Program-made: the position numbers and the translations under genes | Notes under the pieces: model-generated | The model's input: only the letters and a program-made list of their open reading frames with translations | Told to the model about the DNA's origin: nothing | The model's database searches: none | Shown: positions 1-60,160 of the stretch, one piece after another | How positions within the stretch are numbered: position 1 is the stretch's first letter | Layout of the letters: every line of letters starts with the position of its first letter | Assembly (NCBI GenBank): GCA_018241325.1 | Contig: JAFEEB010000019.1 | Location: forward strand, 1-60,160 | DNA from: Pseudomonadota bacterium | GTDB lineage: Bacteria; Pseudomonadota; Gammaproteobacteria; Burkholderiales; Burkholderiaceae_C | Direction: 5' to 3' | DNA length: 60,160 nt

Positions 1-197
1 TCGACGGCGGCCCGGTGGGGCTGGACAACATCGGCGCGAGCATCGGCGAGGAGTCGGGCACCATCGAGGACGTGATCGAGCCCTAACTGATCCAGCAGGG
101 CTACCTGCAGCGCACCCCGCGCGGGCGCGTGGCCACGCTGGCCGCTTACCGGCATCTGGGCGTGACGCCACCGCAGGGCGCGGGCAGCCTGTTTTGA
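1..197 (+). pseudogene. ruvB: RuvB Holliday-junction helicase, 3' end with in-frame stop
   Basis: The reading frame starting at base 3 encodes the C-terminal winged-helix domain of RuvB, the hexameric AAA+ motor that drives branch migration with RuvA. It shows GPVGLDNIGASIGEE, then IEDVIEP, then [20 protein letters not shown] and AYRHLG. Where family members have EPY-LIQQG, the Tyr codon TAC reads TAA at 84-86. The stop removes the last 37 residues, including the conserved RTPRGR DNA-contact wing. The 36 codons after it remain in frame and well conserved up to a normal TGA at 195-197, so the change is recent or a sequencing error. The gene continues to the left of the window. Confidence 0.85.
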
Positions 198-282
198 ATG
201 GGCGCTGGCGACGGAACAAGACAGCCGGTCGGCCGTTTCAGCCCGTCGATAATCACCGCGACTGCACCGACGAGAACCTTTC

Positions 283-966
283 ATGAACCCCGCTGCCACG
301 CCCCCCATCACCGAAGCCGACATTGCCGAATTTCTGATCCAGGCGCCCGACTTCTTCGAGCGCCATGCCGAACTGCTCACGGCCGTGCAACTCACCAGCC
401 CGCATGGCGGGCGCGCCGTCAGTCTGCAAGAGCGCCAGGCCGAGATGCTGCGCGAAAAAATCAAGGTGCTGGAGCAGCGCCTGATGGAGCTGATGCGCCA
501 CGGCAACGAGAACATGCTGATCGGCGACAAGCTGCAGCGCTGGGCGCGCCAGCTTTTTCTGGTGCACCGCGCGGTGGACTTGCCGGTGGTGCTGGTCAGC
601 GAGATCTGCGCCCAGTTCAACGTGCCGCAGGCCGCCTTGCGTTTGTGGGACGTGGCCGAGGTGTATGTGGCCGAGCCGTTTGCCTACGGCGCCAGCGACG
701 ACGTCAAGAGCCTGGCCACCTCGCTCACCGCGCCCTACTGCGGCGTCAACGCCGGCTTCGAGGCCGTGCAGTGGCTGGAAGACCCCGAAGCCGCCGCCTC
801 GCTGGTGCTGCTGCCCCTGCGCGCCAACGCCGGCGCGCCCGCCTTTGGCCTGCTGGTGCTGGCCTCGCCCGACGGCGCACGCTACCAGGCCGGCATGGCC
901 ACCGACTTTCTCGAGCGCATCGGCGAGCTGGCCAGCGCCGCCCTCTCGCGCCTGCGCAGTGCGTGA
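283..966 (+). CDS. DUF484 family protein
   Basis: A 227-residue soluble protein of the DUF484 family. The N-terminus has the family hallmark ADIAEFLIQAPDFFERHAELL. A short helical, probably coiled-coil stretch follows (about residues 47-72, ERQAEMLREKIKVLEQRL), then a GAF-like domain to the C-terminus. No catalytic residues are apparent and the biochemical role is unknown. It sits immediately upstream of xerC, a recurrent arrangement in Proteobacteria (in enterobacteria dapF-yigA-xerC), which is the main hint of a link to chromosome or cell-division functions. No strong Shine-Dalgarno sequence is seen before the ATG (GAGAACCTTTC). Confidence 0.85.
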   Translation: MNPAATPPITEADIAEFLIQAPDFFERHAELLTAVQLTSPHGGRAVSLQERQAEMLREKIKVLEQRLMELMRHGNENMLIGDKLQRWARQLFLVHRAVDLPVVLVSEICAQFNVPQAALRLWDVAEVYVAEPFAYGASDDVKSLATSLTAPYCGVNAGFEAVQWLEDPEAAASLVLLPLRANAGAPAFGLLVLASPDGARYQAGMATDFLERIGELASAALSRLRSA

Positions 967-994
967 TGTTTGCAGGCCGGCGGCGTCGGGCTTT

Positions 995-1029
995 CTCCCT
1001 CTCCCTCTGGGAGAGGGTTGGGGTGAGGG
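995..1029. repeat. REP-like palindromic repeat
   Basis: A short palindrome of the CCCTCTCCC...GGGAGAGGG type followed by TTGGGGTGAGGG lies between the DUF484 gene and xerC. This sequence type recurs in many proteobacterial genomes as an intergenic REP-like element. The stem can form a hairpin in either transcript and could act as a weak terminator or mRNA stabiliser. Only one copy was seen here. Confidence 0.7.
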
Positions 1030-1093
1030 TCGGCGGTCGTGCAAAAATCAGTGGCCGCGATGAATAAAACAAGCCCATCGCGCCCGCCAATCC

Positions 1094-1120
1094 AGCGCGG
1101 ACAGCTATTGATTAAATAGC
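1094..1120 (-). repeat. R1 dispersed repeat, copy a
   Basis: Reverse-strand copy of the R1 family, whose core reads AATAGCTGTCCGCGCT here. It contains the small inverted repeat CTATT...AAATAG and ends exactly at the ATG of xerC. The xerC start therefore has no recognisable Shine-Dalgarno sequence, and the repeat supplies the whole translation initiation region. Confidence 0.65.
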
Positions 1121-2110
1121 ATGGCAGCGTCCGCTCCAAACCCGACGGGTGACATCAACGGACCCCTGGTCGAGCGCTACCTGGAGCACGTGCGCGTGCA
1201 AAAGCGCCTGGCCGCGCGCACCGTCACGCTCTACCAGCTTGATCTGGAAAAGCTCGCCGGATTCGCCGCTGCGGTCCCTGTCGATCTGCCCGCGGTCCTA
1301 CCCGCCCATGTGCGCCGCTGGGTGGCGCAGATGCATGCCGGCGGGCGCAGCGGGCGCGGCATTGCGCTCATTCTGTCGGGTTGGCGCGGCTTTTATGCCT
1401 GGCTGGGGCGCGAGGGCCGCATTGCCGCCAACCCCGTGCAGGACGTGCGCGCGCCCAGGCAGCCCCGTCCTTTGCCCAAGGCCCTGGGCGTGGACGAGGC
1501 GGTGCAATTGGCCGGCTACCCGGGCGCCGACGATGAAGCCGCCGACCCGTGGCTGGACGCGCGCGACGCCGCCATCGTCGAGCTGCTGTACGGCAGCGGC
1601 CTGCGCGTGGGTGAGCTGACCGGGTTGGATGTGGCGGCCAGCGACGGCGCCTTGCGCGCCGGCCGTGGCTGGATCGATCTGCCGGCCGCCGAAGTGCAGG
1701 TGCAAGGCAAGGGCGGCAAGCGCCGCACCGTGCCGCTGGGCCAGGCCGCGGTGGCCGCGCTCACGCACTGGCTGGCCGTGCGCGGCGCCGTGGCGACCAC
1801 CGAGCAAGCCACCAGCGCCCTGTTCATCGGCCGCCACGGCACGCGCCTGACGGCTCAGTCCGTGTGGCAGCGCCTGCGCCGGCGCAGCCTGCTGGCCGGT
1901 CTGGCCACCCCCGTGCACCCGCACATGCTGCGCCACTCGTTCGCCAGCCACGTGCTGCAATCCAGCGGAGACTTGCGCGCGGTGCAGGAGCTGCTGGGCC
2001 ACGCCAGCATCGCCACCACGCAGGTCTATACCCGGCTGGATTTTCAGCACCTGGCCAAGGCCTACGATGCGGCGCATCCGCGGGCGCATCGCAAGCCGGG
2101 TGGCAAATGA
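1121..2110 (+). CDS. xerC: Tyrosine recombinase XerC
   Basis: Site-specific recombinase that, with XerD, resolves chromosome dimers at dif under FtsK control. The 329-residue protein has the N-terminal SAM-like core-binding domain (about residues 15-105) and a C-terminal catalytic domain. All six catalytic residues are visible: Arg162 (GLRVGEL), Lys197 (GKGGKRR), His268 and Arg271 (HMLRHSF), His294 (LLGHAS) and the nucleophile Tyr303 (QVYTRLDF). The LGHASIATTQVYT motif is typical of XerC/D. Placement after a DUF484 gene supports XerC over XerD. The ATG abuts an R1 repeat and has no clear ribosome-binding site. Confidence 0.95.
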   Translation: MAASAPNPTGDINGPLVERYLEHVRVQKRLAARTVTLYQLDLEKLAGFAAAVPVDLPAVLPAHVRRWVAQMHAGGRSGRGIALILSGWRGFYAWLGREGRIAANPVQDVRAPRQPRPLPKALGVDEAVQLAGYPGADDEAADPWLDARDAAIVELLYGSGLRVGELTGLDVAASDGALRAGRGWIDLPAAEVQVQGKGGKRRTVPLGQAAVAALTHWLAVRGAVATTEQATSALFIGRHGTRLTAQSVWQRLRRRSLLAGLATPVHPHMLRHSFASHVLQSSGDLRAVQELLGHASIATTQVYTRLDFQHLAKAYDAAHPRAHRKPGGK

Positions 2111-2158
2111 CGGCAGCGATGCCGCCATGATCCATGGATGTTGTGGCAGCGCCCGCCG

Positions 2159-3604
2159 TCAGGCCTTGGCCGGTTTGGGCTCGTAGCCCATCACGGCTTT
2201 CACTTCGAGAAATTCGCGGAAACCGTGCTCGCCCCATTCGCGGCCGTTGCCGGACTGCTTGTAGCCGCCGAAGGGCGCGTTGACGTCGCCGGGCGCGCCG
2301 TTCAGGTGCACCATGCCGGTGCGCAGCCGGGCGGCGACCTGGCGCGCGTGCTCCAGGCTGCCGGACTGCACGTAGCCTGACAGGCCGTAGGGCGAGTCGT
2401 TGGCCATGCGGATGGCGTCTTCCTCGCTGTCGTAGGGGATCATCACCAGCACCGGGCCGAAGATTTCCTCGCGCGCGATCGTCATGTCGTTCTTGACGTC
2501 GGCAAACACCGTGGGCTTGACGAAGTAGCCCTTGCTCAGGCCCTCGGGCCGGCCGGTGCCGCCCGCCACCAGGGTGGCGCCTTCGTCGATGCCTTTCTGG
2601 ATCAGGCCCTGGATCTTGCTCCACTGCGCCTGGCTGACCACCGGGCCCATGGCCATGCCTTCGGTGGCCATGGCGTCGGCCACTTGCGTGCGCTCGGCCG
2701 CGGCCTTGGCCACGGCCATGGCCTGCGTGTGCTTGGCACGCGGCACGAACATGCGCGTGGGGGCGTTGCAACTTTGGCCGGAATTGGTGAAGACCGTCTG
2801 AACGCCCTGCTTGACGGCATTTTCGATGTCGGCATCGTCCAGCACGATGTTGGCCGACTTGCCGCCCAGCTCCTGCGCCACGCGCTTGACGGTGTCGGCC
2901 GCGGCCTTGGCCACGGCGATGCCGGCGCGCGTCGATCCGGTGAAGGTCATCATGTCGATGCCCGGGTGCACCGACATCGCCTCGCCCACGCCCAGGCCGT
3001 CGCCGTTGACCAGGTTGAACACACCGGGCGGCACGCCCGCTTCATCCATGATCTCGGCCACCAGGATGCCGCTGAGCGGCGCGATCTCGGACGGCTTGAG
3101 GATGACCGTGCAGCCGGCGGCCAGGGCCGGGGCCACCTTGCACATGATCTGGTTGATGGGCCAGTTCCAGGGCGTGATCATGCCGACCACGCCCACCGGC
3201 TCGTACAGCGTGGCGGACGTGCCCTGCACCGTCTCGAACTCGAAGTTCTTGAGCACCGCCAGGGTGGACTTCAGGTGCGCCGTGCCCATGGCCGCCTGCG
3301 CCGCCTTGGACAGCCACAGCGGCGCGCCCATTTCGAGCGAAATGGCTTGCGCTACTTCGTCGGCACGACGCTTGTAGATGGCCAGCACTTTCTCGAGCAG
3401 GGCCACGCGCTCGTCGCGCGAGGTGCGCGAGAAGGACTCGAACGCGCGCCGCGCGGCGGTGACGGCCTTGTCCACGTCGGCGGCAGAGCCCAGGCTGATG
3501 CGCGAGGCCACCTCTTCCGTCGAGGGGTTGATGACGTCCAGCGTGCGCGGCGTGACGGGGTCGGTCCATTGGCCGTCGATGTAGAACTGCAAGTGCTCTT
3601 TCAT
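2159..3604 (-). CDS. NAD(P)-dependent aldehyde dehydrogenase
   Basis: A 481-residue member of the aldehyde dehydrogenase superfamily, which oxidises an aldehyde to the carboxylate with NAD(P)+. Key residues are present: Asn147 (TPWNWP), the general base Glu245 (QELGGKS), the nucleophile Cys279 (NSGQSCNAPTR) and the FTGSTRAG nucleotide-binding loop. The start is set by AGGAGA seven bases upstream of the ATG; longer in-frame upstream sequence looks non-coding. It is transcribed against its neighbours and stands alone, so the substrate cannot be inferred from context. Similar Burkholderiales proteins are annotated only generically. Confidence 0.9.
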   Translation of the reverse strand: MKEHLQFYIDGQWTDPVTPRTLDVINPSTEEVASRISLGSAADVDKAVTAARRAFESFSRTSRDERVALLEKVLAIYKRRADEVAQAISLEMGAPLWLSKAAQAAMGTAHLKSTLAVLKNFEFETVQGTSATLYEPVGVVGMITPWNWPINQIMCKVAPALAAGCTVILKPSEIAPLSGILVAEIMDEAGVPPGVFNLVNGDGLGVGEAMSVHPGIDMMTFTGSTRAGIAVAKAAADTVKRVAQELGGKSANIVLDDADIENAVKQGVQTVFTNSGQSCNAPTRMFVPRAKHTQAMAVAKAAAERTQVADAMATEGMAMGPVVSQAQWSKIQGLIQKGIDEGATLVAGGTGRPEGLSKGYFVKPTVFADVKNDMTIAREEIFGPVLVMIPYDSEEDAIRMANDSPYGLSGYVQSGSLEHARQVAARLRTGMVHLNGAPGDVNAPFGGYKQSGNGREWGEHGFREFLEVKAVMGYEPKPAKA

Positions 3605-3780
3605 GGGAGGATCTCCTGAAGTGGGGCGGTCGCCTGCGGCGCCGCGTTTTGGCGTCAATTCGACAGTCTGCCACGTCCGGCGCCGCCGGGTTGTCGCCAA
3701 CGCCACGCTGGGCAAGGTCAAGGCGGCTCCGCTAAACTGGCCTGTTGCCTGATTTTTGCGCTGCTGCCCTGGATTTGCAC

Positions 3781-4848
3781 ATGTCCCTCATCCCCGCCAC
3801 CATCCTCACCGGCTTTCTTGGCTCCGGCAAGACCACGCTCTTGCAGCGCGTGCTGACCGAGGCGCACGGCCAGAAGATCGCCGTGATCGAAAACGAATTC
3901 GGCGAGGAGAACATCGACAACGAGATCCTGGTGCACGACGCCGGCGAGCAAATCATCCAGATGAGCAACGGCTGCGTGTGCTGCACCATCCGCGAGGACT
4001 TGCGCAACACCTTGCAACTGCTGGGCGCCAAAAAGCGCAAGGGCCTGCTCGACTTCGAGCGCGTCATCATCGAAACCACCGGCCTGGCCGACCCGGGCCC
4101 GGTGGCGCAAACCTTCTTCATGGACGATGAGATCGCCGAGAGCTTTCTGCTCGACTCGATCATCACCCTGGTGGACGCCAAGCACGCGGCGCAGCAGCTG
4201 AACGACCGGCTGGAGGCGCAGCGCCAGGTGGGCTTTGCCGACCAGATCTTCATCAGCAAGGCGGACCTGGTCAGCGAAGGCGAGCTGAGCGCGCTGCAGC
4301 ACCGCCTGACGCACATGAACCCGCGCGCGCCGCAGCGCGTGGTGCATTTTGGCCAGGTGGCGCTGGGCGAGGTGCTGGATTTGCGCGGCTTCAACCTCAA
4401 CGCCAAGCTCGACATCGACCCCGAGTTTCTGAAAGAGGACGAGCACGAGCACCACCACGACCATGCGCACGAGGGCGAGCACTGCGACCACCCCTCGCAC
4501 CAGCACGACCACGGTCATGAACACGGCCACGCGCACCACCACCACCACGATGACGACGTCAAGAGCTTCGTCTTTCGCTCCGAGCGCGCGTTCGACCCCG
4601 CGCGGCTGGAGGACTTTCTGGGCGCCATGGTCAACATCTATGGCCCGCGCATGCTGCGCTACAAGGGGGTTTTGTCGATCAAGGGCACCGAGCGCAAAGT
4701 CATCTTCCAGGGCGTGCACCAGCTCATGGGCAGCGACCTGGGGCCGGCTTGGAGTGCCGATGAGCCGCGGGTGAGCAAGATGGTGTTCATCGGCATCGAC
4801 CTGCCCCGCGACATCCTCGTGCAGGGGCTGGAGCAGTGCCTGGTCTGA
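3781..4848 (+). CDS. COG0523/CobW-family GTPase with His-rich metal-binding segment
   Basis: A 355-residue G3E GTPase of the COG0523 (CobW/YjiA/ZigA) family, thought to be metal chaperones or insertases. It has a Walker A loop (GFLGSGKT, 11-18), the CXCC motif (Cys65, Cys67, Cys68), ETTGLADP and an SKAD guanine-specificity motif (159-163). An extremely His-rich acidic stretch at about 221-259 should bind zinc or another transition metal. A CobW_C domain follows. It lies just upstream of dksA on the same strand, a pairing often met in zinc homeostasis, so zinc is the most likely metal. No Zur-like operator could be assigned with confidence. Confidence 0.88.
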   Translation: MSLIPATILTGFLGSGKTTLLQRVLTEAHGQKIAVIENEFGEENIDNEILVHDAGEQIIQMSNGCVCCTIREDLRNTLQLLGAKKRKGLLDFERVIIETTGLADPGPVAQTFFMDDEIAESFLLDSIITLVDAKHAAQQLNDRLEAQRQVGFADQIFISKADLVSEGELSALQHRLTHMNPRAPQRVVHFGQVALGEVLDLRGFNLNAKLDIDPEFLKEDEHEHHHDHAHEGEHCDHPSHQHDHGHEHGHAHHHHHDDDVKSFVFRSERAFDPARLEDFLGAMVNIYGPRMLRYKGVLSIKGTERKVIFQGVHQLMGSDLGPAWSADEPRVSKMVFIGIDLPRDILVQGLEQCLV

Positions 4849-4877
4849 CCCCGTTTCCGGCGGCCCGGCAAGGCCGA

Positions 4878-4883
4878 TACAAT
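4878..4883 (+). promoter_or_regulatory. Candidate -10 box upstream of dksA
   Basis: TACAAT lies 30 bases after the stop codon of the COG0523 gene. It matches a sigma-70 -10 box at five of six positions, though the expected -35 region (TTCCGG) is poor. A second candidate, TATAAC, is at 4947-4952. Either would give dksA its own promoter and a 5' leader of about 90-160 bases. Confidence 0.3.
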
Positions 4884-5046
4884 CGCCGCCTTTGAAGCTG
4901 CCGTCGGATCGCCGACAACGAGGTGGCCCAAGAGCCCGAGAAGGTCTATAACAGGGCGTTGCGGATGGAGATGACCCCATTCATCCGCCGTGTTTGCGGT
5001 TGAGGGCCGCGGCAAGCCGCGCCTTTCCCCAGAGGAGACGGAAGAA

Positions 5047-5742
5047 GTGAAACCTGCGGCTGCCAAGACACCGGCCAAAGCAAAAGCCAAGGCCATGCCT
5101 GACAAGGCAGCGCCCAAACCGGGTGCACGCACCGCGACGGCGGTCGTCAAGAAGGCTGCGCCTGCGCGCCAGCCGGCGGCCCCGGCGCGGAAATCGATTC
5201 CGCCCAAGACGGTCGTCACGCCGGCCGTCAAGACCAAGAACCTACCCATGCCCATTGCCGCTGCCGCCCCCATGCCGATCGTGATCAAGAAAGATCCGCG
5301 GCTGGCCAACAACTGGAAGACCAAGACCGCCGACGAGCTGTCCGATGCCGAGGTCATCGCCATGCCCGACGCCGAGTACATGAACGACAAGCAGCTGGCG
5401 TTCTTCCGCATCAAGCTGGTGCAGCTCAAGGACGACATCCTGCAAAACGCCGACCAGACCACCGAGCAGCTGCGCAAGGACACCGTGGTGGTGCCCGATC
5501 CCGCCGACCGCGCCACCATCGAGGAAGAGCACGCGCTGGAGTTGCGCACGCGCGATCGCGAGCGCAAGCTGCTGAAAAAAATCGAGCAATCCATTGGCCG
5601 CATCGACTCGGGCGATTACGGCTATTGCGACGAAACCGGCGAGCCCATCGGTGTGCCCCGCCTGCTGGCGCGGCCCACCGCCACCTTGTCGCTGGAGGCG
5701 CAGCAGCGCCGCGAGCTCAAGCAAAAGATGTTTGGCGATTGA
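5047..5742 (+). CDS. dksA: RNA polymerase-binding transcription factor DksA (degenerate zinc finger)
   Basis: DksA enters the RNA polymerase secondary channel and with ppGpp controls rRNA, amino-acid and stress promoters. The GTG start is chosen for AGGAG nine bases upstream; a GTG 57 bases earlier is an alternative. The protein (231 residues) has an unusual 80-residue Lys/Ala/Pro-rich N-terminal tail, then the coiled-coil with the conserved tip Asp151 and Asp154 (PDPADRATIEEE) and the RDRERKLLKKIE helix. The globular part carries only one cysteine (Cys194, YCDETGEP) instead of the Cys4 zinc finger, so it should not need zinc. The adjacent metal-chaperone GTPase makes this relevant. Confidence 0.93.
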   Translation: MKPAAAKTPAKAKAKAMPDKAAPKPGARTATAVVKKAAPARQPAAPARKSIPPKTVVTPAVKTKNLPMPIAAAAPMPIVIKKDPRLANNWKTKTADELSDAEVIAMPDAEYMNDKQLAFFRIKLVQLKDDILQNADQTTEQLRKDTVVVPDPADRATIEEEHALELRTRDRERKLLKKIEQSIGRIDSGDYGYCDETGEPIGVPRLLARPTATLSLEAQQRRELKQKMFGD

Positions 5743-5776
5743 TTCGGCGCATGCCGATCGGGGAGGCCACCACAGG

Positions 5777-7501
5777 ATGAACGAGGAGCAAGACCCCAAG
5801 CCGGGTGGACGTTTTTTGTCCAAGGTGGTCAAGTTCGTCACCAGCCCGACCACCGACTGGGCCGACCTGAACAAGGTGGGCGGCCGCGCCGACACCACCG
5901 AATCCAGCGCCGCGCTCAAGGAGATGATCGAGCGCAAGCGGCGCAACGATTTCGTGCGCAACCGCGAATTCGACATGCTGCGCAAGGCGCGCCGCCGCCA
6001 GCTGGCCGGTGGCGCGGCGGGCGGCATGTCGCCCACCTCCTTCATCTCCAACGTCGAGTCCGCGCATCCGCACGAGCCCGAGCGCACGCTCGAGAAGATC
6101 GACGAGATCGAGGAGCAGATGGCCCGCGGCTGGCTCGACCCCGACAGCCCGCACGCGCCCGCGACCCCCGCCGGGGCCTACGACAAGACCCGCCCGGTGG
6201 ACCTGGCCGAGTTGCCCGGTGATCCGGTGGCGCGGCATTTCGACCCCACCGTGGTGGAGCCCAGCCTGGCGGCCCTGGCCCAAGCCGATGCGCCCCACGC
6301 CATGGCCGATACGGAGCCCGACGTGCTGGCTGCCCGATTGACCTCGGCCCCGGCCCCGGCCCCGGCCCCGGCGCCGACCGCACCCGAACCGGTGCACGTG
6401 AGTCCCGAGGTCGAAGAGGTGGCCATTCGCTTTGCCAACGGCGATGCGGCGGGCGCCGAGGCCAACCTGCTCGAGCTGCTGGCCGATGGCAGCGCCCTGA
6501 GCGAGGACGCCGAGACCTGGCTGACCCTGTTCGACCTGTATCGCGCGGCGGGCGAACCCGACAAGTTCGACGGTGCGGCCATTGCCTTTGCCGGCCGCTT
6601 CGGCCGCTCCGCGCCGCAGTGGGACGCGGCCGCCGGCCCGAGATCGGGCTCCATGCCCATGACGGCGCCATCCACGGCGCCCGCGCCCGTGCGGGCGGAC
6701 GCGGTGTCGGCGCACTGGACGGCCCCGTCCGTCATCGGCCCGCAGTCCATCGCCGCGCTCAGCGCCTCGCTGGCCCGCCAGCCGCAGCCCTGGCGGCTGG
6801 ACTGGCGGCGCGTGCGCACCATCGACCCGGCGGCCATGCCCGCCCTGCTGGACGTGCTGCAGCGCTGGGCCGGCACGCCGGTGCGGCTGCGCTTTCTGGG
6901 CGGTGACCAGTTGCTGCACGTGCTGGCGGCCCAGACGCCGTCCGAGCAGCGCGAGGTCGATCCGCGGTGGTGGGCCGCCCACCTGGCGGCACTGCGCGTG
7001 ATCAACGAGCCGGATGAGTTCGAGCTGGTGGCGCTGAACTATTGCGTGACCTACGAGATGTCGCCCCCGCCATGGGAAGACCCGCGCTGCGACTGGGCGC
7101 CGATGGCCGACGACGGGCATACCTTGCCGCCGCCCGATGCCGACGCGCCGGCCGACGGCTTGCACAGCGAACTGCTGGCGTCGGGCGCGATGCCGCTGCA
7201 AGGCGGCGCGGCCGGCAGCCCCGACTGGACGCGGCTCGATCTGGAGGGCGAAGTCCTGGGCGACGCCACGGCGCCCTTGCAGGCCCTGGCGGTGACCAGC
7301 CGCACGCGGGTGATCGAGTTCAATTGCCGGCAGCTGCGGCGGGTGGATTTCGGTGCGGCCGGCGACCTGCTCAACTGGGCCATGCAGCAGCAGGGGCAAG
7401 GCCGCCAGGTGGTGTTCCGCCATGCCAATCGGCTGGTGGCGGCGTTTTTCGGCGTCATCGGCATCTCCGACGCGGCGCGGGTGCTGCGGCGGGTGGATTA
7501 G
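5777..7501 (+). CDS. STAS-domain protein of unknown function
   Basis: A 574-residue protein with no signal peptide. The conserved-looking N-terminal segment (about 10-130; KVVKFVTSPTTDWADLN, EEQMARGWLDP) leads to a low-complexity Ala-Pro linker near residue 191. A small helical repeat region of FimV-C/TPR type (about 215-285; NLLELLADGSALSEDAETWL) follows. Two STAS-like domains come last, one at about 330-420 and a clearer one at about 495-574 (VIEFNCRQLRRVDFGAAGDL). STAS domains act as regulatory switches, as in SpoIIAA, but no partner kinase is nearby. It starts 34 bases after dksA and precedes hslV, so co-transcription with dksA is plausible. Confidence 0.75.
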   Translation: MNEEQDPKPGGRFLSKVVKFVTSPTTDWADLNKVGGRADTTESSAALKEMIERKRRNDFVRNREFDMLRKARRRQLAGGAAGGMSPTSFISNVESAHPHEPERTLEKIDEIEEQMARGWLDPDSPHAPATPAGAYDKTRPVDLAELPGDPVARHFDPTVVEPSLAALAQADAPHAMADTEPDVLAARLTSAPAPAPAPAPTAPEPVHVSPEVEEVAIRFANGDAAGAEANLLELLADGSALSEDAETWLTLFDLYRAAGEPDKFDGAAIAFAGRFGRSAPQWDAAAGPRSGSMPMTAPSTAPAPVRADAVSAHWTAPSVIGPQSIAALSASLARQPQPWRLDWRRVRTIDPAAMPALLDVLQRWAGTPVRLRFLGGDQLLHVLAAQTPSEQREVDPRWWAAHLAALRVINEPDEFELVALNYCVTYEMSPPPWEDPRCDWAPMADDGHTLPPPDADAPADGLHSELLASGAMPLQGGAAGSPDWTRLDLEGEVLGDATAPLQALAVTSRTRVIEFNCRQLRRVDFGAAGDLLNWAMQQQGQGRQVVFRHANRLVAAFFGVIGISDAARVLRRVD

Positions 7502-7714
7502 CGCCGCTGAGTCGCCTTCGGCGCCTTCCCGCCGAGGGCGGACAACACCCGTGACCGGCGCAGGTTTGATTGCGGTGTTCGCTGGCGCGGGCTGCTTCGC
7601 GACCTCTTGATTCCCTGATTTCGTGCGCGCGCGTGAGCGGCGGCCCGCGATGAGGCCGTTCTGCGACGGTCCGCCGGGGCTTGCAATGCGGGCGCTCGCC
7701 CCCACGTGGGCGCG

Positions 7715-8260
7715 ATGGAACCCTTTCACGGCACCACCATCATCAGCGTTCGCCGCAAGACCCCCGAGGGCTGGCAAGTGGCCATCGGCGGCGACGGCCA
7801 GGTCACGCTGGGCAACATCGTCGTCAAGGGCTCGGCGCGCAAGGTGCGCAAGCTGCACCACGGCCAGGTCCTGGCGGGCTTTGCCGGCGCCACGGCCGAT
7901 GCCTTCACGCTGTTCGAGCGCTTCGAGGCCAAGCTGGACAAGCACCAGGGCCACCTCACGCGCGCGGCCATCGAGCTGACCAAGGACTGGCGCACCGACC
8001 GCGTGCTGCGCCGGCTCGAAGCCATGCTGGCCGTGGCCGACCGCGAGGCCTCGCTCATCATCACCGGCAACGGCGACGTGCTGGAGCCCGAGCACGGCCT
8101 GGTGGCCATCGGCTCGGGCGGCGCCTATGCGCAAGCGGCGGCCAAGGCGCTGCTCGATCACACCGATCTGTCGGCCGAGCAGATCGTCAAGAAGTCGCTG
8201 GAGATTGCCGGCGAGCTGTGCATCTACACCAACATGACCCACACCATCGAGGTCTTGTGA
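7715..8260 (+). CDS. hslV: ATP-dependent protease subunit HslV
   Basis: Proteolytic subunit of the HslVU (ClpQY) protease. The 181-residue precursor begins MEPFHG, and cleavage exposes Thr7 (TTIISVRR) as the N-terminal nucleophile. Lys and Gly residues of the active site follow ([15 protein letters not shown]). The ATG is preferred over an in-frame GTG nine bases earlier because it gives the usual six-residue propeptide. The 213-base gap upstream contains the palindrome CCCACGTGGG just before the start and no other gene that I can see. hslU follows 86 bases downstream. Confidence 0.95.
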
Positions 8261-8269
8261 TGATGCTTT

Positions 8270-8307
8270 GTTTTTTATAGCTGCCTGCGCGCGTCCCGCC
8301 TGCGCAG
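8270..8307 (+). repeat. R1 dispersed repeat, copy b
   Basis: Degenerate R1 copy, TTTTTTATAGCTGCCTGCGC then CGCCTGCGCAG, filling most of the gap between hslV and hslU. It starts ten bases after the hslV stop. Confidence 0.5.
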
Positions 8308-8346
8308 TTGCCCTGTTTCATTCAAATTCCTTGGTTGAGCCCCGCC

Positions 8347-9675
8347 ATGTCCATGACCCCCCAGGAGATCGTCTCCGAACTCGACCGCCACATCGTCGGC
8401 CAGCAGGCGGCCAAGCGCGCCGTGGCCATCGCGCTGCGCAACCGCTGGCGGCGCCAGCAGGTCGATGAAAAGCTGCGCGCCGAGATCACGCCCAAGAACA
8501 TCCTGATGATCGGCCCCACCGGGGTGGGCAAGACCGAGATCGCGCGCCGGCTGGCGCGCCTGGCCAATGCGCCCTTCATCAAGGTCGAGGCGACCAAGTT
8601 CACCGAGGTGGGCTACGTCGGCAAGGACGTCGATTCGATCATCCGCGACCTGGCCGAGATGGCCGTCAAGCAGCAGCGCGAGCAGGCCATGCGCCAGCAC
8701 CGCACGCGCGCCGAAGACCTGGCCGAAGACCGCATCCTCGACGTGCTGCTGCCGCCCGCGCGCAACGCCGACGGCAGCAACGCGTCGGCCACCGACGGCA
8801 CGGCGCGCCAGGCCTTCCGCAAGAAGCTGCGCGAGCACCAGCTGGACGACAAGGAAATCGAGCTGGAGCTGCAACAGCCCGCGCCCACCATGGAAATCAT
8901 GGGCCCGCCCGGCATGGAGGAGATGGCCGAGCAGCTCAAGGGCATGCTGGGCAACATGAACGCCGGGCGGCGCAAGATGCGGCGCGTGAAGATCGGCGAA
9001 GCCATGAAGCTGCTGGTGGACGAGGAGGCCGGCAAGCTGGTCAACGAGGACGAAATTCGCCTGCAGGCGCTGCACAACCTCGAGCAAAACGGCATCGTCT
9101 TCATCGACGAGATCGACAAGGTCGCCTCGCGCACCGAGGCCAGCAGCAGTGCCGACGTGTCGCGCCAGGGCGTGCAGCGCGACCTGCTGCCGCTGGTCGA
9201 AGGCACCACCGTCAACACCAAGTACGGCATGGTCAAGACCGACCACATCCTGTTCATCGCCTCGGGCGCCTTCCACCTGGCCAAGCCCAGCGACCTGATT
9301 CCCGAGCTGCAAGGGCGCCTGCCCATCCGGGTCGAGCTCGATTCTCTCTCGGTCGATGACTTCAAGGCCATCCTCACGCAGACCGACGCCAGCCTGGTGC
9401 GCCAGGTGCAGGCCCTGCTGGCCACCGAGGGCGTGACGCTGGAATTTACCGACGATGGCATCGCGCGCCTGGCGCAGATCGCCTGCGACGTCAACGAAAG
9501 CACCGAGAACATCGGCGCGCGCCGCCTGTCCACCGTGATGGAGCGCCTGCTTGACGACGTCAGCTTCGACGCCACGCGCCTGGAAGGGCAGCAGGTGCAC
9601 ATCGACGCTGCCTACGTCGATGCGCGCCTCGCCGACGTCAGCCGCGACGAAGACTTGTCGCGCTACATCCTCTGA
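8347..9675 (+). CDS. hslU: HslU AAA+ unfoldase subunit
   Basis: ATPase subunit (442 residues) that unfolds substrates and feeds them to HslV. Walker A is GPTGVGKT (56-63) and Walker B is GIVFIDEID (249-257). The intermediate I domain spans roughly 110-230. The C-terminus ends DEDLSRYIL, the conserved tail that inserts into HslV pockets and activates it. The start is [20 protein letters not shown], typical of the family. An R1 repeat separates it from hslV; a strong terminator follows. Confidence 0.96.
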
Positions 9676-9706
9676 CGCGCCGGTGACCGACGGGTCTTGA
9701 GTTGCC

Positions 9707-9731
9707 CCCCGCCCGATCGCGGGGTTTTGTT
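9707..9731 (+). terminator. Rho-independent terminator of hslVU
   Basis: Six-base GC stem CCCCGC/GCGGGG with a six-base loop, followed by TTTTGTT, 31 bases after the hslU stop. It separates the hslVU unit from the dcw cluster. Confidence 0.75.
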
Positions 9732-9829
9732 GCTGGCTCGGCCCGGCCGCGCGCCACGGCCGCTGTGCACAAATTCACGGCAAGCGCGGGTGCGTGCAGC
9801 CGGCGGCATCGCCCCGCATCGGGGAAATC

Positions 9830-9935
9830 ACTTTGATAGTTGGAGCTAAGTCCCTAATTTCAAAGAAATTTTGACTTGAATCTCTGGTGAAAAAACCAGC
9901 TAAGGTCTTGATTTCATTGAAAAAATGTGTTCGCC
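9830..9935 (+). promoter_or_regulatory. AT-rich leader region upstream of mraZ with imperfect direct repeats
   Basis: The 364-base gap between hslU and mraZ carries no gene. After the terminator it holds a markedly AT-rich stretch, unlike the surrounding GC-rich DNA. Two imperfect direct repeats start at 9844 and 9898, 54 bases apart; both read AGCTAAG, then ATTTCA, then GAAA. Small inverted repeats are also visible: AATTTC-AAA-GAAATT and CTGGT-GAAAAA-ACCAG. It probably contains promoter or regulator sites for the dcw cluster. Confidence 0.45.
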
Positions 9936-9937
9936 CC

Positions 9938-9999
9938 TTGTCCGGCGCATGGGATTCCTGCTACAGTGCAAAAAAGTGCAATTAAGTGGTGAGAAGTGC
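9938..9999 (+). promoter_or_regulatory. mraZ promoter with four-repeat MraZ operator
   Basis: AGTG occurs four times with an exact 10-base period, at 9965, 9975, 9985 and 9995; three of the four read AGTGC. This is the arrangement of operators bound by the MraZ ring (helically phased direct repeats upstream of mraZ). A possible promoter is TTGTCC at 9938-9943, an 18-base spacer, and TACAGT at 9962-9967, so the -10 box overlaps the first repeat. Autorepression of the cluster by MraZ is inferred. Confidence 0.7.
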
Positions 10000-10039
10000 C
10001 GTCACCACCCGGTTTTGATCGTCACGGCAGGGAAATCGC

Positions 10040-10468
10040 GTGTTTCAAGGGGCTTCATCGCTGAGTCTGGATGCCAAGGGGCGGCTGTCTGTGCCGACCC
10101 GGCATCGTGACGTCCTGCTCGCGACGGCCAGCGGGCAGCTCACGATCACCAAGCACCCGCACGGCTGCCTGATGGTGTTTCCGCGCCCCGAGTGGGAGAA
10201 ATTTCGCGAGCGCATCGCGCAGCTGCCCATGTCGGCCCAGTGGTGGAAGCGCATCTTCCTGGGCAACGCGATGGACGTGGAGCTGGACGGCACGGGCCGC
10301 GTACTGGTCTCGCCCGAGCTGCGCGCCGCCGCGGGCCTGGTGCGCGAGACCATGCTGCTGGGCATGGGCGATCACTTCGAGCTGTGGGACAAGGCCGCCT
10401 ACGAGGCCAAGGAGGCCGAGGCGATGCAAGAGCCCATGCCGGCGGCGTTCGAGGATTTTGCGTTTTGA
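10040..10468 (+). CDS. mraZ: MraZ transcriptional regulator
   Basis: First gene of the dcw cluster and its autoregulator. The 142-residue protein has the two tandem AbrB-like (SpoVT-type) half-domains, each with the DXXGR signature: residues 11-15 (DAKGR) and 83-87 (DGTGR). It uses a GTG start ([15 protein letters not shown]) preceded by GGCAGGGAAA. The operator with four phased repeats lies 41-75 bases upstream. rsmH begins ten bases after the stop, so the two are surely co-transcribed. Confidence 0.95.
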
Positions 10469-10478
10469 AGGCGGGGCG

Positions 10479-11495
10479 GTGAACACATGGTCGCACACCA
10501 CCGTCTTGCTGAACGAAGCCGTCGAGGCGCTGGTTTCGGATCCGCAGGGCTGCTACGTGGACGCCACCTTCGGGCGCGGCGGACACGCGCGGCGCATCCT
10601 GCGGCAGCTGGCGCCCGCGGGGCGCCTGATTGCTTTCGACAAGGACCCGGAGGCGGTGGCCGAGGCCGCACGCATCGCCGACCCGCGCCTGGAGATGCGC
10701 CACCGGGGGTTTGCGGCGCTGGGCGAGCTGCCCCCGGCGAGCGTGGCCGGGGTCTTGCTGGACCTGGGCATCAGCTCGCCGCAGATCGACAACCCCGAGC
10801 GGGGTTTTTCTTTTCGTGCCGACGGCCCGCTGGACATGCGCATGGACCCTTCGCGGGGTCAGAGCGCGGCCGACTGGCTGGCGGCGGCATCCCAGCAACA
10901 GATCGCGGAGGTGATTCGTGACTACGGCGAAGAACGGTTTGCTGTCGCCATTGCAAAGGCGATTGTCGCGCGTCGGCAAACGGGTCATCCCCTGGCCCGC
11001 ACCCTGGAGTTCGCCGAGCTCGTCGCCGGCGCGGTCCGCACTCGCGAGCCGGGGCAACACCCGGCGACCCGGACATTCCAGGCTGTTCGGATTTTCATCA
11101 ACGCCGAGCTTGAAGAGCTCCGGCAGGCGCTAGAAGCGAGTCTGCACGTGCTGCAACCGGCCGGCCGCCTGGTGGTGATCAGCTTCCATTCGCTGGAAGA
11201 CCGCATCGCCAAACAATTCATCGCACGCCACGCGCGCGCGGTGGTGGACCGCCGCGCGCCCTTTGCCGAGCCCGCGCCCACCTTGCTGCGCGCGCTGGCG
11301 CGCGTGCGCCCCAGCGACGCCGAGGTGGCCGCCAACCCGCGCGCACGCAGCGCCATCATGCGGGTGGCCGAGCGCACGGAGGTGGCGGCGCGGGTGAGCC
11401 CCGAGCCGACGTCGGGCCGTCCCAAGTCGGCGAGCGCCCCCTCGGGGGGCAGCGCAGCACGCGCAGCGACGAAGCGTGGGGGCCCCGTGTCATGA
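10479..11495 (+). CDS. rsmH: 16S rRNA (cytosine1402-N4)-methyltransferase RsmH
   Basis: SAM-dependent enzyme that methylates C1402 N4 in the 16S rRNA decoding centre. The GTG start is chosen because AAGGCGGGG precedes it; a TTG seven codons earlier would overlap mraZ. The protein (338 residues) has [10 protein letters not shown] at the start, the SAM-binding motif DATFGRGGH (28-36) and the conserved FHSLEDR. The last 20 or so residues ([19 protein letters not shown]) are encoded by a GC-rich repeat (R4) and look like a later addition to the normal C-terminus. The stop overlaps the ftsL ATG. Confidence 0.95.
11431..11485 (+). repeat. R4 GC-rich repeat forming the 3' end of rsmH
   Basis: A segment with the hairpin GCCCCC-TC-GGGGGG followed by AGCGCAGCACGCGCAGCGAC and ending GCGTGGGGG. 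I recognise this style of sequence from intergenic regions of Comamonadaceae. Here it is translated as the RsmH C-terminus and ends a few bases before the ftsL start. Only one copy is in the window. Confidence 0.5.
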
Positions 11496-11800
11496 CTCGG
11501 CTATCGATCGTGCTGCTCGCCGCGGTGATGTTCTCGGCCATGTACCTGGTGCGCGTGCAGTACGAGTCGCGCCATTTGTTCACCGAGATCGAGCGGGCCC
11601 GGGCCGAGGCGCGCACGCTGGAGACCCAGCGCCGCCAGCTCGAGGTGGAAAAGCGCGCCCAGGCCACCTCCTTGCGGGTGGAAAAGCTGGCGCAGGAAAA
11701 ACTGGCCATGCGCCCGGTCACGCCGGCCATCACCGAATACGTCACCGCGCACGCGCAGGCCGCCGCGGCCTCGGGTGCCCGCGAGGAGCGCGCGCGATGA
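11492..11800 (+). CDS. ftsL: Cell division protein FtsL
   Basis: Small bitopic divisome protein (102 residues) that forms the FtsQLB complex and helps activate FtsWI. A single membrane helix spans about residues 4-20 ([17 protein letters not shown]), followed by a leucine-rich coiled coil in the periplasm (about 25-75). Sequence conservation in this family is low; identity rests mainly on topology, size and position between rsmH and ftsI. It overlaps rsmH and ends in an ATGA overlap with ftsI, implying translational coupling. Confidence 0.9.
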
Positions 11801-13533
11801 AAAGCATTCGCTACACCTCCAGTCCGCTGCTGGCCTCCAAGACGCCCATGTGGCGCAGCAAGTTCGTCGTGGCGGCGCTGGCGCTGGCCTTCATCGGCCT
11901 GACCGCGCGCGCCGCCTACGTGCAGGTGTTCGACAACGCCTTCTTCCAGCGCCAGGGCGACCGGCGCGTGCTGCGCACGCTGGAGCTGCCGGCCAGCCGC
12001 GGGCGCATCTTCGATCGCAACGGCCTGCTGCTGGCCTCCAGCGTGCTGGCCCCCAGCATCTGGGCCATTCCGGAAGAGGTCAAGGCGGACGATGCCGACT
12101 TGCGCAAGCTGGCCAAGCTGCTGGGCATGCCGCTGAAGGACTTGCAGCACAAGCTGGGCGAGGATGACCGCAGCTTCGTGTGGCTCAAGCGCCTGGTCGA
12201 CCAGCCGGTGGCGCAGCAGATCGCCGACATGAAGATCCCCGGCATCCACCAGCGCAAGGAATACAAGCGCAAGTACCCCGAGGGCGAGGCCGCCGCGCAC
12301 GTGGTCGGCTTCACCGACGTGGAGAACAAGGGCATCGAGGGCGCCGAGCGCTCGTTCGACAAGCTGCTGGCCGGCCGCGAGGGTTCGCGCCGCGTCATCA
12401 AGGACCGGCTGGGCCACGCGGTCGAGGAAGTCGGCGAAGAGGTGCCGCCGGTGGACGGCAAGGACATTCACCTGTCGATCGACTCCAAGATCCAGTTCTT
12501 CGCCTACCAGAAGCTGCGCGACGCGGTCATCGCCAACAAGGCCAAGACCGGCAGCGTGGTAGTTCTGGACACGGCCACGGGCGAGGTTCTGGCGCTGGCC
12601 AACTACCCCAGCTACGTGCCCGACGATCGCCGCAACCTCTCCGGCCCGCAGCTGCGCAACATCGCCATCACCGACACCTTCGAGCCCGGCTCCGTGATGA
12701 AGCCCATCACGGTGGCCACCGCGCTGGAGCTGGGGCGCGTCACGCCGCAAACCGTGATCCAGACCGGGCCGGGCAGCTACCAGCTGGACAAGTTCACCGT
12801 GCGCGACACGCACAACTACGGCGCGCTCACGGTGGAGGGCGTGATCCAGAAGTCCAGCAACATCGGCGCCCTCAAGATCGCGCAACGCCTGAGCGCCAAG
12901 GAGATGTGGGACGTCTACACCTCACTGGGCTACGGGCGCAAGCCGGACCTGACCTTCCCTGGCGCGGCCACCGGACGCCTGCGCCCCTGGAAGAGCTGGA
13001 AGCCGATCGAGCAGTCCACCATGGCCTACGGCTACGGCCTGTCGGCCTCGCTGTTCCAGATGGCGCATTCCTATTCCGCGTTCGCGCACGACGGCGTGGT
13101 GATCCCGGCCACCTTGCTGCGCAGTCCGGACGGCCAGCCGGTGCAGGGCGTCAAGGTTTTCTCGGAGAAAACCGCACGCGCCGTGCGCAAGATGCTGCAA
13201 ATGGCCGCCGGCCCCGGCGGCACGGGCCAGCGCGCGCAAACCGTGGGTTATTCGGTGGGCGGCAAGTCCGGCACCGCGCGCAAGCAGCAGGGCAAGGGCT
13301 ATGCCGCCGGCAAGTACCGCGCCTGGTTTGCCGGCATGGCGCCGATCGAGCAGCCGCGCGTGATCGTGGCCGTGATGGTGGACGAGCCCAGCGCCGGCAC
13401 GTTCTACGGCGGCGCGGTGGCCGCGCCCGTGTTCAGCGAGGTGGTGCAGCAAACCCTGCGCGTGATGGGCGTGGCGCCGGACATGGCGGTCAAGCCCGAG
13501 ATCGTCACCGAACAGGTCCAGGAATCCTTCTGA
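11797..13533 (+). CDS. ftsI: Peptidoglycan D,D-transpeptidase FtsI (PBP3)
   Basis: Septum-specific class B penicillin-binding protein (578 residues) that cross-links peptidoglycan with FtsW. An N-terminal membrane anchor lies at about 20-42, then the pedestal domain, then the transpeptidase domain. Active-site motifs are SVMK with nucleophile Ser299 and Lys302, SSN (353-355) and KSGT (490-493). The start overlaps ftsL (ATGA) and the stop overlaps murE (TGATG). Confidence 0.96.
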   Translation: MKSIRYTSSPLLASKTPMWRSKFVVAALALAFIGLTARAAYVQVFDNAFFQRQGDRRVLRTLELPASRGRIFDRNGLLLASSVLAPSIWAIPEEVKADDADLRKLAKLLGMPLKDLQHKLGEDDRSFVWLKRLVDQPVAQQIADMKIPGIHQRKEYKRKYPEGEAAAHVVGFTDVENKGIEGAERSFDKLLAGREGSRRVIKDRLGHAVEEVGEEVPPVDGKDIHLSIDSKIQFFAYQKLRDAVIANKAKTGSVVVLDTATGEVLALANYPSYVPDDRRNLSGPQLRNIAITDTFEPGSVMKPITVATALELGRVTPQTVIQTGPGSYQLDKFTVRDTHNYGALTVEGVIQKSSNIGALKIAQRLSAKEMWDVYTSLGYGRKPDLTFPGAATGRLRPWKSWKPIEQSTMAYGYGLSASLFQMAHSYSAFAHDGVVIPATLLRSPDGQPVQGVKVFSEKTARAVRKMLQMAAGPGGTGQRAQTVGYSVGGKSGTARKQQGKGYAAGKYRAWFAGMAPIEQPRVIVAVMVDEPSAGTFYGGAVAAPVFSEVVQQTLRVMGVAPDMAVKPEIVTEQVQESF

Positions 13534-15038
13534 TGACCCGGCTGGCCACGCCCCAGGACGCCGCGCGCTGGCTGCACCAGCGCGTGCGCGGCGTCTTGCG
13601 CACCGACAGCCGGCGGGTTGCGGCCGGCGACGGCTTCATTGCCTGGCCGGGTGCCGCCACGGACGGGCGGCGCTTTGTGGCCGATGCGCTGGCGCAGGGC
13701 GCCACGGCCTGCGTGGTGGAGCACGAGGGCGTGCAGGATTTCGGTTTCGACGATGCCGCCATCGCCACCTACGGCGCGCTCAAGGCCGCCAGCGGGCCGA
13801 TTGCCGCCGCCTACTACGAGCAACCCTCGCAGGCGCTGTCGGTGGTGGCCATCACGGGCACCAACGGCAAGACCTCCTCGACCTGGTGGCTGGCCTGGGC
13901 GCTATCAAAATTACAGCTGTCTGCGCTGTCTCCAAGCGCGCTGGTCGGCACTTTGGGTGTTGGAACACCCGGGGCCTTGCAAGCCACGGGCCTGACCACG
14001 CCCGACCCGGTGCTGCTGCAGCAAAGCCTGCGCGGCTTCGCGGACGGTGGCGTCAAGTCCTGCGTGATGGAGGCGTCCTCCATCGGCATCGCCGAGCACC
14101 GGCTGGACGGCACGTCGGTGCGCGTGGCGGTGTTCACCAACCTGACGCAGGACCACCTGGACTACCACGGCAGCATGGACGCCTACTGGGCCGCCAAGGC
14201 TGCGCTGTTCGCGTGGCCGGGCCTGCAGGCGGCGGTCATCAACATCGATGACCCGCGCGGTGCGCAACTGGCCGAGCACACCCGCTCGCGCGGGCTGGAC
14301 GTGTGGACGGTGTCGCTGCGCCAGCCGGCGCGCGTGCAGGCGCAGGACGTGGGCTACGGCGCGCACGGCCTGCGCTGGACGCTGTGCGAAGGCGCGCAGG
14401 CCCGGGTCATGGAGACCGCCCTGGTGGGCGAATACAACGTCTCCAACCTGCTGGGCGTGATCGCGGCCCTGCGCGCACTGGGCGTGCCCCTGGCCGATGC
14501 GGTGCGCGTGTGTGCCGACCTGCCCGACGTGCCGGGCCGCATGGAGCGCGTGACGCCGGCGGGCGAGCGCGCCGCGCCGCTGGTGGTGGTGGACTACGCC
14601 CACACGCCCGATGCGCTGGACAAGGCTCTGGCCGCCCTGCGCCCGCTGGCGGCCCAGCGCGGCGGCCGCTTGTGCTGCGTGTTCGGCTGCGGTGGCAACC
14701 GCGACGCCGGCAAGCGCCCGTTGATGGGCGCCGCCGCCCAGGCCGGCGCCGACCGCGTGGTGGTGACCAGCGACAACCCGCGCCTGGAGCCGCCGCGGGC
14801 CATCATCGACGACATCGTGCGCGGCCTGACGCGCACCGATGCCGTGCGCATCGACATCGATCGCGCCCGTGCCATTGCCGTTGCCGTGGCGCAGGCCGAC
14901 GCGCGTGACGTGGTGCTGATCGCCGGCAAGGGCCACGAGGACTACCAGGACGCGGGCGGCGTCAAGACGCCGTTTTCCGATCAGGCACATGCGCGCCAGG
15001 CCCTGGCCGATCGCGTCGCAGCGGGGGCCGCGGCATGA
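13533..15038 (+). CDS. murE: UDP-MurNAc-tripeptide (meso-DAP) ligase MurE
   Basis: Cytosolic Mur ligase (501 residues) adding meso-diaminopimelate to UDP-MurNAc-L-Ala-D-Glu. The P-loop is TGTNGKT (108-114). Substrate specificity is shown by DNPR (414-417), the meso-DAP signature. Residues of about 123-136, just after the P-loop helix, are encoded by an R1 repeat that keeps the frame, giving the segment LSKLQLSALSPSAL. This position should tolerate a loop. The gene overlaps ftsI by one base and murF's first ATG by four. Confidence 0.95.
   Translation: MTRLATPQDAARWLHQRVRGVLRTDSRRVAAGDGFIAWPGAATDGRRFVADALAQGATACVVEHEGVQDFGFDDAAIATYGALKAASGPIAAAYYEQPSQALSVVAITGTNGKTSSTWWLAWALSKLQLSALSPSALVGTLGVGTPGALQATGLTTPDPVLLQQSLRGFADGGVKSCVMEASSIGIAEHRLDGTSVRVAVFTNLTQDHLDYHGSMDAYWAAKAALFAWPGLQAAVINIDDPRGAQLAEHTRSRGLDVWTVSLRQPARVQAQDVGYGAHGLRWTLCEGAQARVMETALVGEYNVSNLLGVIAALRALGVPLADAVRVCADLPDVPGRMERVTPAGERAAPLVVVDYAHTPDALDKALAALRPLAAQRGGRLCCVFGCGGNRDAGKRPLMGAAAQAGADRVVVTSDNPRLEPPRAIIDDIVRGLTRTDAVRIDIDRARAIAVAVAQADARDVVLIAGKGHEDYQDAGGVKTPFSDQAHARQALADRVAAGAAA
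13901..13941 (+). repeat. R1 dispersed repeat, copy c, inside murE
   Basis: In-frame R1 copy within the murE coding sequence: GCTATCAAAATTACAGCTGT, then CTGCGCTGTCTCCAAGCGCG. Both the ATAGCTG-like core (here ACAGCTG) and the AAGCGCG end are recognisable. It is the only R1 copy lying wholly inside a conserved enzyme. Confidence 0.65.
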
Positions 15039-15109
15039 GCGCGCCGGGCCGTTCCCAAGCGCGAAATCCCGCAGCGCGCAGCGCGGAGGGTAGTCCAGTG
15101 AGCGCCGCC
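15035..15109 (+). repeat. R3 start-duplicating element at murF
   Basis: The murE-murF junction has two similar starts 63 bases apart: ATGAGCGCGCC at 15035 and GTGAGCGCCGCC at 15098. The DNA between them is GC-rich and ends GCGCGGAGGGTAGTCCA, which supplies a Shine-Dalgarno sequence for the second start. The same layout occurs before murG and liuD. Confidence 0.5.
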
Positions 15110-16516
15110 ATGCAGTGGCCCCTGGCCGACGCCGCGCGCGCCGTGCCGCAGGCCCGCGTGCTGGGCGATGGCGCGGTGCGCATCGATCGCGTGCACAGCG
15201 ACACCCGCAGCGTGCAGCCCGGTGATTTGTTCGTGGCCTTGAAGGGTGAGCGCTTCGATGCCAATCAGTTCCTGGGCGAAGCCGCCGCCAGCGGCGCCGT
15301 CGCCGTGTTGTGCGACGCCGCGGCCGAGCCGGCGCTGGCCGCCTGCGGGCTGCCGGGCATTCTGGTGCCCGACGCCCGCATCGCCCTGGGCGAGCTGGCT
15401 CAGGCCTGGCGCCAGCGCTTCACCGGCCCGCTGATCGCCGTCACCGGCAGCAACGGCAAGACCACGGTGACGCAGATGATCGCGGCCATCCTGCGCGCTT
15501 GGCAGGGTGATGCGGCGCTGGCCACCGAGGGCAACTTCAACAACGACATCGGCCTGCCGCTGACCCTGCTGCGCCTGCGGCCCGATCATCGGGTGGCCGT
15601 GGTCGAACTGGGCATGAATCACCCCGGCGAGATCGCGCAACTGGCGGCCATCGCCCAGCCCACGGTCGCGCTGGTCAACAACGCCCAGCGCGAGCACCAG
15701 GAGTTCATGGCCTCGGTCGAAGCCGTGGCGCGCGAAAACGGCGCCGTGCTGCAAGCCCTGGGGGCGGGCGGTATCGCGGTGTTTCCCGCCGGCGATCCGT
15801 ACACCCCCTTGTGGCAAGCCCTGGCCGGCGCGCGTGCGCAGCGGCTGTTTGGCGAGGCGGCGCAAGCTGCGTCGGTGACGCTGAAGAGCGCGCAGTGGCA
15901 GCAGGATGCGTGGCAGGCGAGCGCGCTCACGCCCGCGGGCGAGGTCGCCTTTCGGCTGCATGTGGCCGGACGCCACAACCTGAACAACGCCCTGGCCGCG
16001 CTGGCCTGCGCCGATGCGGCGGGCGTGCCGCCGGCGGCCATGGCCCAGGGCCTGGATGCGTTCCGGCCCGTGCGTGGGCGCTCGCGCACCGTGCTGCTGC
16101 GCCGCGGTGCGCGCACCGTCACGCTCATCGACGACAGCTACAACGCCAACCCGGACTCGGTGCGTGCGGTGATCGACGTGCTGGCCGAGTTGCCCGGCCC
16201 GCGCCTGCTGGTGCTGGGCGACATGGGCGAGGTGGGCGATCAGGGGCCGGCGTTTCACGCCGAGGTGGGCGCCTATGCGCGCCAGCGCGGCATCGAGCAC
16301 CTGCTGGCGCACGGCGCGCTGGCCATTCATGCGGCCATGGCGTTCGGCGGCAGCCACTTCGACACCATCGAGGCCCTGCAAGCGGCCGTGCGCACGCATC
16401 TGGCGGGGTGCCAGTCGGTGGCTGTCAAGGGCTCGCGCTTCATGCGCATGGAGCGCGTGGTTGAGGCGTTGGCCCAGGTCGCCGACCCGACGAAGGAGGG
16501 CGCCCATGCTGCTTGA
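15098..16516 (+). CDS. murF: UDP-MurNAc-tripeptide--D-Ala-D-Ala ligase MurF
   Basis: Final cytosolic Mur ligase, adding D-Ala-D-Ala to complete UDP-MurNAc-pentapeptide. The P-loop is TGSNGKT (116-122 in this numbering), with LVNNAQREH and [10 protein letters not shown] downstream. I prefer the GTG at 15098 because GGAGGG lies seven bases before it and homology begins at MQWPLADA just after. The ATG at 15035 overlaps the murE stop (ATGA) and would add 21 residues derived from an R3 element. The product from 15098 is 472 residues. mraY overlaps its 3' end. Confidence 0.93.
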
Positions 16517-17684
16517 GTTGGCCGCCTGGCTGCAAAAGCTCTCGCCCGATCTCGGATTCTTCCGGGTCTTTCAATACATCACGTTTCGCGCCGTGATGGC
16601 CGCGATGACCGCCCTGTTGATCGGCATTGGCGCGGGCCCGTGGGTGATCCGCAAGCTGACGGCACTGAAGATCGGCCAACCGGTGCGCGGCTACGGCATG
16701 CAGACGCACCTGGTCAAGAGCGGCACGCCCACCATGGGTGGCGTGCTGATCCTGATCGCCATCGCCGTGTCGGTGCTGCTGTGGGCCGACTGGTCCAACC
16801 GCTTCATCTGGATCGTGATGGTGGTCACCCTGGGCTTTGGCGCCATCGGCTGGGTGGACGACTGGCGCAAGGTGGTGCGCAAGGATCCCGAGGGCATGCG
16901 CTCGCGCGACAAGTATTTCTGGCAGTCGCTCATCGGCGGCGTGGCCGCGCTGTATCTGGTGTTCGCGATTTCCGAGAACACCAACGCGCGCGTGTTCGAG
17001 CTGTTCGTCGCCTGGATTCGATCGGGTTTTTCGGTCGAGCTGCCGCATGCCGCCGGCCTGCTGGTGCCCTTTTTCAAGGAAGTCAGCTACCCGCTGGGCG
17101 TGCTGGGCTTCGTGATCTTGAGCTACCTGGTCATCGTCGGCTCCAGCAATGCCGTCAACCTGACCGACGGCCTGGACGGCCTGGCCATCATGCCGGTGAT
17201 CATGGTGGGCTCGGCGCTGGGGATCTTCGCGTACGTGACCGGCAACGCGTTCTACGCCAGGTACCTGCTGTTTCCGCACATTCCCGGCACGGGCGAGTTG
17301 CTGATCTTCTGCGCCGCCATGGCGGGCGCGGGCCTGGCCTTTCTGTGGTTCAACGCGCATCCGGCGCAGGTGTTCATGGGTGACGTGGGCGCGCTGGCGC
17401 TGGGCGGCGCCCTGGGCACCATCGCCGTCATCGTGCGCCAGGAGATCGTGCTGGCGGTGATGGGCGGCATCTTCGTGGTCGAGGCCATTTCGGTCATGGC
17501 CCAGGTCACCTGGTTCAAGTTCACCAAGCGGCGTTACGGCGAGGGCCGGCGCCTGCTCAAGATGGCGCCGCTGCACCACCACTTCGAGAAAAGCGGCTGG
17601 GCCGAGACCCAGGTGGTGGTGCGCTTCTGGATCATCACCATGCTGCTGTGCCTGGTGGGCCTTTCATCGTTGAAGCTGAGGTAG
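16506..17684 (+). CDS. mraY: Phospho-MurNAc-pentapeptide transferase MraY
   Basis: Integral membrane enzyme (392 residues, about ten membrane helices) that transfers phospho-MurNAc-pentapeptide to undecaprenyl phosphate, giving lipid I. Signatures include the GQPVRGYG and KSGTPTMGG loops, the VDDWRK motif, [10 protein letters not shown] and the PLHHHFE histidine motif. The start overlaps the murF stop by eleven bases. Length and all loops match the family. Confidence 0.96.
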
Positions 17685-17688
17685 CGCG

Positions 17689-19215
17689 ATGACGGGCCTG
17701 TTCATCGATCTGCATGTGCTGGTTCTGGGTCTGGGCCAGTCGGGCCTGGCCATGGCCCGCTGGTGCGCGCGCCAGGGAGCCCGCGTGACGGTGGCCGACA
17801 CGCGCGAGCAGCCGCCGCAACTCGGGGCGCTGCAAGACGCGGTGCCCGGCGCACGCTTCGTCGCCGGCCCGCTTGCGGCCGCCTTGCTGGACGATCCGAC
17901 GCTGCGCGCGGTCTACCGCAGTCCGGGCCTGCTGCCCGCCGAGGTGGCCGACCTGGTCGCCGCCGCGCAGGCGCGCGCGCTGCCGGTGGGGGGCGAGCTG
18001 GACTTGTTCACCCAGGCGCTGGCCCATTTGAAAGCGGAGCAGGGCTACGCGCCGCAGATCGCCGCCATCACCGGCACCAACGGCAAGACCACCGTGACCG
18101 CGCTCACCGGCCAGCTCGTCGAGCGTGCCGGCAAGTCGGTGGCGGTGGCCGGCAACATCGGCCCCAGCCTGCTCGATACGCTGCAAGAGCGCATCGATGC
18201 GCAGGCGCTGCCCGAGGTCTGGGTGCTGGAGTTGTCGAGCTTCCAGCTGGACGCGGCGCACGGCTTCGAACCCACGGTGGCGACGGTGCTGAACCTGACG
18301 CAAGACCACCTCGACTGGCACGGCGACATGGACGCCTATGCGGCGGCCAAGGCGCGCGTGTTCGGCCAGGCGGGCGTGATGGTGCTCAACCGCGACGATG
18401 CGCGCGTGGCCGCCATGCGACCGCCCGTGCCGGCCAAGCCCGCGAAGGGGCCACGCCCGCCGGCGCGGCCGGTCATCACGTTTGGCGCCGGCATGCCCGC
18501 CGAGCCGGGCGACTTCGGGATCGAGGTGGTGGGCGGCATGGCCTGGCTGGTGCGCGCGCTGGAGGCCGACGAGACCCTGCGCCGGCGCAAGGACGCCGAA
18601 CCCGAGCTGCATTTGCAGCGCCTGATGCCGGCCGATGCGTTGCGCATCCGCGGCCGGCACAACGCCGTCAACGCCCTGGCCGCGCTGGCGCTGGCCGTCA
18701 GCTGCGGCTGCGCGCTCGGCCCCATGCTGTACGGCCTGCGTGAATACCGCGGCGAGCCGCACCGGGTCGAGCCCATCGGCGTGCTGAACGCGGTGGAGTA
18801 TTTCGACGACAGCAAGGGCACCAACGTGGGCGCCACCGTGGCCGCGCTGCAAGGCCTGGGCGCCGAGCGCCGCGTGGTGGTGATCCTGGGCGGCGAGGGC
18901 AAGGGGCAGGACTTTGCGCCGCTGACCGATCCGGTGCGCCGCTTTGCGCGTGCGGTGGTGCTGATCGGGCGCGACGGCCCGCTGATCGGGCAGTCGCTGC
19001 AGGCGGCGGGCGTGCCGGTGCGCTCGGCCGCCACGCTGGATGAGGCCGTTGCCCTGGCGGGCGAGCTGGCGCAAGCCGGTGATGCGGTGCTGCTCTCGCC
19101 CGCCTGCGCGAGCTTCGACATGTTCCGCAACTACGAACATCGCGCGCAGGTGTTTCGCGAGGCCGTGCAGGCGCTGGCCCGCGCCGCCGGCAGCGAACTG
19201 GAGACCTTGGCATGA
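17689..19215 (+). CDS. murD: UDP-MurNAc-L-alanine--D-glutamate ligase MurD
   Basis: Mur ligase adding D-Glu to UDP-MurNAc-L-Ala. The 508-residue protein has the N-terminal Rossmann-like domain ([15 protein letters not shown]), the P-loop TGTNGKT (128-134), [11 protein letters not shown], and the C-terminal DDSKGTN motif that binds the substrates. It is longer than the E. coli enzyme (438), partly because of a Pro/Lys-rich insert at about 245-260 ([16 protein letters not shown]). It starts four bases after mraY and overlaps ftsW by four. Confidence 0.95.
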
Positions 19216-20480
19216 ACGCCGCAAGCAAGGCCCTGGATGGCCTCACCGGCGGCAAGCGCCGGCGCGCCGCCGCCAAGCGCGAGGGCGAGCTGCCCGTGCG
19301 CATCAGCGGCAGCGAATACGCGCGCACCACCACCACGCCCTCGCGCGTGCTGGGTTTCGATCAGGCCCTGATCTGGGCCTGCGTGGCGCTGCTGGCCTTT
19401 GGCCTGGTGATGGTGTATTCGGCCAGCATCGCGCTGCCCGACAACCCGCGCTTTGCGCGCTACAGCGCCAACTACTTCGTGGTGCGCCATGCCACCTGGA
19501 TCGGCCTGTCGCTGCTGACGGCCCTGATTGCGTTCCAGGTGCGCATGGACTGGTGGGAGCGCATGGCGCCCTGGCTGTTCGTCATCACGCTGGTCTTGCT
19601 GATCGCGGTGCTGATTCCGCACGTGGGCATCGTGGTCAACGGCGCGCGCCGCTGGATCGGCTTCGGGCCGATCAACTTCCAGCCCTCGGAGCTGGCCAAG
19701 ATCGCCATCCTGCTGTACGCCGCCGGCTACATGGTGCGCAAGATGGAGGTCAAGGAGCGCTTTTTCCGCGCCGTGCTGCCGATGGCGATCGCCGTCGCCG
19801 TGGTGGGCTCGCTGCTGCTGGCGCAGCCGGACATGGGCGCCTTCATGGTGATCGCCGTCATCGCCATGGGCATCCTGTTTCTGGGCGGCGTCAACGCGCG
19901 CATGTTCTTCCTGATCGCCACCATCCTGGTGGTGGCCTTTGCCATGATGATCTGGACCTCGCCGTGGCGGCGCGAGCGCATCTTTGCGTATCTCGATCCG
20001 TTCAGCGAGGACCACGCGCTGGGCAAGGGCTACCAGCTCTCGCACGCGCTGATCGCCATTGGCCGCGGCGAGATCTTCGGTGTCGGCCTGGGCGGCAGCA
20101 TCGAGAAGCTGCATTGGCTGCCCGAGGCGCACACCGACTTCCTGCTGGCCGTGATCGGCGAGGAGTTCGGCCTCGTCGGGCTGATCTGCGTGATCGTGCT
20201 GTTCTTGTGGCTCACGCGCCGCATCATGCACATCGGCCGTCAGGCCATCGCGCTGGATCGCGTGTTCTCGGGCCTGGTGGCGCAGGGCGTGGGCCTGTGG
20301 CTGGGCTTTCAGGCCTTCATCAACATCGGCGTCAACCTGGGTGCACTGCCCACCAAGGGCCTGACGCTGCCCTTCATGAGCTACGGCGGCTCGGCCATCA
20401 TGGCCAACATGGTGGCCATCGCCATCGTGATGCGGGTGGATGCTGAAAGCCGCGAACTCATGCGCGGAGGCCGCGCATGA
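19212..20480 (+). CDS. ftsW: Peptidoglycan glycosyltransferase FtsW
   Basis: SEDS-family polytopic protein (422 residues, about ten helices) that polymerises septal glycan strands with FtsI. A 45-residue basic cytoplasmic N-terminus precedes the first helix. The SEDS signatures [10 protein letters not shown] and FQPSE, and [13 protein letters not shown] near the end, are clear. The last residues (LMRGGRA) are encoded by one arm of a perfect 18-base palindrome and by the left copy of an R3 element. Confidence 0.95.
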
Positions 20481-20488
20481 GTTCGCGG
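20450..20488. repeat. Perfect 18-bp inverted repeat at the ftsW stop
   Basis: CCGCGAACTCATGCGCGG, the three-base loop AGG, then its exact reverse complement. It spans the last codons and the stop of ftsW. The transcript would fold into a very stable hairpin that hides the GGAGG and ATG just at the stop. No T-run follows, so it is not a typical terminator. Confidence 0.85.
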
Positions 20489-20567
20489 TTTCGCCAAAAC
20501 CGAGAAGCGTGCGACAGCACGCCATGCCGCGCCAGCGGCATGTTGATGCGGGGAGGGCGCGCATGAG
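20460..20567 (+). repeat. R3 start-duplicating element between ftsW and murG, with a 29-codon mini-ORF
   Basis: Two 22-base copies (ATGCGCGGAGGCCGCGCATG and ATGCGGGGAGGGCGCGCATG, each followed by AG), 20/22 identical, start at 20460 and 20546. Each carries a Shine-Dalgarno sequence and an ATGA junction. The intervening DNA encodes a 29-residue ORF (20477-20566) that overlaps the ftsW stop at its start and the murG ATG at its stop, and ends in the same LMRGGRA as FtsW. Confidence 0.65.
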
Positions 20568-21636
20568 TCAGCCCTGCGCACTTGTGATGGCGGGCGGCAC
20601 CGGCGGCCACATCTTCCCCGGCCTGGCCGTGGCCGACGCCCTGCGCGAGCGCAACTGGCGCGTGCACTGGCTGGGCGCGCCCGGCAGCATGGAGCAGCAG
20701 CTGGTGCCCCCGCGCGGCTATCCCTTCGAGGCCATCGACTTCGGCGGCGTGCGCGGCAAGGGCCTGACGACCCTGGTGCTGCTGCCCTTGCGCCTGCTGC
20801 GCGCCTTTGCGCAAAGCATTGCCGTGATTCGCCGCGTCAAGCCCGACGTGCTGGTGGGCCTGGGCGGCTACATCACCTTCCCCGGCGGCTTGATGGGCGT
20901 GGCGCTGGGCAAGCCGCTGGTGCTGCACGAGCAGAACTCGGTGGCGGGTCTGGCCAACAAGGTGCTGGCCGGCATCGCCGACCGGGTGTTCACGGCTTTT
21001 CCGGGCGTGCTGGCCAAGGCGCGCCGGGTGCAGTGCGTGGGCAACCCCTTGCGCGCCGAGTTCGCGCAGGTGCCCGGGCCCGAGCAGCGCTTTGCCGGCC
21101 GCAGCGGCCCCTTGCGCCTGCTGGTGGTGGGTGGCAGCCTGGGCGCGCAGGCATTGAATGATGTCGTGCCGCAGGCGCTGGCGCGCCTGCCGGTGGATCG
21201 GCGGCCGGTCGTCACGCACCAAAGCGGCGCGCGGCAGATCGACACGCTGCGCGCCAACTATCAAGCCGCCGGGGTCGAGGCCGATTTGCGGCCCTTCATC
21301 GACGACATGGCCCGTGCCTACGCCGAGGCCGATCTGGTGATCTGCCGCGCCGGCGCCACCACGGTGACCGAGATCGCCGCCGTCGGCGCGGCCGCGCTGT
21401 TCGTGCCCTTTCCGCATGCGGTGGACGACCACCAGAGCAGCAACGCGCGTTTTCTGGTCGATCAGGGTGGCGGCTGGCTCATTCAACAGGCCGACTTGAC
21501 GCCCGAAGCGTTGATGCAATTGCTTCAAAAAATGGAGCGGCCCGCGCTGTTGCAGCGGGCGCTGAAGGCCAAATCGATGCAAAAACTGACCGCCACGCGC
21601 GAGATCGTGGCCGCCTGCGAGGAGTTGGCTGCATGA
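20563..21636 (+). CDS. murG: Lipid II synthase MurG
   Basis: Peripheral membrane GT28 glycosyltransferase (357 residues) that adds GlcNAc to lipid I to form lipid II. The N-terminal donor loop [10 protein letters not shown] (11-20), [24 protein letters not shown] and the C-terminal UDP-binding region ([20 protein letters not shown]) are all present. The start has GGGAGGG eight bases upstream, supplied by an R3 element. It overlaps murC by four bases. Confidence 0.96.
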
Positions 21637-23051
21637 AGCACGCCATCCGCCACATCCACTTCGTCGGCATCGGTGGCTCGGGCATGAGCGGCATCGCCGA
21701 GGTGCTGCACAACCTGGGCTACCGGGTCTCGGGCTCCGACCTGGCCGACAGCGCCGTGCTGCACCGCCTGGCCGCCAGCGGCATCCGCACCTTTGTCGGC
21801 CATGCCGCCGAGAACGTGGCCGACGTCGATGCGGTGGTGACCTCCACGGCGGTCAAGGCCGACAACCCCGAGGTGCTGGCCGCGCGCGCGCGCCGCATTC
21901 CCGTGGTGCCGCGCGCCATCATGCTGGCCGAGCTGATGCGCCTCAAGCAAGGCATCGCCATTGCCGGCACGCACGGCAAGACGACCACCACCAGCCTGGT
22001 GGCCAGCGTGCTGGCCGAGGCCGGGCTGGACCCCACCTTCGTGATCGGCGGGCGCCTGAACAGCGCCGGCACCAACGCGCGCCTGGGCGCGGGCGACTAC
22101 ATCGTGGTGGAGGCCGACGAGTCCGACGCGTCCTTCCTCAACCTGTCGCCGGTGATGGCGGTGGTGACCAACATCGACGCCGACCACATGGAGACCTACG
22201 GGCACGACTTCGCTCGGCTCGAGAAGGCCTTCGTCGATTTCCTGGCGCGCCTGCCCTTCTACGGCACCGCCATCCTGTGCGTGGAGAGCGCGGCGGTGCG
22301 CGAGATCATCGAGCAGGTCACCAGTCCCATCACCACCTACGGCTTCGGCGAGCAGGCGCAGGTTCGCGCGGTCGATGTGCGTGCCGCGGGCGGCCAGATG
22401 CACTTCACCGTGCAGCGGCGCAACGGCGTGCAACTGCCCGATTTGCCGGTGGTCCTCAACCTCGCGGGCGAGCACAACGTGCTGAACGCGCTGTCGGCCA
22501 TCGCGGTGGCCGTCGAGTTGAACGTTCCCGACGACAAGGTGCAAAAGGCGCTGGCCGAATTCACCGGCGTGGGCCGGCGCTTTCAGCGCTACGGCGAGTT
22601 GCCGGCGCCCGGTGGCGGGCACTTCACCCTGATCGACGACTACGGCCACCACCCCGCCGAGATGGCGGCCACGCTGGCGGCCGCGCGCGGCGCCTTTCCG
22701 GGGCGGCGCCTGGTGCTGGCCTTCCAGCCGCACCGCTACACGCGCACACGCGACTGTTTCGACGATTTCGTGCAGGTCATCGGCCGCGCCGACGCCGTGG
22801 TGCTGACCGAGGTTTATGCCGCCGGCGAGGAGCCCATCGTGGCCGCCGACGGCCGCGCGCTGGCACGCGCGCTGCGCGTGGCCGGCAAGGTCGAGCCCGT
22901 CTTCGTGCCCGACGTCGCGGACCTGCCGCGCCAGCTGGTCGAGCAGCTGCGCGAGGGCGACGTGGTGATGTGCATGGGCGCGGGCTCGATTGGTGGCATT
23001 CCGGCGAAAATCGTTGATTTGCTACAAAAATCTGAGCATAATCCGGACTGA
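21633..23051 (+). CDS. murC: UDP-MurNAc--L-alanine ligase MurC
   Basis: First Mur ligase, joining L-Ala to UDP-MurNAc (472 residues). It has the Rossmann [14 protein letters not shown] (12-25), the P-loop GTHGKTTT (112-119), EADESDASF and [11 protein letters not shown]. The C-terminal domain has DDYGHHPAE and [10 protein letters not shown]. The order after murG and before ddl is standard for the cluster. Confidence 0.96.
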
Positions 23052-23062
23052 GCTCAAGCACC

Positions 23063-24037
23063 ATGCAGCAACCCAAGCTTCAATTCGGAAAAGTGGCCGT
23101 GCTGATGGGCGGACGGTCGGCGGAACGCGAGGTTTCGCTGATGTCCGGCCAGGGGGTTCTGACCGCGCTGCGCGCCCGCGGCGTCGATGCCCATGCCTTC
23201 GATCCGGCCGAGCAGCCGATGGACGAACTCCGGCGACAGGGCTTTGCGCGCTGCTTCATCGCGCTGCATGGCCGCTACGGCGAGGACGGCACGGTGCAGG
23301 GAGCGCTGGAGCTGCTGGGCATCCCGTACACGGGCTCGGGCGTGATGGCCTCCAGCATCGCCATGGACAAGGTCATGACCAAGCGCGTGTGGCTGGCCGA
23401 CGGGCTGCCCACGCCGCGCCACGTGTGCCTGGCGCCCGACCGCCAACAGCGCGAGGCGGTGCGCGCGGTGCCCGACGAGCTGGGCCTGCCGCTGATCGTC
23501 AAGCCGCCGCGCGAGGGCTCGTCCATCGGCGTGACCAAGGTGCGCGGCTACTCGGACATGCAGGACGCCGTGGCCTTGTCGGTGCGCTACGACCCCGATG
23601 TGCTGTGCGAGGAATTCATCGAGGGCGAGGAGGTGACCTGCCCGGTGCTGGGCGCCGGCATGCACGCCCGCGTGCTGCCCGTCATTCGCATCGTGGCGCC
23701 CGAGGGCGCCTACGACTACCAGAACAAGTATTTCACCGATGAAGTCAAGTACCAGGTTCCCAGCGGCCTGCCTGCCGCCGAGGAGCGCGAGATCCAGCGC
23801 ATCGTGCTGCAGGCCTACCGCACCCTGGGCTGCCGCGGCTGGGGCCGCGCCGACTTGATGATCCGCGCCAGCGATCGCAAGCCCTTCCTGCTCGAGATGA
23901 ACACCTCGCCGGGCATGACCAGCCATTCGCTGGTGCCGATGGCGGCCCGCGCCGCGGGCATCAGCTACGAAGACCTGTGCTGGCAGTTGCTGGCCGACGC
24001 CGCGCTGGACTACGCCGGGCCGGGAGCGAAGCCATGA
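23063..24037 (+). CDS. ddl: D-alanine--D-alanine ligase
   Basis: ATP-grasp enzyme (324 residues) making the D-Ala-D-Ala used by MurF. It starts with [16 protein letters not shown]. The [13 protein letters not shown] and PYTGSGV loops bind the first D-Ala, [11 protein letters not shown] is the ATP-binding strand-loop, and [14 protein letters not shown] carries metal ligands. It sits in the usual dcw position (ddlB). The ATG lacks an obvious Shine-Dalgarno sequence and lies 11 bases after murC. It ends in an ATGA overlap with ftsQ. Confidence 0.95.
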
Positions 24038-24843
24038 GCACGTCGATGAGCCTGCCGTTCGACGTGCGGCTGATGAACTTCACCACCGCCATGCTGGCCT
24101 CCGGCCTGTTGCTGGCCGCGGTGGCCGCCGGCCTGTGGTGGGTGCTGCGCAACCCCATGTTCACCATCGGCCAGATCACCGTGACCGGCGACACCCGCCA
24201 CAACAGCGCGGCCAGCCTGCGCGCCGCGGTCGAGCCGCGCCTGAAGGGCAATTTCTTCACGCTCGATCTGGGTGCCGCACAAGCGGCCTTCGAGCGGGCG
24301 CCCTGGGTGCGCAAGGCCACGGTGCGGCGCGAGTTTCCCAACCGGCTGTCGGTCGATCTGCAGGAGTACGTGCCCGTGGCGCAGTGGGGCGAGGGCGACA
24401 CCCACCTGGTCGATGCCAAGGGGCACGTTTTCGAGGTGAGCGACTTCGACAGCGATGACTCCGACCTGCCGATGCTGATCGGCCCGGACGGGCAGGCCGA
24501 GCAGGTGCTGGACATGTACCGCGCGCTCGATCCGCTGATCGAACCGCTGGACGTCGCCATCGCCACGCTCGAGCTGCAGCCGCGCGGCCACTGGCACGTG
24601 GTGCTGGACAGCGGCGCGGACATCGAGTTGGGGCAGGGCTCGCAGGCCGATCTGGTGGCGCGCCTGGCGCAGTTTGCCGGCACGGTCAAGGAAGTGGCCG
24701 CGCGCCACCAGCGGACCGTGGAGGCGGTGGAGAGCGCCGACCTGCGCCACCCCGGCGGCTATGCGCTGCGTTTGCGCGGGGTCAGCACCACGCGCACGGG
24801 TACCGGCCCGGCTCCGCGCGGCACCCCGCGCCCGGCGCGTTGA
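24034..24843 (+). CDS. ftsQ: Cell division protein FtsQ
   Basis: Bitopic divisome scaffold of FtsQLB (269 residues). Cytoplasmic N-terminus to about 12, membrane helix at about 17-37, POTRA domain at about 45-113 ([16 protein letters not shown]...[14 protein letters not shown]) and the FtsQ/DivIB beta domain after it. The C-terminal 20 residues are Thr/Pro/Arg-rich and probably disordered. The gene overlaps ddl by four bases. Confidence 0.94.
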
Positions 24844-24874
24844 AACACAAGAACACGAGAACGACGGACACGCA

Positions 24875-26104
24875 ATGGCAAAAGAGTTCAAGGATCTGAT
24901 CGTCGGGCTGGACATCGGCACCGCCAAGATCATGGTGGTGGTGGCCGAGGTACTGCCCGGCGGCGATCTGCGCCTGGCCGGCCTGGGGGGCGCGCCCAGC
25001 AATGGGCTCAAGCGCGGCGTGGTGGTCAACATCGACGCCACCGTCTCCAGCATCCAGCAGGCGCTGAAAGAGGCCGAGCTGATGGCCGACTGCAAGATCG
25101 GCCGCGTCTACACCGGCATCACCGGCAGTCACATCCGTGGCATCAACTCCAGCGGCATGGTGGCGGTGCGCAGCAAGGAGGTCTCGCCCGCCGACGTGAT
25201 GCACGTGGTGGAAACGGCCAAGGCCATCAACATCTCCAGCGACCAGCGCCTGCTGCTGGTGGAGCCGCAGGAATTCATCATCGACGGCCAGGACGTGCGC
25301 GAGCCCGTGGGCATGAGCGGCATGCGCCTGGAAGCCAAGGTGCACATCGTCACCGGCGCGCAGAGCGCGGCCGAGAACATCGTCAAGTGCGTGCGCCGCT
25401 GCGGGCTGGAGGTCGATCAGCTGCTGCTCAATCCGCTGGCCTCCAGCCACGCCGTGCTGACCGACGACGAGCGCGAACTGGGCGTGGTGTGCGTGGACAT
25501 CGGCGCCGGCACCACCGACGTGGCCATCTTCACCGGCGGTTCGATCCGGCACACGGCGGTGGTGCCGATCGCGGGCGACCTGATCACCAGCGACATCGCC
25601 ATGGCGCTGCGCACGCCGACCATGGACGCCGAGGACATCAAGGTGGCGCACGGTTGCGCCAAGCAGCTGCTGGCCGATCCCGACACCCAGGTCGAGGTGC
25701 CCGGCCTGGGTGACCGCACGCCGCGCATGCTCAGCAAGCAGGCGCTGGCCGGCGTGATCGAGCCGCGCGTGGAAGAAATCTTCCAGCTGGTGCAGCAGGT
25801 CATCCGCGAGTCCGGCTTCGAGGAAATTCTCTCCTCCGGCGTGGTGCTGACGGGGGGCAGTTCGGTCATGCCCGGCATGATCGAGCTGGGCGAGGACATC
25901 TTCCTCAAGCCCGTGCGCCGCGGCGTGCCCAAGTATTCGCGCGCGCTGTCCGACATGGTGGCCCAGCCACGCGCGGCCACCGTGATGGGCCTGCTCGAAG
26001 AGGCGCGCCTGGCGCGCCTGCGCGGCTTCAAGGCGGCGCAAAAAACCAGCGGCGTCAAGTCCGCCTTCGGCCGCATCAAGGAATTCATCGTGGGGAACTT
26101 CTGA
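24875..26104 (+). CDS. ftsA: Cell division protein FtsA
   Basis: Actin-like ATPase (409 residues) that tethers FtsZ filaments to the membrane. The N-terminal phosphate loop GLDIGTAKI, the SHUT/1C domain insertion (about 85-160) and the second phosphate motif DIGAGTTD are visible. The C-terminal amphipathic membrane-targeting helix is FGRIKEFIVGNF. The start has no clear Shine-Dalgarno sequence (ACGACGGACACGCA). Confidence 0.96.
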   Translation: MAKEFKDLIVGLDIGTAKIMVVVAEVLPGGDLRLAGLGGAPSNGLKRGVVVNIDATVSSIQQALKEAELMADCKIGRVYTGITGSHIRGINSSGMVAVRSKEVSPADVMHVVETAKAINISSDQRLLLVEPQEFIIDGQDVREPVGMSGMRLEAKVHIVTGAQSAAENIVKCVRRCGLEVDQLLLNPLASSHAVLTDDERELGVVCVDIGAGTTDVAIFTGGSIRHTAVVPIAGDLITSDIAMALRTPTMDAEDIKVAHGCAKQLLADPDTQVEVPGLGDRTPRMLSKQALAGVIEPRVEEIFQLVQQVIRESGFEEILSSGVVLTGGSSVMPGMIELGEDIFLKPVRRGVPKYSRALSDMVAQPRAATVMGLLEEARLARLRGFKAAQKTSGVKSAFGRIKEFIVGNF

Positions 26105-26211
26105 CCATGCACCACCTGGCCCGACGCGCCTTGCTGCGCCCCATTCCCCCGCCAGGGCCCGCCATCGGGCGGCCGCCCTGAGCGGCGGCGCGTCCGGGGG
26201 CGTTCATGGCA

Positions 26212-26241
26212 TCGACAGGTTTTTCGTTCAAAAAATATCGT
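26212..26241 (+). promoter_or_regulatory. Candidate ftsZ promoter
   Basis: In the 176-base ftsA-ftsZ gap, TCGACA (26212-26217), an 18-base spacer and TATCGT (26236-26241) sit in an AT-richer patch 40-70 bases upstream of ftsZ. Extra promoters here are known in other bacteria. The match is moderate. Confidence 0.35.
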
Positions 26242-26280
26242 TTTACCCAAGGCAACTGCAGGCACGAACAGGAGTACATC

Positions 26281-27519
26281 ATGAGCATCGAAATGATTGA
26301 AACCGAGGCGTTCAACTCGGGCACCCAGATCAAGGTGATCGGCGTGGGAGGGGGTGGCGGCAACGCGGTGGACCACATGGTCGAGCGCCGTGTGCAGGGC
26401 GTCGAGTTCATCTGCGCCAACACCGATGCTCAGGCGCTCTCGCGCGTGCTGGCGCAATCGGTCATCCAGCTGGGCGGCTCGGGCCTTGGCGCCGGCAGCA
26501 AGCCCGACAAGGGGCGCGAGGCCGCCGAGGCGGCGGCCGACGAGATCCGGCAGGCCATCCGCGGCGCGCACATGCTGTTCATCACCGCGGGCATGGGTGG
26601 CGGCACCGGCACCGGCGCCGCCCCGGTGATCGCGCGCATCGCCAAGGACATGGGCATTCTCACCGTGGGCGTGGTCACCAAGCCCTTCGACTGGGAAGGG
26701 GGCCGGCGCATGACCAATGCCGAGACCGGCCTGGCCGAGCTGGAGGCCAACGTCGATTCGCTGATCGTCGTGCTGAACGAGAAGCTGCTCGAGGTGCTGG
26801 GTGACGACATCACCCAGGACGAGGCGTTTGCCCACGCCAACGACGTGCTCAAGAACGCCGTGGGCGGGATCGCCGAGATCATCAACGACTACGGCCACGT
26901 CAACGTGGACTTCGAGGACGTGCGCACCGTGATGGGCGAGCCCGGCAAGGCCATGATGGGCACGGCCACCGCCAGCGGCCCCGACCGCGCGCGCATCGCC
27001 GCCGAACAGGCCGTCGCCTGCCCGCTGCTGGAGGGCATCGACCTGTCGGGTGCCAAGGGCGTGCTGGTGCTGATCACCGCGGCCAAGGGCAGCTTCAAGC
27101 TGAGCGAGTCGAAGGCGGCCATGGAAACCATCCGCGCCTACGCGTCGGACCAGGCCCATGTCGTCTATGGCGCCGCCTACGACGATGCGCTGGGCGACGA
27201 GCTGCGCGTCACCGTGGTCGCCACCGGCCTGTCGCGCCAGGGCGCTGGGCGCCGCCAGCCCATCACCGTGGTGCAGGGCGGTCTGCGCACCGGCACCGAC
27301 AACCAGTTCTACGCCCAGGCTTCGGCCGACGGTTCGTCGCTGGGCGCCAGCCGCCCGGCCATGGGCCAGGCCAGCTACGACCCGGCCATCGTGCCCAAGG
27401 TGTGGACCTCGCCGCGCAATATCGACCGCACGCACGCGGCCGCGCGCGTCGATGCGCTGTCCTCGGGCGGCATGGACGACTTCGAGATCCCGGCCTTCCT
27501 GCGCAAGCAGGCGGATTGA
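26281..27519 (+). CDS. ftsZ: Cell division protein FtsZ
   Basis: Tubulin-like GTPase (412 residues) that polymerises into the Z-ring. GTP-binding signature GGGTGTG (106-112), GVGGGGGNAV near the N-terminus, and the T7 catalytic loop with Asn208, Asp210 and Asp213 (NVDFED). A linker of about 60 residues leads to the conserved C-terminal peptide DDFEIPAFLRKQAD, which binds FtsA and other partners. The start has AGGAG seven bases upstream. Its TGA is also the first three bases of an R2 element. Confidence 0.97.
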   Translation: MSIEMIETEAFNSGTQIKVIGVGGGGGNAVDHMVERRVQGVEFICANTDAQALSRVLAQSVIQLGGSGLGAGSKPDKGREAAEAAADEIRQAIRGAHMLFITAGMGGGTGTGAAPVIARIAKDMGILTVGVVTKPFDWEGGRRMTNAETGLAELEANVDSLIVVLNEKLLEVLGDDITQDEAFAHANDVLKNAVGGIAEIINDYGHVNVDFEDVRTVMGEPGKAMMGTATASGPDRARIAAEQAVACPLLEGIDLSGAKGVLVLITAAKGSFKLSESKAAMETIRAYASDQAHVVYGAAYDDALGDELRVTVVATGLSRQGAGRRQPITVVQGGLRTGTDNQFYAQASADGSSLGASRPAMGQASYDPAIVPKVWTSPRNIDRTHAAARVDALSSGGMDDFEIPAFLRKQAD

Positions 27520-27690
27520 AGGGATCGCCCCCAGTCTCCACTCGCTGCGCGATGTTGCGCCTTCCCCCTTCCGGGGGCATCACCAGTGGCCGGGGGGACC
27601 CCGGCCACGGTGACCGCTGGCTTGGCCTGCTCCGCGGCCGTTCGGCTCTTTGGGTTTCACGCTCTGGCGGTCGTGTTGCGCCGTGTGCAG
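27517..27690 (+). repeat. R2 structured 3' element, copy A (after ftsZ)
   Basis: Begins with TGAA (the ftsZ stop), then CCCCCAGTCTCCACTCGCTG and CGCGATG. Hairpin 1 is CCCCC-TTCC-GGGGG. Hairpin 2 is a perfect ten-base stem GTGGCCGGGG-GGA-CCCCGGCCAC (27586-27608). Then come GGCTTGGCCTGCTCCGCGGC and a diverged right end. It lies between ftsZ and lpxC. Confidence 0.75.
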
Positions 27691-27725
27691 GCGCGTTGAG
27701 TCCTGCATCTTGATCGTGCAAAAAC

Positions 27726-27731
27726 TAAAAT
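27726..27731 (+). promoter_or_regulatory. Candidate -10 box of lpxC
   Basis: TAAAAT ends only nine bases before the lpxC ATG. If used, transcription would begin within two or three bases of the start codon, and no Shine-Dalgarno sequence is present (GACGCCCCT). No good -35 box is visible at the expected distance. Confidence 0.35.
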
Positions 27732-27740
27732 GACGCCCCT

Positions 27741-28664
27741 ATGCTCGCGCAACGCACCCTCAAGTCCCTGACCCGCGCGGTCGGCGTGGGCCTGCACAGT
27801 GGCGAGCGGGTGGAGCTGACGCTGCGGCCCGCGCCGGTGGACACGGGCATCGTGTTTCGCCGCATCGACCTGCCGCAGCCGGTCGATCTGCCGGTCAACG
27901 CGCTGGCCGTCACCGACACCCGCCTGGCGTCCACGCTGACGCGGGGCGACGTGAAGGTGCGCACCGTGGAGCATCTCATGTCGGCGTGCGCCGGCCTGGG
28001 CCTGGACAACCTGTTCATCGACATCACGGCCGAGGAGGTGCCCATCCTCGACGGGTCGGCCTCGTCCTTCGTGTATCTGCTGCAAAGCGCGGGCATCGAG
28101 GTGCAAGGCGCGCCCAAGAAGTTCCTGCGCGTGCTGCAAGCGGTTGAAGTGCGCGAGGGCGAGGGCGATCAGCTGAAGTGGGCGCGGCTCGATCCGCATC
28201 ACGGCTTCACGCTCAGCTTCGAGATCGATTTTCATCACCCGGCGGTCGATTCCACCGGCCAGCGCGTCGAGTTCGACATGGGCTCGGGGCGCTACAGCCG
28301 CGACATCGCCCGCGCGCGCACCTTTGCCTTCTCGCGCGACGTGGAGATGATGCGCGCCAATGGCCTGGCGCTGGGCGGCGGGCTGGACAACGCGATCGTC
28401 ATGGACGACACCAAGGTGCTCAACGCCGACGGTCTGCGCTACGCCGAGGAATTTGCCAAGCACAAGATGCTGGACGCCATTGGCGACCTGTACTGCGTGG
28501 GTCACCCCATGCTGGCGGCCTACAGCGCGTTTCGCTCCGGACACGCCCTCAACAACCGCCTGTTGCGCGAGCTGCTGGCGCGCACCCAGGCGTGGGAGCT
28601 GGTCAGCTTCGACAACGAGCGCCAGGCCCCGGCCGGCTTCGCCCAGTTGGCGCGGGCCTGGTAA
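27741..28664 (+). CDS. lpxC: UDP-3-O-acyl-N-acetylglucosamine deacetylase LpxC
   Basis: Zinc amidase (307 residues) for the committed step of lipid A synthesis. Zinc ligands are His78 (VEHLMSA), His241 and Asp245 ([10 protein letters not shown]). Glu77 is the likely base and His268 (SGHALNN) the second catalytic His. The Gram-negative dcw cluster commonly ends with this gene. The first codons [20 protein letters not shown] match the family. Confidence 0.96.
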
Positions 28665-28736
28665 GACCTCTGCACCGGCTGCTGGCCGCAGCAGGCCGGC
28701 CGCCCTTCCAACCCGTACCGCTGCCTGCGACCTTCC

Positions 28737-29579
28737 ATGATGCCGCTCGACCTTCCTTCCTTGCACGCGCGCCTGCTCGCCTCGGCGCCGCTGGTTCAGT
28801 GCATCACCAACACCGTGGTGCAGCAGTTCAGCGCCAACGTGCTGCTGGCCGCAGGCGCGGCGCCGGCGATGATCGACCACGAGGCCGACAGCGCGCAGTT
28901 CGCCGGCATCGCCGATGCGCTGCTGATCAACCTGGGAACGGCCAGCAACCACCAGCTGCTGGCCGCGGATGCGGCCATCAGCGTCGCCACCGAAATCGGC
29001 AAGCCCTGGGTGCTGGACCCGGTGAGCGTGGGCGTGGTGGACTTTCGCACCCTCAAAATTCGGCAGGCGGCCGCTGCGCGGCCCACGGTGGTGCGCGGCA
29101 ATGCGTCGGAAGTTGCGGCGCTGGCCGGCGCGGGCGCCGGCGGGCGCGGCGTGGACTCCACCGACGAGGTGGACGCCGTGCTGCCCGCGGTCATCCGCCT
29201 GGCGCAGGCCACGGGCGGTGTCGTCGCGGTGTCGGGCGTGCGCGATGCGGTGGTGGCGGTGCAAGGCGCTCACGTGCAGATCGCGCGCATCGGCGGCGGG
29301 CACGCGCTGATGCCCAGGGTGGTGGGCACGGGTTGCGCGCTGGGGGCGCTGGTGGCGGCGTATCTGGCGGCTGGGCGGGCGCTGGGCGCAGTGCCGCTGG
29401 CGGGCGACTTTGCGGCCACGGTGGCGGCGCACGCGCACTTTGCGATGGCCGCCGGGGTGGCCGGCGCGCGGGCCGCGGGACCCGGCAGCTTTCAGGTGGC
29501 CTTCGTCGATGCCTTGCATGCGCTGAACGCCGGCGATCTGGCGCGCGCCGACGTGCAGCTCGAGACGCGCGCGCTCTGA
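28737..29579 (+). CDS. thiM: Hydroxyethylthiazole kinase ThiM
   Basis: Phosphorylates 4-methyl-5-(2-hydroxyethyl)thiazole for thiamine salvage (280 residues). Family features include PLVQCITNTVVQQFSANVLL at the N-terminus, the LDPVSVGV segment, RGNASE, and the anion-hole VVGTGCALGALVAAY with its catalytic Cys. The ATGATG start leaves two possible first codons. No TPP riboswitch is seen in the 72 bases before it, only a GC-rich stem-loop. Confidence 0.9.
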   Translation: MMPLDLPSLHARLLASAPLVQCITNTVVQQFSANVLLAAGAAPAMIDHEADSAQFAGIADALLINLGTASNHQLLAADAAISVATEIGKPWVLDPVSVGVVDFRTLKIRQAAAARPTVVRGNASEVAALAGAGAGGRGVDSTDEVDAVLPAVIRLAQATGGVVAVSGVRDAVVAVQGAHVQIARIGGGHALMPRVVGTGCALGALVAAYLAAGRALGAVPLAGDFAATVAAHAHFAMAAGVAGARAAGPGSFQVAFVDALHALNAGDLARADVQLETRAL

Positions 29580-29591
29580 CCTGGCCCCACC

Positions 29592-30278
29592 GTGGACGCG
29601 CGCTGGAGCGGGATCGATCCCCGCCTGTACTTCGTCACCGACACGCCCCTGTGCCGGCGCGCGGGGCGCACCGTGGCGCAGACGGCGGCCCTGGCGGTGG
29701 CCGGCGGCGCGGGCATCGTGCAGGTGCGCGACAAGACCCTGGGCGACGCGGACTTTTTGGCGCTGACGCGCCAGGTGCTGGAGGCGGTGGCGTCGGCCAC
29801 GCGCGGCACGGGACGGCGCGTGCCGGTGGTCGTCAACGACCGGGTGGCGGTGGCGCGCGCCCTGCTGGATGACGGCGCGGACGTGCACGTCCATGTCGGG
29901 CAGGGCGATCTGCCCGTGGCCGAGGTGCGGCGCGTGCTGGGGCCGCGCCCCTTGATCGGCTTGTCGGCGGCGACGGCCGGCGAATGCGCCGCGGCGCGCG
30001 CCAGCGGCTGCGTCGATCTGATCGGGCTCTCGCCGGCGTTCGATACCGCCACCAAGCGGGATGCCGGCGCTGGCCTCGGCCTTGAGGGCGTGCGCACGCT
30101 GGCCACCCAGGCCGGACTGCCTTGCGTGGCCATTGGCGGCATCGACGAAACGCGCGCCGCACGGCTGCGGGGCGCGGGCGTGATCGGCATCTGCGTGGTG
30201 TCGGCGATCTGCTCGGCACACGATCCGCAGGCGGGTGCGCGTCAACTCCTGGCGGCGTTCGCCGGGACCGCGGCCTGA
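29592..30278 (+). CDS. thiE: Thiamine phosphate synthase ThiE
   Basis: TIM-barrel enzyme (228 residues) that condenses HMP-PP with thiazole phosphate, the product of ThiM, to thiamine phosphate. Motifs include [32 protein letters not shown] and the phosphate-binding VAIGGID. A GTG start ([17 protein letters not shown]) lies 12 bases after thiM, and the pair forms a salvage operon. Confidence 0.92.
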
Positions 30279-31267
30279 GGCTCGGCGCGGGCGGCGCGCC
30301 GGCACTCGTCGGGGGTCGTTCCGCTCCAGGCGCGAAAGGCGCGGGCAAAGCTCTTGTCGTTGCCAAAGCCCACCTCGCGGGCGATCTGCTTGATGGGGCG
30401 CCGGCTGCGTTGCAGCAACTCGACGGCGCGCGCGTGGCGCTGCGCGTCCTTGAGGGTTTGCAGGCTCAGGCCTTCGGCGGCCAGGTGGCGCTGCAAGCTG
30501 CGCGCCGACAGCGCCAGCGCGGCCGCCAGCGACTCGGTGGTGTGTGCCAGGTCGCCCTGCAACAACTGACGCACGCGCAGGGTCAGCAGGCGATCGCGCC
30601 GGTAGGGCCGCACCATCAGCGGCAGCGCGTGGCGCAGCATCTGGTCGAGCGCGGCGCCGTCGCGGCGCAGCGGCAGCGCCAGGTAGCGGGCGTCGAAGCT
30701 CAGCATGGCCGCCGGCGCGTCAAACACCACCGGACCCGGGAACAGCGCGGCATACACATCGGCGTGCGGCGGCGCGGCAAACGGAAACTCGGCCGCCTGC
30801 AAGGGGATGCGCGAGTCCACCCACCAGCAGGCCAGGCCGTGCACGTTGCGCAAGAGCGAAAGCAGGGCGAATTCGCGCGGCGCTGCCGTGGGCAGTTGGT
30901 CGGTCAACCGCACGCTGGCGCGCTCGCCCCTCACGGTCAGGTGCAGTTGTACGTCGCACGTCAGCAAGCCGTGGTGGCGGCACCAGCGTGTCAGCGCCAC
31001 GCCCAGCGTCGGCGCGCCCTGCGAGGCGCGCGCCAGCATGCCGTAGCTGCCCCAGGGCAGGCGGCGGCCGAACCATCCCGGCGCCTCGTCGTCCAGCTCC
31101 TGCATGGCGGCAAAGCACAGGCGCTCGAACTGCACGGCGCTGACACGCGGGGTCTCTGCGCCATCGCTCGTCCCGACGGGTGGCGCAATGTGTGCCCTGG
31201 CCAAGGCGGCTTCTGCGCTCAGGCCGCGTTGCGCGTAAGCTTGAACGATGGCGTTGACGAATGCCAT
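30242..31267 (-). CDS. AraC-family transcriptional regulator
   Basis: A 341-residue regulator. It has an N-terminal ligand-binding domain of the Arabinose_bd/OruR type (about 1-190) and a C-terminal double helix-turn-helix of the AraC family (about 240-325; [15 protein letters not shown] and [19 protein letters not shown]). The start could also be 31327 or 31360; none has a clear ribosome-binding site, and 31267 gives the usual length. It is divergent from an acyl-CoA synthetase and is likely to control that operon. Its 3' end overlaps the thiE 3' end. Confidence 0.87.
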
Positions 31268-31456
31268 CGGCGTGCCGGTTTTGGCCGGCGTGCCGGGCAC
31301 GGGCCATGGCGGGGATGCGCGGATCATGGGAAATGGCGTGATCTGCACCCATTTTGTCATTTCAAGCACGGCCAGGGCGGCGTAAGCTGCGCCGTTATGC
31401 CGTTGCGGGCGCGCGGACGCGGTCGTGCGCGACATCGGGACATGGAGACAAGCATC

Positions 31457-33175
<1,719 letters not shown>

Positions 33176-33215
33176 GCGCCCGTCAAACAAGCGCAAACAG
33201 CTATTGTTTCAATAG
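33176..33215 (-). repeat. R1 dispersed repeat, copy e
   Basis: Starts immediately after the acyl-CoA synthetase stop. The reverse strand reads CTATTGAAACAATAGCTGTT then TGCGCTTGTTTGACGGGCGC. It contains the perfect six-base inverted repeat CTATTG/CAATAG. Confidence 0.75.
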
Positions 33216-33227
33216 TAAAGGTTCTTC

Positions 33228-34830
<1,603 letters not shown>

Positions 34831-34850
<20 letters not shown>

Positions 34851-34891
34851 AGTGTATGATGTGCATATTGAAGGCGATTGATACACATCAT
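34831..34891 (+). promoter_or_regulatory. vapBC promoter and operator
   Basis: TTGGCG (34831-34836), 18-base spacer, TATGAT (34855-34860) form a good sigma-70 promoter overlapping the 3' end of liuB. An inverted repeat ATGATGTGCAT (34856-34866) / ATACACATCAT (34881-34891) matches at ten of eleven positions. It covers the -10 box and the antitoxin start, as expected for autorepression by the VapBC complex. Confidence 0.65.
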
Positions 34892-35246
34892 GCGCACCAA
34901 CATCGACATTGACGACGAGTTGCTTGCCAAGGCCATGCAGGCGGGGCCCTTCACCACCAAGAAGGACACGGTGGAGGCCGGCTTGCGTCTGCTGGCGCGG
35001 CAAGCGGCTTATCGAGAAATCCTGAAGTGGCGCGGCAAACTGAAGTGGGAAGGCGACGAATCCATCGATTGGACCCAGCCCGACCCGCAGGCCGACCCCG
35101 TTGATGCGCCGGCGTCTGCTGCACTGGAACTGCACGAACCGCGGGCCGACTACCGCGTCACCCGTGCTGGCCCGCAGAAAGCGAGGCTGACCGCGAGCAC
35201 CCCAACCAAACCCAAAGCGGAGACACGCCGCCGTGCTGGTCGTTGA
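34890..35246 (+). CDS. vapB: VapB-type antitoxin with a C-terminal extension
   Basis: The N-terminus MRTNIDIDDELLAKAMQAGP and KKDTVEAGLRLLARQ form the ribbon-helix-helix DNA-binding domain of COG5450-type VapB antitoxins. WRGKLKWEGDES is the segment that usually ends the protein and binds the toxin. Instead of stopping near residue 65-70, the frame continues to 118 residues with a Pro/Ala/Arg-rich tail of no recognisable fold. The tail overlaps the toxin gene by 14 bases. A frameshift or lost stop is possible. Confidence 0.85.
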   Translation: MRTNIDIDDELLAKAMQAGPFTTKKDTVEAGLRLLARQAAYREILKWRGKLKWEGDESIDWTQPDPQADPVDAPASAALELHEPRADYRVTRAGPQKARLTASTPTKPKAETRRRAGR

Positions 35247-35637
35247 CTCCAGCGTCTGGATCGACTACTTCGCAGACCGGCCCGTCGCCGCCTGCGACGA
35301 GTTGGATCGCCTGCTGCAAGATGGACACACACGCCTGGTCGTGCCTGATCTGGTGCTGTATGAAGTGCTTCGCGGCTTTCGCCATGAGCGCGCCATGCGC
35401 CAAGCGCGCCTGCTGCTGCTCACGCTGAGCGTCGAGTCCTGCGGTGGCGAAGACGTGGCCCTGGCCGCCGCCGAGCACTACCGCCACTTGCGCGCGCGCG
35501 GCATCACGGTGCGCAGCAGCATCGACGTGATGATCGCGGCCTTTTGCATCGAGCAGGACTATCTGCTGCTGCACAGCGACCGCGACTACGACGCCATCGC
35601 CGTGCACCGCGGCTTGCGCCTGTGGGGCCACGGATGA
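35233..35637 (+). CDS. vapC: VapC-type PIN-domain ribonuclease toxin
   Basis: A 134-residue PIN-domain endoribonuclease. The acidic active site is visible: Asp5 (VVDSSVWIDYF), Glu44 (LYEVLRG), Asp98 (SSIDVMIAA) and Asp116/Asp118 (HSDRDYD). VapC toxins cleave specific tRNA or rRNA sites when the antitoxin is lost. The GTG start overlaps vapB and the stop overlaps the next gene (ATGATCG), so the module is tightly packed into the liu region. Confidence 0.92.
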   Translation: MLVVDSSVWIDYFADRPVAACDELDRLLQDGHTRLVVPDLVLYEVLRGFRHERAMRQARLLLLTLSVESCGGEDVALAAAEHYRHLRARGITVRSSIDVMIAAFCIEQDYLLLHSDRDYDAIAVHRGLRLWGHG

Positions 35638-36506
35638 TCGGCGTGCAGCGACTCGGACCCGGTCTGCGCCATCTTGTCGCGCTGGCCCTGACGCTGGCCT
35701 GCGCGCACGCCGGCGCGCAGGGCACCTCACTGGAGCGCATCCAGCTCGCCAGCAGTCCCGAGCCCACGCTGGTCGCGCACTGGTGGCCTGCGGCTGGCGC
35801 GGGCGCGCACCCGGCCGTCATCGGCCTGCACGGCTGCGGCGGCTTGTACAAGCGCCAGGGCGAACTCAGCGAGCGCTTTCGCGAGTACGCCGAGCACTGG
35901 CACGCACAGGGCTACTCGGTGCTGCTGCCCGACAGCTGGACCACGCACGCGCACCAGCGCGTATGCCAGACGCCGTATGACCAGCGCCATCGCTTCAGTG
36001 CCGAGCGCCAGGCCGACGTGCGGGCGGCGGTGGCATGGCTGCGCACCCGGACCGACGTGGACGCTGCGCGCATCGCGCTGGTGGGCTGGTCCAACGGCGC
36101 CAGCACCGCCTTGCGCGCCATCGATCCGGCCCGCGGGCCGGTGCCGCGTCTGGCGGGCGTGGCGGTGTTCTACCCCGGCTGCACGCCGCTGCAGCGGCGC
36201 TCGGCGGTGCTCGCCCCGGTGCCGCTGCTCATGCAACTGGGCGCCGACGACAACTGGACGCCGGCCGCGCCCTGCATCGCGCTGGCCGGGCGGCTGCAAC
36301 AGGACGGCCACGACGTGACCCTGCGCGTGTACGAGGGCAGCGTGCACGGCTTCGACGGCACCGAGCCCCTGCGCATTCGCGCCGACGTGCCCAATGGCGC
36401 CGACCCGCACCACATCCGGCAGGGCGGCAACCCGCAGGCGCGCGTCGCCGCGCTCAACACGCTGGATGCCTTTCTGGGCCGCGTGCTGACTTCGAAAGAC
36501 CAGTGA
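35634..36506 (+). CDS. Exported dienelactone-hydrolase-family protein
   Basis: Alpha/beta hydrolase of 290 residues with a probable signal peptide (about 1-26, ending AHAGAQ). The nucleophile is Ser153 in GWSNG, not the Cys of classical dienelactone hydrolase, with Asp205/206 (GADDNW) and His238 (GSVHGFDG) completing a triad. GLHGCGGLYK holds the oxyanion hole. The substrate is unknown. It overlaps vapC and the DinB gene by a few bases each, so it is now likely read from the vapBC promoter or the liu promoter. Confidence 0.8.
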   Translation: MIGVQRLGPGLRHLVALALTLACAHAGAQGTSLERIQLASSPEPTLVAHWWPAAGAGAHPAVIGLHGCGGLYKRQGELSERFREYAEHWHAQGYSVLLPDSWTTHAHQRVCQTPYDQRHRFSAERQADVRAAVAWLRTRTDVDAARIALVGWSNGASTALRAIDPARGPVPRLAGVAVFYPGCTPLQRRSAVLAPVPLLMQLGADDNWTPAAPCIALAGRLQQDGHDVTLRVYEGSVHGFDGTEPLRIRADVPNGADPHHIRQGGNPQARVAALNTLDAFLGRVLTSKDQ

Positions 36507-37018
36507 TGAACCCCATCGCCTACTTCAGCCAACTGGCGCGCTACAACGTCTGGGCCACGGCGCGGCTGCTGGATGCAGTGGCGCCAGTGGGTGAGGACGA
36601 ATACCGGCGCGACGTGGGGCTGTTTTTCAAGAGCATTCACGGCACGCTCAATCACATCATCGTGGGCGAACACCTGATCTGGTTCCCGCGCTTTGCGCAT
36701 GGTGAGTCGCCGCGTGTCGCCCATGCCCTGCAGGTCGAGCCCGATCGGCAGCGGCTCGCAGAGCGGCTCGTGGCCGATGCATCGCGCTGGCCGCCGCTGA
36801 TCGAGCAATGGCCGATCGACCGCTTCTCCGGCACGCTGGATTACGTCACCACCAAGGGTGTTCCCGTGTCGCTGCCCTTTGCGGCCACGCTCGCCCACGT
36901 CTTCAACCACGGCACGCACCACCGAGGGCAGATCACGGCGGCGCTCACGGCCCTGGGCGAGCCCTGCCCGGAGCTCGACCTGGTCTACATGCTGCAAGCA
37001 GAACAAGGCAAACCATGA
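36506..37018 (+). CDS. DinB-family protein
   Basis: A 170-residue four-helix protein of the DinB/YfiT superfamily. The metal triad is His50 (GTLNHIIVGEH), His135 and His139 (HGTHHRGQ). Some relatives are mycothiol- or bacillithiol-dependent transferases; most have no known function. It overlaps the neighbours on both sides by one to four bases. Confidence 0.87.
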   Translation: MNPIAYFSQLARYNVWATARLLDAVAPVGEDEYRRDVGLFFKSIHGTLNHIIVGEHLIWFPRFAHGESPRVAHALQVEPDRQRLAERLVADASRWPPLIEQWPIDRFSGTLDYVTTKGVPVSLPFAATLAHVFNHGTHHRGQITAALTALGEPCPELDLVYMLQAEQGKP

Positions 37019-37803
37019 CTTCCGCCATCCGCATCGCCACCCAGGCCCACGTCGCCACCGTGGTGCTCAACCGCCCCGAGGTGCGCAACGCCTTCAACGA
37101 CGAGCTGATCGCCGAGCTGTCCGAGGTCTTCACGCGGCTGGGCGACGATGCGCGCGTGCGTGCCATCGTGCTGGCCGCCGAGGGCCCGGCCTTCTGTGCC
37201 GGCGCCGACCTGAACTGGATGCGCCGCATGGCCGACTACACGCGCGAGGAGAACCTGGCCGACGCGGCCAAGCTGGCCTTCATGCTGCGCACCATCTACG
37301 AATGCCCCAAGCCCACCATCGCCCGCGTGCAGGGCGACGTGTATGCCGGCGGCATGGGCCTGGTGGCAGCCTGCGACATGGCCGTCAGCGTCGATACCGC
37401 GCACTTCTGTCTGAGCGAGGTCAAGCTGGGCCTGGTTCCGGCCACCATCAGCCCCTATGTCATTCGCGCCATGGGCGCGCGCGCGGCGCACCGCTACTTC
37501 TTGACGGCCGAGCGCTTTTCTGCCGCCCAAGCGCTGCGCATCGGCCTGGTGCACGAGGTGGTTGGCGCGGACGCGTTGGACGCCACGGTCGCCGACCTGG
37601 TCGGTGCGCTGCTCGGTGCCGGCCCGAACGCCGTGCGCCAATGCAAGCGCCTGGTGCAGGACGTCGCTGAGCGCGACATCTCGCGCCTGCTGATCGAGCG
37701 CACGGTGGAGGGCATCGCCGATATCCGCGCGTCCGACGAGGGCAAGGAAGGCGTGCAAAGCTTTCTGCAAAAGCGCAAGCCGAACTGGCTGACTGGATCA
37801 TGA
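37015..37803 (+). CDS. liuC: Enoyl-CoA hydratase/isomerase, probable methylglutaconyl-CoA hydratase
   Basis: Crotonase-family enzyme (262 residues). NRPEVRNAFNDELIAEL and GPAFCAGADLNWM carry the oxyanion hole, and the EVKLGLVPATISPYV segment with its Glu matches AUH/LiuC-type hydratases. It should hydrate 3-methylglutaconyl-CoA, the LiuBD product, to HMG-CoA for LiuE. The role is inferred from context as well as sequence. Confidence 0.88.
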   Translation: MTSAIRIATQAHVATVVLNRPEVRNAFNDELIAELSEVFTRLGDDARVRAIVLAAEGPAFCAGADLNWMRRMADYTREENLADAAKLAFMLRTIYECPKPTIARVQGDVYAGGMGLVAACDMAVSVDTAHFCLSEVKLGLVPATISPYVIRAMGARAAHRYFLTAERFSAAQALRIGLVHEVVGADALDATVADLVGALLGAGPNAVRQCKRLVQDVAERDISRLLIERTVEGIADIRASDEGKEGVQSFLQKRKPNWLTGS

Positions 37804-37833
37804 TCGCTGGATTCATGAATCAATTTGGTTCAC

Positions 37834-37874
37834 AGCGCTTGCCCGGCAAGCGCGAACAGCTATGAATTCAATAG
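37834..37874 (-). repeat. R1 dispersed repeat, copy f
   Basis: Between liuC and the DUF4126 gene. The reverse strand reads CTATTGAATTCATAGCTGTT then CGCGCTTGCCGGGCAAGCGC. Both hairpins are intact: CTATTG/ATAG-like and GCGCTTGCCGGGCAAGCGC, a near-perfect palindrome. Confidence 0.75.
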
Positions 37875-37914
37875 TGTTCGACGGTTTGGACCTGCCGACG
37901 TGATGGAGTCTTTC

Positions 37915-38679
37915 ATGCAAGATTTCATCGCCCGGATCGTCCAGTGGCTGCACGCCATGGGCATCCACCCCGATGCCGATGCCACCGCGGCCGTCGGCAG
38001 CGCTGCCGGCCAGGTGGGCGATGCCGTCAGCCACGCCGCGGCGCGCATGGACATGCCCAGCTTGCTGGCGCTGGCCGCCGCGCTGGGCTGGGCCAGCGGC
38101 TTTCGCCTGTATGCCGTCGTCTTTGTCACCGGCGCCATGGGCGCCGCCGGCTGGATCGCGCTGCCGCCCGATCTGCGCCTGCTCATGCACCCCGCGGTGC
38201 TGACGGCCAGCGGCTTCATGATGATGGTGGAGTTTTTTGCCGACAAGATTCCGTGGGTGGACAGCCTGTGGGACACCGTGCACAGCGTCATCCGCATTCC
38301 CGCCGGCGCGCTGCTGGCGGCCGGCGTTTTCGGCGCCGATTCGGCCAGCATGGGCCTGGTGGCGGGCCTGCTGGGCGGCTCGCTGGCCGCGACTTCGTTC
38401 GCCACCAAGGCCACCACGCGCGCCGCCATCAACACCAGCCCGGAGCCCTTCAGCAACTGGCTGGCCTCCCTGTTCGAGGACGGCCTGGCCGTGGGCGTGA
38501 TGTGGCTGGCCACGCAGCATCCGTTGCTGTTCGGTGTCGCGCTGGCCGTCATGCTGGGGGTGTCGGTGCTGCTGCTGGTGCTGCTGTTCAAGTTTTTGAA
38601 GATCGTGCTGGGCAAGCTCAAGGGCTTTGTCGGCAACCACCGCGCCGAGCCCGGCGGCGCTGCCGGCTCCATCCATTGA
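37915..38679 (+). CDS. DUF4126 membrane protein
   Basis: A 254-residue protein with four or five hydrophobic segments (about 50-75, 85-105, 140-165 and 200-235). It matches the DUF4126 family by ALGWASGFRLYAVVFVTGAMG and KIPWVDSLWDTVHSVIR. The function is unknown. The ATG at 37915 is chosen for TGGAG six bases upstream; an ATG four codons earlier is possible. It sits between liuC and liuD. Confidence 0.82.
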   Translation: MQDFIARIVQWLHAMGIHPDADATAAVGSAAGQVGDAVSHAAARMDMPSLLALAAALGWASGFRLYAVVFVTGAMGAAGWIALPPDLRLLMHPAVLTASGFMMMVEFFADKIPWVDSLWDTVHSVIRIPAGALLAAGVFGADSASMGLVAGLLGGSLAATSFATKATTRAAINTSPEPFSNWLASLFEDGLAVGVMWLATQHPLLFGVALAVMLGVSVLLLVLLFKFLKIVLGKLKGFVGNHRAEPGGAAGSIH

Positions 38680-38801
38680 CGAGGAGATCGAAATGTTCAC
38701 CAAAATCCTGATCGCCAATCGCGGCGTTCGCGCGCAGCGCGGGCTTGCCAAATGGCCTGGCACGCGCAGCGTGCAGCAGGCGATGAGCCGCGGAGGGCGC
38801 C

Positions 38802-40811
<2,010 letters not shown>

Positions 40812-40814
<3 letters not shown>

Positions 40815-40845
40815 AAACCCCAGTCTCCCACGCCGCGCCATGAGC
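40812..40845 (+). repeat. Truncated R2 element (left end only)
   Basis: From the liuD stop: TGAAAACCCCAGTCTCCCAC, then GCCGCGCCATGAG. It matches the first 30 or so bases of R2 with several changes; the hairpin part is missing. Confidence 0.45.
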
Positions 40846-40880
40846 CACTAACATCAACACCCGAACTTCGATCGCTTGCC

Positions 40881-41789
40881 ATGCCACTTCCCACCCGTGT
40901 CCGGATCATCGACGTCGGCCCGCGCGACGGCCTGCAAAACGAAAAGCAGCCGGTGCCGGCCGCCGCCAAGATCGAATTGGTGGCGCGCCTGCAGGCCGCC
41001 GGCCTGCGGGAGATCGAGGTCACCAGCTACGTCAGCCCCAAGTGGGTGCCGCAGATGGCCGACAACCACGAGGTCATGAGCGGGATTGCGCGTGCGCCGG
41101 GCGTGCGCTACTCGGTGCTGACGCCGAACATGAAGGGCTTCGAGGCGGCGGCGCGCGACCGGCCCGACGAGATCCTGGTCTTTGGCGCCGCCAGCGAGGC
41201 CTTCAGCCAGAAGAACATCAACTGCTCGATCGCCGAGAGCATCGAGCGCTTTGCCCCGGTGGTCCAGGCCGCGCGCGCCGCCGGCATCGCCGTGCGCGGC
41301 TCCATCAGCTGCTCGGTCGGCTGCCCTTACGAAGGCGAGATCGCACCCGCCAAGGTGGGGCACGTCGCCGGCCTGATGAAAGCCATCGGCGTCGAGCGCG
41401 TGGACGTGGCCGACACCATCGGCGTGGGCACGCCGCGCAAGGTGCAAAAGGCCATCGAGGCGACGCTGGGGCACTACGACGTGGACCACGTCAGCGGCCA
41501 TTTCCACGACACCTACGGCCAGGCACTGGCCAATACCTACGCCGCGCTGGAGCTGGGGGTGTGGAACTTCCAGTCCTCGGTGGCCGGCCTGGGCGGCTGC
41601 CCCTACGCCAAGGGCGCCACCGGCAACGTCGCGACGGAGGACGTGGTGTACCTGCTCGATGGCCTGGGCATCGACACCGGCATCGACCTGAACAAGCTGG
41701 TGGATGCCGGGGCCTGCATCAGCGAGCAGCTCGGGCGCAAGCCCAACTCGCGCGTGGCCACGGCCATCTTGAACAAGCGTGCCGGCTGA
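40881..41789 (+). CDS. liuE: Hydroxymethylglutaryl-CoA lyase
   Basis: TIM-barrel lyase (302 residues) that splits HMG-CoA into acetyl-CoA and acetoacetate, the last step of leucine degradation. VGPRDGLQNEK has the catalytic Arg-Asp pair (15-16), GHFHDTYGQALAN has metal ligands, and GLGGCPYAKGATGN holds Cys240 of the flexible active-site loop. It completes the liuBCDE set. Confidence 0.93.
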   Translation: MPLPTRVRIIDVGPRDGLQNEKQPVPAAAKIELVARLQAAGLREIEVTSYVSPKWVPQMADNHEVMSGIARAPGVRYSVLTPNMKGFEAAARDRPDEILVFGAASEAFSQKNINCSIAESIERFAPVVQAARAAGIAVRGSISCSVGCPYEGEIAPAKVGHVAGLMKAIGVERVDVADTIGVGTPRKVQKAIEATLGHYDVDHVSGHFHDTYGQALANTYAALELGVWNFQSSVAGLGGCPYAKGATGNVATEDVVYLLDGLGIDTGIDLNKLVDAGACISEQLGRKPNSRVATAILNKRAG

Positions 41790-41830
41790 TGGCAGGAGCG
41801 CCGGCAAGATCCAGACGCTCCCAATTCATC

Positions 41831-42325
41831 ATGAACACCGTGACATTTCCAGAATCCGTTCAGCGTGTGGTCACAGCCTTGCACGCCGCGGGCCACCCCC
41901 ACGCCCCCGTCATGCTCGACGACGCCGCGCGCACCGCGCAGCAGGCCGCCGATGCGCTGGGCGTGCAGGTGGGCCAGATCGCCAAGAGCATCATCTTTCG
42001 CCGCCAGAGCGACGGCGCGGCGGTGCTGGTCATCACCTCGGGCGACCGGCGCGTGGACGAAAAAAAGGTCGATGCGCTGGTGGGCAAGACCGGCCGCGCG
42101 GACGCCGACTTCGTCAAGGCGCGCACGGGTTTTTCCATCGGCGGCGTCTCGCCCCTGGCGCACGCCACGCCGCCGGTGGTGCTGATCGACCGCGAGCTGT
42201 TTCGCTTCGACGAGATCTGGGCCGCGGCCGGCCATCCGCACGCGGTGTTCCGACTGCGCCCGCAAGACCTGGCGCGGCTGACCGGCAACGCGCCGGTGGC
42301 CGACGTGGTGCAAGCCGCACGCTGA
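41831..42325 (+). CDS. YbaK/EbsC-family aminoacyl-tRNA deacylase-like protein
   Basis: A 164-residue YbaK/prolyl-tRNA editing-domain protein. QIAKSIIFRR with the key Lys, FSIGGVSPLAH and VVLIDRELF match the family, which hydrolyses mischarged tRNA (Cys-tRNAPro for YbaK). The exact tRNA specificity cannot be read from sequence. It overlaps a longer possible start of the DUF1289 gene. Confidence 0.87.
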   Translation: MNTVTFPESVQRVVTALHAAGHPHAPVMLDDAARTAQQAADALGVQVGQIAKSIIFRRQSDGAAVLVITSGDRRVDEKKVDALVGKTGRADADFVKARTGFSIGGVSPLAHATPPVVLIDRELFRFDEIWAAAGHPHAVFRLRPQDLARLTGNAPVADVVQAAR

Positions 42326-42332
42326 TGCCGAA

Positions 42333-42373
42333 CGCTATCGAACAAATAGCTGCTCGCGCTTGTCCAGAGCGCG
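42333..42373 (+). repeat. R1 dispersed repeat, copy g
   Basis: CGCTATCGAACAAATAGCTG then CTCGCGCTTGTCCAGAGCGC, between the YbaK and DUF1289 genes. It is one of the best matches to the R1 consensus. Confidence 0.75.
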
Positions 42374-42375
42374 CC

Positions 42376-42573
42376 ATGGCCGATTTCGATCCAGAATCGG
42401 GCGATGGACCGGTGCCCTCGCCCTGCATCCAGGTGTGCCGCATCAGCGCCGCCACGGGCTGGTGCGAAGGCTGCCAGCGCCGGCTGGAAGAGATCGGCGC
42501 CTGGAGCCGTCTGAGCGAAGACGACAAACGCAGCGTGTGGCGCCGCATCCACGCCCGCCGCGCGATGAAATGA
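42376..42573 (+). CDS. DUF1289 small Cys-rich protein
   Basis: A 65-residue protein with the DUF1289 pattern C-X3-C-X8-C-X2-C (SPCIQVCRISAATGWCEGC), probably a small metal-binding site, followed by WSRLSEDDKRSVWRRIHAR. The ATG at 42376 is preferred because the in-frame ATG at 42325 would translate an R1 repeat as an N-terminal extension. The TGA stop starts an R2 element. Confidence 0.8.
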   Translation: MADFDPESGDGPVPSPCIQVCRISAATGWCEGCQRRLEEIGAWSRLSEDDKRSVWRRIHARRAMK

Positions 42574-42822
42574 AGCACCCCCAGTCTCCACTCGCTGCGC
42601 GATGTTTCGCCCGGTGCTCGCCGCCAGAGGCGGCGGCCCTTCGGTCTGTCCAGACCTGCGCAGGCAGCTCTGGAGCCGCAGACCTCAGCCCCCTCGACAG
42701 GGCATCGCCCGTGGCCGGGGAGACCCCTGCCACGGCGATCACTGGCTTGGCCTGCTCCGCGGCCATTGGGCTCTTTGCGTTTCATCGGCTGCGGGTGGCG
42801 CGCAGCGCCATGCACAACTGAC
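42571..42822 (+). repeat. R2 structured 3' element, copy B (with internal insert)
   Basis: Starts TGAAGCACCCCCAGTCTCCA at the DUF1289 stop and ends GCGCAGCGCCATG...AACTGAC just before the next start. Hairpin 1 is CCCT-CGAC-AGGG after an extra 75-base GC-rich insert. Hairpin 2 is GTGGCCGGGG-AGA-CCCCTGCCAC with one mismatch. The nonamer ATGAAGCAC flanks it at 42570 and 42823. Confidence 0.75.
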
Positions 42823-43464
42823 ATGAAGCACATCGACTTTTACCTGGACTTCATCTCGCCCTACGCCCATCTGGCGTTCGAGCACTTGCCGCGCGCGCTG
42901 CAAGGCCTGAGCTATGAGGTGACGTATCGGCCCATCCTGTTTGCCGGCCTGCTCAAGCACCACGGCCAGCTGGGGCCGGCCGAGATCGCCCCCAAGCGCG
43001 ACTGGACCTATCGGCACGTGGCCTGGCTGGCCGCGCAGCACGGCATCGATCTGCAATTGCCGGCCGCCCATCCCTTCAACCCCATCGGCCTGCTGCGCCT
43101 GGCCTGGGCCTGTGCGCGCCAGGGGGCGCCCAACCGCTACGCCGTCGAAGCGATCTTCCACCACGTCTGGCACGGCGGGCAGGCGGCCGACGATGCGGCG
43201 CGGCTGGCGGCGTTGACCACCACCCTGGCGCCCGTGCAAGACCCCGCCAGCGACGCCGTCAAGCAGGCCCTGCGCGCCGCCACCGACGAGGCGATGGCCG
43301 CCGGCGTGTTCGGCGTGCCCAGCTTCGGGGTGGACGGGCGCGTGTTCTGGGGCTTCGACGCGCTGCCCCTGCTGCGCGCGCACCTGGCCGGTGGCGCCGA
43401 CGGCGCGGCGCTGGATGCGGCGTGGTCGGCCCCCGACGGCGTGGCCGTGGGCGTGCGGCGCTGA
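42823..43464 (+). CDS. 2-hydroxychromene-2-carboxylate isomerase family protein
   Basis: DsbA-fold, kappa-GST-like protein (213 residues). The catalytic Ser of this family is Ser12 in YLDFISPYAHLA, and GVFGVPSFGVDGRVFWG is the conserved C-terminal motif. The naphthalene-pathway enzyme uses glutathione; chromosomal relatives such as this have unknown substrates. The start lies directly at the right edge of R2 copy B. Confidence 0.85.
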   Translation: MKHIDFYLDFISPYAHLAFEHLPRALQGLSYEVTYRPILFAGLLKHHGQLGPAEIAPKRDWTYRHVAWLAAQHGIDLQLPAAHPFNPIGLLRLAWACARQGAPNRYAVEAIFHHVWHGGQAADDAARLAALTTTLAPVQDPASDAVKQALRAATDEAMAAGVFGVPSFGVDGRVFWGFDALPLLRAHLAGGADGAALDAAWSAPDGVAVGVRR

Positions 43465-43469
43465 CGGCC

Positions 43470-44366
43470 ATGCAGCCCGGTTTCAGCCTTGGCGCGGTGC
43501 GCGTGTACCTGGGCGACAAGTCCGGCAAGTACCCCGACGGCAACCAGGTCATCGTGCAGGGCAGGGATGCGCGCGTGGCCTTCGATACGCCGCAGGTGGC
43601 GCGCCACGTCGGTGCCGACCTGGATGGGGTGGACGCCGTCATCCTCGGCCACGTACACGAAGACCACGTGGTGGCGCTGGGCCGCCTGCCGCGCGCGCGG
43701 GTGCAGGTGCACGAGGCCGACCTGGCCGCCGCGCAATCCTGGGCCGGCCTCGGCCGCCACTACGGCTACCCCGACGCGGTGCTGGCGCAGATGAAGCCCA
43801 TGATCGAGCGCGACTTCGACTACGCGCCCCGACCCGACGCCACCGGATACACCGACGGCGCGCTGTGGGACTTGGGCGGCGGCGTGCGCGTGCGCGCCCA
43901 TCACCTGCCCGGCCACACGGCCGGCCACTGCGCGCTGGTGGTCGAGAGCGAGGGCGTGGCCTTCATCGGCGACATCGATCTGACCGGCTTTGGCCCCTAC
44001 TACGGCGACGCGACCTCGAACCTGGCGCAGTTTCGCCGCAGCCTGGAGCGGGTCAAGGACATCGACGCCCGCGTCTGGGTCACCTCCCACCACCGCGGCG
44101 TGCTGACCGAGCGCGCCGATTTTTTGCAGGCCCTGGCGCGCTTTGCCGGCAAGATCGACGAGCGCAGCCAGCGCCTGCTGGGCTACCTGCGCGAGCGCCC
44201 GCACACGCTCGATGATCTGGTGACGCGCCGCCTGCTGTACCCGCCGGGCTTCGAGCTGCCGTACGTCGAAAGCGCCGAGCGCCGCAGCATCGGCCAGCAT
44301 CTGGCCGAGCTGCAAGAGCGGGGCGCGGTGCGGCTGGAGGGCGATGGGCACTACCATCGGTGCTGA
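43470..44366 (+). CDS. MBL-fold metallo-hydrolase
   Basis: A 298-residue metallo-beta-lactamase-fold protein. The metal motif HXHXDH is at 61-66 (HVHEDH), followed by a GHTAGH motif and GDIDLTGFGPYYGD. A C-terminal winged-helix-like tail (about 225-298) resembles LACTB2-type hydrolases. The substrate is unknown. It begins six bases after the isomerase stop and is probably co-transcribed. Confidence 0.85.
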   Translation: MQPGFSLGAVRVYLGDKSGKYPDGNQVIVQGRDARVAFDTPQVARHVGADLDGVDAVILGHVHEDHVVALGRLPRARVQVHEADLAAAQSWAGLGRHYGYPDAVLAQMKPMIERDFDYAPRPDATGYTDGALWDLGGGVRVRAHHLPGHTAGHCALVVESEGVAFIGDIDLTGFGPYYGDATSNLAQFRRSLERVKDIDARVWVTSHHRGVLTERADFLQALARFAGKIDERSQRLLGYLRERPHTLDDLVTRRLLYPPGFELPYVESAERRSIGQHLAELQERGAVRLEGDGHYHRC

Positions 44367-44384
44367 CGAACCACTGGCGTGACC

Positions 44385-46202
44385 ATGCCCAACGCCTTCA
44401 ACTTTGCCGCCTCGCCCTTCGACTGCCTGACGCAGCAGCAGCAGCGCCTCGTGCGCGAGCACGTGGACATCGCCTACTTTCGCGCGGGCGAGGTGATCCT
44501 GGACGTGGGTTCGGTACCGCGCCATTTGTTCGTGCTCATCAAGGGGCGCGTCAGCCAGTTCGACGGCGATGAGTGCGTGGCCCGCTATGGTCCCGACGAC
44601 AGTTTCGACGGCCGCGGCCTGGTGGCCGGCAAGTCCAGCAGCCGCTTCGTCGCCGACGAGGAATTGCTGGCCTACGAGCTGGCGCACCAGGCCGTCAACG
44701 ACCTGATTGCCGCCAACGCGGATTTCGGCGCGCTGCTGTTTTCGGACCTGGGCGCCAAGCTGAGCGCCGCCGGCCAGCGGCGCAGCAGCGGCGAGCTGCA
44801 GGCGCTGAACCTGGCGCGCGTGGACGAGGCTTTCGTGCGCGCCGCGCACATCGTCGAATGGGACACCGACATCGTGGCCGTGGTGCAGTTGTTCCAGCGC
44901 GAGCGCACCACCAACGTGCTGGTGCGCGATGCGCGCCGGAGCCCGCCCGCCCTGGGCATGTTCACCACCAACGCCTTGCAGCGCGCCATCCTGTCGGGGC
45001 GAGCGCTCGATCAGATCGCGGTGGGCGAGCTGGCCAACTGGCAGCTCATCAGCGTGCGGCCCTCGGCCCAGGTGGGCGATGCGCTGGCCACCATGGTGCG
45101 CCACCACATCCACCGCGTGGTGGTGCGCGAGGGCGAGGAGGTGCGCGGCGTGCTGGAGGCGCTGGACGTGTTCAGCTTCCTGTCCAACCACTCGATGCTG
45201 ATCGGCCTGCGCATCAACGCCGCCGGCAGCATCGACGAGCTGGCCGAGGCGGCGCGCCAGATCACCGACATGATCGGCCGCCAGTTTCGCGGCGGCACGC
45301 AGGTGATGCTGATCGCCCGCCTGGTGCAGGATTTGAACGCGCGCCTGTTCGAGCGCGCCTGGCAGCTCATCGCCCCGCCCGATCTGGTGGCCGCCAGCTG
45401 CCTGCTGGTGATGGGCAGCGAGGGGCGCGGCGAGCAGCTGCTCAAGACCGACCAGGACAACGCGCTGATCCTGCGCGACGGCTACGCGCCGCCGGCCGAC
45501 CTGGCCGCCATTTGCGAGCGCTTCTCGTCGGCGCTCGAGCGCTTTGGCTACCCGCCCTGCCCGGGCCGCATCATGCTCAGCAACCCGGCCTGGCGCATGC
45601 CGGCGGCCGACTTTGCCCGCACCGTGCGCGAGTGGCTGGTGATGCCCAGCCCCGACAGCCTAATGAATTTGGCGATCTTTCTGGATGCCCACGCCGTGGC
45701 CGGTGACGCCGCGCTGCTGGCAGGCGTGCGCGACGCGCTGTGGTCGCTGGCCACCGACAACGACGTCATGCTGGCGCGCTTTGCCGCCGCGATCGACCTG
45801 TTTGCGGGCAGCGGGCGCTGGTGGCACCGCCTGCTGGGCGAGGGCGCCGAACGGCTCGACTTGAAGAAGGAAGGCATCTTCCCCATCGTGCACGGCGTGC
45901 GCAGCCTGGCGCTGGCGCACCGCGTGGCCGAGACCGCCACCACCGAGCGCCTGACGCGGCTGGTCGAGGCCCAGGCGCTCGACGCCGGCATGGCGCGCGA
46001 CCTGGGCGATGCCCTGCAGTTTCTGATGATGCTCAGGCTCAAGGCCGGGCTGGCCGAGCTGGAGCACGATGACGCGGTCTCGGGCGCCGTGGAGCCGGCC
46101 CGGCTCTCCACGCTGGAGCGCGATCTGCTCAAGGACGCGCTGGAGGTGGTCAAGCGCTTCAAGGCGCTGCTGCGTCAACGCTTTCGGCTGAGCGCCCTAT
46201 GA
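44385..46202 (+). CDS. cNMP-binding/CBS/DUF294 nucleotidyltransferase-like protein
   Basis: Signalling protein of 605 residues. It has an N-terminal cyclic-nucleotide-binding-like domain (about 10-115), paired CBS domains (about 150-270), and a DUF294 nucleotidyltransferase-like domain with GSEGRGEQ (344-351) and TDQDN (355-359), followed by a DUF294_C helical domain. The architecture resembles GlnD-like sensors, but the target is unknown. A GTG two codons upstream is possible. It overlaps the exonuclease gene by four bases and lies near actP, a recurrent combination. Confidence 0.88.
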   Translation: MPNAFNFAASPFDCLTQQQQRLVREHVDIAYFRAGEVILDVGSVPRHLFVLIKGRVSQFDGDECVARYGPDDSFDGRGLVAGKSSSRFVADEELLAYELAHQAVNDLIAANADFGALLFSDLGAKLSAAGQRRSSGELQALNLARVDEAFVRAAHIVEWDTDIVAVVQLFQRERTTNVLVRDARRSPPALGMFTTNALQRAILSGRALDQIAVGELANWQLISVRPSAQVGDALATMVRHHIHRVVVREGEEVRGVLEALDVFSFLSNHSMLIGLRINAAGSIDELAEAARQITDMIGRQFRGGTQVMLIARLVQDLNARLFERAWQLIAPPDLVAASCLLVMGSEGRGEQLLKTDQDNALILRDGYAPPADLAAICERFSSALERFGYPPCPGRIMLSNPAWRMPAADFARTVREWLVMPSPDSLMNLAIFLDAHAVAGDAALLAGVRDALWSLATDNDVMLARFAAAIDLFAGSGRWWHRLLGEGAERLDLKKEGIFPIVHGVRSLALAHRVAETATTERLTRLVEAQALDAGMARDLGDALQFLMMLRLKAGLAELEHDDAVSGAVEPARLSTLERDLLKDALEVVKRFKALLRQRFRLSAL

Positions 46203-46828
46203 GTTGGCTGCGCGCCTTGAAAGCGCGCCGCGCGCGCCAGCGTTTGCAGGGCGGCGAATGGTCCTTTTTGCTGGACGCGCCGCCGCAAGGCGAATGGGTG
46301 GCGCTGGACTGCGAGACCACGGGCCTGAACACGCGCACCGACGAGATCATCGCCATCGGCGCGGTGCGCATCCAGGGCCGGCGCATCCTCACCAGCCAGC
46401 GGCTGGAGCTGCTCATCAAGCCCGACAAGGGCGTCTCGCCCGACAGCATCCGCGTGCACCGCTTGCGCGAGCAGGACGTGGCCGGTGGCCTGCCCGCGCC
46501 CGAGGCGGCGCGCCGCCTGCTGCACTTCATCGGCGCGCGCCCGCTGGTGGGCTACTACCTGGAGTTCGACGTGGCCATGCTCGATCGCCTGGTGCGCCCG
46601 CTGCTGGGCATCGGCCTGCCGCAGCCGCAGATCGAGGTCTCGCGCCTGTACTACGACCACAAGTTTCGCCAGTTGCCGCCCTACAAGCAGCACGACCAGG
46701 CCGACATCGACCTGCGCTTTGCCACCATCATGGCCGACCTGGGCCTGCCCACCCGCGAGGCGCACGACGCGCTGAACGATGCGGTGATGGCGGCGTTGGC
46801 CTTCATTCGCCTGCGCGATATGAAATGA
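46199..46828 (+). CDS. DEDDh 3'-5' exonuclease (DnaQ-like)
   Basis: A 209-residue exonuclease with all DEDDh residues: Asp37 and Glu39 (ALDCETTGL), Asp124 (YLEFDVAML), His189 and Asp194 (HDALNDA). It resembles DnaQ epsilon but is a stand-alone enzyme and probably not the replicative proofreader. It overlaps the DUF294 gene (ATGA). The TGA stop is the beginning of R2 copy C. Confidence 0.9.
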   Translation: MSWLRALKARRARQRLQGGEWSFLLDAPPQGEWVALDCETTGLNTRTDEIIAIGAVRIQGRRILTSQRLELLIKPDKGVSPDSIRVHRLREQDVAGGLPAPEAARRLLHFIGARPLVGYYLEFDVAMLDRLVRPLLGIGLPQPQIEVSRLYYDHKFRQLPPYKQHDQADIDLRFATIMADLGLPTREAHDALNDAVMAALAFIRLRDMK

Positions 46829-47000
46829 ACCACCCCCAGTCTCCACTCGCTGCGCGATGTTCCGCCCACCCCCTTGCAGGGGGCATCGTCACTGGCCGGG
46901 GAAACCCCGGCCACGGCGATCGCTGGCTTGGCCTGCTCCGCGGCCATCGGGCCCTTTGCGCTTCATCGGCTGCGGGTGGCGCGCAGCGCCATGGATAACC
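46826..47000 (+). repeat. R2 structured 3' element, copy C
   Basis: Starts TGAACCACCCCCAGTCTCCA at the exonuclease stop. Hairpin 1 is CCCCC-TTGCA-GGGGG; hairpin 2 is TGGCCGGGG-AAA-CCCCGGCCA. The right end is GCGGGTGGCGCGCAGCGCCA. It is followed after four bases by copy D. Confidence 0.8.
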
Positions 47001-47004
47001 GAGA

Positions 47005-47180
47005 TGAAACACCCCCAGTCTCCACTCGCTGCGCGATGCTTCGCCCATCCCCATGCAGGGGGCATCGCCAGCGGGCAGGCCAAGCCCTCCCACGGCGATC
47101 GCTGATACGGCCGGCTCCGCGGCCTTTTTGGTTTTTGGGTTTCGTACCTCGCGGGTGGCGCACAGCACCGTGGGCAACGG
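47005..47180 (+). repeat. R2 structured 3' element, copy D (tandem to C)
   Basis: Starts TGAAACACCCCCAGTCTCCA, 179 bases after copy C. It is more diverged. Hairpin 2 reads CGGGCAGGC-CAA-GCCCTCCCA, with two base-pair swaps relative to copy C that keep pairing. The 411-base gap between the exonuclease and actP contains only copies C and D and a terminator. Confidence 0.75.
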
Positions 47181-47200
47181 ATCGGGTCGAGCCCAAGAAA

Positions 47201-47223
47201 AAAGGGCCGCAAGGCCCTTTTCT
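47201..47223 (-). terminator. Terminator downstream of actP
   Basis: Eight-base stem AAAGGGCC-GCAA-GGCCCTTT. On the minus strand it is followed by TTTTCTT, 19 bases past the actP stop. The plus-strand side also has T residues, so it may work in both directions. Confidence 0.8.
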
Positions 47224-47239
47224 GTGCTGCACGATGGGT

Positions 47240-48963
<1,724 letters not shown>

Positions 48964-48967
<4 letters not shown>

Positions 48968-49272
48968 TTCGTGGCGTCCTTCAGGATGTCGCGGGTGGCG
49001 GCGTCGAACTCGCGGTTGGCGCGGCGCACGTAGATGCCGGTGATGATGACGGTGAACACGATCACCGCCATGCCGATGGGGATGCCCAGCGTGGTGACGC
49101 CGGCGCCGATGGGGGTGGCCAGCAGCTCCTTGTCGAAGGCGATCAGGCCGATGTAGCCGTAATACACGATCAGCATCAGGATCGTGAGCGTCCAGCCCAG
49201 GCGGTTGCGCGTGGCCTTGAGCTGCTGGTACTTGGGATTGCGGGCAATCCGCTCGACCATGGGGTCTTGCAT
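48964..49272 (-). CDS. DUF485 membrane protein (YjcH-like)
   Basis: A 102-residue protein with two membrane helices (about 28-48 and 62-83) and the DUF485 N-terminus [20 protein letters not shown]. It is the constant partner of ActP, cotranscribed upstream of it, possibly an accessory subunit. AGGAGA lies five bases before the ATG. Confidence 0.92.
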
Positions 49273-49683
49273 GCTTGTCTCCTCGGGCCGCGAAGCCCTC
49301 GATTCGGTTGATTGGCCTTGGGGCCGGCCCGGATTGTTTCTGCGCTGGCTGACACCAGACTAACAAGCGCACAGTCCTGACATGTGGTTGCAAAACGGGC
49401 GCGATCGCTCTCGGGGTGGTTGCGGTACGTCTTGGTTTTGGCCGACGGATGAGACGAGTCTTTCTAGGTAATTTCCCTTGAATGTTGAAACTTTTAGGTA
49501 CAAAACCAAAACATTAGTTTCTAATAGGCACACTCGATGCAGGCCCACTTGTGCACCCGAACTTCGGGCTGACGAGCCCGCCACTTCGTCAGGAAACCGT
49601 CGGACGGTGCCGGCATCGTGCAGTTCAGCGGGTGGCATGCAGCTTCCCGGCCCCATCCACAAGCCGTCGAGGAGACAACGTCC
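49273..49683. promoter_or_regulatory. Divergent regulatory region between DUF485-actP and the MHS transporter
   Basis: A 411-base gap with no gene. The part nearest the transporter (49470-49530) is AT-rich and contains the inverted repeat ATTAG-TTT-CTAAT (49513-49525) and the motif TTTTAGGTACAAAACC. Promoters for both directions must lie here, but I could not assign convincing -35/-10 pairs. Confidence 0.5.
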
Positions 49684-51372
49684 ATGCCAACCACCCTTGC
49701 CGCCAAGGGCGCACCCCCGGTCGCCGCGCGGCCCATGACGCGGGAGGAGCGCAAGGTCATCTTCGCCTCCTCGCTCGGCACCGTGTTCGAGTGGTATGAC
49801 TTCTACCTGTACGGATCGTTGGCAGCGATCATCGCCAAGAAGTTCTTCGCGGGTTTGGAGCCCACCTCGGCTTTCATCTTTGCCTTGCTGGCCTTTGCCG
49901 CGGGCTTCATCGTGCGGCCCTTCGGCGCGCTGGTGTTCGGGCGCCTGGGCGACATGATCGGGCGCAAATACACCTTTCTGATCACCATCGTGATCATGGG
50001 CCTGTCCACGTTCGTCGTCGGGGTGCTGCCCACGTATGCGTCGATCGGCGTGCTGGCGCCCATCGTGCTGATCGTGCTGCGCATGCTGCAAGGCCTGGCG
50101 CTGGGCGGCGAGTATGGCGGCGCTGCCACCTATGTGGCCGAACACGCGCCGAACGGAAAGCGCGGCGCCTACACGGCGTGGATACAGACCACGGCGACGC
50201 TGGGCTTGTTTCTGTCGCTGCTGGTGATCCTGGGCGTGCGCAACCTGATGGGCGAGGAGGCCTTCAACGACTGGGGCTGGCGCATCCCCTTCATCGTGTC
50301 CATCGTTCTGCTGGCCATCTCGGTGTGGATTCGCCTGTCGATGAACGAGTCGCCCGCCTTCCAGAAGATGAAGGCCGAGGGTCGCACCTCCAAGGCGCCG
50401 TTGACCGAGTCCTTCGGCCACTGGAAGAACCTGAAGATCGTGCTCATCGCGCTGTTCGGCCTGATGGCGGGGCAGGCCGTGGTCTGGTACACGGGCCAGT
50501 TCTACTCGCTGTTCTTTCTCACCAATGTGCTCAAGGTGGACGCCACCACGGCCAACATCCTGATCGCGATCGCGCTGCTCATCGGCACGCCGTTTTTCGT
50601 CGTCTTCGGCACGCTGTCGGACCGCGTCGGCCGCAAGCCCATCATCATGGCGGGCTTGTTGCTGGCGGTGCTGACCTACTTCCCGCTGTTCAACGCGCTG
50701 ACCGCCGCCGCCAATCCCGACCTCGCCGTGGCGCAGAAAAACAACGAGGTGACGGTGACAGCCAGCCGGCGCGCGTGCTCATTCGGCGGCAACCCGGTGG
50801 CGCGCGAGATCGACTTTCGCAGCTCCTGCGACATCGCCAAGCGCTTTCTGGCGCAAAGCTCGGTCAGCTACCAGAACGCCGCGGGCCGGGGCCCGGCCAC
50901 CGTCAAGATCGGCGACAAGCTGATCACCGCGCCCGAGGGCCGCGTGGTCAACCACCAGTTCGACGCCGAAAGCGCCGCAGCCATCGCCGCCTTCAAGAAG
51001 GACGTGAGCGCGGCGCTGAAGGAGGCCGGATACCCGGCCCGGGCCGACCCGGCCAAGATGAACAAACCGCTGATGGTCCTGATTCTGGCGGTGCTGGTGA
51101 TTTACGTGACCATGGTCTACGGCCCCATCGCCGCCGCGCTGGTGGAGCTGTTCCCCACCCGCATCCGCTACACATCGATGAGCCTGCCTTACCACATCGG
51201 CAACGGCTGGTTTGGCGGGATGCTGCCCACCATCTCGTTTGCCATGGTGGCCGCCAACGGCAACATGTACTACGGTCTGTGGTATCCGATCGTGATTGCC
51301 GCCGCCACGTTCGTGATCGGCATGCTGTTCTTCCGCGAGTCCAAGGGCGCGGACATTTACGCCGGCCGCTGA
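49684..51372 (+). CDS. MFS transporter, metabolite:H+ symporter (MHS) type
   Basis: Polytopic transporter (562 residues). TVFEWYDFYLYGSLA, the loop motif GRLGDMIGRKYTF and LRMLQGLALGGEYGGAA are the MHS signatures (ProP/ShiA/KgtP group), whose members carry organic acids and osmolytes. An extra soluble segment of about 115 residues (about 343-458) interrupts the C-terminal half; it has two cysteines (RRACSFGG and SSCDIAK). Some Burkholderiales MHS proteins share this. GGAGA precedes the start by ten bases. Confidence 0.88.
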   Translation: MPTTLAAKGAPPVAARPMTREERKVIFASSLGTVFEWYDFYLYGSLAAIIAKKFFAGLEPTSAFIFALLAFAAGFIVRPFGALVFGRLGDMIGRKYTFLITIVIMGLSTFVVGVLPTYASIGVLAPIVLIVLRMLQGLALGGEYGGAATYVAEHAPNGKRGAYTAWIQTTATLGLFLSLLVILGVRNLMGEEAFNDWGWRIPFIVSIVLLAISVWIRLSMNESPAFQKMKAEGRTSKAPLTESFGHWKNLKIVLIALFGLMAGQAVVWYTGQFYSLFFLTNVLKVDATTANILIAIALLIGTPFFVVFGTLSDRVGRKPIIMAGLLLAVLTYFPLFNALTAAANPDLAVAQKNNEVTVTASRRACSFGGNPVAREIDFRSSCDIAKRFLAQSSVSYQNAAGRGPATVKIGDKLITAPEGRVVNHQFDAESAAAIAAFKKDVSAALKEAGYPARADPAKMNKPLMVLILAVLVIYVTMVYGPIAAALVELFPTRIRYTSMSLPYHIGNGWFGGMLPTISFAMVAANGNMYYGLWYPIVIAAATFVIGMLFFRESKGADIYAGR

Positions 51373-51395
51373 CGCGCTCGGGGGCGCTCGCAAAA

Positions 51396-51424
51396 AGGCC
51401 CGCGCCAAGGCGCGGGCCTGTTTC
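51396..51424. terminator. Bidirectional terminator between the transporter and htpG
   Basis: GGCCCGCG-CCAAGG-CGCGGGCC with AAAAA on the left and TGTTT on the right. It serves the plus-strand transporter and the minus-strand htpG, which converge here. Confidence 0.8.
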
Positions 51425-51444
51425 GTGGCCGCGCGCCGTGCCGT

Positions 51445-53412
51445 TCAGATCAGCAGCGCATTCACGCGCCGCACATAGGCCGCGGGGTCGGCCGGCAGGC
51501 CGCCTTCGGCCAGCAGCGCCTGGTCGAACAGGATGTGGGCCAGGTCGTCGAAATGGGGGTTGCCCTCCAGCTTCTTGACCAGCGCGTGCTCGGGGTTGAT
51601 CTCCAGCACCGGCTTGGTGGCGGGCACGGCCTGGCCGGCCTGGCGCATCAGGCGCTCGAACTGCAGGCTCATGCCGGCGTCCTTGACCACCAGGCAAGCG
51701 GGCGAGTCGACCAGGCGCGTGGTCACGCGCACGTCCTCCACGCTGTCCTTGAGCGCTTCCTTCAATTTCTCGACGAGCGGCTTGACGGCCTCGGCCGCTT
51801 GCTCGGCCGCCTGCTTCTCGCCCTCGTCCTGCAGCTCGCCCAGGTCCACCGCGCCCTTGGCCACCGACTGCAGCGGCGTGCCCTCGAACTCGCGCAGGAA
51901 GGACAGCGACCACTCGTCCACGCGGTCGCTCATCAAAAGCACCTCGATGCCCTTCTTGCGGAACACCTCGATCTGCGGGCTGTTGCGGGCCGCGGCCAGG
52001 GTGTCGGCGGTGATGTAGTAGATGGCCTTCTGGCCTTCCTTCATGCGCGCCTTGTAGTCGGCGAGCGTCACGCTCGCGGTGTCCGTCGTCGTGGACGCGT
52101 AGCGCAGCAGTTTGGCGATGCGCTCGCGGTTGGCGGTGTCTTCGCCCAGGCCTTCCTTCAGCACCGCACCGAACTCGCGCCAGAAGGTGGCGTATTTGTC
52201 AGCCGCTTCCTTCTTGTCTTGCACGTCGGTGACTTCGGCGTTATCAGCGGCCGGCGCCGGGGTGTCGGCCGCGGGCGCCTTGGCCAGCTCTTCCAGCAGG
52301 GCCAGCACGCGGCGCGTGTTGCCCTCGCGGATGGCGCGCACGTCGCGGCTTTCCTGCAAGAGCTCGCGGCTGACGTTGAGCGGCAAGTCGGCCGAATCGA
52401 CCACGCCCTTGACGAAGCGCAGGTAGCGCGGCAGCAATTGCTCGGCCTCGTCCATGATGAACACGCGTTTGACGTACAGCTTGATGCCGGCCTTCTTCTC
52501 GCGGTCCCACAAATCCATTGGCGCGTGGCTGGGCACATACAGCAGCTGCGTGTATTCGGTGCTGCCTTCCACGCGGTTGTGCGTCCAGGCCAGGGGCGGC
52601 TGCCAGTCGTGCGCGGTCTGCTCGTAGAACTGGGTGTACTGCTCGTCCGTGATGTCCTTCTTGGGCCGCGTCCACAGCGCGGTGGCCTGGTTCACGGTTT
52701 CCCACTCGCCGGTCTTGACCATCTGGCCGGGCTGGCCTTCTTCCTTGCCTTCTTCCCAGGTCTCGCCCTCCATCTGGATGGGCAGGGCGATGTGGTCGGA
52801 GTATTTGTTGATGAGTTCCTTGATGCGCCAGCCGTCGGCAAACTCCAGCGCGTCGTCGCGCAGGTGCAGGGTGACGCTGGTGCCGCGCTCTTCGCGGGTG
52901 ATGGTCTCGACCTCGAACTCGCCCGCGCCGGTGCTGACCCAGCGCACGCCACCGCTGGCGGGCAGGCCGGCGCGGCGCGATTCGACCGTGATCTCGTCGG
53001 CCACGATGAAGCCCGAGTAAAAGCCCACGCCGAACTGGCCGATCAGTTGCGCGTCCTGCTTCTGGTCGCCCGACAGGCGGCTCATGAACTCGCGCGTGCC
53101 GCTCTTGGCGATAGTGCCCAGGTGCGACACGGCCTCTTCCGCGCTCATGCCGATGCCGGTGTCGGTCACGGTGAGTGTCTTGGCGGCCTTGTCGAAGGCG
53201 ATGCGCACGCGCAGCTCGGGCTGATCGCCATACAGGCTGGCGTCGGCCAGCGCCTCGAAGCGCAGCTTGTCGCAGGCATCCGACGCATTGGAGATCAGCT
53301 CGCGCAGGAAGATTTCCTTGTTGGAGTACAGCGAGTGCGTGACCAGGTGCAGCAGCTGGGCGACTTCGGCCTGGAAGGCGTGTTTGGTGCCGGAGATGGG
53401 CGTGGCGGACAT
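51445..53412 (-). CDS. htpG: Chaperone HtpG (Hsp90)
   Basis: Bacterial Hsp90 (655 residues). The N-terminal GHKL ATPase domain has the motifs [29 protein letters not shown] and [11 protein letters not shown] middle domain ([13 protein letters not shown]) and a C-terminal dimerisation domain follow. An Ala/Pro-rich insert at about 385-400 is unusual. A sigma-32-like promoter lies just upstream. Confidence 0.96.
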
Positions 53413-53445
53413 GGGTGTTTGATGGGGAAGGGTGCAAAAAAACGC

Positions 53446-53473
53446 AGATGGGTTGCGGCGGGCGGATTTCAAG
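53446..53473 (-). promoter_or_regulatory. Sigma-32 (heat-shock) promoter of htpG
   Basis: On the minus strand: CTTGAAA (53473-53467), a 13-base spacer, ACCCATCT (53453-53446). The heat-shock consensus is CTTGAAA-N13/14-CCCCATNT, so only the first base of the -10 box differs. It lies about 35-60 bases before the ATG. Confidence 0.75.
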
Positions 53474-53515
53474 ATGCCTGCTTTGGCGCGCAGCGACTCA
53501 TGGCGCCAACCGAGT

Positions 53516-53690
53516 TGCTCATGACGCCGCGCGCCGCCCGCAACGCATGAAACGCAAAGAGCCAAGGGGCCGCGGAGCAGGCCAAACCAGCGATCGCCGT
53601 GGCCGGGGTCACCCCGGCCAGGGGCGATGCCCCCGGAGGGGGAAGGCGCAACATCGCGCAGCGAGTGGAGACTGGGGGCGAGCCCATTCA
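53516..53690 (-). repeat. R2 structured 3' element, copy E (reverse strand)
   Basis: On the minus strand it starts TGAA at the stop codon of the solute-binding protein gene, then CCCCCAGTCTCCACTCGCTG after eight bases. Hairpin 1 is CCCCC-TCC-GGGGG; hairpin 2 is TGGCCGGGG-TGA-CCCCGGCCA. It lies between that gene and the htpG promoter. Confidence 0.8.
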
Positions 53691-54728
53691 CCGCGGCAGC
53701 GACTCGACCTCCCTGGTCCAGCGGTCGATCAGGCGCTTGCGCTCGGCCGCCTTGCCGTATTTGGCGAAGTCGTAGCTGATGAGCTTGACGCCGTCCATGG
53801 GCGGAATGCGCGGGTCGGGCTTGAAGCGCTTGTTGGCGGGCGTCTGGTAGCTGCCCACCGTGGCGCCCAAGGCCTGGCCGGCGGGGCTCATCAGCCAGTC
53901 GTAGTATTTCTTGGCGTTGGCCTCGTTGCGCGCGCCCTTGACGAGGGCGATGCCGCCGATTTCGTAGGTGGTGCCCTCGCACGGAGCCGCCGTCTTGACC
54001 GGGTATTTCTCTTCCTTCCATTTCTCGAAATTGAAGGCGAAGGTGATGCCGATCGCCACCTCGCCCTTGGCCACGTTGGGCGCCTGCGCCTGGCCGCTGC
54101 GGGTGTAGTTGCTGACGTTGCGGTGCAGCTTTTTGAGGTAGTCGAAGGCGGCGTCCTCGCCCATCTGCTGCACCAGCCCGGCAATCACGGTGTAGGCCGT
54201 GCCGCTGGAGGCAGGGTGCGAGATTTCGACTTCGCCCTTGTATTCGGGCTTGATCACGTCGGCCCAGCATTTGGGCTCGGGCAGGTTCTTTTTCTTCAGC
54301 ACGTCGGTGTTGTAGCCAAAGCCGATGGTGCTGGTGTAGAAGCCCCCCACCTGGTTGCCGCTCATGTCGTACTGGCGCTGCGACCAGTCGTGCAGATCAT
54401 TGATATAGCTGGGGCGGTAGGCCTGCAAGAGGCCTTGCTCGGCCGCCTGCAAGAACGGATCGCCCGTGCCGCCCCACCAAATGTCGGTCTTGGGGTTTTG
54501 CGCCTCGGCGCGCAACTGGGCGCCGATCTCGCCCGTGCCCTTGTGCGACTGGTTGACCTTGATGCCCGTGGCCTTGGTGAACTCGGCGGCCGCGGCTTCG
54601 CACCAGGGCGCGTCGGTGCTGCACAGCGCGTTGACCACGCCCTGCGCCTGCGCCGATGAGCAAAAAACGGCTGTAGCGCCCGTCAATGCAGCGCAGAACG
54701 CTATTGTTTTGATATTCATCGAAGGCAT
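53688..54728 (-). CDS. ABC transporter substrate-binding protein, Fe(III)-type
   Basis: Periplasmic binding protein (346 residues) of the FbpA/AfuA/PotD-like class. Its N-terminal signal peptide ([19 protein letters not shown], cleavage near SAQA) is encoded by an R1 repeat. The mature part shows [52 protein letters not shown] and [20 protein letters not shown]. The start at 54728 has CAGGAGAC upstream. No permease or ATPase genes are adjacent, so the ligand (iron, phosphonate or other) is uncertain. Confidence 0.87.
54669..54716 (-). repeat. R1 dispersed repeat, copy h, encoding a signal peptide
   Basis: Reverse strand AATATCAAAACAATAGCGTT, CTGCGCTGCATTGACGGGCG, CTACAGCC. It lies inside the coding sequence of the solute-binding protein and encodes the hydrophobic core of the signal peptide. 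Confidence 0.65.
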
Positions 54729-54857
54729 CGTCCGGGTCTCCTGTGGCGGCCGGTGGCCGTGGGGCAAGCATAACCCGCGCCCGCGCGCCGGCGGCTATGC
54801 TTGAGGGCAGGGAGGCCAACCGCGGCGCAAGACCCGCGCCGCACACCGGAGTGATTC

Positions 54858-55856
54858 ATGCGCAAGTTGTCGATTCGTGGTTTTGGGCTGGCCGCGGTCT
54901 TGTGCGGCCTGGCGGGCTTGGCGTGCGCGCAGGTCATCGTGGACACGGGGCAGGTGCAGGCCGCGCTCCAGCGCTCCGTGCAGGTGTGGGACGTGCGCGG
55001 CGACAAGGACTTTGCCAAGGGCCATTTGCCCGGGGCCTTGTCGGCGGGCGACGCCGCGGCGGTGCTGCGCGATGCCAACGCGGAGGACTTCCTGCCGACC
55101 GCGGAAGTCGCAAAAATTCTGGGCGCGGCCGGCATCGACCCGGCGAAGGAGACCGTGGTGTACGGCAGCCGCGGCACCTGGAACGCCTATTTCGGCCGCT
55201 ACGCCCTGCGCTATTTCGGCGGCACCAAGGTCACCGTTTATCACGAGGGCATCGAGGGCTGGCAAGCCGCCGGCCTGCCGGTGGAGGCGGGCGCGCCCAA
55301 GCCCGCGCCCATCGCGCTGACGCTGGCGCCCAACGCGGCGGTCGCCGTCAGCACGCCGGAGGTGCTGGCGCGCGTGGGCAACAAGGACGTGCAGATCGTC
55401 GATGCGCGCACGCCCAAGGAGTTTGCCGGCGCCGACATCCGCGCGCTGCGCGGCGGGCACATCCCGGGCGCGGTCAACATTCCCTACGAGATGAACTGGA
55501 GCGACCCCGAGACCCTGCAAAAGCTCGCGCAAAAGACCGTGGGCGACAGCCGCGGCATGTCGCTGAAGGCGCAGCCCGAGTTGCAGGCCCTGTACGCCAG
55601 GCTGGACCCGAACAAGGAGACGGTGGTGTACTGCCAGTCGGGCGCGCGCGCCAGCGAGACGGCGGGCGTGCTGGAGCAGCTGGGATTCAGGAACGTGAAG
55701 GTGTACGACTCGTCCTGGCTGGGCTATGGCAACAAGCTGGACGCGCCGGCCGAGAACGAGACGGTCTTCAACGTCGGCGCGCTCAACGGGCGCATCGCGG
55801 CCATGCAAAAGCGCATCGACACGCTGGAGAAGGAACTGGCGGCAAGCAAAAAGTGA
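54858..55856 (+). CDS. Exported sulfurtransferase with two rhodanese domains
   Basis: A 332-residue protein with a signal peptide (about 1-24, GLAAVLCGLAGLACA). The N-terminal rhodanese domain (about 28-145) has Gly103 (VYGSRGT) where the catalytic Cys would be and is presumably inactive. The C-terminal domain (about 160-295) has Cys259 in CQSGARAS, the active loop. A short coiled coil ends the protein (MQKRIDTLEKELAAS). Periplasmic sulfur transfer is likely; the acceptor is unknown. Confidence 0.87.
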   Translation: MRKLSIRGFGLAAVLCGLAGLACAQVIVDTGQVQAALQRSVQVWDVRGDKDFAKGHLPGALSAGDAAAVLRDANAEDFLPTAEVAKILGAAGIDPAKETVVYGSRGTWNAYFGRYALRYFGGTKVTVYHEGIEGWQAAGLPVEAGAPKPAPIALTLAPNAAVAVSTPEVLARVGNKDVQIVDARTPKEFAGADIRALRGGHIPGAVNIPYEMNWSDPETLQKLAQKTVGDSRGMSLKAQPELQALYARLDPNKETVVYCQSGARASETAGVLEQLGFRNVKVYDSSWLGYGNKLDAPAENETVFNVGALNGRIAAMQKRIDTLEKELAASKK

Positions 55857-55903
55857 CTGGGCCGCTGGCCGGCACGGATGCGTGTTGCCGGCCCCTGGCC
55901 CAG
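55857..55903. terminator. Large inverted repeat between convergent genes
   Basis: Nested arms CTGGGCC/GGCCCAG and GGCCGGCA/TGCCGGCC surround an 11-base loop, filling the gap between the sulfurtransferase and the pseudouridine synthase. There is no T-run, so termination efficiency is uncertain. Confidence 0.45.
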
Positions 55904-55908
55904 GGTCG

Positions 55909-56745
55909 TCAGAAGGCCTCGCCCGGCCCCAGATAGCGCCACTGCCCCACCGGCAGCTGCCCCAGCTGAATGCGCCCGATGCGCACGCGCTTGAGGCCGG
56001 TGACGTGCAGGCCCACCTGCTCGCACATGCGGCGGATCTGGCGCTTCTTGCCCTCGTTCAGCACGAAGCGCAGTTGCTCGGGGTTTTGCCAGTCCACCTG
56101 CGCGGGCTTCAACGGCTGGCCGTCCAGGGCCAGGCCGTGGCGCAGGCGTGCCAGCTGCGCGGGCGGGAAGGCGGCCTGCACGTTGACGGCCACTTCGCCA
56201 AAACTCACGCGCACCAGGTATTCCTTGTCCACCGTCGAGTCTTCGCCGATCAGCTGGCGCGCCACGCGGCCGTCCTGCGTCAGTACCAGCAGGCCCACCG
56301 AATCGATGTCCAGCCGGCCGGCCGGCGCCAGGCCGCGCAGCTGCGCGGGCGTGAAGCGCTTGGACGACGCATCGCCATGCCAGTGGCTGCGTGCGTTGAC
56401 CAGGGTGACCGCCGGCTGGTGCCCGTCCTCGGCCTGACCGCTGACGTAGCCCACGGGCTTGTGCAGCAGGACGGTGACGCGCTCGGCCTGCGCGGCGTCG
56501 GCGCGGCGGTCCACCGTGACCTTGTCGTGCGGGGCCACTTTCAACCCCATCACGGCCACTTCGCCGTTCACGCGCACCCAGCCGCGCTCAATCCATTCGT
56601 CGGCCTCGCGGCGCGAGCACAGGCCCAGGTCGGCCAGGCGCTTGTTCAGCCGCACCGCCGAGGAGTCCCCCGCGGCGGCGGGCTGGCCTGCGGCGGGGGC
56701 CGGGGCGCGGCGCCAGCGTGGCGCGGATGCAGGAGAGTCGGGCAT
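55909..56745 (-). CDS. rluF: RluF-like 23S rRNA pseudouridine synthase
   Basis: RsuA/RluB/E/F-family enzyme (278 residues). An N-terminal S4 RNA-binding domain (about 31-75; RLNKRLADLGLCSRREADEW) precedes the catalytic domain with Asp146 in GRLDIDS, and GKKRQIRRMCEQVG. The pattern of the C-terminus (LKRVRIGRIQLGQLPVGQWR) is closest to RluF, which modifies U2604. The first 30 residues are a Pro/Ala-rich extension. Confidence 0.85.
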   Translation of the reverse strand: MPDSPASAPRWRRAPAPAAGQPAAAGDSSAVRLNKRLADLGLCSRREADEWIERGWVRVNGEVAVMGLKVAPHDKVTVDRRADAAQAERVTVLLHKPVGYVSGQAEDGHQPAVTLVNARSHWHGDASSKRFTPAQLRGLAPAGRLDIDSVGLLVLTQDGRVARQLIGEDSTVDKEYLVRVSFGEVAVNVQAAFPPAQLARLRHGLALDGQPLKPAQVDWQNPEQLRFVLNEGKKRQIRRMCEQVGLHVTGLKRVRIGRIQLGQLPVGQWRYLGPGEAF

Positions 56746-56760
56746 GGGCGATGCTGCGGT

Positions 56761-56797
56761 ATTGATAGCTGTTTGCGCTGATCCATCAAGCGCTACG
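56761..56797 (+). repeat. R1 dispersed repeat, copy i
   Basis: ATTGATAGCTGTTTGCGCTG then ATCCATCAAGCGCTACGG, in the gap between the RluF-like gene and the Crp/Fnr gene. Confidence 0.75.
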
Positions 56798-56832
56798 GCT
56801 CGATTTTATTCTTGATCGATGAATGCGCGCCG

Positions 56833-57540
56833 TCAAAAGTCCGCGCGGCGCAGCGCCTGCGCCTGCACGATGCGCAGGCCGCCGTACTCGATGCGCAGCA
56901 CGCCCCGCTCTTGCAGCGTGCGCAGCGCCTCGTTCACGCGCTGGCGCGACAGGCCGGCCAGGTAGGCCAGCTCCTGCTGCGTGATGCGCAGCACCTCGCC
57001 CACACCCGGAAACAGCACCGGGTTGACCAGGGCAGCCAAGTTGCGCGCCACGCGCTGCTCGGGGCTGGCCGAGCGGCCGGCGCCGACCACGCCGATGAAC
57101 TGGCTCAGGCGCTCGTTGAGCTGGTTCATCACGAAGCGGTTGAAGCCGATGGATTGGTCCAGCAGCCAGTGGAAGGTGTCCACCGGCAGGCCGGCCACGC
57201 GGCTCTTGCGCAAGGCCTGGATGTTGTAGCGGTAGCTCTCGCGCTTGAGCACCGTGCCCTCGCCGAACCACCCGCCGGCGGCCAGGCCCGAATAGGTGAT
57301 GGCGCGGCCGTCGTCGGTCACGGTGTTCATCTTCAGCAGGCCGTCGATCACGCCGAACCAGTACGTCGCCGGTCGGCCGATGCGGCACACCAGGTCGCCC
57401 GGCGCGGCCTCGCTCACGCGCAGCTCGGGCACGATGCGATCGCGCTCGTCGGACAGCAGGTGCGCCAGCCAGGGCACGCTTTGCAGCTCGCTGTCGGTCA
57501 GCAGGCGACGGCGTTCGTGCAGCGAGAGACCGGATTTCAT
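56833..57540 (-). CDS. Crp/Fnr-family transcriptional regulator
   Basis: A 235-residue regulator with a cyclic-nucleotide-binding-like beta barrel (about 25-125), a dimerisation helix and a winged helix with a helix-turn-helix at about 187-210 (TQQELAYLAGLSRQRVNEAL). There is no N-terminal Cys cluster, so it is not an FNR-type iron-sulfur sensor. It is divergent from the acyl-CoA synthetase and livG, and an 18-base palindrome between them is its likely operator. Confidence 0.9.
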   Translation of the reverse strand: MKSGLSLHERRRLLTDSELQSVPWLAHLLSDERDRIVPELRVSEAAPGDLVCRIGRPATYWFGVIDGLLKMNTVTDDGRAITYSGLAAGGWFGEGTVLKRESYRYNIQALRKSRVAGLPVDTFHWLLDQSIGFNRFVMNQLNERLSQFIGVVGAGRSASPEQRVARNLAALVNPVLFPGVGEVLRITQQELAYLAGLSRQRVNEALRTLQERGVLRIEYGGLRIVQAQALRRADF

Positions 57541-57572
57541 TTAGGGAAAAACCTAGGGAGATTTGCCTTCAA

Positions 57573-57590
57573 TTGTCGTTCAAACGACAA
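57573..57590. promoter_or_regulatory. Perfect palindrome, candidate Crp/Fnr-family operator
   Basis: TTGTCGTT-CA-AACGACAA, a perfect eight-base inverted repeat. It lies 32 bases upstream of the regulator gene and about 80 bases before the acyl-CoA synthetase. Spacing of the half sites resembles Crp/Fnr boxes, with TTGTC/GACAA instead of TGTGA/TCACA. Confidence 0.6.
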
Positions 57591-57671
57591 CATGACGTCA
57601 AAGCAAGCGCTTACGATTCGCTGCACATTCGAGCCCCGCCCCGCGGGGCGCACGCAGGAGACCTCCCGCCC

Positions 57672-59621
57672 ATGACGGCGACCTTTCCCCAGTTGTTGCA
57701 GCAGCACGCCCGCCAGCGCCCGCAGGCGCCGGCGTTGCGCGAAAAAGAGTTCGGCATCTGGCAAACCTGGAGCTGGCAGCGCGCGCTGGACGACACGCGC
57801 CACATGGCGCTGGGCCTGGCGTCGCTGGGCTTTGTGGCGGGGCAGAACCTGGCGGTGGTGGGCGACAACCGGCCGCTGCTGTACCTGATGTTCGTGTCGG
57901 TGCAGTCGCTGGGCGGTGTGCCCGTGCCCATGTACCAGGACGCGGTGGCCGCCGAGATGGCCTTCGTGCTGCGCGAGACCGGCGCGCACTTTGCCTTTGC
58001 CGAAGACCAGGAGCAGGTGGACAAGCTGCTGGAGCTGCGCGCCGGCGAGGGCGAAGCCGCCGTGCCCGGCCTGGATCACATCATCTACGACGACCCGCGC
58101 GGCCTGCGCCACTACCGCGACGCGGGCCTGATCAGCGTGCAGGAGCTGATGGAGCGGGGCCGCCAGTTCGAGCGGCAGCACCCGCAGTATTTCGAGCAGC
58201 AGCTGGCGCGCATCAAGCCCGACGACACGGCCATCATCCTCTACACCTCGGGCACCACCAGCCGGCCCAAGGGCGTGTGCCAGACGCACCAGGCCTACAT
58301 CGCCGCGGCCGAGGGCGGGGTGGCCGTTGACAAGCTCAACGGCTCGGACAACGTGCTGTCCTACCTGCCGCCAGCCTGGGCGGGCGACTTTTTGTTTTCG
58401 GTGGCGCAGTGGCTGGTGGCGGGCTTCACCATCAACTGCCCCGAAAGCGCTGAGACGGTGGCGATCGACATGCGCGAGATCGGTCCCACGTATTACTTCG
58501 CGCCGCCGCGCGTGTTCGAGAGCATGCTGACCTCGGTGTCCATCCGCATGGAAGACGCCGCGCCCATCAAGCAGTGGATGCACCGCAAGTTCATGGAGGT
58601 GGCGCGCCGCGTGGGCGCCGACATCCTGGTGGGCAAGCCGGTGGCCCTGGGCGGCCGCCTGCTGTACGGCCTGGGCAATCTGCTGGTGTACGGGCCGCTG
58701 AAGAACGCCATGGGCCTGTCGCGCATTCGCGTGGCTTACACCGCGGGCGCCGCGATCGGGCCCGACCTGTTTCGCTTTTTCCGCTCCATCGGCGTCAACC
58801 TCAAGCAGCTGTATGGCCAGACCGAAACCTGCGCCTATGTGTGCCTGCAAAAGGACGGGCAGGTCAAGCTCGACACCGTGGGCCAGGCTGCGCCGGGGGT
58901 TGAGCTGAAGATCGCCGAAGGCGGCGAGGTGCTGGTGCGCAGCCAGTCCCTGCTGAGCGAGTACTACAAGCGCCCCGAAGCCACCGCCGAGGTGCTGGAT
59001 GCCGAGGGCTTCTTCCACACCGGCGACGCGGGCGTGATCGACGCCGACGGCCACCTGCGCATCATCGACCGCGCCAAGGACGTGGGACGGCTCACCGGCG
59101 GCGCCATGTTCGCGCCCAACTACATCGAGAACAAGCTCAAGTTCTTCCCGCAGATCAAGGAGGCGGTGTGCTTCGGCGACGGGCGCGAGCGGGTCTGCGC
59201 GTTTCTGAACATCGACTTCGACGCCGTGGGCAACTGGGCCGAGCGCAAGGGCCTGCCCTATGCGGGCTACGTCGATCTGGCGGGCAAGCCGGAGGTGCTG
59301 GCGATGATGCGCGAGTGCGTCGAAAAGGTGAACGCCGAGCTGGCCGGCGAGCAGGGCATGGAGGCCACGCAGATCGCGCGCTTTCTGGTGCTGCACAAGG
59401 AGCTGGACCCCGACGACGACGAGCTCACCCGCACGCGCAAGGTGCGCCGCGGCTTCGTGGCCGAGAAATACGCGGTGCTGCTGGACGCGCTGTATGGCGG
59501 CAAGCCCGAGCAGTTCATCGAGACCGCGGTCAAGTTCGAGGACGGACGCGCCGGCGCGGTGTCGGCCACGCTCAAGATGCTGGACGCCAAGGTCTTTGCG
59601 CCGGTGAGGAACGCCGCATGA
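57672..59621 (+). CDS. AMP-dependent long-chain-type acyl-CoA synthetase
   Basis: ANL ligase (649 residues) of the long-chain fatty acyl-CoA type. ILYTSGTTSRPKGVC (about 189-203), YGQTETCAY, FHTGDAGVIDADGH and TRTRKVRRGFV are visible. CAGGAGAC precedes the ATG. It overlaps livG by four bases. Association of such a synthetase with a branched-chain amino-acid-type ABC transporter is common for aromatic or fatty acid uptake in Burkholderiales, so its substrate is probably imported by that transporter. Confidence 0.9.
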   Translation: MTATFPQLLQQHARQRPQAPALREKEFGIWQTWSWQRALDDTRHMALGLASLGFVAGQNLAVVGDNRPLLYLMFVSVQSLGGVPVPMYQDAVAAEMAFVLRETGAHFAFAEDQEQVDKLLELRAGEGEAAVPGLDHIIYDDPRGLRHYRDAGLISVQELMERGRQFERQHPQYFEQQLARIKPDDTAIILYTSGTTSRPKGVCQTHQAYIAAAEGGVAVDKLNGSDNVLSYLPPAWAGDFLFSVAQWLVAGFTINCPESAETVAIDMREIGPTYYFAPPRVFESMLTSVSIRMEDAAPIKQWMHRKFMEVARRVGADILVGKPVALGGRLLYGLGNLLVYGPLKNAMGLSRIRVAYTAGAAIGPDLFRFFRSIGVNLKQLYGQTETCAYVCLQKDGQVKLDTVGQAAPGVELKIAEGGEVLVRSQSLLSEYYKRPEATAEVLDAEGFFHTGDAGVIDADGHLRIIDRAKDVGRLTGGAMFAPNYIENKLKFFPQIKEAVCFGDGRERVCAFLNIDFDAVGNWAERKGLPYAGYVDLAGKPEVLAMMRECVEKVNAELAGEQGMEATQIARFLVLHKELDPDDDELTRTRKVRRGFVAEKYAVLLDALYGGKPEQFIETAVKFEDGRAGAVSATLKMLDAKVFAPVRNAA

Positions 59622-60160
59622 ACGACACCGTTGTTGCCCCTGAAATCAGAGCTTCCGGCGCAAGCCCGGCAAGCGCTGGCGCCACGGATGGCCTGCGCCA
59701 GATCGGCGAGGTCATCCTCGACGTGAAGAACATCAGCCTGCGCTTTGGCGGCGTGAAGGCGCTCACCGACATCAGCTTCGACGTGCGCGAGCACGAGATC
59801 CGCGCCATCATCGGCCCCAACGGCGCGGGCAAGAGCTCGATGCTCAACTGCATCAACGGTGTGTACACGCCCAGCGAAGGCTCCATCACCTTTCGCGGCC
59901 AGACCTTCAGCCACATGAACTCGCGCCAGGTCGCCGAGATGGGCGTGGCGCGCACCTTCCAGAACCTGGCCTTGTTCAAGGGCATGAGCGTGCTGGACAA
60001 CATCATGTCCGGGCGCAACCTCAAGATCAGGAGCAACATCTTCCTGCAGGCGCTGCGCATCGGCCCGGCCGAGCGCGAGGAGATCGCGCACCGCGAGTTC
60101 GTCGAGCACATCATCGACTTTCTCGAAATCCAGGCGCACCGCAAGACCCCCGTGGGCCAG
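59618..60160 (+). CDS. livG: Branched-chain amino-acid-type ABC transporter ATP-binding protein (5' part)
   Basis: First 181 codons of a LivG-type ATPase; the gene runs off the window. Walker A is GPNGAGKS (66-73) and the Q-loop is TFQNLALF. LivG proteins usually begin near ILDVKNISLRFGGVKAL; here about 30 residues precede this, and residues of about 9-23 (EIRASGASPASAGA) are encoded by an R1 repeat. It overlaps the synthetase gene (ATGA), so they are co-translated. Confidence 0.9.
   Translation, partial: MNDTVVAPEIRASGASPASAGATDGLRQIGEVILDVKNISLRFGGVKALTDISFDVREHEIRAIIGPNGAGKSSMLNCINGVYTPSEGSITFRGQTFSHMNSRQVAEMGVARTFQNLALFKGMSVLDNIMSGRNLKIRSNIFLQALRIGPAEREEIAHREFVEHIIDFLEIQAHRKTPVGQ
59643..59684 (+). 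repeat. R1 dispersed repeat, copy j, in the livG 5' end
   Basis: AAATCAGAGCTTCCGGCGCA then AGCCCGGCAAGCGCTGGCGC; a diverged but recognisable R1 copy translated in frame. Confidence 0.5.

Follow-up and report, generated by a model that had tools for sequence, protein, structure and literature searches.

R2, a short structured repeat lying close behind stop codons, is probably a non-autonomous mobile element

R2, the repeat analysed here, resembles several described systems, taken here as the available parts of the cited papers present them. IS608 has a fixed left flank, TTAC, and a right-end TCAA, and inserts precisely 3' of its target, with subterminal hairpins (PMC5934647; PMC6006769). As in IS200/IS605 elements (HuH, Y1 transposase) and the non-autonomous elements derived from them, R2 has short fixed bases at its right end and subterminal hairpins, and at some sites it appears to lie 3' of a short fixed sequence; unlike them, its target is TGA (other stops are also used), the copies read hold no transposase gene, and no matching transposase was found. 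REPs are defined as short palindromes (20-65 nt) preceded by GT[AG]G (PMC6006769; PMC8266576), and those of E. coli reportedly stall ribosomes when they lie 15 nt or less behind stop codons, as cited in PMC12306157. Like REP/BIME sequences with their TnpA-REP (RAYT), R2 is short, structured, abundant and intergenic, with some copies 15 nt or less from stops (PMC12306157), whereas a length of about 180 nt, fixed ends and an orientation that is nearly constant relative to the gene set it apart. The REP palindrome is also lacking in R2, where the GTGG at the foot of the right-end hairpin pairs within the hairpin. With MITEs and enterobacterial RU-type repeats (PMC2759123), R2 shares small size, apparent mobility, intergenic location and the lack of a gene for movement, but its insertion at stop codons is oriented and there is no target duplication, save possibly the TGA. 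Nor does it have inverted repeats at its very ends; the only candidate is the 7-bp match ATGAAAC/GTTTCAT, and its GTTTCAT half sits some 37 nt in from the right end. Finally, TAACTGA heptamer direct repeats of Beggiatoaceae and others have been reported just before start codons (PMC4679880). The right end of R2, GGATAACTGA-N-ATG, similarly sets TAACTGA just before start codons, but as a single heptamer in a long element and not in tandem, and the likeness is likely a coincidence. A targeted literature search, with most subscription journals outside its coverage, found no described element with the R2 ends.

The window is the whole 60,160-nt stretch of DNA that was analysed (contig JAFEEB010000019.1), and its gene names (ftsZ, liuD, DUF1289, exonuclease, solute-binding protein) are taken over from an earlier reading of the sequence alone. 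The left-end core of R2, CCCCAGTCTCC, occurs there at six exact sites (27529+, 40818+, 42579+, 46834+, 47013+ and 53677-), which are the five copies and the one after liuD listed in the initial annotation. TGAA precedes each by a few bases, and five of the six come behind the stop of a same-strand gene, the sixth (47013) being a tandem copy, as in that annotation. The features are as follows (a slash marks a junction).

27520..27697, plus strand: R2 behind ftsZ (stop 27517-27519); worn right end, end coordinate approximate
40812..40851, plus strand: R2 remnant behind liuD (stop 40812-40814); left-end core present, middle missing
42571..42821, plus strand: R2 between the DUF1289 gene and the next gene; the TGA at 42571 is the DUF1289 stop (42571-42573)
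42613..42686, plus strand: nested second repeat (GGTGCTCGCCGCC...), 74 nt, within the DUF1289 copy; coordinates approximate
46829..47002, plus strand: R2 copy 1 behind the exonuclease gene (stop 46826-46828); site empty in the relative G203
47003..47181, plus strand: R2 copy 2, head-to-tail with copy 1 (joint ...AACCGA/GATGAAACACCCCC); worn right end
53509..53687, minus strand: R2 behind the solute-binding-protein gene (stop 53690-53688); low end approximate

The lengths of 33 complete copies in the genome are narrowly distributed (169 nt in 21, 168 in six, 167 in four, and 157 and 170 in one each). The DUF1289 copy measures 243 nt instead of the usual 169 because the second repeat is nested inside it, so that the roughly 175 bp first proposed holds for most complete copies (about 180 bp) and fails for this one, which is 74 nt longer. 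Its right end, ...CACAACTGA, stops at 42821, and the ATG of the next gene stands at 42823. The liuD remnant may, on weak sequence grounds, have kept a worn right end and lost its middle; a chance match is also possible. Rfam 15 at gathering score gave no match in the window.

The repeat is found genome-wide. In the 3.8-Mb genome CCCCAGTCTCC has 80 exact matches (39 forward, 41 reverse), and the reversed pattern, used as a control, has 0 and 0 on the two strands. Nine copies come directly after another copy, by a partly manual reading, which leaves 71 non-tandem copies. A same-strand gene stop lies 6-17 nt upstream of the core in 63 of these 71 (61 counted automatically and two re-assigned by hand); three of the remaining eight are behind an opposite-strand gene, two have no clear gene and three have the stop elsewhere. 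The arrangement is thus far from the random strand and position that the initial annotation had named as counting against its view. Orientation follows the strand of the upstream gene in 66 of 69 clear cases. Of the 61 copies counted, 53 have TGA as the upstream stop, six have TAA and two TAG; the stop has an offset of -13 in 25 copies and of -8 in 14, and it lies at other offsets in the remaining 22. The consensus TGA position holds TGA in 33/71 non-tandem copies; the statement that every copy begins TGAA is accordingly true of the window and not of the genome. With rough gene calls, the window contains 42 stop TGAs and 163 other non-coding TGAs, giving an expectation of 20% against the 63/71 found (p about 7e-35). 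Non-coding TGAs outnumber stop TGAs about 4:1 and yet are rarely used, far less than their number predicts, and TGA alone is therefore insufficient to explain the choice of site. The base before the TGA is not preferentially C in the genome's own copies (4/24, compared with 16/42 window stops), and is mostly C in the relatives listed.

Because stop TGAs are favoured over other non-coding TGAs, TAA and TAG are used as well, and orientation follows the gene in nearly all cases, we keep in view a distinctly unlikely reading in which the stop codon itself guides insertion, via the transcript or via DNA exposed where translation ends, and the ends of the element have evolved as a plug. Such a plug would have a stop-like right end and a start-like left end, turning one stop/start junction into two and leaving operons readable.

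A comparison with the closest relative, G203, over 33 matched gene ends, bears directly on how R2 came to these sites. The element is missing from 29 of the 33 sites, which indicates insertion. The stop in G203 lies at the same in-frame position in 23 of the matched genes, one codon off in eight and further off in two. The matched ends thus bear out the suggestion that the element inserts at stop codons, that is, at or within a few nucleotides of native stops. The other suggestion of the initial annotation, that it supplies them, applies to a minority only; the cases within the window are the genes for the exonuclease, LiuD and the DUF1289 protein. By eye, these three genes are shorter than in G203 by 2, 3 and about 7 codons, respectively, and on our reading the TGAs that end them probably belong to the element. 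At the DUF1289 site G203 has no element and the two genes overlap, again as read by eye; the ftsZ stop is the same codon in both genomes, and the element is absent from the 47 nt displayed there. G203 has TAA or TAG at seven matched sites where the R2-bearing genome has TGA, and TGA at four where it has TAA. The clearest site is L022: G203 reads ...TGAgATG, two codons further on, and the R2-bearing genome ...TGA/aatggcacacccc, two copies, then ggacaacTGA/gATG.

These data weigh heavily against the idea that R2 inserts at random and that purifying selection leaves the copies that spare genes, the stop often being supplied by TGAs of the element. The left end does carry TGA in two frames, so that a same-strand insertion within a gene would show a stop there, and three window genes are indeed shortened. 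Yet the G203 stop is within one codon in 31/33 genes, strand follows the upstream gene, TAA and TAG stops occur, and the abundant non-coding TGAs are largely passed over. We consider this explanation improbable, and it is strongly disfavoured already.

The right end of R2, overlooked in the initial annotation, reads ...GCGCCATGGATAACTGA, usually followed by N-ATG. Among distinct right ends with three mismatches or fewer, N-ATG follows 25 of 31, two of which are inner tandem joints (by-eye reading), and in about half of the scored cases (18/37 of the genome's own ends) this ATG is the start of the next gene. R2 is found within operons, at ispA-dxs, livG-livF and mlaC-mlaB. The ispA end was read in 14 relatives from the genus, and their ispA-dxs junction is TGA-(1-3 nt)-ATG in ten, longer in three and filled in one. 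At L299, in genus g23, an upstream TGA is followed by the element and then by AACTGA/TGCGCATC; on our reading, the ATG of a gene taken as ruvC may be rebuilt from the last A of the element. At L300 the element is behind a TGA 13 nt beyond the stop.

We think it probable that R2 is a non-autonomous mobile element whose insertions fall 3' of a TGA and which, by itself ending in TGA, rebuilds stop and start signals. It would be the local representative of a group of such short elements, present in this genus and other genera of the same bacterial family and typically running from (A/G)ATGAAAC... to ...GTTTCAT, about 10 nt, a hairpin and GGATAACTGA. Insertion would take place directly 3' of a TGA, with strong preference for a stop-codon TGA and on the strand of that gene, the cut falling directly after the TGA as a general rule. 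Since the element ends in TGA, its terminal TGA and the native bases would rebuild a TGATG or TGA-N-ATG junction, the upstream gene keeping or regaining its stop and the downstream gene keeping its start; the right end may allow ribosomes to restart on the next gene. Head-to-tail tandems would arise when a new copy inserts behind the TGA that ends an existing one. Retention of the left target, with insertion 3' of it, fits L022, L299 and L069 on our own reading; TAA or TAG and shifted junctions are seen elsewhere. Counting against the proposal are the TAA/TAG stops before 8/61 copies, a left junction that is not one fixed base, the shortening of some genes, the few copies placed otherwise, and the failure of the searches to find an enzyme or an autonomous copy. 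If it is right, the stop codon as landing site and the spare copy at the other end would let the element settle in dense genomes with both neighbours intact, the stop codon would join the known targets of mobile elements, and the effect of insertions between cistrons on coupled translation would be directly testable.

The same junctions could arise if R2 were a small circle integrated by a site-specific recombinase (tyrosine, serine or IS110-like), ACTGA/AATG recombining with a genomic TGA/NATG to give the same core at both ends. The left TGA-A-ATG and right TGA-N-ATG agree with this, but several right flanks in genus g23 differ from N-ATG (AATC, ATTG, TATA, AAAG, TGCG, GCAG), and PF02371 (IS110), the recombinase family covered by the search, has no match in the genomes G000, G082 and G003, so that an IS110 enzyme is not needed. 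We regard such a circle as rather unlikely. A seven-base target duplication, TGANATG, was considered and rejected, the variable base differing between left and right in most copies compared by eye. In a circular or excised form, the joined ends of R2 would read ACTGA/AATGAAAC.

R2 has a base-paired structure, supported by compensatory changes: both sides change in 13 of 45 pairs, a result reached in 0 of 500 shuffles. Seven of the eight units compared form all seven pairs of the closing stem, and in G082 a C-G pair is exchanged for G-C. Subterminal hairpins are present at both ends, as helix 2, with 99.2% of cells paired (three of its four pairs never vary), and helix 6, with 90.8% paired and both-side changes in two of seven pairs. 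One copy folded gave a z of -2.7. RNAalifold, given the 33-copy alignment, predicted 25 pairs, among them another long-range stem, and showed little covariation (-0.57 kcal/mol); the helices that we had named by hand from the consensus did better, partly for being so chosen. A protein-coding element was rejected: the consensus contains a 57-codon ATG-to-TAA frame, but lengths vary by single bases and only 10/33 copies have the 57 codons.

The folding, the placement close behind stops that recalls the ribosome-stalling REPs discussed in PMC12306157, and the gene starts that adjoin half of the scored right ends could all be expected if R2 were an RNA module with a function at 3' ends or between cistrons (a terminator, an RNase barrier, or a signal for ribosome stalling or reinitiation), held in position by host selection, with spread being secondary. 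We regard this as unlikely: most matched sites are empty in G203, interiors vary between species while the ends are kept, the neighbouring proteins read are of unrelated kinds, and tandem copies occur. A view of R2 as a 3' UTR also overlooks that its right end often abuts the next start codon.

The preferred reading, a non-autonomous mobile element, draws further on the relatives. Other species and genera have similar ends around different, partly unrelated interiors (eight units in seven genomes of five genera), and an exchangeable interior suggests that the ends alone are needed. The right-end motif is present in 102/299 genomes and 67/141 genera of the family, and three species of the genus carry 43, 42 and 59 copies. 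Less favourably, a model that assigned gene stops at 51 left ends of relatives placed the stop at the TGA for 16 of them and at the following TGA for four; 19 have no clear assignment and 12 have it elsewhere or on the other strand. If correct, the proposal would account for many structured repeats between the genes of this bacterial family.

An enzyme supplied in trans may recognise the ends in folded, single-stranded form, as HuH (IS200/IS605-like) transposases do. No gene was found in any of the genome's own copies read, nor an autonomous copy among its nine right ends read outside the 80 copies, which belong to short elements close to R2, except for L203 (a different interior) and L288 (a doubtful match). 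PF01797 (Y1) matches in 21/29 genus genomes, mostly with one gene per genome; one Y1 protein is encoded near gltB. The loci read lie away from R2 ends, R2 does not flank the Y1 gene there as REPs flank tnpA-REP, and the Y1 genes read adjoin another repeat, of GGGGTCAGAT or GTAGGGCGGG type. The R2 end motif is absent from ten Y1 loci scanned, and none was seen by eye in the Y1-locus flanks read. A PF01797 match is found in 12/13 genus genomes with a right-end match and in 9/16 without (p 0.04, one-sided), which points weakly to a Y1 transposase as the partner of R2.

All six CCCCAGTCTCC sites that the initial annotation had claimed in the window are present, each with TGAA shortly before it. 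Across the whole genome (3.82 Mb, 93 contigs) this 11-mer, the left-end core of the R2 repeat, has 80 matches, 39 forward and 41 reverse, and its reversed-letter control has none; by our own estimate, chance could account for one or two of these sites. The exact 11-mer occurs 0 to 9 times per genome in 199 other family genomes and the reversed control 0 to 8 times, so that it is near background outside this genome, where this R2 version has expanded. A 28-base R2 start matches three MAG contigs, which carry the labels Burkholderiales, Pseudomonadota and Desulfovibrionaceae; the host is probably a member of the Burkholderiales. Literature searches found no published description of R2, and Rfam gave no match in the window.

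The association with same-strand stops first seen in the window extends to the genome. Upstream genes were called for all 80 copies with a codon-phase model, for which long open frames from the window and from the loci served as training set (margin of at least 10 required). Automatic sorting placed 11 copies behind another copy; with L044 and L057 re-assigned by hand to a gene stop, 9 of the 80 are tandem. Among the 71 non-tandem copies, 63 trail a same-strand stop at 6-17 nt, measured from stop to CCCC. The others have a same-strand upstream gene that stops elsewhere (three: L005, L009, L056), an upstream gene on the opposite strand (three: L026, L062, L072) or no clear upstream-gene call (two: L019, L049). 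At L005 the upstream frame called by the model would pass both TGAs and end at a TAA within the R2 right end. For the 61 copies counted by automatic sorting, the stop is TGA in 53, TAA in 6 and TAG in 2, and the stop offset is -13 in 25 and -8 in 14. By rough gene calls, the two strands of the window together hold 42 stop TGAs and 163 further non-coding ones, a rough null, as the 163 include TGAs inside R2 copies and the caller errs at least once, missing the solute-binding-protein gene. Against the 20% expected, 63 of 71 copies behind stops gives p of about 7e-35. The excess means either that the target extends beyond TGA, or that insertions at other sites have been purged, or that stop context matters. 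The share within 17 nt of a stop is far above that of E. coli REPs, for which PMC12306157 gives 446 of 4,072 predicted elements within 15 nt of a stop and cites earlier work in which REPs less than 16 nt from a stop lower translation.

Because TGA stands in two frames of the R2 left end, an insertion inside a gene could fake a stop, and gene ends were therefore checked in the closest relative compared (G203). Upstream-gene tails were prepared for 59 copies, 40 of them used as queries and all 59 compared with the G203 loci retrieved; 33 matched, at 73-97% identity. Assuming no frame-shifting gaps, the G203 in-frame stop lies at the same codon in 23 of the 33, one codon off in 8 and two or four codons off in 2. 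By our reading of about 47 nt past the stop, 29 of the 33 sites lack the element and four have a related one (L003, L017, L021, L053). The G203 stop is TAA or TAG at seven sites with TGA in our genome, and TGA at four sites with TAA in ours. Of the options raised by the initial annotation, insertion at stop codons is thus supported. That the element supplies stops holds in a minority of cases: in the window, by our reading, the exonuclease, liuD and DUF1289 genes fall short of their G203 counterparts by 2, 3 and about 7 codons and end in element TGAs. Together, the conserved stops and the three shortened genes show that R2 insertion is at native gene ends, with small rearrangements of the left junction in some cases.

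An alignment of all copies revealed a second conserved end, CAGCGCCATGGATAACTGA; in 21 of the 33 complete copies it lies 169 nt beyond CCCC. N-ATG was read after 25 of 31 distinct right ends with at most 3 mismatches. The model calls that ATG an in-frame gene start at 18 of 37 own right ends, found by an end motif that includes N-ATG and hence biased, and at 24 of 48 in relatives; the other 19 and 24 are other or unclear. Copies clearly within operons, with genes named by protein reading, separate ispA-dxs (L076), livG-livF (L048) and mlaC-mlaB (L006). Among 14 genus relatives with a readable ispA end, 10 have the junction TGA-(1-3 nt)-ATG, 3 a longer one and 1 a filled one; ispA was missed in 14 further loci, mostly as only one strand was scanned. 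The filled junction, in G217, holds an element with R2-like ends and another interior. G217 also has an element before a livF-like gene (L223), and G222 a right end directly upstream of dxs by coordinates. Elements with a similar right end lie between accB-like and accC-like genes at three relatives' loci (L225, L236, L241).

R2 is probably one of a family of elements with similar ends. Allowing up to 3 mismatches, right-end counts are 43 in our genome, 42 in G217, 59 in G222 and 0 to 6 in each of the 26 remaining genus genomes (the reversed control matched once in all genus genomes together); the right end is present in 102 of 299 family genomes and 67 of 141 genera, a few control matches aside. 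We compared eight units, two from our genome and one each from G217, G222, G023, G082, G003 and G252. They start with TGA and (A/G)(A/G)TG(A/G)A and mostly finish in TTTCAT, GCGCCATGGA and ACTGA in that order, our R2 copy L020 being shifted by one base. Gapless identity to L020 is 53-82% over the last 38 nt; two-sequence comparisons of interiors with L020 gave short matches only (7-23 nt, E 0.02 or worse). The interiors of the G217, G222 and L203 units look unrelated to that of L020; the G023, G003, G252 and G082 units have a C-rich start in common with L020 and a loosely similar layout. L203 (contig C49 of our genome, 18362) has R2 ends and, between them, a long inverted repeat (GGACAGCCGAACGCAGAGGACGC...) with no relation to R2. 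Of 51 left ends in relatives, 41 begin with TGA, which the search pattern itself favored; by the model, the gene stop is that TGA in 16 and the following TGA in 4, in 12 it is elsewhere or on the opposite strand, and 19 are unclear. At L299 the element follows the upstream gene's TGA, and an ATG start is re-created where the element's final TGA meets TGCGCATC; the L300 element stands behind a TGA 13 nt beyond the gene stop, and the L298 element behind a TGA whose upstream gene runs on the opposite strand. Among the right flanks in G023 are AATC, ATTG, TATA, AAAG, TGCG and GCAG, so N-ATG is favored but not needed.

These ends recall IS200/IS605 transposition in orientation, in the left TGA, in TGA as the last right-end bases, in a hairpin that precedes the right cut by roughly 7-10 nt and in tandems joined at ACTGA/AATG. 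For IS608, PMC5934647 describes insertion 3' of TTAC and a right end that terminates in TCAA. The analogy concerns the probable way of working and not family membership, as no transposase was found. The Y1 transposase domain PF01797 matches in 21 of 29 genus genomes and in 9 of 10 family genomes with many right ends; most loci examined adjoin a gltB-like gene, accompanied by other repeats. At L275 (contig C39 of our genome) and similar relatives' loci, GGGGTCAGAT repeats lie on both sides of a Y1 transposase-like gene beside the gltB-like gene. The genus genome G015 has only two R2 right ends and twenty PF01797 matches, of which some are fragmentary. The IS110-type domain PF02371 has no match in our genome, G082 or G003.

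R2 also contains other repeats. A 74-nt repeat (GGTGCTCGCCGCC...CAGACCTCAG) is nested in R2 at 42613-42686 of the window and in 11 other own copies; those read have it at about the same place between the first and second hairpins, as though R2 served as its target. The R2 copy L006 contains a CCCCCACGCTCCCCCGCTGCGCG... repeat with a general layout like that of R2.

Finally, the predicted structure was tested on an alignment of 33 copies out of 80, chosen for an identified right end, a length of 155-172 nt and no N, using 45 pairs in six helices named by hand from the consensus. Of the cells, 92.2% are paired, and 13 pairs changed on both sides, in 33 cells. None of 500 shuffles reached the pairing or the two-sided-change pairs and cells; 31 of 500 reached the number of further pair types. 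Sliding the partner along lowers pairing to 35-47%. Of the helices, the closing stem is weakest (81.1% paired), RNAalifold alone proposed a different long-range stem, and folding of a single copy gave z of -2.7. Across the eight units, ATGAAAC/GTTTCAT pairs at all seven positions in seven, counting G-U, with a compensating swap in G082.
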